Positions 1-28,348 of a stretch of 28,348 bases of DNA are shown one piece after another. How positions within the stretch are numbered: position 1 is the first letter of the stretch; the number at the start of each line of letters is the position of its first letter. Origin of the DNA: a virus; IMG/VR virus record IMGVR_UViG_3300045945_000356, positions 1-28,348 of that record; one strand, given 5' to 3'. Position numbers and translations under genes: made by a program. The notes beneath the pieces are model-generated. The model was given only the letters and a program-made list of their open reading frames with translations, did not search any database and was not told the DNA's origin.

Positions 1-1060
1 TGATAGACGCAAGCATGCCAAGACGCCTCACGAGATCATGCACCTGATAGGCGAGAGTCTTCGAGACCGTTGTAAGGACTTCTCCAGGTTTGTCGCCGTG
101 ATAATCATGCCCATCGCCATCATAGAGCCCACGAAGAAGCGCTCGGGCCTCAGCGTCTCCAAGTGTTTCGAGCCAGGAGGGTGGCAGGTGTTTGGTGTGA
201 GCATGCGAGCCAAAGAGGTGGGCAAACAGCATAACGAGTGGCTTTGAAGCCACGATGACCTGGGCAGAGTGACCAGCGACATACTCATAGAGACTGCTGT
301 TAAGTCCAAAAACCTCAGCGATAGTCTGTCTGACCTCCTCCTGATACCTCCGCTCGTTGAGATGGAATGACCAGCCAAGTTGTCCCTGATGTGACGCCGC
401 ATGCCCTTCTGCCAGATAGAGACCAATGAGACGAGCAACTTGCTCTGTGACAGCGACCGTGGCTGGAACAGGAATAGCACGATTCCCTCGTGCGCGCACC
501 TGGTGGTCTCCTACTGGGAGCAAGTCGGGAAGACTGCGGAAGTCTAGCATGAGACGGGCCGCCGTCGCAGGGATAGTCGGGCTATAAATATCCCATCCAC
601 GCTGGATGTCTTCGGCGTCGATCCACCCTACAGGCATAGAAGAGTAGGCATTATTGAGATACCGTACGTTTCGTGACACTGTGGCTTCGCTGACGCCAAA
701 GCGAGTAGCAATCTCTTTCAGTAACAAGCCTTCTTCGTACAATGCACGCATCTGTGCGGCGCGAACAAAGCGCTGCTCTTGGACTCTTCCTCCATGTTTC
801 CAGCGCTGCCTCTCTCCCTCGCTGTAGTAGATGACTGGACGCTGACGGGTATAGACAGGATGTCCATACGTCACCCATGGCCCTTGATTTGCTCGTCCAA
901 ACGCCCGTAGTTGGACGAGTGGGCCAGCATAGTCGCGCACGAGAACGTCCGTTACTCGCTGCCAGCGCCCATGGTGCGTAAGAACTTCATCTCCCCTAAC
1001 GACCTCACAGATGGGGATATAGCCACGCCTGGTTGTTACGGTTTGATCAGGCTTAAGACA
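1..1060 (-). mobile_element. Intein with helix-turn-helix and two-motif LAGLIDADG endonuclease (C-terminus outside window)
   Basis: Numbering follows the precursor starting at 1555. Block A starts at Cys166 (CLKPDQTVTTRRGYIPI, then GDEVL), the usual intein N-terminus. Block B is PWVTYGHPVY with the TxxH pair Thr229/His232. Residues about 268-296 form a helix-turn-helix (LKEIATRFGVSEATVSR) between the splicing and endonuclease parts. Two LAGLIDADG-type motifs follow: RLIGLYLAEG (about 375-384) and LLRGLYDGDG (about 473-482). Both keep an acidic residue (E383, D481), as expected of an active single-chain homing endonuclease. At least 353 intein residues are in the window; the C-terminal splice motif (HN and the +1 residue) is not. 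Insertion in an IS110-like HhH protein is unusual, as most inteins sit in replication or packaging ATPases. Confidence 0.9.
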
Positions 1061-1555
1061 GAAGCAATCACCCAATTTCCACGACAAGACCTTCAAGGCC
1101 GCATTCCATGGTCTTTTTTGCCCCTTGGCCCACTTGACGGTTGGGTCGAGTCCCGCATAGCGCCATATAGCACTAGGCGTTTTGGCGATATGGATGTCGA
1201 TGTGCGCCGCAAAGCCCGCCGTGAGTACGGGGCCAATCCCGTGCTGCCGCTTCGCCCACGCCGTCACCGGGCGCTGGTCGGTGGCCTTGTTGAGGGCGCT
1301 GACGATTGTGCGCTCTAACTTCATGAGATACGCCGCCAGCATGGTGATAAAGGCGTTGGGTTCTTCCCTGGCAGAGCGGAGCTGGTTGGCGGCAGACTTG
1401 CGTGACTCCTGCACCTGGTAGTACATATCCACCAGGAAGCGCTGCTGGAGGGGGGTCAAGTTCCCGGCCGCGATGGCGAGATCACGATCCAGGCGTAAGG
1501 TCAGATCAAAGTCGATGTACTCCTCGGGAACCAGGGCAATGTCTGGGACGGGCAT
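1..1555 (-). CDS. IS110/IS116-type helix-hairpin-helix phage protein interrupted by an intein (3' end outside window)
   Basis: The frame is open from an ATG at 1555 to the left edge: 518 codons with no stop. AGAAGGAG lies seven bases before the ATG. Residues 1-165 are the N-terminal extein. Residues about 106-145 (HGIGPVLTAGFAAHI, then SAIWRYAGLDP and KGQKRPWN) resemble the helix-hairpin-helix region at the C-terminal end of IS110/IS116 transposases. No DEDD/RuvC-like catalytic domain is visible in the first 100 residues, so I do not call it a transposase. Similar stand-alone proteins occur in phages; their role is unknown to me. From Cys166 the frame becomes an intein (separate entry). The C-terminal extein should lie beyond base 1. 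The gene follows recT on the same strand, after the box array that fills its leader. The frame and intein are clear from the sequence; the function is not. Confidence 0.85.
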   Translation of the reverse strand, partial: MPVPDIALVPEEYIDFDLTLRLDRDLAIAAGNLTPLQQRFLVDMYYQVQESRKSAANQLRSAREEPNAFITMLAAYLMKLERTIVSALNKATDQRPVTAWAKRQHGIGPVLTAGFAAHIDIHIAKTPSAIWRYAGLDPTVKWAKGQKRPWNAALKVLSWKLGDCFCLKPDQTVTTRRGYIPICEVVRGDEVLTHHGRWQRVTDVLVRDYAGPLVQLRAFGRANQGPWVTYGHPVYTRQRPVIYYSEGERQRWKHGGRVQEQRFVRAAQMRALYEEGLLLKEIATRFGVSEATVSRNVRYLNNAYSSMPVGWIDAEDIQRGWDIYSPTIPATAARLMLDFRSLPDLLPVGDHQVRARGNRAIPVPATVAVTEQVARLIGLYLAEGHAASHQGQLGWSFHLNERRYQEEVRQTIAEVFGLNSSLYEYVAGHSAQVIVASKPLVMLFAHLFGSHAHTKHLPPSWLETLGDAEARALLRGLYDGDGHDYHGDKPGEVLTTVSKTLAYQVHDLVRRLGMLASI

Positions 1556-1603
1556 AGGATGCTCCTTCTGGGCGCTCATGGACAGCGGGATTCTCGCGTC
1601 CAG

Positions 1604-2017
1604 CGGCTGCGCTCTTTTCACGGGATGCTCATTCGATACGGCTCCGCTCCGTCACATCGGGGTTCTCGGGGCTTTCGGCTCCGCTCCTCTCCTCTCGGGA
1701 TACTCTTGTCATTCGGCTGCGCTCGTATCTATTGGGGTTTCTCTACCATTGCGGCTGCGCTATCCTCTTTCGTGGTCCTCGTATATCCCGGCTGCGCTCG
1801 GTACGTCGGGATTGTCTTCTCAGCGGCTGCGCTCCAGGATTCCGGGGGTCTCTCCCTTTGCGGCTGCGCTCATTTCCCGCGGGATCCTCCCTTCAAACGG
1901 CTGCGCTCTCTTGTCCGTGGTCCTCCATGACACGGCTGCGCTCCTGTGCTTCGGGGTCCTCTGGATAGCCGGCTGCGCTCGCCATTGCCGGGATCCTCTG
2001 GGTAAGGGGCTGCGCTC
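1604..2017. repeat. Array of 12 regularly spaced 11-bp boxes alternating with a second box
   Basis: The plus strand carries box A (CGGCTGCGCTC; variants CGGCTCCGCTC at 1639 and 1676, CGGCTGCGCTA at 1752, GGGCTGCGCTC at 2007). Box A starts at 1604, 1639, 1676, 1714, 1752, 1789, 1824, 1861, 1898, 1933, 1970 and 2007, so the steps are 35-38 bp. Between neighbours lies box B (consensus CGGGRTNCTC) at 1621, 1658, 1696, 1733, 1771, 1807, 1843, 1880, 1916, 1952 and 1989, always 17-20 bp after box A. A decayed box A follows at 2044. Step lengths are not multiples of three, so the array is not a coding repeat. Sequence between boxes is not conserved. It fills the gap between recT and the gene starting at 1555. 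Possible roles are replication iterons, partition sites or regulator sites. Confidence 0.9.
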
Positions 2018-2134
2018 GATTCACACGTTGCAATCACTTGTAACGGCTGTTCTGTCTCTCTGTGTAACATAAGCACACCTCTCTTGCAAGGAGGAAGTGA
2101 CCGCACAGGCGTGGCCCCACGGTCACTGCCAGAC

Positions 2135-3199
2135 TCAGGCGTTCTGGGAGGCCAGTTCCTCATCCATCCGGGCGGATTCGGAGGGATCAAACGGCAGGGG
2201 CGGCTCACCCCCTGCCCTCTGTGGGGGGGCTGGGGGTGTCGCCGAAGGAGCGCTGGGGGCCACCCTGGCTTTCGCAGCTCTCTGAGCTCGCTGAGGCGCA
2301 GGGGTCTGGCGCTCCTCCTCAAGGTGCGACTCGAGGGTAGCATGGTCGCCGGCGAGGTCGGAGACCAGATCGGCCAGGAGGTCCTCACTGGGGGCACTCA
2401 AGGGCGGCGGGGTGCGGGTGCCAGTCTCCCGGTCGTAGCCCTGGTGCACCGCGGCCGGCTGTCTCAGGATGGCTTCTTCACCTTCCAGGGCCTGGGTAAT
2501 TTCCGCCGAGATGGAGAGCTTCCGTGGGGAGCACAACTCTCTCAGGCAGGTCTTCATCGCCATCTTGTCAAAGTTGGTGAGACCTTCCAGGTCAGGGCGG
2601 TTATCGGCCCAGAATTTCCCCTGTGCTGCTGCAGAGTAGCGCTGTCTGTGGCCATCGACTTCCGCTTTGGAGAGCACCACGACGCGCCAGTTCCCCGAGC
2701 GCAGGAGGGCTGCAGCGTAATAGCCCACGGCACGGCCCCTGGGGGTAAACGTGCCATCGTTTTGCGGCGGTGGAAGCTGGTGGTAGGGCAGCACGATCGG
2801 GGTTTCTGCCTGCCGGAAGACGTCGTTTTGGTGCACCGTCTCGGCAAAGACATCGACCACATCTGGCGAGCGCAGGACCAGCTTCCGGAGTCCACCGTAC
2901 CCGTAGATAAGGGTACACTCGGTGCCGTAGGGGACGAGGTACGCTTCAGCCGGGATGGCCGGGTTGAGGTCCAGCGAGGCCAGGCGGACGACCGCGTGGA
3001 TGATGCTTTCTGGCGTGCAGCGCATCAGCGCCGGCGTCTTCCTGGCACAGTTGACGATCTCTACCAGGAGCGCATCGGCTTTGTTGCGATCATCAAAGAT
3101 GGTGCGGAGACTCTCCCGACTATGCATCAGGGTGGTTTCAAAGGGCGTCAGGGTGCTGACACGCTTCCGGGTGTCAGTCGTTTCCAGGGTCGTTTCCAT
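2135..3199 (-). CDS. recT: RecT-family single-strand annealing recombinase
   Basis: 354 residues. RecT proteins bind single-stranded DNA and anneal complementary strands during phage recombination and replication. The family pattern is clear: TPESIIHAVVRLASLDLNPA (about 63-82), AYLVPYG and IYGYGGLRKLVLRS (about 97-112), AVGYYAA, and FDKMAMKTCLRELCSP (about 225-240). The last 90 residues are a Pro/Ala-rich, poorly conserved tail, which makes it longer than many RecT proteins. The ATG at 3199 has GAGGT upstream and lies three bases after the previous gene's stop. No RecE-like or YqaJ-like exonuclease is seen beside it. It probably works with the replication initiator and HNH nuclease upstream in the same operon. 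Confidence 0.93.
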   Translation of the reverse strand: METTLETTDTRKRVSTLTPFETTLMHSRESLRTIFDDRNKADALLVEIVNCARKTPALMRCTPESIIHAVVRLASLDLNPAIPAEAYLVPYGTECTLIYGYGGLRKLVLRSPDVVDVFAETVHQNDVFRQAETPIVLPYHQLPPPQNDGTFTPRGRAVGYYAAALLRSGNWRVVVLSKAEVDGHRQRYSAAAQGKFWADNRPDLEGLTNFDKMAMKTCLRELCSPRKLSISAEITQALEGEEAILRQPAAVHQGYDRETGTRTPPPLSAPSEDLLADLVSDLAGDHATLESHLEEERQTPAPQRAQRAAKARVAPSAPSATPPAPPQRAGGEPPLPFDPSESARMDEELASQNA

Positions 3200-3202
3200 G
3201 GG

Positions 3203-3436
3203 TTACCTCGCTAAGGGGCACGTATGCAGGGGATAGCCCCTGCCCTGGACCACCACATGGTGGCCCGTTTCCGTCTCGCGGCCGGAGATCACCCAGCTCG
3301 CCAGGCTGGTATCGAGTTCGAGTAGCTCTCCTCCGTCGCTCACCACCTCCACCAGGACGTGATCACAGGCCGGGCAGCGCCGATAGAGCCGCGCTGTCTG
3401 CGTGGGGGGTGAGCGTTTCTTCGTGGCCTGGGGCAT
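3203..3436 (-). CDS. Small protein with possible CCHC zinc site
   Basis: 77 residues, not recognised. A CPAC pair (Cys21, Cys24) and a C-terminal His71/Cys73 (HTC) could together hold one zinc ion. The N-terminus is basic and polar, and the middle looks like a small beta-rich domain. Its ATG overlaps the TGA of the preceding gene (ATGA-type overlap at 3434-3438) and its stop lies just before recT, so the three genes look translationally coupled. A role near DNA recombination is inferred only from position. Confidence 0.75.
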   Translation of the reverse strand: MPQATKKRSPPTQTARLYRRCPACDHVLVEVVSDGGELLELDTSLASWVISGRETETGHHVVVQGRGYPLHTCPLAR

Positions 3437-3990
3437 CAGTCATCCTCCTCTTCAGGGGTATAGTCGTCTGCCAGGACTCCGACCATCTCATCGAGCGCCT
3501 TGTGCCAGTCCTCGAGGGAGGCTGGCTCGGGGATGTCCGTCTGCGGCTCCGGCGTGGGCGGCGGTGCTGGCGCAGGCGGTGGCTCTGGGACTGGCGGTGG
3601 CGGGGGTGGCGCGGCACCACGGGCCGCACGGAACTGGGCGTGCACCTTCCTTCTGGCAACGTGCCACGGCATGGGAGCACCCGTCTCCTCATCCGGGATG
3701 CCGCTATAGGAGAGCACCTGATCTTTCACCCATGCCACGCGGTCGGCGACGTAGCCCTGAATGCGGCTCTCAGGGAGCACCGTGCCAGCGCGGAAGGCGT
3801 CCCACAGATGGGCTTCGATCGCCTCGAACGTATGGTCCATGGCGAGGTCGATCAAGTGCGTGTAGCGGATCTGCGGGTCCGCATCCAGGCACAGGGTACA
3901 GCGCCAGGAGGGGGGCTTCTTCGGGGCTTTGACGTCCTCAGTCTCGGTATCGTCGTATCTGCTGCGTCCCACTGGTATACCTCCGGTCAT
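3436..3990 (-). CDS. Unknown protein with proline-rich linker and acidic tail
   Basis: 184 residues from the ATG at 3990, chosen because AAGGA lies just upstream; a longer frame reaches 4065 but has no comparable site. A WRCTLC pair occurs near residues 29-34. Residues 40-120 look helical. Residues about 127-155 are almost all Pro, Ala and Glu, and the C-terminus is acidic (YTPEEEDD). It overlaps the 3' end of the replication initiator gene by 53 bp and its stop overlaps the start of the next gene. The linker followed by an acidic tail resembles proteins that contact single-strand-binding or helicase partners, but that is inference. Confidence 0.7.
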   Translation of the reverse strand: MTGGIPVGRSRYDDTETEDVKAPKKPPSWRCTLCLDADPQIRYTHLIDLAMDHTFEAIEAHLWDAFRAGTVLPESRIQGYVADRVAWVKDQVLSYSGIPDEETGAPMPWHVARRKVHAQFRAARGAAPPPPPPVPEPPPAPAPPPTPEPQTDIPEPASLEDWHKALDEMVGVLADDYTPEEEDD

Positions 3991-4843
3991 GTTCCTTGCC
4001 GTTATTAAGCCATCGTCTGACAAAACCTTTCCAGTTCTTTGAGGGTTCCTTGTGCGGACGTTCAATGAAATAGGTGGTCATGGCGCTGAACTGCCCACGT
4101 AGCCAGTCAGCGTTGAAATAGGTTTTGAGTTGCCTGGAGACTTCAATCCACCAGGTGGCATCGTTCATCGCCTGAAAGGGAATGACGTCGTTATATTCGA
4201 GGAGCACAGCGCGGAGCCAATCATCCTCTGCGAGCGGCGTGACCGGTTTTTTCCTGGGGGTTTTCTTTACCGCGATATGTCCATTACTCTGCACAGTGGT
4301 TATTAGTTGGGACGATGTGATCGTTGCGCGATCATCACCGTCCATACTCACGAACGTAGTGAGTGAGTGTTCTAGATCTCTGGAGTTATTCTCTGAAAAG
4401 AGATGGGAGCAATCTGAGCCATCGATGGGGTCAATGTGAGCCGTCGATGGGGTCAAGTTGACACGATCGATGGGATCACCCACTTCTGGAGTGATCAAGT
4501 TATTGAGTTGCTTATAGTTAATGGCGTACCACTTGGTTTTATCCATGGCGCTGTGGTTGTAATTTGCGGTCAGCACCAGATCTTTCTTCTGCAGGGAGAG
4601 GATGGTGCGTTTGATTGTCGAAATGGACCAGAAGGGAAACTGGGTATGCCAGTCCTCGTAGGTGTTGTAAATCCACGTTCTGTCATCACGTTCATGCCCG
4701 TTGCGCCTAAGCCAGTAGTGAAGCTGCTGTAAGACAATCGCTTCGTTGAGGTCGCCCAACGCCACTGCCAAGCTCGGCAAGACTTGGAGCGGTTCTTCAT
4801 GAATGAGGAGCTTGCTTGTTCCAGGATCGTTGGGCGCCTGCAT
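3938..4843 (-). CDS. Phage replication initiator (winged-helix, DnaD/O-like)
   Basis: 301 residues from the ATG at 4843, which has a perfect AGGAGG eight bases upstream; the longer frame to 4888 lacks this. The N-terminal block LLIHEEPLQVLPSLAVAL, then NEAIVLQQLHYWL, WIYNTYEDWHTQFPFW, STIKRTILSLQKKDLV and DKTKWYAINY, is the characteristic winged-helix domain of replication proteins from phages of Gram-positive hosts. These bind the origin and recruit the host helicase. A variable linker (about 110-220) leads to a C-terminal helical domain ending in NWKGFVRRWLNNGK, as in DnaD/DnaB-like loaders. It is second in the operon after the HNH gene. No helicase or polymerase is in the window, so it probably relies on the host. 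Confidence 0.85.
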   Translation of the reverse strand: MQAPNDPGTSKLLIHEEPLQVLPSLAVALGDLNEAIVLQQLHYWLRRNGHERDDRTWIYNTYEDWHTQFPFWSISTIKRTILSLQKKDLVLTANYNHSAMDKTKWYAINYKQLNNLITPEVGDPIDRVNLTPSTAHIDPIDGSDCSHLFSENNSRDLEHSLTTFVSMDGDDRATITSSQLITTVQSNGHIAVKKTPRKKPVTPLAEDDWLRAVLLEYNDVIPFQAMNDATWWIEVSRQLKTYFNADWLRGQFSAMTTYFIERPHKEPSKNWKGFVRRWLNNGKEHDRRYTSGTQQIRRYRD

Positions 4844-4884
4844 AGGATATCCTCCTTTCTTAGAGCAGAGCATGACCTTTATGC

Positions 4885-5400
4885 TCATGGCTTTCTCCAG
4901 TGCCTTGGTGCAAACATTTTACCTTGTTCAAACTTGACTGGATGACGTTCCTTGAGATCATCAAAATATCTTTCCAGAAGTTCATCCATAATCTCTTTCT
5001 CTCCAAGAGCCCATGCAAGCATATCGACCATTACATCGACCATATGCACCTGTTCCCAATACATGAATCCACTGACTAATCTCAGTAGATGATGCGAAAA
5101 TAATTCACAATCATAGAGAGAACGCAATAACCACTCTTCGGCTTCTCTTCGTGCGTTTGTCTCTTTCTCATGACATGTGGCACAGAGAGTCACTAAAGCT
5201 ACATCCATATACTCCCAGGGCTCGGTCTCTTGTTCATAGTAGCGATGGTGGACATGAAGCGTTTCTCCATCGTTGAAGCAGATCTGGCAGCGCCACTGAT
5301 CGCGCTCCATGATTTCCAGCCGCCGGCGTTGCCAGCGTGGGTCGCGCAGTTTCTGCTGATACTCGCTTACCGGGGGGCGCTCTCTCCGTTTGTCTGCCAT
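4885..5400 (-). CDS. HNH endonuclease
   Basis: 171 residues from the ATG at 5400, with GGAGGAG just upstream; an in-frame ATG at 5433 has no such site. The HNH fold is visible: a basic lead-in RWQRRRLEIMERDQWRCQIC (zinc Cys38, Cys41), the HVHH core (His51, His52) and TLCATCHE (Cys73, Cys76, His77). The following 90 residues are helical and not recognised. It is the first gene of the leftward operon, directly under the divergent promoter at 5469-5496. HNH enzymes cut DNA in phage recombination, replication or packaging. Its distance from the terminase and its place beside recT favour a recombination or replication role. Confidence 0.87.
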   Translation of the reverse strand: MADKRRERPPVSEYQQKLRDPRWQRRRLEIMERDQWRCQICFNDGETLHVHHRYYEQETEPWEYMDVALVTLCATCHEKETNARREAEEWLLRSLYDCELFSHHLLRLVSGFMYWEQVHMVDVMVDMLAWALGEKEIMDELLERYFDDLKERHPVKFEQGKMFAPRHWRKP

Positions 5401-5456
5401 GATCTCCTCCAAAAAAATGTTCTTCTGTAGCACACATGGTGGAAAGTATGGTAAAG

Positions 5457-5497
5457 TTGATCGATATAATTATATCGATATATTGCTTGATATCAAG
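5457..5497. promoter_or_regulatory. Overlapping divergent promoters with two perfect palindromes
   Basis: ATCGATATAATTATATCGAT (5460-5479) is a perfect 20-bp palindrome, and CTTGATATCAAG (5486-5497) a perfect 12-bp one. Leftward promoter: -35 TTGATA (5496-5491), 16-bp spacer, -10 TATAAT (5474-5469). Rightward promoter: -35 TTGATC (5457-5462), 16-bp spacer, -10 TATATT (5479-5484). The palindromes cover both promoters, so a bound repressor could shut both. The two ribbon-helix-helix genes read from the rightward promoter are the obvious candidates. This is the most AT-rich stretch in the left half. Confidence 0.75.
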
Positions 5498-5539
5498 TAT
5501 TATTTCTTGTGTTCTACATTGGGGAAAGGAGGAGCATGG

Positions 5540-5740
5540 ATGGCACGTCACAAGACGCCGGCGTCTGACTACAAGCAGGTTCTGTTGCGTCTTCCAGAGG
5601 ATCTGATTACCGAGTTGCGCGTTGAGGCGGAAGAGATTGGCCGACCACTCAATACCCATGTCATCCGTCTGTTGCGGGCAATTCTGAAGCAACGTGCTGA
5701 GGAGCGTGTGGGAGCAACCACGACAGGACACCTGGTCTAA
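5540..5740 (+). CDS. Ribbon-helix-helix DNA-binding protein 1
   Basis: 66 residues. The start is the ATG at 5540 preceded by AAAGGAGGAG; an overlapping ATG at 5536 is in another frame. YKQVLLRLPEDLITELRVEA, then a turn (GRPLNTHVIRLLRAIL), fits the beta-helix-helix Arc/MetJ/CopG pattern. Such proteins are dimers that insert paired beta-strands into the DNA major groove and bind palindromic operators. It is the first gene after the divergent promoter and is followed 24 bp later by a second protein of the same fold. Autorepression through the palindromes at 5460-5497 is likely but inferred. Confidence 0.82.
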   Translation: MARHKTPASDYKQVLLRLPEDLITELRVEAEEIGRPLNTHVIRLLRAILKQRAEERVGATTTGHLV

Positions 5741-5764
5741 CCACGAGAAGGAGGGAGCACAGCT

Positions 5765-5956
5765 ATGGGCAGACCTGCCTCTATGGCAGCCGACTACCAA
5801 CGGATCACCTTGCGCCTGCCAGAGGAGATCCTCGACAAGGCGCGGGATGTGGCGCATGAAGAAAGCCGGAGCCTGAATGAGCAGCTTCTCTACATCCTGA
5901 AGGTCTGGTACCGGGAGGAGATGCGGCGGGAGAAGGCAGACGCGGTGCGCGTGTAA
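5765..5956 (+). CDS. Ribbon-helix-helix DNA-binding protein 2
   Basis: 63 residues with GAAGGAGG upstream. DYQRITLRLPEEILDKARDVA, then ESRSLNEQLLYILKVWY, is again an Arc-like beta-helix-helix. It differs enough from its neighbour that the two may recognise different sites or form a heterodimer. The pair is the only rightward unit in the left 16 kb and converges on the leftward block ending at 6119. The two may control the early promoter like a simple genetic switch. No toxin gene is adjacent, so a toxin-antitoxin role is less likely. Confidence 0.82.
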   Translation: MGRPASMAADYQRITLRLPEEILDKARDVAHEESRSLNEQLLYILKVWYREEMRREKADAVRV

Positions 5957-6118
5957 GCCACCGCCCTGCACCAACAGCATAGGGTGACACGCCATCACAC
6001 CCCCCCGTCCGCGGCGTGAGGTCTCCTCTCGAACCAGCGCTAAAGTGTGCTGGGTACTCTACACCTCTGCGCGCCATGCAGCCAGGGAAATGTGATGGCT
6101 AGGCACTTGTGTCCTGGT

Positions 6119-6496
6119 CTACTCCTCTCGTTGCAGGTAGGTAATCAGCATGAGGCGGACCCGCGCCGCGGTTTCACACTGCGCCTCAGTCCAGCACAGA
6201 TCGCCTTCGGTGGGATCACCGGCGAGGTGGGCATTGAGCGCATCGAGGAGCACGCGCACCTCCCTCCTCGTGAAGGCGAGGGGATGGCGCACGGCGTCTC
6301 TGAGGGCGCGCTGCACCTGGCGCTGCTCCAGGCTCCGCATGACGCCGGCATTCATCTGCGTGTAGATGCCCGTGTGCATCTGGATCAGGGCGCCGGTAAA
6401 GCCATCTTCGCGGGCGATGGTGCCATGCACCGTGGCGCCAGTGGGGATGGTCACGGTGTACAAATTCCAGGGCCCTGCAGGGTCAATCGTGTACAT
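6119..6496 (-). CDS. Hypothetical protein
   Basis: 125 residues from the ATG at 6496, preceded by AAGGAGACCCC, the ribosome-site type shared by many genes of this block. Not recognised. The N-terminal half (MYTIDPAGPWNLYTVTIP) looks beta-rich; the C-terminal half is helical and basic, with TRREVRVLLDALNAHLAG. It is the last gene of the leftward block and converges with the ribbon-helix-helix pair. No clear intrinsic terminator was found in 5957-6118. Confidence 0.7.
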   Translation of the reverse strand: MYTIDPAGPWNLYTVTIPTGATVHGTIAREDGFTGALIQMHTGIYTQMNAGVMRSLEQRQVQRALRDAVRHPLAFTRREVRVLLDALNAHLAGDPTEGDLCWTEAQCETAARVRLMLITYLQREE

Positions 6497-6516
6497 GGGA
6501 GGGGTCTCCTTGGGTG

Positions 6517-6532
6517 GGGGGCCGGAGCCCCC
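6517..6532. other. Intergenic GC stem-loop before the 6496 start
   Basis: GGGGGC-CGGA-GCCCCC forms a 6-bp stem with a four-base loop between the stop at 6543 and the Shine-Dalgarno of the gene starting at 6496. It has no U tract, so it is more likely an mRNA-stability or translation element than a terminator. Confidence 0.75.
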
Positions 6533-6542
6533 GGGTGGGTGG

Positions 6543-6980
6543 TTAGGATTCGACCACATGCGGGATGATCGCATCCCACAGGTCATTCCAACTGACGCCT
6601 GGCTTCAGGGTCCGGAGCGTTTCGAGGAGTGGCTCGCCGTAGCACAGCGTTGTTTCCTGCTCATCGAACAGCGCTATCACGCCCTCGGTTTCGGTGTTCC
6701 AGGCATCGAGCGTACTCGAGCCCTCGGGGGCCGTGTCGCAGCTCCAGCCCAACCGTGCCAGCTCGTAGTCAATGCGGGAATCCAGGCGCAGACTCTCCGC
6801 CGTACAAAATTCCGCCTCACCAGCCGCTACTGCCTCCTCCCAGGTGGGGAAGGCCGGGCTATAGAGGACGTCTCCGGGATAATCCCGTGGCTCGTAATAC
6901 CAGCTTTCGGGCTCTGCCGCCTTGCAGGTATGTCCGTCTACCTGCCTGGTGTCCTGGCCTTTGAAGACGCGGAAGTCCAT
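6543..6980 (-). CDS. Hypothetical acidic protein
   Basis: 145 residues from the ATG at 6980, with AAGGAGACCCCC directly before it. Not recognised. It is rich in Trp, Glu and Asp (ESWYYEPRDYPGDV, PTWEEAVAAGEAEF) and has four scattered Cys with no zinc pattern. Small acidic phage proteins are often inhibitors or DNA mimics, but nothing specific supports that here. A GC stem-loop separates it from the upstream gene and another from the downstream gene. Confidence 0.7.
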   Translation of the reverse strand: MDFRVFKGQDTRQVDGHTCKAAEPESWYYEPRDYPGDVLYSPAFPTWEEAVAAGEAEFCTAESLRLDSRIDYELARLGWSCDTAPEGSSTLDAWNTETEGVIALFDEQETTLCYGEPLLETLRTLKPGVSWNDLWDAIIPHVVES

Positions 6981-6996
6981 GGGGGTCTCCTTGGGT

Positions 6997-7014
6997 GGGG
7001 GAGTTCCCTCCCCC
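6997..7014. other. Intergenic GC stem-loop before the 6980 start
   Basis: GGGGGAG-TTCC-CTCCCCC is a perfect 7-bp stem with a four-base loop, just before the Shine-Dalgarno of the gene starting at 6980. The layout matches 6517-6532. Confidence 0.8.
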
Positions 7015-7023
7015 GGGTAGGTG

Positions 7024-7422
7024 TTAGGCCTGGCTGGCGCGTTTCGCTTCCTGGGCTCTCGCATAGGACAGCATGGCGCGGAGGAGCGGCAGCTCACGCA
7101 CCGGATCGAGCGCCGCACCGTAGTCACGCTCGAAGGCTTCCACCTCAGCCACACTGCGGTAGAGGTGCAGCGTTGCCTGCTGCACATGGCCCTGCTCATC
7201 CAGGTACATGACCGCCAGATAGCTATACGTACTGTACTTGGGAGCGTTCCAGCGGTCGCCCTTTTTCGGATTGGTAGTCTGGGTGCAGAGGCGGTAGCCA
7301 AACTTCGGGCGATACTCCAGCCACTCCCGCCTTTGGCAGCGCAGGTGAAAGGAGTAGGGGTAGTCTTCGGTTACGTGGGCGGTGTCTGGGGACACATGTC
7401 CCATAAGGAGTGTGATCGCCAT
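7024..7422 (-). CDS. Hypothetical protein
   Basis: 132 residues from the ATG at 7422, with CGGAGACCCCCC upstream; the frame also opens at 7464 (MCHKV). Not recognised. It has a beta-rich, aromatic middle (YLAVMYLDEQGHVQQATLHLYRS) and a helical C-terminus (LLRAMLSYARAQEAKRASQA). It is the first gene after the dyad at 7471-7491 and may start a transcription unit. Confidence 0.7.
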   Translation of the reverse strand: MAITLLMGHVSPDTAHVTEDYPYSFHLRCQRREWLEYRPKFGYRLCTQTTNPKKGDRWNAPKYSTYSYLAVMYLDEQGHVQQATLHLYRSVAEVEAFERDYGAALDPVRELPLLRAMLSYARAQEAKRASQA

Positions 7423-7470
7423 TGGGGGGTCTCCGTCTGTGCTAGAGTGAACCTTGTGACACATCGTTAT

Positions 7471-7495
7471 ACATGACAGTAGGTGTCACGTTCTA
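7471..7495. promoter_or_regulatory. Operator-like dyad ACATGACA-N5-TGTCACGT
   Basis: An imperfect inverted repeat (one mismatch) is followed by TCTA. The same arrangement, perfect, recurs at 12821-12841 with the same trailing TTCTA. Both lie just upstream of leftward genes, so they look like binding sites of one dimeric regulator. The leftward strand reads TATAAC at 7471-7466, a possible -10, but no good -35 is visible. Confidence 0.55.
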
Positions 7496-7509
7496 CTGCC
7501 ATGCTGGTC

Positions 7510-7722
7510 TTAGAGCAGTGCTTGCTGCCCTAAGAGTTCGGCGGCCAGGTGGTGATCGCCCAGGTAGTCTTCCACCATCCTGGCCAGTTCAAGTTTATCA
7601 TCCGGGCTGACGTGGGCCAGGCCGGAGCGTTTCAGGGTGAGCAGAAAACGGTTCTCTGCCCTGGACACCGGCTCGCTCATGGTGTCCAGTTTCTGGATCG
7701 CTCTGAAGCAATGCAGTTCCAC
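7510..7722 (-). CDS. Small hypothetical protein (GTG start)
   Basis: 70 residues from a GTG at 7722. An ATG at 7740 in the same frame is less likely, because AAGGAGACCCC, the ribosome site used across this block, lies between the two and is correctly placed for the GTG. Not recognised. It is largely helical (SPDDKLELARMVEDYLGDHHLAAELLG) with a basic middle. It sits eleven bases after the stop of the membrane peptide gene. Confidence 0.65.
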   Translation of the reverse strand: MELHCFRAIQKLDTMSEPVSRAENRFLLTLKRSGLAHVSPDDKLELARMVEDYLGDHHLAAELLGQQALL

Positions 7723-7732
7723 AGGGGTCTCC

Positions 7733-7837
7733 TTATCCATCCAGAGAAAACAGGACTACTAGGAGGATCATGACACAGGCGACTGGGAGCGCAATATAGT
7801 AGAGAAACAGCGCAACAAGACCAATCAGTATCTCCAT
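7733..7837 (-). CDS. 34-residue single-span membrane peptide
   Basis: It starts at the ATG at 7837 after AAGGAGCCCCCCCC. Residues 3-31 form one continuous hydrophobic stretch (ILIGLVALFLYYIALPVA, then MILLVVLF), long enough to cross the membrane once, and the tail is SLDG. No charged motif or signal cleavage site is seen. Small phage membrane peptides can act in lysis timing or superinfection exclusion; which applies cannot be told from the sequence. Ribosome site and placement match the neighbours, so I take it as a real gene. Confidence 0.6.
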   Translation of the reverse strand: MEILIGLVALFLYYIALPVACVMILLVVLFSLDG

Positions 7838-7854
7838 GGGGGGGGCTCCTTCTG

Positions 7855-7870
7855 GGGGGCTTTCGCCCCC
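7855..7870. other. Intergenic GC stem-loop before the 7837 start
   Basis: GGGGGC-TTTC-GCCCCC on this strand (GAAA tetraloop on the leftward transcript) lies between the stop at 7878 and the ribosome site of the membrane peptide gene. Confidence 0.8.
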
Positions 7871-7877
7871 TCTGGTG

Positions 7878-8708
7878 CTAGGCTTCGGTTGTGGCCAGGA
7901 GTTCTTCAAACATACACTGCTGCTCAAGGATGGGAATCTCTACCCCGAGCGTTTCCTGTGCCTTCATGATACGTTCGCACAGGGTGAGATAGTCAGCCTC
8001 AATCGCTTCTATAGTAGGTTTAGGATACCCCAGGCGCTTTGTCAAGTGCTCCAGGGTTTTGGCGTACTCGGCGGCCAGCTCCTCGGCGAGGAGCAGGCGG
8101 TTGGCTTCGGAGAATTCCAGCGTCAGGGTCTTCACCGTCACCTGGCCCTTGGTGACCAGGAGTCCCAGGTGGGCGATATGATTCAGGCCAGGCGCCTCGT
8201 CAAGGCACAGCCACACCCCTGGCCAGATGTTATCGGCCGCATCTCCGATCAGGGCTTCGCATAGATCGCGCAGGTCCTGATCGAAGAGATGGGTTTCTCC
8301 CAGCCACACCAGTTGCTCCGGGCCGAGCTGATCGTAGAGTGGCCGGAAGCGCTCGGGGACCTCCCCGTATTCACGTTTGGGGATGCCGTCCTCCTGGCAG
8401 GAGAGCCGGCAAATCCGGGTGCGGTACTTCGCCCCTTCGGGCGTCCGCTCCTGGATGTCGATGTCGGTAATGACGCCCTGCTGCTTGGTGGGGGAGGACG
8501 CCATGGCCTTGCACACACTGCCCTCCTCCGTGGTCCAGCGCTGCCAGTCCCTGAGCGTGTAGGTGAGGGCCACGCGCAAGGCATCACTGGTGCAGCGCTG
8601 CGAGCCGAGCAGTCCCTCTTTCCCCAGGATCTTCAGCCAGTCACCAACGGCCTTCCTGGTGGCCAGGGTCTTCTTCGGGATTTCAATCTTCACGAGCTTC
8701 GGTTGCAT
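7878..8708 (-). CDS. Hypothetical protein, 276 residues
   Basis: It starts at the ATG at 8708 after AAAGGAGACCCC. Not recognised with confidence. The N-terminal third (VKIEIPKKTLATRKAVGDWLKIL, split by a turn, then ALRVALTYTLRDW) looks helical and basic; the middle is mixed alpha/beta; the last 80 residues are long helices (EANRLLLAEELAAEYAKTLE) that may coil. No catalytic motif stands out. It directly follows the AAA+/VWA gene group on the same strand, separated only by a strong stem-loop, and may be functionally linked to it. Confidence 0.75.
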   Translation of the reverse strand: MQPKLVKIEIPKKTLATRKAVGDWLKILGKEGLLGSQRCTSDALRVALTYTLRDWQRWTTEEGSVCKAMASSPTKQQGVITDIDIQERTPEGAKYRTRICRLSCQEDGIPKREYGEVPERFRPLYDQLGPEQLVWLGETHLFDQDLRDLCEALIGDAADNIWPGVWLCLDEAPGLNHIAHLGLLVTKGQVTVKTLTLEFSEANRLLLAEELAAEYAKTLEHLTKRLGYPKPTIEAIEADYLTLCERIMKAQETLGVEIPILEQQCMFEELLATTEA

Positions 8709-8732
8709 GGGGTCTCCTTTCAGGTTGTGAGC

Positions 8733-8763
8733 GTGGACATAGGTGCACACGCCCTATGTCCAC
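8733..8763. other. Intergenic 11-bp stem-loop
   Basis: GTGGACATAGG (8733-8743) pairs perfectly with CCTATGTCCAC (8753-8763) across a nine-base loop. It fills the gap between the VWA-like gene and the gene starting at 8708. Its sequence is unlike the G/C-only stems elsewhere in the block. It may end or attenuate transcription, but no U tract follows. Confidence 0.75.
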
Positions 8764-8769
8764 TCGTGA

Positions 8770-9672
8770 TTACTCGGCACCCAGGGCCTTGAGGGTCTGC
8801 GCTATCCAGAGAAAGGCCCGCATCTCTGAATTCACCCCGTCACTGTTGGGGTCAGCTCCGCGCAGCAGCTCGGGCCAGCCGTAGACGTCTGCCAGTGTGC
8901 GGTAGATACGGTCCTTGGTTGGCTTCGGGCAGGTATACCCGTAGCCTGGCTGCACACCCAGCGGTGACGCTTCTCTCAAGCGAAAGCACAGCCGCCTGAA
9001 GAAGGCGAGATTCGTGGTACAGATAACGTCCTGAATGTTCCAGGGATCGCTATAGTCTTTGAGGATGGTGGTGGTGATACGCGTGAGGTCACGGTTGATA
9101 TGGTATCCCACCGCTTGATGCGAGGCTTCGCAGGCGATGAGGGCCACGCGCCGGCCGGCCTGCTCCAGTATCTGGGTGAGGGCCAGAGTTGCCGCCGCGG
9201 ACCAGAACAGATCCTGCTCACCTCGGTCTGCCAGGAAACTGGCATCGACGATGATGGTCATAATCGGCCGCGTACTCAGGCGAGAGAGCCGCTCGGTCCT
9301 GGTCCAGGCGTGCTGCAAATCTCCGCGCAGAACCGAGTGGACACGGAGTGTGCTTCCCTGTGCACCGTGCTGGCGGACGCGCTGGATGGTGGGAAGTGGG
9401 GGGAGTTTCGCCACCAGATCATCTACCATGGTACTGATGGTGTGCAACTCCCGCTCAAAGCCCTGCCCACTGCGGCACATGTCGACGAACCTGTACAGGG
9501 GTGGGCCATAAAAGTCAAGGTTTGTCAGGACGATGCTGTCATGTTCACGCGCTCTGGGGATGGCACGGTAGACGCCGTTCTCTCCCGTCGCTTCCACGGC
9601 GTCGAGCAGCACGCTCAGACTTTCAAAGTGTGCGACATCGGCAGGCACACCAGGAATCTGGATGTTTTCCAT
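8770..9672 (-). CDS. VWA-like partner protein of the AAA+ ATPase
   Basis: 300 residues from the ATG at 9672 after AAGGAGACCCCCCCCC. Residues 134-190 (RPIMTIIVDASFLAD, then FWSAAATLALTQILEQAG and RVALIACE) fit the first strand, helix and second strand of a von Willebrand A/CobT-like fold. The metal site is degenerate: DxSxS reads DASFL at 143-147, so the second serine is missing. The C-terminal part ends in a helical region (YGWPELLRGADPNSDG, then MRAFLWIAQTLKALG). MoxR/CobS-type ATPases are usually encoded with a VWA partner, and one lies two genes upstream. I infer a two-part remodelling complex; the substrate is unknown. Confidence 0.6.
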   Translation of the reverse strand: MENIQIPGVPADVAHFESLSVLLDAVEATGENGVYRAIPRAREHDSIVLTNLDFYGPPLYRFVDMCRSGQGFERELHTISTMVDDLVAKLPPLPTIQRVRQHGAQGSTLRVHSVLRGDLQHAWTRTERLSRLSTRPIMTIIVDASFLADRGEQDLFWSAAATLALTQILEQAGRRVALIACEASHQAVGYHINRDLTRITTTILKDYSDPWNIQDVICTTNLAFFRRLCFRLREASPLGVQPGYGYTCPKPTKDRIYRTLADVYGWPELLRGADPNSDGVNSEMRAFLWIAQTLKALGAE

Positions 9673-9689
9673 GGGGGGGGGTCTCCTTG

Positions 9690-9902
9690 TTAGATCTGCT
9701 GGATAGGTTTGATACTGCCGACGCGCACCGAGCGACACTGGTCTTTGAGCGTCGATCCCGGCCACCACTCGTGATCGAGAATCTGAATCCGGATGGGCCG
9801 TGGTCCCTGACAGCGCACGCGCACCACCCGGGCGAGGTAGTGCCCAATGGTGCCGTCACGCTTCCAGAGGACCAGGTCTCCGGGCTTCACCTTGTGACAC
9901 AT
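9690..9902 (-). CDS. Small beta-rich protein between the AAA+ and VWA-like genes
   Basis: 70 residues from the ATG at 9902 (GAAGGAACCCCCC upstream). KPGDLVLWKRDGTIGHYLAR, then VVRVRC and DQCRSVRVGSIKPI, suggests a small SH3-like or Tudor-like barrel. The family is not recognised. Its position between an ATPase and its likely VWA partner suggests an adaptor, by inference only. Confidence 0.65.
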   Translation of the reverse strand: MCHKVKPGDLVLWKRDGTIGHYLARVVRVRCQGPRPIRIQILDHEWWPGSTLKDQCRSVRVGSIKPIQQI

Positions 9903-9925
9903 GGGGGGTTCCTTCTCGGTTGTAC

Positions 9926-9945
9926 GGGGGTGGACCTCCACCCCC
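9926..9945. other. Intergenic GC stem-loop before the 9902 start
   Basis: GGGGGTGGA-CC-TCCACCCCC is a perfect 9-bp inverted repeat with a two-base centre, between the AAA+ gene stop and the ribosome site at 9902. Confidence 0.8.
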
Positions 9946-9954
9946 AGCGGTGTC

Positions 9955-11232
9955 TTACTCCACCACCACGCGCATGCGCTTGCGATCACGCACCACGCCC
10001 ACCTTGCTCAGGTCCCCGTCCTTCCAGTCGGCGAAGTACCCGAACCATGCTTCCTCGGGACTGAACTGCGCCGAGAGCTTTACTGCATCGGCAATGTTTC
10101 TGGTCGACACATCGCGGGTCCAGCCCTGCTGTGCCCTGCACCGAGCGCGGAGGCGTTGTCCAATCTCTGCGTGGACAGAGCGGTAGGCGCGGCGCTCCAT
10201 CTCCTCGTCGTAGTCCACCTCGAGCCTGCCCATGGCGAAGCGATCGAGGGTCGCCCCGTCAAGCTGCTGCCTCCCCACGTACACCCGGTCGGCGCCGTGC
10301 CCGTGGGTATTAGCGGCAGCGATGACGATGAAGTTGTCGTGGCGCACGAGCGGTGGGGCGCCTTCGCCCCGAAGCGGGATATCCCACAGCCCATTGGCCA
10401 GCGCAGCGTGCACGATCATCAGCACATTGTTATCTGCCGCGTCTAACTCATCGAGCAGCACCACGCCGCCCTCCTCGTAGGCCCTAACGAATTTCGAGCG
10501 CACGTAGGAAAACTTCATGTGCTCATCGACCGGGAGGAGCCAGCCCTGAAGCACGCCCTCGTCCACCCCCTGGGAGAGCGAGATGGTGTAGAGCGGGAGC
10601 GAGAGAGCCTGTGCCAGGAGCTGGGCCGTGAGGGTTTTGCCACACCCGCGAGGACCTACCAGGAGCTGATGCACCCGGCAGAGGGCGGTCTTATACACCC
10701 GATCAAACCAGTAGGGCAGCTCACCTTCCAGTTCGACATCAGCCAGGACCTCCTCCTGGCGCTTCACCTGCAACTGGTGCAGGACTTTCACCACCTGGCT
10801 CCTGGTCAGGAGGGCCTTATCGATGAGTCCCTGCACCTTCCCTTCATCGAGCGTCACGTCCTGCGGGGGCAGGTGATCCCGCACGCCACGGGCTAAGAGT
10901 TCAAAGAGATCAGCCTGGCTCGGCGAGGCCTTGGGCGTATGCCCATTCGTGTGGACCACTGGGGCAGGGGCGGGCACCACCTCCGGCGCAGGCAGTGTCA
11001 CCACCACGGGCGTGGTGTCCAGCACGGGCCGGATGTCATCCTCATCCAGGGCTGAAGGACCAAACGGCCGGCCCCAGTCGCTCTGCAGGAACCTCGTCCA
11101 CACCCCGGCCATGACCCTCCTCGTCACCCACCTGGCATCGGCCATGTAGGCTTCGAGCGCCTCCACCAGGGCTGGGTTGGTGTCGAGCTTTTCCTGAATC
11201 TGCGGATCGGGACTTGTCAGTGGGATCGTCAT
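9955..11232 (-). CDS. MoxR/CobS-like AAA+ ATPase
   Basis: 425 residues from the ATG at 11232, with AAAGGA upstream. Residues 1-180 are a variable N-terminal region with a Pro/Val-rich linker (about 73-95). The AAA+ module follows: Walker A GPRGCGKT (193-200), Walker B VVLLDE (257-262), sensor 1 AAANT (305-309), and GATLDRF (327-332), typical of CobS and MoxR ATPases. These form ring hexamers that remodel a partner using ATP, usually with a VWA-domain protein; the likely partner is at 8770-9672. Phages carry CobS-like genes whose role is poorly known; there is no cobalamin context here. The AAA+ call is firm, the process served is not. Confidence 0.88.
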   Translation of the reverse strand: MTIPLTSPDPQIQEKLDTNPALVEALEAYMADARWVTRRVMAGVWTRFLQSDWGRPFGPSALDEDDIRPVLDTTPVVVTLPAPEVVPAPAPVVHTNGHTPKASPSQADLFELLARGVRDHLPPQDVTLDEGKVQGLIDKALLTRSQVVKVLHQLQVKRQEEVLADVELEGELPYWFDRVYKTALCRVHQLLVGPRGCGKTLTAQLLAQALSLPLYTISLSQGVDEGVLQGWLLPVDEHMKFSYVRSKFVRAYEEGGVVLLDELDAADNNVLMIVHAALANGLWDIPLRGEGAPPLVRHDNFIVIAAANTHGHGADRVYVGRQQLDGATLDRFAMGRLEVDYDEEMERRAYRSVHAEIGQRLRARCRAQQGWTRDVSTRNIADAVKLSAQFSPEEAWFGYFADWKDGDLSKVGVVRDRKRMRVVVE

Positions 11233-11284
11233 ACTGGTATCCTTTCGTGTGTTGGAAGGTGACTGCCATGTGACGCGCACGCAG

Positions 11285-11320
11285 CCCCGGTATCCGAGGC
11301 GCACTCCTCAGGTACCGGGG
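11285..11320. other. Intergenic two-level stem-loop before the AAA+ gene
   Basis: CCCCGGTA (11285-11292) pairs with TACCGGGG (11313-11320), and inside it GAGG (11296-11299) pairs with CCTC (11306-11309). It lies between the stop at 11340 and the AAA+ start, so it is part of that gene's leader or an intercistronic processing site. Confidence 0.75.
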
Positions 11321-11339
11321 CAACGCACGCTTTGAGGGA

Positions 11340-11555
11340 CTAGAGCCACAGGTCTTCGAGTCTCACCTCTTTTCCGCACTCCATGTACTCGGCGGCGCCA
11401 CTGAAATCGTCAGCATCAAGGATGTCGTGGAGTTCCTCCTCCACCTCGGTGTATTTCCTATTACCATCCACGATTTCAACCACCAGCGTCTGCCAGATGG
11501 TGACGTAGCGGCCGACTCTGAAGAGGGTGTGACCACACTGCGGACATGCTTGCAT
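11340..11555 (-). CDS. Small protein with a CPQCG knuckle
   Basis: 71 residues from the ATG at 11555, one base after the upstream stop, with GGGAGG upstream. MQACPQCGHTLFRVGRYVT opens like a zinc ribbon, but only one further Cys (ECGKEV) is seen, so a complete four-ligand site is doubtful. The rest is acidic (YTEVEEELHDILDADDF). Not otherwise recognised. Confidence 0.7.
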   Translation of the reverse strand: MQACPQCGHTLFRVGRYVTIWQTLVVEIVDGNRKYTEVEEELHDILDADDFSGAAEYMECGKEVRLEDLWL

Positions 11556-11556
11556 C

Positions 11557-11805
11557 TTATGCCTCCCATGCACGATCGTTATGCTCGCCCTCAATCACAA
11601 GGAGCGGGCGAAAGTCGCTGAGTGCCATAACCGGGCTTGGGTTCTCCTCAGTCCCTGCCCACATATTGCTGACGATACACTCAATGGCGGCGCGGCGAAC
11701 GGCATGGCGCACCGTCTTGGCTTCCACACTGGTATAAAACGTCTCAGCCGGATCATCACTCCTCAGGTAATCCGGATACAGTAACAGCACACTCCACTTA
11801 GACAT
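11557..11805 (-). CDS. Hypothetical protein
   Basis: 82 residues. The ATG at 11805 overlaps the TAA of the preceding gene (ATGTCTAA), which indicates translational coupling. SKWSVLLLYPDYLRSDDPAE, then FYTSVEAKTVRHAVRRAAIECI, reads like a small alpha/beta domain; a second strand follows (FRPLLVIEGEH). It resembles small phage proteins of unknown function, and no family is assigned. Confidence 0.7.
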   Translation of the reverse strand: MSKWSVLLLYPDYLRSDDPAETFYTSVEAKTVRHAVRRAAIECIVSNMWAGTEENPSPVMALSDFRPLLVIEGEHNDRAWEA

Positions 11806-12310
11806 TGGCGTCTCTTTTCAGGCGGTTACGCAGGTCGGTCAGCCACTCGGCACTCAGTTCGACGCTGTGCATAGGGACAGAGGCATGCTTCAAGTTGCAC
11901 TTCCACCGCACATGCTCCCGTGTTACCACAAGCTGGCAGGTTTCGACCGGCATCAGCTCCTCTCCTTCGGGCAGGAACTGGAAGGGATACCTGGCGAAGT
12001 CGACCTCAATGATGCTCTCCTCAGATAGTCGGGTGAAGAAGTCTTCGGCATCCATGTAGCGCTCCTCTGTGCCCGAGTCTGCCTCAATGTGCGCCAGGAG
12101 GTGCGATTGCGAAAGCCAGCTCGCTTGATAATCCCACAGGGTGAGGCTGTACAGGTAGTTCAGATACTTCGCACCGTGCATGGTGCGGACTGTGGCTATA
12201 AGCTCCAGCAGATAGTCACAGCTTTCCACGGTGAAACCTATGAGGAGGATGGGATCATCGAAGGCGTCAAAGCGGTCCTGACACCAGCCTTTGAGTAGCA
12301 TTGCTACCAT
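11798..12310 (-). CDS. Hypothetical protein, 170 residues
   Basis: The ATG at 12310 overlaps the TGA of the upstream gene and has AAGGAGG eight bases before it. Not recognised. The N-terminal half is helical with aromatic residues (KYLNYLYSLTLWDYQASWL); the C-terminal half is beta-rich (ETCQLVVTREHVRWKCNL) and ends in a basic helix (LTDLRNRLKRD). It is the second of four tightly coupled genes, from the DUF3768 gene (12639) down to 11340. Confidence 0.72.
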   Translation of the reverse strand: MVAMLLKGWCQDRFDAFDDPILLIGFTVESCDYLLELIATVRTMHGAKYLNYLYSLTLWDYQASWLSQSHLLAHIEADSGTEERYMDAEDFFTRLSEESIIEVDFARYPFQFLPEGEELMPVETCQLVVTREHVRWKCNLKHASVPMHSVELSAEWLTDLRNRLKRDANV

Positions 12311-12639
12311 CAGTATTCCTCCTTGAGCATGATGGTTAAGACGCGGCGCGTCACGCGGGGATTACTGGGATCCTCGCTGTGCAACTCGTAGTCCAGGTCG
12401 CAATACTCAATCTTCCAGAAGATGCTCACACCTCCTTCCTCGAAGTCACCAAAGTCCCTTTCACCCCACGGGTTGTTGTCCCCCGTGAAGTCGCTGTACG
12501 TTTCCACACGCTCACGAATCCGAGACTGCAGCGCGGGGGGGAGGGTGGTAATACCAGGGGTCATCACCCACCGGCCACAGAGACCGGGGGCCTGGCGGCA
12601 CAGGTCGTTGAGCTCGGCGATACGTTCGGTCTTCGTCAT
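12310..12639 (-). CDS. DUF3768 family protein
   Basis: 109 residues from the ATG at 12639 (TGGAGACCCC upstream). The sequence follows the DUF3768 pattern: ERIAELNDLCRQ at the N-terminus, VMTPGITTLPP, YSDFTGDNNPWGERDFGDFE, VFWKID-like SIFWKIEYCD, and the ending RVLTIMLKEEY. DUF3768 proteins are small, found mainly on plasmids, phages and other mobile DNA, and have no established function. It leads a coupled set of four genes and lies downstream of the perfect dyad at 12821-12841. Confidence 0.85.
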   Translation of the reverse strand: MTKTERIAELNDLCRQAPGLCGRWVMTPGITTLPPALQSRIRERVETYSDFTGDNNPWGERDFGDFEEGGVSIFWKIEYCDLDYELHSEDPSNPRVTRRVLTIMLKEEY

Positions 12640-12716
12640 GGGGTCTCCATAAGCTACAGTAATGATACGACGCACAGGTCCAGGAGAATTGACATAATCT
12701 TCCTTATCGGAAGCGT

Positions 12717-12750
12717 GCTCAGCCCTCCCTCCTCCTTCCTTGGGCTGAGG
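12717..12750. other. Stem-loop in the leader of the DUF3768 unit
   Basis: CTCAGCCC pairs with GGGCTGAG across a 16-base pyrimidine-rich loop. On the leftward transcript the loop reads as a purine-rich, Shine-Dalgarno-like tract with no start codon near it, about 80 bases before the ATG at 12639. It may be a leader structure. Confidence 0.5.
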
Positions 12751-12820
12751 CTGGTGATAGGGTGAAGTAAACGAGAGGGCGCATCATATGTGCTGTGAGC
12801 ACACGCGCCTGGGAGTGGAT

Positions 12821-12841
12821 ACGTGACACGTACTGTCACGT
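12821..12841. promoter_or_regulatory. Operator-like perfect dyad ACGTGACA-N5-TGTCACGT
   Basis: A perfect 8-bp inverted repeat with a five-base centre lies between the stop of the gene at 12843 and the DUF3768 unit. It matches the dyad at 7471-7491, including the trailing TTCTA. It is probably a regulator site controlling the genes to its left. Confidence 0.6.
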
Positions 12842-12842
12842 T

Positions 12843-13085
12843 CTAGGAGGCAAGTTCGGTCACGTCGTCGATGTACGATCCGTCCTCAGCCAGCTCGTTA
12901 CCGCAGGCTGAATCGAAGTCGACGTACTCGTTCTCGTTTACGAGTGCGACGGTATCCGGGTGGGCCTTCGGATCATCGACCATCTCGTAGGCTTCCTCGA
13001 TCGTTTCGGCCGTGACAACGTACTCGTCGACGTAGGTGTAATAGAGGCGGATACTCCAGCGCTTCTTGGGGGTGTCGTCTGCCAT
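12843..13085 (-). CDS. Small acidic hypothetical protein
   Basis: 80 residues from the ATG at 13085, with AAGGAG upstream. The N-terminus (KKRWSIRLYYTYVDEYVVTAETIEEA) looks like a beta-beta-alpha unit, similar to small phage proteins with YVVTAETIEEA-type repeats; the rest is strongly acidic. No function assigned. Weaker half-sites like those of the 12821 dyad lie about 50 bases upstream. Confidence 0.72.
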   Translation of the reverse strand: MADDTPKKRWSIRLYYTYVDEYVVTAETIEEAYEMVDDPKAHPDTVALVNENEYVDFDSACGNELAEDGSYIDDVTELAS

Positions 13086-13135
13086 GTGCTTCTCCTTCCC
13101 GTGGGGGGTTTCGGCGGAAGCTGCCGCCATCCTCA

Positions 13136-13157
13136 GCGTGACTGCCATCTGTCACGG
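13136..13157. promoter_or_regulatory. Weak operator-like dyad GCGTGACT-N6-TGTCACGG
   Basis: It resembles the dyads at 7471 and 12821, but the centre is six bases instead of five and the outer bases differ. It is upstream of the gene starting at 13085. Low certainty. Confidence 0.3.
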
Positions 13158-13166
13158 ACCCCTTGG

Positions 13167-13191
13167 GCCTGGAGAGTGCCCCTCTCCAGGC
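13167..13191. other. Intergenic 10-bp stem-loop
   Basis: GCCTGGAGAG pairs perfectly with CTCTCCAGGC across a five-base loop, directly after the stop of the gene at 13201-13407 in the leftward direction. No U tract follows, so a Rho-independent terminator is not certain. Confidence 0.75.
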
Positions 13192-13200
13192 GATTGAGCT

Positions 13201-13407
13201 TTATTCCTCTTCGTGCTCTGGTTGTGGCGGCGCCCAATACATGGGCTCACTGGTGTGGATGAGGATGCTCGTGCCATCGGCGGCGATAATCTCGGTGACC
13301 TTCCGGGATGCCACACTCATCTCGGTTGGATGATCATCCCAACTACACTGACCAGCGTTGCGCCATTGCACCTGCACTTTGACGGTATACGGTTGACGTC
13401 GATCCAC
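13201..13407 (-). CDS. Small beta-rich hypothetical protein (GTG start)
   Basis: 68 residues from a GTG at 13407, chosen because AAGGAG lies eight bases upstream while the in-frame ATG at 13473 overlaps the previous gene and has no site. YTVKVQVQWRN, then KVTEIIAADGTSILIHTS, suggests a small beta fold; the end is acidic (PEHEEE). Not recognised. Confidence 0.65.
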   Translation of the reverse strand: MDRRQPYTVKVQVQWRNAGQCSWDDHPTEMSVASRKVTEIIAADGTSILIHTSEPMYWAPPQPEHEEE

Positions 13408-13424
13408 GCTGACGCTCCTTGCGG

Positions 13425-13445
13425 GAGGGGGCGTGTCGCCCCCTC
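13425..13445. other. Intergenic GC stem-loop before the 13407 start
   Basis: GAGGGGGCG-TGT-CGCCCCCTC is a perfect 9-bp stem with a three-base loop, between the stop at 13455 and the ribosome site of the GTG start. Confidence 0.8.
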
Positions 13446-13454
13446 GGTTGATGA

Positions 13455-14360
13455 TTAGTCTTCTCTCGTCCATGCAAACAGGGTCGAGAGGCGAGCCAGC
13501 CAGCGGCCTTTGGTCTGGCTGCGCTCGGCCAGTTTCTGCAATCCCTCCAGCACCACCGGCATGCGAGCCAGGATTTCCTGATCGCCGGCGCCACCTTCGC
13601 GCATCGACCGCATGGTCCAGGACAGCTCATGCCCACCAGGTAAGCGCAGTTTCAAGTAGACCGACGTGGGCGCTTCGGGGAGTGGTCCCCACCCCTCAGG
13701 CTCCTGCGGCTCTAGCACCGGCTCGGGCACGTAGCGCTCGTACATCCCGGCTTCAGAGGCCGCGGTGTAATTGAGTGGGCAGGGAGCTTCTTCCTCCGTC
13801 TCGGCGAGTTCCTCCCGCTCCTCTTCTTCCTCCACCTCCTGGAGCTGCGTTTCCCTGGTCACATCCACGAGTTCCTCCTCCGGCTCTGGTGTTGCCATCA
13901 CCTGGGCGTCCTGGCCGGCGCGGGCGTAGCACGCCTCACAGCGGAGATCTTTCTCCTCACAGGGCTCGGCGTAGCACAGCACACGACCCTGTGCGTGCCC
14001 GCAGGTGTACAGATGACTATGAGCCGTCTTCGCCATATGGGCCTCCGTTTTCCGCACCAGCCACACGGCCAGGCGGTGCTTACAAATGCCCTTCGGGGCA
14101 CACTCGGTCTTTCCTTCGCAGTAGCGCCGGTAGTCAATGCACTGGCAGGCGCCGTTGACTTGATAGGGCTCGGGCGCACTGCCCTGCACGAGGTATACCT
14201 CCGTATTCATCTGCGATACCGCGCCGGAGAGGGCCAGCGTGGCGGCTTTCTTCACCCGCTCACCGTAGGCCTCAGCCTGGCCCTCTTTCTCGATCGCGGC
14301 CTGGAGTTGGGCCTGGAATCCGTAGATCAGTGCGGTCCGTGCTTGTTCGTGGCTGATCAT
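13455..14360 (-). CDS. SWIM-type zinc-finger protein
   Basis: 301 residues from the ATG at 14360 (AAAGGA upstream). YQVNGACQCIDY, then GICKHRLAVWL, places Cys72, Cys74, Cys93 and His95 in the CxC...CxH order of a SWIM zinc finger, a fold used in DNA or protein binding. A second Cys/His cluster follows (HSHLYTCGHAQG, CYAEPCEEK, CEACYARA). Residues about 165-200 are almost all Glu and Asp, and the C-terminal 90 residues are a mixed domain (VYLKLRLPGGHELSWTMRSM). Overall function unknown; SWIM proteins often work near recombination or transposition. Confidence 0.75.
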   Translation of the reverse strand: MISHEQARTALIYGFQAQLQAAIEKEGQAEAYGERVKKAATLALSGAVSQMNTEVYLVQGSAPEPYQVNGACQCIDYRRYCEGKTECAPKGICKHRLAVWLVRKTEAHMAKTAHSHLYTCGHAQGRVLCYAEPCEEKDLRCEACYARAGQDAQVMATPEPEEELVDVTRETQLQEVEEEEEREELAETEEEAPCPLNYTAASEAGMYERYVPEPVLEPQEPEGWGPLPEAPTSVYLKLRLPGGHELSWTMRSMREGGAGDQEILARMPVVLEGLQKLAERSQTKGRWLARLSTLFAWTRED

Positions 14361-14412
14361 CTGTGCTATCCTTTCTGTGGGTAGACCGACCCTTGGGGGG
14401 GTCATCTCCTTT

Positions 14413-14451
14413 GCCGCCAGGTGGGATGTGCTAGCCCGCAAGCCTGGCGGC
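14413..14451. other. Intergenic 9-bp stem-loop before the SWIM gene
   Basis: GCCGCCAGG (14413-14421) pairs with CCTGGCGGC (14443-14451). On the leftward transcript AAAGGAG follows directly. It has the same stem-then-ribosome-site order as the other genes of the block. Confidence 0.75.
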
Positions 14452-14472
14452 GTTTCTCTTTTCACCACCTCG

Positions 14473-14823
14473 CTACCTGATCTTCTCCTCTCCCAGTGTT
14501 GCCCTATACGAGAGTGCCAGCTCAAGGACGCTCCAGGCGATGTGGACCTGGCCCTCGTCGTTTGCTTCAATGAGCGCCTGTGCGTATTCAAACGCCAGCG
14601 GTACATCTGTCTCCGGGTTGACCACTATGAGGCACGGGTTCGCCGCCATAAGCGCGTCTGCGAGGTCCTCAGATGGGGGGAAATTGGCACTGTTCATCCT
14701 CGCGTAGCCGTATGTCATCATGAACGCTCCACCTACGCAATAGGCGCAGGCATCTGTTTTTGCCTCCGGGCTTGTCGCACTCACCGGGTTGGGATACCGG
14801 GACCTGATCTCTTCAAGGGTCAT
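14473..14823 (-). CDS. Hypothetical protein, 116 residues
   Basis: It starts at the ATG at 14823 with a modest TGGAGC upstream; the frame stays open to 15060 without a better start. TLEEIRSRYPNP, then ACAYCVGGAFMMTYGYAR, NFPPSEDLADALMAANP and VPLAFEYAQALIEANDEGQ, reads as a helical protein. Not recognised. The gene is preceded by about 390 bases with dyads but no gene. Confidence 0.7.
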   Translation of the reverse strand: MTLEEIRSRYPNPVSATSPEAKTDACAYCVGGAFMMTYGYARMNSANFPPSEDLADALMAANPCLIVVNPETDVPLAFEYAQALIEANDEGQVHIAWSVLELALSYRATLGEEKIR

Positions 14824-15217
14824 CAGACTTTGCTCCAGTCGTTTTCGCCTGATCGCCAAAGACAGGTGGCGTGTGCCACCATCTGGCCGCTGGCGCTTCG
14901 CGCAGCGGCGGACCGGCCCCCTCCCTCCCCCAGCCGGGCTTGTGGGCAGGGGCGAGCAGGGATGGGTTTCGCGGGACCTTAGGCAGGTGACGAACACGCT
15001 GCCACGTTCTCCCGCATATGGATGCACGGTTGCTTGACGGTACCTGGAGCGAGCGCACATACACTGTGCTCACGCCGGCAGATGAGCGTCAACCACCGTG
15101 CAGCTCAGCAGAAAAAAAGGGGCTTGGGAAAAAATTTTGTACCCTCACTGTCAAAAGTTTGACACCACAAACTAGATTGTTGGTGCTTGTCCCAACAATC
15201 CAGGTTGTGAGGTGTGG
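14824..15217. promoter_or_regulatory. Gene-free region with two strong dyads
   Basis: No gene seen. TGTCAAA-AG-TTTGACA (15149-15164) is a tight dyad whose arms contain TTGACA in both directions. GATTGTTGG (15175-15183) pairs perfectly with CCAACAATC (15192-15200) across an eight-base loop. AGGTGACG-N7-TGCCACGT (14985-15007, then TTCT) weakly resembles the dyads at 7471 and 12821. A run of A at 15112-15135 gives U-rich RNA on the leftward transcript. It could hold the terminator of the 15218 gene and a new promoter. Confidence 0.5.
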
Positions 15218-16012
15218 TTAGATACTGGCGTGTACGAAGCTCCACTGCGCTTTATCAGGTGCTACGGTGGCTTTCTTCAAGGCTGCGGTGATCCAGGCAA
15301 GTTCTTTCTGCGCTCTCGTCCGACGTGGCTTTGAGGCTGGCCGCTTCGCTCTGGCTTTCTTCGGTGGGGCTACTGGCTCTGCCTCTGGCTCTTGTGTATA
15401 CCGTACTGGTACGGGTGGTACTTCGGGCTCTGCCTCTGGCGTCTCTCCCCTACGCAGGATCAAGGAGGAGTTGGCGTAGTTGGTGGAGAGGGTGGAAGTG
15501 GGGGCTGGCTTGTGTGCGTCGGTCCAGGTCTTGGGGATAACACCAGTACTCACCAACCAGGACCATGCGCGTATGATGACATCAGCGTGGCAGCGCTCGT
15601 TTTCCCGACAGGTACACATCAAGGTACTTGCGGGTGTGATGCGTTTGAGTTGCGCCATCACTCCTACGTGGCGTTCCTGGATGCGCTGGAAAAGCCAGCG
15701 TCGATACTTCTGTATTCCTCCATCACGGCCATACACCCCAAAGGCATAGCGATTGCCAAGCGGCGTGTTGCTGGTCACGTCCAGGGGCGTGCTATAGCGT
15801 CTGGCGTGATTCCGTTTCCACTCTCCACGCTTTGGTAGCGTGGGTACGGTCGGCTCGGCTACTGGTCTGGCTGAGGTGGGTACGGTGTGGTCTACGTGCC
15901 AGGGCAGTCTGGCCATGTGCGGGTTGAGGATGGCGATAGGGTCGTAGTCTGGCATGTGCGTACCCTGCCGTGACTCCATGAGAGTACTGTGTGAACCGTG
16001 GGCGTGTTGCAT
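15218..16012 (-). CDS. DUF4326-domain protein
   Basis: 264 residues from the ATG at 16012 (AAAGG upstream); an ATG at 16048 is also possible. The core (about 78-150) fits DUF4326: DVTSNTPLGNRYAFG, GIQKYRRWLFQRI and LMCTCRENERCHADVI, with the conserved CxC...CH cysteines and histidine. It probably binds metal or a nucleotide; function is not established. The C-terminal part is Pro/Glu-rich (about 195-220) and then very basic (KKARAKRPASKPRRTRAQKE), likely to bind nucleic acid. It is the first gene of the leftward block after the 1.6-kb divergent region. A decayed match to its 3' end lies at 16316-16339. Confidence 0.78.
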   Translation of the reverse strand: MQHAHGSHSTLMESRQGTHMPDYDPIAILNPHMARLPWHVDHTVPTSARPVAEPTVPTLPKRGEWKRNHARRYSTPLDVTSNTPLGNRYAFGVYGRDGGIQKYRRWLFQRIQERHVGVMAQLKRITPASTLMCTCRENERCHADVIIRAWSWLVSTGVIPKTWTDAHKPAPTSTLSTNYANSSLILRRGETPEAEPEVPPVPVRYTQEPEAEPVAPPKKARAKRPASKPRRTRAQKELAWITAALKKATVAPDKAQWSFVHASI

Positions 16013-17667
16013 GGTCTTGCCTTTCGTGGTTTCGAGGTGACTAATCATGTAGGGCTACCAATACCCTACGACCACTGGCAAGCATTGCACTTGCCGGGTT
16101 GCCGTCTCATGTCTGGGTGGTAGCATGGGGCTGTGGCTTGCAGTGGCGCGTCGTCACAGTGCAAGGTGCGCTCTCCATGCATGAGGGTCATGGCGCTCTC
16201 CAGAGTTGTGAGGGCTCTCCTTACCATGATCCAGGCATGAGTTGTGTAGCGGTACCAACCTTAGCGTGCTACGTCGCTCCTTCCTCCTGCGTTCCTCCTT
16301 CCCGTAGCCTCAACGCTCCACCGCGCCTTATCCGGTGCTTAGAGGTTCGCTATGTACCAGTCCAGGTATCTTACGGAATGATCGCCTTACCCTGTGTGTG
16401 CCTCTCCCCTGTTTCGACTGCGCCTATAGCCTGCACTGCATTCCCAGCGCAAACCAGACTACACTCAAGTATTCCAGGTTAGGGTACGGCTCGGCGTGTG
16501 ACCGCGTGCCAGAACTTGGGTTGTCAGTGGGTCCACCGTGCTTGCCAGTTGCTAAGCACGGCCAGGGTCATAACTCCCTTATGGTGCATCCTATACTGTT
16601 CTACTATCCTCCTTTATCCTCCATGTTAGATCACCATATCAGATTGTAGCCCCATCATACGCCTATACTGGTGTCATGTATATAGTAAATATATGGTAAG
16701 TGGTGATTTATTGGTACTGTAACGCACCACATATCAATGACTTGTGGGGCCACTGAAAATAGTTCTCTGCCAACTTATGGACTCACGTTCCAGTATCAGC
16801 CATGCTTATCATGTCAATAGTCCAGTGAGACGCTGACTATTAGAACCTATGGGCGTAGACAAGGCGGGATTTTTCAGTGAGGCAGCGGCCATGGCGAGCG
16901 CACAAATTCGGCGCGACCTGCTCACTGAACTACTAAGATATAAGTCAAAAAGGCCAGAAAGCTCACGCTCGCTGCACTCGCTTCTAGAACCTAGCTGCAT
17001 GTTCTAGTCGGCTCGGTTCCTTACAGACTACCGTTCGGTGATCTCACGTCGGTTTGCTCGCTCCTGTCTGGTTGTGGCTTCACGACAGTATGGAGTGCCA
17101 TGTGTTGGCGCTTTGTTCGTACCATGTGACTTATTGCCACTTTGCGTACCGCCCCACACCTTAGGCGCCAGAAAGACGCGGTGGAGGGATCAAGCGTTGT
17201 GGGTCCAGGGGGCGGCCTCGCCGTGTCCCCTGGAAGTGCCCGCTGCACTCCAACTGCCCATATGTGGTACACCTTCCTCTCTGCGGGGCCCTGGCCGCAC
17301 GTAACACGAACTTTTGACACGCCCCGCCGGATGGCAACAACGAGTGAGCCCTTACTTCTCAGCGCTGCTCTGTGAACGCAGTGAACACCACCTTACTCAC
17401 GCACACCACTCACCGCGAACAGCGAGTACCGATTTCCCCCCGTAATACCTCAGAAGATCTTATTGGTGGAAGGTACTCTCACCACCCCCTTCCTAAGGTT
17501 TCCCCCTCCTCTCTCCCTCGGGCGTGCTTATAGAAGTCTTGGTTCTGTACGGGAAAGCTTCGGGGTGTGCTCAGCAAGTAGATCGCGTACAATTCGTCCG
17601 CAGTGCGGAGAGCGGGGGGTTGTGCCCAGAGGGCGCGTGTGCGAGACTAGATGGTGGGAGGTGGGCT
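16013..17667. promoter_or_regulatory. Nearly gene-free divergent region between the early and late blocks
   Basis: About 1.65 kb separates the leftward and rightward gene blocks. I find no convincing gene. A stem (GTAGGG/CCCTAC) lies at 16050-16065. The section 16660-16740 is AT-rich, with several TATA-like hexamers (TATAGT, TACTAT on the other strand) but no consensus -35. TAGAACCTA repeats at 16841 and 16986, and CTAGAAC/GTTCTAG form a stem near 16985-17007. TACAAT at 17588-17593 is a possible late -10. The region may contain both divergent promoters, the packaging site or an origin. Confidence 0.5.
16849..17007 (+). CDS. Possible short gene or gene remnant
   Basis: 52 codons from an ATG at 16849 read MGVDKAGFFSEAAAMASAQI, continuing into a basic helical stretch (RRDLLTELLRYKSKRP). 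Composition looks coding-like, but there is no ribosome site, and stop TAG falls inside a small inverted repeat. The reverse strand also has a 63-codon frame here. It may be a relic of a larger gene. Low certainty. Confidence 0.2.
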   Translation: MGVDKAGFFSEAAAMASAQIRRDLLTELLRYKSKRPESSRSLHSLLEPSCMF

Positions 17668-18195
17668 ATGAGTGACGAGAGTGGGGGTTACGAGGAGGCA
17701 CGGCGCGAGGGGCGCATGGCGCAGCTCAGGGCACGCCAGGCGCTGTGGCGGGAGCGGGCGGAGGAGCGCAGGCGGCACGGGGCAGGGGATCAGGACCCTT
17801 CCTGGGTGCCGACGGCGCGGGCGGGGCGGCCGCTGGCCGATGCGCTGGCGAAAGAGTTGGAGCGTCAGGGCGGGGACATTGCGAGTGAGGCGCTGTGGCA
17901 GGCGTGGTCACGGCTGTGCCTGGACTACTGGGAGGATCTGGCGGGCAAGCAGACGCAGTTGCGCTTACAAACGCTGATGAGTCACGCGGCCACGGTGCTG
18001 AAAATCCGCATGGTGGTGAATCGGCCGGGCGGAGGGGCCGAGCAGCTCAGGCGTCTGGCAGCGTATCAAGCATGGATGGACGACATCATCGGCGGTGCTG
18101 AGGTGCTGGCGCTACCGCCAGACGACGAGGAGCGGGCGGCGGCGGAGGCGGAGTTCCTGTGGGCACAGCCCGACGCGAACGATCTCTCAGGCTAG
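17668..18195 (+). CDS. Helical protein, possible small terminase subunit
   Basis: 175 residues from the ATG at 17668, with GGGAGGTGGG upstream; the frame opens earlier at 17524 without a site. It is helical and highly charged: a basic N-terminus (YEEARREGRMAQLRARQALW), a middle with GRPLADALAKELERQGGDIA, then ALWQAWSRLCLDYWEDLAGK, and an Asp/Glu-rich end. It is the first gene of the late block, where the DNA-recognition subunit TerS usually lies. I see no clear helix-turn-helix, so TerS rests on position only. Confidence 0.6.
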   Translation: MSDESGGYEEARREGRMAQLRARQALWRERAEERRRHGAGDQDPSWVPTARAGRPLADALAKELERQGGDIASEALWQAWSRLCLDYWEDLAGKQTQLRLQTLMSHAATVLKIRMVVNRPGGGAEQLRRLAAYQAWMDDIIGGAEVLALPPDDEERAAAEAEFLWAQPDANDLSG

Positions 18196-18346
18196 GGCGC
18201 GGGCCAGCGGTCCCATGGAGCTGACTGTGTGCGACAGCACCAGGCGGGGTCAAGCCCGGTGGGGGGTGGCCGCGTGGAAAAATGCGACCCGATATCGCCA
18301 CCACAGGGATTTTTTGACCTACTCAGGAACGAGGAGGAGAGTCGCC

Positions 18347-18976
18347 GTGGCACTGGGGAAATACCGGAATGTGGTGCAGTTTGGAGGGAATGCGCTGCCA
18401 GGGGTGCAGATATTAGTGCGTCGGGCGGGGAGTACGGAGTTAGGGAGTTTATGGTCGGACCTGGACGGGACGATGCCGCTACCCAATCCGTTTACGAATA
18501 ATCCGACGTTTGGGTCGTTGGAGTTTTACGCGGAGGATGGTCTCTACGACATTTATCCCACGAAGAGTGGGTATGAGATGGAGGTACTGCGCAATGAGCA
18601 GGTAGGGGTGGGTGGCGTCTTAAGGAATGGTCCGTTGTATGTGGACACGGTGAATGGGGCGGGGGTGATTGAGGTTGTAGGGGCGATTCCTGAGGGGGCG
18701 AAGGACGTCGGGGTGTACGTCACGAACGAGATTGGGTTTGGGTCGACAGGTCTCATGACGGGGTATGACGTGGGAGACGGGGCGGTACAGGACGTGTGGG
18801 GGGCGAACATTCCTTTGACACAGGGGCACGCGACGGAGCAGGGGGATTTCAATCTGGCGCCAGGGACGCTGCTCTATCCGCTGGCGCGGAGTGTGTTCTT
18901 AACGGCGGTAGGGGGGCTCTTTGACGCGGTGGGTCGGGCGCGGGTGGTGGTCACCTACCGGTTGGAGGGACCGTAA
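18347..18976 (+). CDS. Virion protein with fibre/neck-type N-terminal domain
   Basis: 209 residues from a GTG at 18347 with GAGGAGGAG eight bases upstream. ALPGVQILVRRAGS, SLWSDLDGTMPLPNPFTNN and SLEFYAEDGLYDIYP follow the pattern of a small beta-sandwich found at the start of phage tail-fibre, baseplate and neck proteins (V-x-V-x-x-G-x-T, S-D-x-x-G-x-x-x-x-N-P, Y-x-x-D-G-x-Y-D-I). The C-terminal 110 residues are Gly/Val-rich beta and not recognised. Its place before TerL is unusual for a fibre gene, so a minor head or neck protein is also possible. Confidence 0.6.
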   Translation: MALGKYRNVVQFGGNALPGVQILVRRAGSTELGSLWSDLDGTMPLPNPFTNNPTFGSLEFYAEDGLYDIYPTKSGYEMEVLRNEQVGVGGVLRNGPLYVDTVNGAGVIEVVGAIPEGAKDVGVYVTNEIGFGSTGLMTGYDVGDGAVQDVWGANIPLTQGHATEQGDFNLAPGTLLYPLARSVFLTAVGGLFDAVGRARVVVTYRLEGP

Positions 18977-18979
18977 GCC

Positions 18980-19264
18980 ATGTGGCCAGCGCAGCGCTGC
19001 CTTGTGGATGTGGTGACATACGCCAGGGCGCGGGCGTGCTTAGAGAGGAGCGCTCTGAGGAGTATCAGGGTGAGGTCGCGCTGGATAGCCAGGCGGGTGG
19101 TCGTGGTGGAGGTGTTTCGCCTCATGCCGGGGATGGGGGTCCTGATCCTTGGAGGATGGGGGGATCCCTGGCGTCTTGCGGCGTTTGCCCAGGCCTGGGC
19201 CGCCTTTGTGAGGGGTGGGATGCGCTATATGGCGCCGGAGCCTGAGAGGAGGAGGAAGGAATGA
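18980..19264 (+). CDS. Small basic protein, possibly membrane-associated
   Basis: 94 residues from the ATG at 18980 (GGAGGG about eleven bases upstream). Strongly basic (SIRVRSRWIARRVVVVEVFRL), then a hydrophobic stretch (MPGMGVLILGGWG) and an aromatic/alanine helix (RLAAFAQAWAAFVRGG). Its TGA overlaps the ATG of the next gene (ATGA). Not recognised; overlap and context support expression. Confidence 0.6.
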   Translation: MWPAQRCLVDVVTYARARACLERSALRSIRVRSRWIARRVVVVEVFRLMPGMGVLILGGWGDPWRLAAFAQAWAAFVRGGMRYMAPEPERRRKE

Positions 19265-20073
19265 GTACGAACATGCCCCTGGTGCCGTGGCAGTGTCCGC
19301 ATTGTCGGGCGGTGTGGCATTCGGGGAGGCAAGAGTGTGGGGATTGTGGGTACGGGACGGCGTCGTTTTCAGGCTTACAAGGCGGGGGGCTGCCGCCACA
19401 GGGCGTGCAGCCGGTGCAGCAGCCGGTCCTGGGGGTGGAGTGGCAGGTCCCGGTGCCGGAGCGGGCCATCCCTCCAGAGGCCGCAGTGAACGGGTTTGGT
19501 GCAGACCCGCACGGGGGGACGGACGGGGCGCTCAGGCGGGCGCTCGCGGCGGAATCGGCCTTGCAGGCGGAGGTGGGTCCGCTGAGAGACAGGCTCGCGC
19601 AGATGGAGCGTACACTTCAGGCGGAGCGGGAGCAGGTAACGAAGGCGGTTTCGGAGATGCTGACACCCCTCCACACCTGTCTTACGTCGTGCGGGGTGAA
19701 GGTGGAGCAGGTGGCGCAGCTTGTTCCGGCCGCAGTCGAGCTGGTTCAAGCCTTGCGTAGCGAGGTGCAGCGTCTCCGGCAGGGGGTGAGGGAGCCGGGC
19801 GGGGGCGCCCCCATCTCCATGCCGCCTACGCAGGCGCTGGTGCAACTGACCGATGCGATTGCCGCCCTGCATCTGCAGGTGCAGGATATGGCCAGGTGGC
19901 AGGCCCAGCACCAGAAGCAGCTCGCGGAACAGATGCAGGCGGTGCCCAAGGAGGTGTTTCCCTCGTCGCCTGCGGCAGGCACAACCTGGATTGTGACGGA
20001 TGAGATGGCGAAAACCGTGGAAGACGCCATACGCCGCTCGCAGCAGGCGACAGGGAACCCGTATGCTGGCTGA
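19261..20073 (+). CDS. Zinc-ribbon plus coiled-coil protein
   Basis: 270 residues, with GAGGAGGAAGG directly upstream. WQCPHCRAVW and QECGDCGYG form a four-Cys zinc ribbon in the first 32 residues. A Gln/Pro/Gly linker leads to a long coiled coil (about 88-135: LRRALAAESALQAEVGPLRD) and more helix to the end. It overlaps the terL start by 11 bp. The form suggests a scaffold or adaptor; a role in packaging is possible from position. Confidence 0.7.
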   Translation: MSTNMPLVPWQCPHCRAVWHSGRQECGDCGYGTASFSGLQGGGLPPQGVQPVQQPVLGVEWQVPVPERAIPPEAAVNGFGADPHGGTDGALRRALAAESALQAEVGPLRDRLAQMERTLQAEREQVTKAVSEMLTPLHTCLTSCGVKVEQVAQLVPAAVELVQALRSEVQRLRQGVREPGGGAPISMPPTQALVQLTDAIAALHLQVQDMARWQAQHQKQLAEQMQAVPKEVFPSSPAAGTTWIVTDEMAKTVEDAIRRSQQATGNPYAG

Positions 20074-22567
20074 GGCGCAGGAGCCACTCAGGCGCTCGAC
20101 GCTCTATCGGCGTTTAATGGAGCGGCTGCCGGTGAGAACGCCGGAGCGCTCCATTGTGCCCTTGCGCTTTAACGCGGCGCAGGAGCAGCTCTGGCAGGTC
20201 GTGGCCCCACGGATTGATGCCAACCTCCCCATCCAGATGATTATCTTAAAAGCCCGCCGGGAAGGCGTCTCTACCTTTACCGAAGCGCTCTTAACTGCCA
20301 TATGTGTCTTTCAAGACTATACGCAGGCGCTGGTCGTGGCGCACTTAAAACAGCCAGCCGAGCGCATCTGGCAGATGAGCGAGCGCTTTGTGCGCTCTTC
20401 GCCCTTAGAAGGTGTCGCAGACATTAAGCGCCGGGCGATTAGCTTCAGGCACTCGACCCTGGAGCTGGCGACCGCGGGGACGCCGGAAGCGGCGAGGAGC
20501 GCAGACCTCACCTGTTTGCACGCCTCGGAGCTGGCCTTCTGGAAGCAGGCCTCCGCGCTCCTCGCCATCCGGCAGTGTTTGCCGCAAGACGAAGAGAGCT
20601 TTTTTCTGGAAGTGGATGAGTCGACCGCCAACGGCATCGTCGATACCGGGGCCATGTTTCACGACGAGTGGATGGCCGCGGTGGCGGGGGATTCCTCGTT
20701 TCTGCCCGTCTTTCTCCCCTGGCACACCTTTCCGCAGTATACCTCCAGGCTCCTCGCTCCCTTAGACGATCTCGACAGCGATGAAGAAGCGCTCATGGCC
20801 GATCTTGCCCTCACCTGGGGGCAAATCCGCTGGCGCCGCCGGGTCATTGCCGACCGCTGCCAGGGCGATATTGAGAAGTTTAATCAGGAGTACCCATCCA
20901 CGCCAGAGATGGCGTTTATTATGTCGGGGCTCCCCTTTTTCAGGCAGGCCGATCTGGTGTGGATTGAGCCGATGATCGAAGTGGGGCGCAGAGGCAGACT
21001 GGTGGAAGCGCGGGGCAGGGTGCGTTTCCTGGACGACGTACGAGGACCACTCCGGGTGTTTCGTCCACCGCTTCCCGGGAGAGAGTATGTGATTGGCGCC
21101 GATAGCTCGATGGGGATTCAGGATCAATCGGGAGAACACTCGCGCTCGGCAGCGGAGGTCTTAGACATGGGGACGCTTGAGCAGGTCGCCGAATACGATG
21201 AAGCCGCGCCGCCGCACGTCTTTGCCAAAGACCTGGCGCTCCTTGGACGCGCCTACAACGACGCGCTCCTGGCGCCAGAGGTGCAGGCCTCAGGCGGCGG
21301 AGGCGGGAGAGAAATCATCGTCTACCTGCGCGATCAGTATGCCTATCCAAACCTGCACCGCTGGACGGCGCCTGACCGGATTAAAGCAGGACAACCTGTT
21401 CTCTATGGATGGGAATGTGTTGACCCCTCGTCCCGCATCCTTACGTCAGATTTACGCTGGACGGAGGCGCATACGCTTGAGGTTGGTGACCAGATACTGG
21501 GCTGCCAGGAGCGCGTCACAGGGGGAAAAGGCAGTGCGATCCATGTACGGATACAGACGATTAAGAGCCGTCAGGTCTTTCCTGCCCCGAGGTGCAAGGT
21601 GGTGCTTGCCAATGGCGAGACGACCTGTGTGAGTACCAACCATCCTTTTTTGGTGTTCAGGCAGAGCCGCAAAGATGTGGGATGGCAGTGGATGGAAGCC
21701 TCACGGCTCAGGCAAGGTGATCTGCTCAGGTATCTGCCGATGTGGGAGAGCCTGCGCACCTATGAAGCCGGAAGACTCTCTGCGTTTCTTGATGGTGAAG
21801 GCCATCTCTCCAGGGGCGGGGATCGTGGCGGCTATCAACTGCTTATAACGCAGGTCGAAGGACTCCTCGCCGATGAGATTGCCGATCTCTGGGGGAAATG
21901 TGGCTTTGACGCCATCTTCAAGTGGATGCGGCATAAAGACCGTCCGCAGGAGCAGACCATACAGACCACCGGCGTGCTGCGTGTGGTGGAAGTGCTGCGC
22001 GCACTCGGTTCACTCCGTCCGACACGGCTTCTCAGGCGCTTTGCGGCGTTTGCCGAGGCTGGATACTTGACCCTCAGGTCGTTTGAGCGTATGCCAGTCG
22101 ACAGCATCATCCCTCTGCCAGATGGCGAGGTGATTGGTCTGACGACTGATCCAGACCATACGCTCATTGCTGATGGCCTGGTCGGCCATAATACCAATGT
22201 GCGCACCCGCCCACGGATGCTGGCCCGCATTCAGGAAGTGATCTTAGAAAAGCGTGTGGCTCTCCACTCCCGGGCTCTGGTGCGCCAGCTCCGGACCTTT
22301 GGGGAATCGGATTCGGGGAAGCTCGAAGCCCTGGCTGGCCACGATGATCTCCTCTTTGCCTTCGGTATTGCGCTCATGTCGCGCTCGGAAAACTACGTGG
22401 TCAAACGTGGCGTCCCTCTCCACGCGGCGCCGGCCTTCCCGTGGGCCCAGGCTGGGCTTGACCACACGCCGGATCCGGAGGATAGGGACCGTACTGTGCT
22501 CTCCGATCTCCTCCTGGCCTACGGCACTCAACCGCTCACCTATCCCACGGAGTTCCTCCAGTGGTAA
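20063..22567 (+). CDS. terL: Terminase large subunit (TerL) precursor with intein
   Basis: 834 residues before splicing, about 575 after. The ATG at 20063 overlaps the previous stop by 11 bp; an in-frame ATG at 20000 lies deep in the previous gene and is rejected. ATPase domain: Walker A-like LKARREGVST (62-71), acidic Walker B region CLHASELAFW (E156), and FNQEYPSTPEMAF (273-285), a signature of packaging ATPases. Nuclease domain: YVIGADSSMG (342-351, D347) and, after splicing, YGWETNVRTRPRM. TerL drives DNA into the prohead and cuts the concatemer. The intein occupies residues 452-710 inside the nuclease domain, so no functional cutting is expected until splicing. Confidence 0.95.
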   Translation: MLAEAQEPLRRSTLYRRLMERLPVRTPERSIVPLRFNAAQEQLWQVVAPRIDANLPIQMIILKARREGVSTFTEALLTAICVFQDYTQALVVAHLKQPAERIWQMSERFVRSSPLEGVADIKRRAISFRHSTLELATAGTPEAARSADLTCLHASELAFWKQASALLAIRQCLPQDEESFFLEVDESTANGIVDTGAMFHDEWMAAVAGDSSFLPVFLPWHTFPQYTSRLLAPLDDLDSDEEALMADLALTWGQIRWRRRVIADRCQGDIEKFNQEYPSTPEMAFIMSGLPFFRQADLVWIEPMIEVGRRGRLVEARGRVRFLDDVRGPLRVFRPPLPGREYVIGADSSMGIQDQSGEHSRSAAEVLDMGTLEQVAEYDEAAPPHVFAKDLALLGRAYNDALLAPEVQASGGGGGREIIVYLRDQYAYPNLHRWTAPDRIKAGQPVLYGWECVDPSSRILTSDLRWTEAHTLEVGDQILGCQERVTGGKGSAIHVRIQTIKSRQVFPAPRCKVVLANGETTCVSTNHPFLVFRQSRKDVGWQWMEASRLRQGDLLRYLPMWESLRTYEAGRLSAFLDGEGHLSRGGDRGGYQLLITQVEGLLADEIADLWGKCGFDAIFKWMRHKDRPQEQTIQTTGVLRVVEVLRALGSLRPTRLLRRFAAFAEAGYLTLRSFERMPVDSIIPLPDGEVIGLTTDPDHTLIADGLVGHNTNVRTRPRMLARIQEVILEKRVALHSRALVRQLRTFGESDSGKLEALAGHDDLLFAFGIALMSRSENYVVKRGVPLHAAPAFPWAQAGLDHTPDPEDRDRTVLSDLLLAYGTQPLTYPTEFLQW
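21416..22192 (+). mobile_element. TerL intein (259 residues) with LAGLIDADG-type motif
   Basis: It begins at Cys452 of the precursor (CVDPSSRILT, then LEVGDQILG, block A). Block B is GETTCVSTNHPFLV (His527); SxxH replaces the usual TxxH. A LAGLIDADG-like motif, RLSAFLDGEGHLS (571-583), is followed by a helical region. Block F is VIGLTTDPDHTLIADG, and block G ends LVGHN with Asn710, followed by +1 Thr. Only one LAGLIDADG motif is obvious, so the endonuclease is either a half-site dimer type or decayed. The flanks join into YGWE/TNVRTR, a conserved terminase segment. Confidence 0.93.
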
Positions 22568-22709
22568 GGCGAGACACGCATTCCCCCAGACCCGTCTGGC
22601 CATGGCCGCCGCGCATGTGATTGACTCACACCGCGCTTCGCGCTACCCTGTTTCCCATCCCCCCCCTGGCTCGGACATACTGTGCTCTTACTCACCAAAG
22701 GATGGTGCG

Positions 22710-22967
22710 ATGGCTGTGACGGTGGTTTGTCCGATGTGCGACGAGCACGGCCGTGGCCGGGTGGTTATGCGTCTCATGACCGAGCGCCCGACCGGGCACG
22801 ATTTTGAGTGTCCGACCTGTGGCACCTACCGCCATGTGACCAAAGACAAAACCGGTGGCACGCCTGGCTCAGGGACCCCGGCTGTGCGAGGCAGCCACTT
22901 TGGGGGGTTTGGCCCGGGAACTGCCACGTTCAGGGGAAAACGTGATGGCACAACCACGCATTCGTGA
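22710..22967 (+). CDS. Zinc-ribbon protein
   Basis: 85 residues from the ATG at 22710 (AAAGGAT upstream). TVVCPMCDEHG and FECPTCGTYRHV give the four cysteines of a zinc ribbon (CxxC...CxxC), split by a short beta hairpin (GRVVMRLMTERPTG). The Gly/Thr-rich tail looks disordered. It follows terL after 140 bases without a gene and overlaps the next gene by 23 bp. It may bind DNA or a packaging partner. Confidence 0.7.
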   Translation: MAVTVVCPMCDEHGRGRVVMRLMTERPTGHDFECPTCGTYRHVTKDKTGGTPGSGTPAVRGSHFGGFGPGTATFRGKRDGTTTHS

Positions 22968-23583
22968 TCTCTCGCAGGCCGCGCTGCTTCGGCCAGGCCC
23001 ACTCTCTGGTGAGCCCGGGACTGAAACGCCTGATCCACCTGAGGAAGGGGATATCCCCATGGACCCGGAGGCCGAGCCCGTAGGCGAAGAGGAAGAACCC
23101 CCTCCACCCGGGCAAACCGCTGGCCTGGTGAAGGCAGAGGAGAAAGCGGCCTTTGATCCCCTGAAGCAGACGCTTGAGCTTGCCCAGCTTCTCCAAACCT
23201 TTGTGGCGGGAGGCCTCATTCAGCAGCGCCAGGATGGCTCCCTCATTGTCCCCGGCATGCAGCGTGCGCCTCTGCGCCCGGATTCCTCCTGCCACTGCGC
23301 CCGCTGCGGCCCGCACAACCAGAATCACTGGATTTGTATGCACTGTGGGAGCGCTCATGAGTGGGTCATGGTCAACGACCGGCCCATTACTATGCGGCAA
23401 ATCTTAGGCGATGCCGGCAAAGCCGGTGCCGTGCATCTCGTCTGCTCCAACGCCTGTGCCCTCGCCTACAAGCAAGTCTACGGTCAGTCGCAAATGTCCA
23501 ATCCCATGGTGGGGACCGATCGCCCCTACCCCATCGCCGGCGGTGAAGACCCCTACCAGTTCTTCATGCAGGGAGCAACATGA
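22945..23583 (+). CDS. Cys-rich protein with acidic linker
   Basis: 212 residues from the ATG at 22945 (AGGGGAA upstream). The first 75 residues are Pro/Glu-rich (AEPVGEEEEPPPPGQTAGL). A helix (LKQTLELAQLLQTFVAGG) is followed by CHCARCG, WICMHCGSAHEW and VCSNACALAYKQVYGQ, which could hold two zinc ions. Not recognised. It lies between terL and portal, and may be a head-assembly or packaging accessory protein. Confidence 0.68.
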   Translation: MAQPRIRDLSQAALLRPGPLSGEPGTETPDPPEEGDIPMDPEAEPVGEEEEPPPPGQTAGLVKAEEKAAFDPLKQTLELAQLLQTFVAGGLIQQRQDGSLIVPGMQRAPLRPDSSCHCARCGPHNQNHWICMHCGSAHEWVMVNDRPITMRQILGDAGKAGAVHLVCSNACALAYKQVYGQSQMSNPMVGTDRPYPIAGGEDPYQFFMQGAT

Positions 23584-23612
23584 GCATGAGTACGGCACTG
23601 GAGCGATTGAAC

Positions 23613-23660
23613 CTCCCCATGGCTAAAGCCAGGGGATTCCAGACTGTACCTCGCGGTACA
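23613..23660. repeat. Two adjacent stem-loops, the first like an IS200/IS605 end
   Basis: CCCC (23615-23618), GGCT-AA-AGCC and GGGG (23632-23635) form an interrupted stem. Its sequence and flanks recall the hairpins at IS200/IS605 (tnpB) element ends. TGTACC-TCGC-GGTACA (23645-23660) is a perfect second hairpin just before the next gene's ribosome site. No transposase is near, so this is either a relic or a leader structure. Confidence 0.45.
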
Positions 23661-23673
23661 TAAGGAGAGACCT

Positions 23674-23913
23674 ATGGCTGAAACCACCACGATTCGCGGC
23701 AAAGGCAAGAAGCCCATCTCCTTCTCCAAGGGCGGCCTGCACCGCAGTACCAACACCCCCGAGGGTGAGCGTATCCCTGCCTCCAAGATGGCCGCGGCGA
23801 AGCGCGGGGACTACGGCGCTAAGGCCAAGAAGCAAGCCTCCTTCGCCACCGGCATGCTGAAGGCGGGGCGGCGGACAGCACGCAAAAATGCTCGCAAAAG
23901 GAGTCGGTCGTGA
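23674..23913 (+). CDS. Small very basic protein 1
   Basis: 79 residues (AAGGAG upstream). It is rich in Lys, Arg and Ala (ETTTIRGKGKKPISFSKGG, KAKKQASFATGMLKAGRRTA, then RKNARKRSRS). It has few acidic residues and no cysteine, so it probably binds DNA or the capsid interior. It overlaps the next gene (GTGA). Similar short basic proteins occur near portal genes in phages, without known function. Confidence 0.72.
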   Translation: MAETTTIRGKGKKPISFSKGGLHRSTNTPEGERIPASKMAAAKRGDYGAKAKKQASFATGMLKAGRRTARKNARKRSRS

Positions 23914-24062
23914 TTTCTGATGCCCAGGCCAAGAAAGATGCCAAAAAAATGACGCGCCTGGGGAAACGCCTGGCGCAGCATGAAGACGACGAGATGGGAC
24001 AGCCAGCCGTGCAGCGTGCCAAAAAGACCCGCACGGCCACACGCGGGAAGCAAAGGAGCTAG
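23910..24062 (+). CDS. Small very basic protein 2 (GTG start)
   Basis: 50 residues from a GTG at 23910, seven bases after AAAGGAG and overlapping the previous TGA. It reads VISDAQAKKDAKKMTRLGKR, then a short acidic patch (QHEDDEMGQP) and a basic end (RAKKTRTATRGKQRS). The end of the gene supplies the ribosome site (AAAGGAG) of the portal gene. It is easy to miss because it is short and begins with GTG. Confidence 0.65.
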   Translation: MISDAQAKKDAKKMTRLGKRLAQHEDDEMGQPAVQRAKKTRTATRGKQRS

Positions 24063-24065
24063 CTC

Positions 24066-25814
24066 GTGGCGACCCAGGTCCTCAGGATGCCCACTACCAA
24101 CGGCACGCACGTTCCCGAACCAGAGACGACGCCAGGCGGCCAAAGGCAAGGCGAGCAGCTCCTGTGCCAATGGGTCCAGGGGTTGTACTTAGATGCACTA
24201 ACAGCGAGAAACAAATGCATTACCCAGACAGAATGGGACGATTGGGCCTCAGGGTACTGGGGTTCGTACTGGCCTGAAGCACTCCCCTCCTATAAGTCTC
24301 CTATGCAGATTAACGAGATGAAGCGCCTCATCCTCTCCGAACTCTCTGACCTGACCGATAATTCCCCCACCGTCTACGTCACCGCCAACCCGCGCACGGC
24401 GGAGCGTGACGACGGGGTGGAGCGTGCCATCCAGGCCTTCTGGCAGCGCTACTTTGTCGACCTCACCATTCTCGATGTGTGCGCTGACGCAGCCATCTGG
24501 CCGTGCGGCTTTTTTGAAGTGCCCTGGGACCCGCTCCTCGCTGGCGGTCAGGGAGAAATTGTGGTAAGGGCCAGGGCGCCGCAGACCGTCTTTCCCGATC
24601 CCTTTGCCACGTCGGATGAGGACTGGCGCTACGTCGTAACGCTCGATGTCATGGATGTCAACGAGGTGCGCCAGAAGTGGCCAGACCATGGGCACCGGGT
24701 GCGCCCTGATGTGGCGCAGCCCCAGGACCTCCAACCCTTTATGACCTCTCCAGGGAGGCCCTCAGGCCTGGGGATTTTGACGCCGCTCTACCCCATCTCC
24801 TCGCCCATCCCCTCAGGCGGCATGGATACGCGGGTGTCGGTCTATTCCCTCAGGTGTAAAGACACCACCCTCGAGGCCTATCCCTACGAGCACTTTAACA
24901 ACGAGGGCATCCGGCAGCTCCGGCGCGGGGTGCGCTACAAATACCCTCAGGGACGCCTGGTCCAGTGCACCGCTGATGTGGTCCTCTATGACGCGCAGAT
25001 GCCCTACGGGGACGGCTTTGATCTCATCCAAACCCTGCTCCAACCTCCAGTCCACCGCTTCTGGCCCAAGCGCTCCCTGGTGGCAGAACTCTTAGAACTT
25101 CAGCGTGCGGCCGATAAGGCTGAATCGCTCACCTTAGAAAACATGCTCCGGCTGCAAAAGGGCCTGGTGCTGGCAGACGCCAATTCCGGGATCGACAGCC
25201 GGACGTTTGCCGACATTCCCGGGCAAGTCATCTTAAAACGCCCGGGCTCGACGGTGGAAATCGTCAGGCCGCCGCCGCTCCCCCCTGATCTTGTCCTTTC
25301 AGGAGCCCGGTACCGCTCGTACATGCGCGAACTTTTGGGCCACCAACCCACCCGGGAAGGTGTGCAGGGGAGAGGCAATGTCTCTGCAGAGCTGACGGAA
25401 ACCGAGATTACCCAGGCCATGGGCTTAACCCGCCTCCGCGCCCGCTACCTCTACAAGGCGGTCTCTCGCCTGGTCTCGAAGGTCCTCGCCCGTATGGGGC
25501 AGTTCTACACCCACACCCGGGTCCTCCCCTATATGCAGGGCCAGCAGTGGAAGCCGGTTATCTGGGAACCCCTCAGGCACTGGGAGGAGTACGCGGCGCA
25601 CGTCGATCCGACGTCGTTTGCCATTCAGTCGAAAACCATGGTCAAGCGTCTGGCGGTCATGCTGGCCCGCATTGGTCGCATGGCATCGGACAAAGATCTC
25701 TATGACATTTTGGAATTTCCTAATGGGGAAACGATCGCGGGCCATAACCAGGAAGCGCTCAGGATGGCAGCGCAAGCCGCCGAAGCCCAGCGCGGAAGCA
25801 GGAGGGGAAGGTGA
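24066..25814 (+). CDS. Portal protein
   Basis: 582 residues from a GTG at 24066 with AAAGGAG eight bases upstream. The portal forms the twelve-subunit ring through which DNA enters and leaves the head. Family features: an N-terminal helical part (SPMQINEMKRLILSELSDLT), wing and beta segments (WPCGFFEVPWDP, then VFPDPFATSDEDWRYVVTLD), the long stem helix region (DKAESLTLENMLRLQKG), GQVILKRPGSTVEIVRPP and a C-terminal helical crown (ALRMAAQAAEAQRGSRRGR). Length and position two genes before the scaffold region fit. The end overlaps the next gene (GTGA). Confidence 0.88.
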   Translation: MATQVLRMPTTNGTHVPEPETTPGGQRQGEQLLCQWVQGLYLDALTARNKCITQTEWDDWASGYWGSYWPEALPSYKSPMQINEMKRLILSELSDLTDNSPTVYVTANPRTAERDDGVERAIQAFWQRYFVDLTILDVCADAAIWPCGFFEVPWDPLLAGGQGEIVVRARAPQTVFPDPFATSDEDWRYVVTLDVMDVNEVRQKWPDHGHRVRPDVAQPQDLQPFMTSPGRPSGLGILTPLYPISSPIPSGGMDTRVSVYSLRCKDTTLEAYPYEHFNNEGIRQLRRGVRYKYPQGRLVQCTADVVLYDAQMPYGDGFDLIQTLLQPPVHRFWPKRSLVAELLELQRAADKAESLTLENMLRLQKGLVLADANSGIDSRTFADIPGQVILKRPGSTVEIVRPPPLPPDLVLSGARYRSYMRELLGHQPTREGVQGRGNVSAELTETEITQAMGLTRLRARYLYKAVSRLVSKVLARMGQFYTHTRVLPYMQGQQWKPVIWEPLRHWEEYAAHVDPTSFAIQSKTMVKRLAVMLARIGRMASDKDLYDILEFPNGETIAGHNQEALRMAAQAAEAQRGSRRGR

Positions 25815-26029
25815 GTAAAGACCCAGAAATTACCAGCATACGGGAAGTACGTGGGAAAGATGGCTCGACCGGCTACCTTGTCGAAGGGGGACAGGGAAGT
25901 GAGGGGGTCTCTTTCCATGTCTCCAAAGAGACTATGCATGCGCTGGAGAAAGAAGGCACACAAACGCTCAAGGATACGCTCAAGCGCCAGATCGAAACGT
26001 CTCTCATAGGTCAGCGCTCGCAGGAGTAG
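25811..26029 (+). CDS. Small hypothetical late protein (GTG start)
   Basis: 72 residues from a GTG at 25811 that overlaps the portal stop, with GGAGGGGAA upstream. ITSIREVRGKDGSTGYLVEG reads as a beta hairpin, and SKETMHALEKEGTQTLKDTL as a helix. Not recognised; coupled to portal. Confidence 0.65.
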   Translation: MSKDPEITSIREVRGKDGSTGYLVEGGQGSEGVSFHVSKETMHALEKEGTQTLKDTLKRQIETSLIGQRSQE

Positions 26030-26035
26030 AGCGCC

Positions 26036-26206
26036 TTATTTCATAGGTACAGGAGCGCGTCCTTCGTGCTCCCGCACTTCTTTGAGGACCTGCTGAAGCA
26101 GCCACTGCGTAAACTTCGTGTTCCTGCTGGTGAGGAGTACAAACAATCTCACCTTTAACTCCCTGGGTATGGTGGCATTGACCTGCACCATATCGCCTCT
26201 TCGCAT
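26036..26206 (-). CDS. Antisense ribbon-helix-helix regulator within the late block
   Basis: 56 residues from the ATG at 26206 (GGAGGGGG upstream). MVQVNATIPRELKVRLFVLL, then NTKFTQWLLQQVLKEVREHE, fits the beta-helix-helix fold of Arc/CopG-type repressors and antitoxins. It is the only leftward gene among the late genes. Upstream are two copies of an 18-bp repeat and TTGACA (26288-26283), so it probably has its own promoter and represses itself. No toxin is adjacent. This is the layout of a moron-type insert. Confidence 0.72.
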   Translation of the reverse strand: MRRGDMVQVNATIPRELKVRLFVLLTSRNTKFTQWLLQQVLKEVREHEGRAPVPMK

Positions 26207-26224
26207 ACCCACCCCCTCCATTTA

Positions 26225-26274
26225 CTAGCTTACTAGTACTTTTTTGCGATTTTGTCCTAGCTTACTAGCACTTT
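26225..26274. promoter_or_regulatory. Two 18-bp direct repeats, probable operators of the antisense regulator
   Basis: CTAGCTTACTAGTACTTT (26225-26242) and CTAGCTTACTAGCACTTT (26257-26274) differ at one base and start 32 bp (about three turns) apart. They lie between the regulator start and a leftward -35 TTGACA (26288-26283). TAGTAA inside the second repeat could be the -10. The stretch is AT-rich, unlike its surroundings. Confidence 0.7.
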
Positions 26275-26456
26275 CTGCATACTGTCAATAGACTGTCAGT
26301 CCCTTGCTGCTCCATACTCCACCTGATGCGTTTCATTACCCCTCACTTTCCCTGGCAAGGAGTGGTCTATGTGTGGACCTGAGAGGTATACACAGAGTCG
26401 TGGCAGACGGATGCGGAAATCGTCGCGTGGTGGTCGGCGCATGTAAGGAGAACGCT

Positions 26457-26660
26457 ATGGCAGACGTGACATTTGTAACACCGCTATGGGAGCCGGGTGT
26501 CCAGCACGCCAAAATCGATTCGTGGACCTGCGGCGAGCCGGCCGATCCTCTGGGGGTGCTTTCTCCCAATGGGACGAGCCAGTGTAAGCCCATGTCCACC
26601 GGGTCGGGCGACATGGTGAACGACTGGAAAGCCACCTTTCCCGATGGAGGAAAGGGGTAA
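26457..26660 (+). CDS. Small hypothetical late protein
   Basis: 67 residues from the ATG at 26457 (AAGGAG upstream); the frame also opens at 26304 without a site. ADVTFVTPLWEPGVQHAKID, then a Gly/Ser/Pro-rich part. Not recognised. Its stop overlaps the next ATG (TAATG). Confidence 0.65.
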   Translation: MADVTFVTPLWEPGVQHAKIDSWTCGEPADPLGVLSPNGTSQCKPMSTGSGDMVNDWKATFPDGGKG

Positions 26661-27103
26661 TGGCAACCCTGCCACCGCTGGCAATGCTGCTGCAACAAGC
26701 CATGGCGCGTGGTCCGGGTGGACCTCCGGGCGCAGGGGCTGGCCCCCTGCCTGGGGGTCCGCCTCCCGGTATGGCGCCCCCCATGGGTCTTCCAGGGATG
26801 ATGCCCCCGCCTCCGCCAACCCCGGATGTGGGGACGATTATTCTGACCCTCTCCCGCATGCCCTCGCCCTATAAAGAAATGGCGGCCTTAAAGATTGCCC
26901 GGGAAGTGATTGGTGTGGCCTTAAACGGCTGCTACCAGCGCTCGCCCCAGGCAGCCAAGGAATGCTCTGCCGCACTCCTGGACGTCGATCAAGCCATGGA
27001 TACCTTAGGCGGCATGCCCGTCGATATGCTCCAGCCTCCCGCGCCAGGGATGCCCACCAGTGGCTTCCCCATGGGTGGTGGCGGCATGGCCATGGCAGCC
27101 TAG
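26660..27103 (+). CDS. Gly/Pro-rich head-region protein
   Basis: 147 residues with GGAGGAAAGG upstream. Residues about 18-55 are almost all Gly, Pro, Ala and Met (GGPPGAGAGPLPGGPPPGMA); the middle is a helical domain (YKEMAALKIAREVIGVALNG, then AAKECSAALLDVDQAMDTL); the tail is again Gly/Met-rich. Low-complexity ends round a helical core suggest a structural or assembly protein. It is coupled to the previous gene and sits two genes before the capsid gene. Confidence 0.68.
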   Translation: MATLPPLAMLLQQAMARGPGGPPGAGAGPLPGGPPPGMAPPMGLPGMMPPPPPTPDVGTIILTLSRMPSPYKEMAALKIAREVIGVALNGCYQRSPQAAKECSAALLDVDQAMDTLGGMPVDMLQPPAPGMPTSGFPMGGGGMAMAA

Positions 27104-27117
27104 AAGGAAGATAATCT

Positions 27118-27888
27118 ATGGCTGATCCAAACTGGAATGATGTAATCCGTGATAGTGCCCGATTCCCAGACACCATGCAGCTCGATCTGGGGAATGGCCA
27201 GGGTGTGGTGCGGCTGGGCGATTTGCGGCAGGCCTTTGTGCCCAAAGCAGAAGTCGACTCCTGGCGCCAGCGGGCCGGGGTCTATGCCGATGAGAAGCGT
27301 GTCCTGGAAGGCCACCTGGCGCAGATGCTTCAGGCTCTGCCGCAGCACCCGCAGCCACAGACGCAGACGCAGCAGCCAGGAGGCAAGCCCCCGATCGATT
27401 ACTCTGGCGATGAACTCTTAAACCCCATCTACCAGCAAAGCGTCGAGGCGATGCGGGTGGCGAGTGAAAACGCCCGGGCCATCGACGAACTGAAAAAGCT
27501 CGCCACGCAGAATGGTCAGATGTGGCAGGCCCTGCCCCAGCTCATCATGCTGGGCCAGATGAAGCAGTCCAACCCGGCCTTGGACCTGGACGCCTTAAAC
27601 CGGTTCCGCCAGGAACATCACATTAACGATCCGGTCTTAGCCTCCCGCGCCATGAACTACGAGGCCGATATGGCGCGGGTCAGAGCAGAAACGGAAGCGG
27701 CAACCCTGGAGCGAGCACGCCAGGAGTTGCAGCTACAGAACCCGCAAGTCCCCTACGCCCCCTACGGTCCGCCGCACACCATGCAGGTGCCAGCACCAGG
27801 CTTTAAAACCATCGACGAAGCCGAAGTCGCGGCACTCCAAGACCAGGATATCCTCAAGATGTTCTATCAGCCTATGGCGGCTGCATAA
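27118..27888 (+). CDS. Scaffold-like protein
   Basis: 256 residues (AGAAGGAAG upstream). It is helical and rich in Gln, Glu and Ala, with coiled-coil stretches (KAEVDSWRQRAGVYADEKRV; MARVRAETEAATLERARQEL) and a Gln/Pro linker (QPQTQTQQPGG). Scaffolding proteins direct capsid assembly, lie directly before the major capsid gene and look like this: low conservation, long helices, no catalytic motif. The call rests on position and composition. Confidence 0.72.
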   Translation: MADPNWNDVIRDSARFPDTMQLDLGNGQGVVRLGDLRQAFVPKAEVDSWRQRAGVYADEKRVLEGHLAQMLQALPQHPQPQTQTQQPGGKPPIDYSGDELLNPIYQQSVEAMRVASENARAIDELKKLATQNGQMWQALPQLIMLGQMKQSNPALDLDALNRFRQEHHINDPVLASRAMNYEADMARVRAETEAATLERARQELQLQNPQVPYAPYGPPHTMQVPAPGFKTIDEAEVAALQDQDILKMFYQPMAAA

Positions 27889-27906
27889 GACTGAAAGGGC
27901 CACACT

Positions 27907-28189
27907 ATGGCAGCAGGGGGTATAGGTAGCCAGCTATCACAACCGCCTATTACACTTGTCAATACGGCTAACGGTGTTACCACTAAGTACTTTCAGCCAC
28001 AACTGGTCGACGCGGTGTTCCGCCCTTCACCGCTGTTATGGAGGTTGACGCGTCTGGGTCGGCGTTTTCATGGTGGGGCAATTGTCTGGACAGTAGTAAA
28101 TCAAGAAGAACTAACTGGTGGGGCTTTTTGGGGTACGCAGATGTTGAGCACTGACGTGACAGACAGTGCTCAACCGGCAGAGTTGCAGT
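27907..28189 (+). CDS. Major capsid protein, exon 1 (gene interrupted by group I intron)
   Basis: 94 complete codons plus one base, with AAAGGG upstream. TTKYFQPQLVDAVFRPSPLL, then WRLTRLGRRFHGGAIVWTVV and NQEELTGGAFWG, fits the N-terminal part of a major capsid protein. Read straight through, a TAA follows at 28189-28191, but this stop is made by the intron: the exon ends with T28189, the first base of the next codon, and the intron begins at 28190. The remaining exon is outside the window. Without splicing only a 94-residue fragment would be made, so capsid production depends on RNA splicing. Confidence 0.82.
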
Positions 28190-28348
28190 AAACACCGCTG
28201 CTGCCTTGCCAGGGAAACCTGGCATGTGAAACCCGGTGAATTCGGGGAAACTCCTACCAGGTCATGCTGGGGACAATCCCGAGCCAAGCCGTCCATGTAA
28301 GCCGTGAGGCCCAGGGGGACGGAAGGCGTACAGACTAGAGGGTGACGA
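28190..28348 (+). ncRNA. Group I self-splicing intron (5' part, continues past window)
   Basis: P1: exon GCAGT (28185-28189) pairs with GCTGC (28197-28201), with the required U-G pair at the splice site. P2: TGCCAGG-GAAA-CCTGGCA (28207-28224) with a GNRA loop. P element AATTCGGGGAAA (28239-28250) and Q element AATCCCGAGCCAAGCC (28275-28290) pair as P4 (TCGGG/CCCGA). P5: CCAG/CTGG (28257-28270). P6: CCGTCC/GGACGG (28289-28294 with 28317-28322), carrying GCC-GTGA-GGC. R element GTACAGACTA (28329-28338), followed by GGGT that can pair with ACCC (28231-28234) as P3. Close to the Azoarcus-type IC3 core. The S element and 3' splice site are outside. Confidence 0.92.

Follow-up and report, generated by a model that had tools for sequence, protein, structure and literature searches.

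Why should a viral record of 28,348 bp (IMGVR_UViG_3300045945_000356, analysed over its entire length and called the window below) both begin and end inside splicing elements, and which genes do these elements interrupt? A preliminary description of the DNA had proposed that one phage carries a group I intron and two inteins, distributed over three genes. All three elements are present and their seams could be located. The whole window recurs with 100% identity in a second record, G001 (IMGVR_UViG_3300045885_000606, 55,792 bp). The match falls into two pieces that wrap round the ends of G001, and 126 bp are repeated near both of these ends (10-135 and 55667-55792), which gives a circle of 55,657 bp. 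G001 completes both genes cut by the window, those for the TasA protein and the major capsid protein (MCP), and thereby supplies the missing 3' ends of the left intein and the intron that the preliminary description had sought. Part of the window sequence is also found unchanged in G002, a fragment of the same phage. A third record, 3300045967_000396 (30,961 bp), carries the same terminase (TerL) intein and capsid intron as the window. The window very probably belongs to an uncultured tailed phage whose genome of 55.7 kb maps as a circle and into which three self-splicing elements of the homing type have moved, each of them placed exactly within a conserved part of a gene (Table 1). No further intein or group I intron was detected in the rest of G001 with RF00028, TIGR01443 and PF14528; TIGR01443 also misses the TerL intein, and a divergent intein elsewhere in G001 could escape it likewise.

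Table 1. Splicing elements, interrupted genes and neighbouring features of the phage
Feature	Position	Strand	Match or remark
TasA intein, N-terminal 353 of 414 aa	1..1060	-	cut by record end, complete in L020
TasA-type TIGR-Tas N-extein, 165 aa, first part of Nop domain	1061..1555	-	NF052498, phrog_4285
TIGR dual-repeat array, 12 units of about 37 nt	1578..2017	-	
RecT-family annealing protein, adjoins TIGR array	2135..3199	-	PF03837, 99.6 bits
TerL N-extein, ATPase domain and first part of nuclease domain	20000..21415	+	
TerL intein, 259 aa, Cys1...His-Asn followed by Thr+1, one LAGLIDADG-like motif	21416..22192	+	
TerL C-extein, end of nuclease domain, GHDD motif, stop codon	22193..22567	+	
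Portal protein (packaging module context)	24066..25814	+	PF16510, phrog_156
MCP exon 1, 94 codons and first base of codon W95	27907..28189	+	phrog_9953
Group I intron, first 159 of 277 nt	28190..28348	+	cut by record end, complete in L003 6284-6560
Second TIGR array, 10 units (by eye, first truncated)	L020 6181 to about 6540		beyond window

The gene at the left end encodes a TIGR-Tas protein of the TasA type and has its own array. TIGR-Tas systems were described in 2025 with the types TasA, TasH and TasR (Faure et al. 2025, PMC12045711, main text); in such systems the protein binds tigRNAs of 36 nt and tandem spacers direct it to DNA. The NCBIfam model NF052498 (cut-off 100) matched the spliced protein with 167.4 bits in one stretch (positions 2-213 of 215) and the precursor containing the intein with 147.6 bits in two stretches, and the match to phrog_4285 likewise ran unbroken across the seam. 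The precursor comprises 713 aa and the spliced form 299 aa (complete copy in L020, 4001-6208). Of two possible starts, the ATG at 1555 is likelier than the GTG at 1621 because the latter falls within the TIGR array. Sequence comparison recovered the solved TasH (E 2.6e-10) and TasR (9mty, E 1.6e-8). The nearest relative in a cultured phage was that of Salicola phage CGphi29, which serves as a TasH example in the main text of PMC12045711. Neither an HNH nor a RuvC nuclease domain, the two that proteins of the TasA type lack, was found in the precursor by Pfam at E ≤ 0.01. A scan of genome contigs with Tas yielded one locus of a Mycobacterium sp., 26% identical. In 396 genomes of the phylum of that Mycobacterium the cut-off for Tas was exceeded twice, by the Mycobacterium itself and by one more genome. 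Both frames are short and uninterrupted. A third genome gave a match that stayed below the cut-off.

Dual-repeat arrays lie on both sides of the tasA gene. TIGR arrays are recognised by two alternating repeats in the range of 8-12 nt with spacers of about 9 nt, up- and/or downstream of the gene. Each unit of the array consists of GAGCGNAGCCG, about 8 nt, GANNNNCCCG and again about 8 nt; the repeats thus measure 11 nt and 10 nt and most spacers 8 nt, and SpTIGR has 16 nt of spacer in total according to the main text of PMC12045711. Exact edge-spacer-loop matches occurred 8 times against 0.00 expected, and the edge repeat with at most one mismatch 17 times against 3.83 expected. A truncated AGCCG opens the downstream array, and behind the array lies an inverted repeat of 12 nt but no T run. 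For 21 units of the TIGR arrays no exact dual-spacer target was present in the phage itself or in four related loci. When one mismatch per spacer was allowed, under an assumed geometry, the phage contained 14 matching places, compared with 4-12 for eight re-pairings; we do not take this slight excess as a signal.

The TasA precursor is divided by an intein of 414 aa (...GDCF|CLKPDQ...AVHN|CK) which begins with CLKPDQTV, ends with AVHN|C and has kept Cys1, the His-Asn pair and Cys+1. The part within the window shows the intein start, an HTH-like stretch and two LAGLIDADG motifs, and the complete copy matched the LAGLIDADG model PF14528 with 49.5 bits (cut-off 22.5). The intein C-terminal model TIGR01443 gave 30.8 bits at residues 580-602 of the precursor (cut-off 15.6), while the N-terminal model TIGR01445 detected nothing in G001 at E ≤ 1, this intein included, and the matches to PF14890 and Hint_2 both remained below their cut-offs. 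Among structures in the PDB it resembled PI-PkoII in the endonuclease part (E 2.5e-8). The insertion point lies inside the Nop domain and precedes a conserved K/R by one residue. Of 54 other Tas-like proteins all except one reach this site, and none of these 53 (35 clusters at 90% identity) contains an intein there; in three of them a short insertion, of 14, 16 or 29 aa, is found two residues past it. Relatives of the intein in viral contigs were limited to the phage itself, and plasmids yielded a single match over the full length, of 22%, from Annamia dubia. The precursor gave five weak matches to phage records, covering 23-58% of the query and never 80%. A natural intein in a TIGR-Tas effector, overlooked in the preliminary description, appears to be the new part of this finding; no report of inteins in Tas was found among open-licence papers, the main text of PMC12045711 and the review PMC12385481 included.

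TasA would accordingly be made as a precursor, encoded between two TIGR arrays, from which the LAGLIDADG intein would remove itself, joining ...GDCF to CKF... and restoring a Nop domain able to hold tigRNAs, which the arrays presumably yield. It is conceivable that the intein acts as a switch, keeping the RNA-guided protein off until a signal such as temperature, redox state or DNA permits splicing. Its site inside the RNA-binding Nop domain, a single residue ahead of the conserved K/R, would suit this role, as would cysteines at both position 1 and position +1, and PMC5050341 takes up the question of regulatory roles for inteins. Homing alone accounts for the position of the intein, however, and we regard the switch as unlikely. 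The wider proposal that the inactive Tas precursor gains RNA-guided DNA binding only on excision of the intein under some condition, and that targeting, packaging and capsid synthesis in this phage all await self-splicing, is one to which we likewise give little credence.

The second intein, of 259 aa, interrupts TerL (...YGWE|CVDPSS...VGHN|TNVRT). All four TerL relatives that reach the site lack it and read YGWET at the seam. Translation of the 855-aa precursor may start at a later ATG, at 20063. The intein went undetected by both terminal models, TIGR01443 and TIGR01445. In all, 125 phage records matched it over at least 80% of its length, and the closest kin among the matches listed were from phages of Mycobacterium and Gordonia, all 15 of them annotated as terminase. 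Over its full length it was 32.6% identical to the intein that Breeniome and similar phages carry in their 'terminase'. The preliminary description had assigned both inteins to the LAGLIDADG type. This holds for TasA, with the score given above, but in TerL the single weak match (13.9 or 18.4 bits) stays below the cut-off of 22.5. Splicing of TerL would proceed by Cys1, Asn and Thr+1 chemistry within the nuclease domain.

The third element is an intron of 277 nt in the capsid gene (...GTTGCAGT|AAACACC...ACTTATG|GGCGTGCG), so that the terminase and capsid genes are indeed among the interrupted ones, as had been proposed. The complete intron (L002, L003) matched the group I model RF00028 with 65.5 bits over all 253 positions (cut-off 50); the copy cut by the window scored 20 bits (E 0.0074), with no match at the gathering score. 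It contains no open reading frame, is preceded by U and ends in G, and in its predicted fold P1 forms with a U.G pair at the splice site. Removal of the intron restores an MCP of 339 aa which is 97% identical to the spliced protein of L006 and matches the major head protein family phrog_9953 (E 9.9e-23). In the capsid pre-mRNA the ribozyme would lie after the first base of W95 and would be removed by guanosine attack after the last U of the exon.

In related lineages the same gene has been entered elsewhere. MCP is uninterrupted in L004 and L005. Three of the five lineages carry insertions, which occupy three different codons in a stretch of about 100 bases; those in the two lineages besides that of the window differ from its intron. 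The insert of L006 and L007 gave no match to RF00028 at E ≤ 10 and looks like a group I intron by anatomy: it is preceded by U and ends in G, a P1 of 7 bp is predicted, the 3' motif GGATAAAGAGCCT is common to it and the intron of the window, and its removal restores MCP exactly. L008 contains a LAGLIDADG-type open reading frame in antisense orientation, and HNH genes adjoin MCP in other lineages. The core of the intron was common to 42 viral contigs, including the phage itself twice and the contig of L008, and among 50,697 phage records no relative of MCP was found at E ≤ 1e-5. The suggestion that the lineage is rich in homing elements is thus borne out, and the uninterrupted alleles that the preliminary description had called for exist for all three sites (Tas 53/53, TerL 4/4, MCP in two lineages).

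Splicing and homing of the three elements are what we infer from their exact empty sites, intact splice residues and family membership. Unspliced TasA, TerL and MCP would presumably be inactive, and from the gene anatomy it follows that packaging and capsid formation would depend on splicing. Could one or more of the elements instead have decayed, leaving a split gene that is dead or whose halves do something else? The single weak LAGLIDADG match of the TerL intein is compatible with decay. Moreover, neither G002 nor the six records G003-G008, which represent other lineages, gave a Tas match, so the lineage may be able to do without Tas; most of these records are fragments. Against this, the 713-aa TasA and 855-aa TerL frames contain neither a stop codon nor a frameshift, Cys1, His-Asn and nucleophilic +1 residues are kept in both inteins, and the intron matches the Rfam model over its whole length. 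Tailed phages cannot do without TerL and MCP, so loss of splicing in these two would be lethal. Decay is thus improbable, and we retain three splicing elements as the preferred reading.

The preliminary description had called the left-hand gene IS110-like with an HhH motif, and a degraded IS110 transposase has to be weighed against TIGR-Tas. The Pfam model PF02371 gave 16.6 bits, below its cut-off of 21.3, phrog_4285 carries the label 'transposase', and the predicted structure of the precursor matched IS110-family recombinases with Z 12.0 and 11.9, tied with the lowest TasH (12.1). The best structure match, however, was TasR (9mty, Z 15.1, model residues 35-678, spanning the intein); unrelated helical proteins reached up to Z 9.4, and the model has a mean pLDDT of 53.9, with a low-confidence intein part whose fold it does not settle. 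The IS110 model gave 15 bits (cut-off 140), on which ground the transposase was rejected, against 167 (cut-off 100) for the Tas model. No RuvC/DEDD domain was found by Pfam, and TIGR arrays flank the gene on both sides. A transposase is therefore very improbable, and the gene is better named as TIGR-Tas. That the insertions are assembly chimeras is scarcely credible: the window does end inside the TasA intein and inside the capsid intron, but the same sequence stands in G001 and partly in G002, from differently numbered metagenomes, and comparison with relatives places the seams exactly, to the base or residue.

A natural intein in a Tas effector suggests that TIGR-Tas systems are themselves targets of homing elements. 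It marks a site in the Nop domain at which splitting and rejoining a Tas protein is perhaps feasible, and it gives a natural setting in which to ask whether RNA-guided targeting is gated by splicing; the main text of PMC12045711 describes the biology of TIGR-Tas as open. The capsid gene of the lineage is a compact case of repeated invasion of one essential gene.

With the TIGR-Tas systems of PMC12045711 the locus shares a Nop-domain protein in a tailed phage and arrays on either side of the gene in which two short repeats alternate and the spacers measure about 8 nt. It differs in that the effector is split by an intein, a word absent from the main text of that paper. The capsid intron resembles the group I introns of RF00028 in its match to the whole model and in the U and G at its 5' and 3' splice sites, and is set apart by its place in a capsid gene and the lack of an open reading frame. 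The TerL intein lies in the nuclease domain and has different flanks from the seven mycobacteriophage terminase intein sites (TerL1 a-e, TerL6-f and Pham3880-g), all of which are in the ATPase domain (PMC5050341); in Cluster J phages the terminase insertion is around residue 104 (PMC3706429). The combination of elements is not unprecedented. Campylobacter phage IBB_35 has an intein and an intron in TerL (PMC3322345), and the sections consulted of PMC3706429, which do not mention TIGR-Tas for LittleE or Cluster J, describe in mycobacteriophage LittleE a TerL intein together with an intron in the major capsid gene, as here. Unlike that of the window, the LittleE capsid intron contains an HNH gene; this gene is transcribed leftwards, comparable to the antisense LAGLIDADG-type reading frame of L008.

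The two inteins and one group I intron that the preliminary description had placed in three phage genes were all located, and their seams were exact when compared with relatives. The 28,348 bp of the window are the entire record, whose left end interrupts a minus-strand gene; its right end interrupts the sequence just beyond codon 94 of a capsid-like gene. The missing ends of the left intein and of the intron, which were to be sought in flanking sequence, are contained in G001 (IMGVR_UViG_3300045885_000606, 55,792 bp), a record that includes the whole window at 100% identity in two pieces wrapping round its ends. Because the same 126 bases occur near both ends, G001 has a circular map of 55,657 bp. 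The final 13.5 kb of the window also recur, unchanged, in a third record (3300045967_000396). The three elements are confined to about half of one phage genome, and model searches of the rest of G001 gave no further group I intron, intein C-terminal block or LAGLIDADG_3 match. Both record ends (1 and 28348) lie inside self-splicing elements; the assembly could have broken there owing to mixed insertion-free alleles in the sample. A free-standing HNH endonuclease gene (4885-5433, minus strand; phrog_119, E 2.1e-14; nothing in Pfam at E<=0.01) adjoins a replication gene.

The first interrupted gene had been described as an IS110-like HhH gene but proved to encode a TIGR-Tas protein, here termed TasA. 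The complete gene comprises 735 aa from a GTG or 713 aa from an ATG, the latter being the likelier start. The unspliced precursor matched the TIGR-Tas model NF052498 in two stretches (147.6 bits, cut-off 100). Without its insert the protein has 299 aa and matched in a single stretch, covering 2-213 of 215 positions with 167.4 bits, whereas the IS110 transposase model scored 15 bits, its cut-off being 140. The match to phrog_4285 (labelled transposase) is likewise continuous across the seam. The best relative among cultured phages is Salicola phage CGphi29, taken as a TasH example in the accessible text of PMC12045711, and the sequence matched solved TasH structures and the TasR structure 9mty. 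An AlphaFold model of the unspliced precursor, computed with 21 Tas relatives, was confident for the initial portion of the Nop domain (residues 31-160, with pLDDT 82-94 in blocks) and poor for the intein. It aligned to 9mty at Z 15.1 and to TasH entries at Z 12.1-14.3, in both cases over ranges spanning both exteins; ISCro4 (Z 12.0) and IS621 (Z 11.9) tied with the lowest TasH entry, and Nop5 reached Z 8.1 where unrelated helical structures reached up to 9.4. Two other Tas proteins came to light: gp42 of Gordonia phage Morrissey (L091 1387-2217, annotated hypothetical; NF052498 207 bits) and L106 in G009, the Mycobacterium genome of locus L104 (244 bits).

The gene is flanked by arrays of units composed of GAGCGNAGCCG, about 8 nt, GANNNNCCCG and about 8 nt. 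The exact edge-spacer-loop pattern occurred 8 times in the window, compared with 0.00 for 100 shuffles; the edge repeat was present 17 times where 3.83 were expected. The truncated first unit of the downstream array overlaps the final codons of the gene. According to the accessible text of PMC12045711, TIGR arrays consist of two alternating repeats of 8-12 nt with spacers of about 9 nt, lie up- and/or downstream and mostly have 5 to 15 units. By their sequence the present arrays fit this definition, sharing the two alternating repeats, the short spacers and the position on both sides of the gene.

Features of the phage and of relatives with the same major capsid protein (MCP); L020 is the locus with the complete TasA gene, L004-L008 are relatives' contigs
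Feature	Location	Strand	Remarks
TIGR array before TasA gene	window 2017 down to 1578	gene's strand	12 units of ~37 nt
TIGR array after TasA gene	from L020 6181	gene's strand	10 units counted by eye, first one truncated
LAGLIDADG-type ORF in L008 insertion	L008 6113-6718	minus, antisense	upstream of ribozyme core
MCP insertion of L006 (and L007)	L006 5735-6496		762 nt in codon F74; sense LAGLIDADG-type ORF
HNH_3 endonuclease gene directly downstream of MCP	L004 7140-7748; L006 7377-8015; L007 7863-8501; L008 7992-8591		

The TasA insert of 414 aa begins with CLKPDQTV and ends with AVHN, followed by Cys. Its C-terminal block model was above cut-off and LAGLIDADG_3 matched with 49.5 bits; PF14890, Hint_2 and all helix-turn-helix matches stayed below their cut-offs, and the model of the intein N-terminus gave no match. 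We compared 55 Tas-like proteins: 51 from viral loci, that of this phage among them, two from cultured phages and two from genome copies. The latter, with frames of 342 and 351 aa, were the two matches above the NF052498 cut-off when 396 genomes from a single phylum were surveyed. Ten of ten tested among the other 50 viral proteins exceeded that cut-off, the remaining 40 resting on a profile built from the same set. Only the protein of this phage is split: all 53 others that reach the site lack an intein (grouped at 90% identity they form 35 clusters, one with 12 members), and the 54th (L127) is cut off before it. In three of the 53 (L115, L130, L132) a short insert, of 16, 29 and 14 aa respectively, lies two residues beyond the site. 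The site mostly reads.SF or.SC, then (V, L, I)(K, R) after the insertion point, with the basic residue one position on. A hypothetical protein of an Annamia dubia plasmid (AP025633.1 26469-27758) aligns to all 414 intein residues at 22% and may represent an intein within a different host protein.

The proposed intein in TerL was borne out as an insert of 259 aa. The window has YGWE, the insert and TNV, and YGWET is unbroken in all four relatives with a TerL match (G003, G006, G007, G008); G004 and G005 had no such match. When a profile was built from the spliced TerL together with three relatives, it matched T4 gp17 (3ezk, E 3e-14), and the seam fell inside the second match, the nuclease. Of the 137 phage records that matched the intein, 120 are of Mycobacterium and 17 of Gordonia phages; in 125 the match covers 80% or more of the intein. 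The best 15 of the 137 belong to Mycobacterium phages, each with the annotation terminase and 32.6% identity. In Breeniome, whose protein we infer to be Pham3880, the intein is flanked by SSPY/C and HN/S, a site other than that of the window.

The group I intron proposed in the capsid gene was found as well. It is 277 nt long and matches the entire Rfam model with 65.5 bits, is preceded by U and ends in G; in the predicted P1, five exon bases are paired with U.G at the splice site. Its removal restores a major head protein of 339 aa (phrog_9953, E 9.9e-23) with 97, 85, 79 and 79% identity to four relatives. It contains no ORF. Its exact 20-base core pattern GGTGAAYTCRGGGAAACTCC was found in 42 viral stretches (L047-L088, this phage counted twice) and perhaps marks a widespread phage intron family.

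A search of the viral collection gave seven contigs with this MCP, two from this phage, representing five lineages altogether. The gene is uninterrupted in L004 and L005. The 883-nt insertion of L008, in codon W61, includes the core of a group I intron, with 50.1 bits at a cut-off of 50, and its antisense ORF matched PF00961 below cut-off (20.7 bits, 23.1) and phrog_5046, labelled HNH endonuclease (E 2.9e-15). L006 and L007 share one sequence at their insertion, whose removal restores the MCP exactly. Rfam did not recognise it, but its P1 has 7 bp and U.G, and its 13-base 3' motif recurs in the window's intron; we take it for a divergent group I intron with an ORF (PF14528 18.6 bits, below 22.5; phrog_5046 E 3.6e-15) that seems to overlap the core. 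In all three cases the insertion point lies between the first base, a T, and the second base of a codon. The HNH_3 gene downstream of MCP, the same ORF in L006 and L007, may be a free-standing homing gene; none follows MCP in L005 or in L003, a contig of the window's phage.

Empty sites in relatives, which the preliminary description had suggested looking for, were found for Tas, TerL and MCP alike, and all three elements are exactly placed, with intact splice residues and family membership. They would splice out of TasA, TerL and MCP, and homing would be driven by encoded endonucleases; the capsid intron would rely on an endonuclease in trans or have lost its own. The unspliced products are probably inactive, given that the Nop domain, the nuclease domain and the capsid reading frame are interrupted.

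An intein in a TIGR-Tas protein was not found in print, in the open-licence literature and in word searches of the accessible text of PMC12045711 and the review PMC12385481, and phages with several elements are already known; the Tas intein is therefore the point of interest. As far as their accessible texts go, PMC11878797 describes two or three introns within one phage gene, and IBB_35 (PMC3322345), whose TerL has both an intein and an intron and which has further inteins elsewhere, resembles this phage in its several self-splicing elements. LittleE (PMC3706429) likewise combines a TerL intein with a spliced capsid intron, the latter with an antisense HNH gene. The accessible part of PMC5050341 lists seven terminase intein sites, five representatives of which, Pham3880-g included, spliced in a reporter. 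Since all seven lie in the ATPase domain, the site in the nuclease domain of the present TerL is new with respect to that survey.
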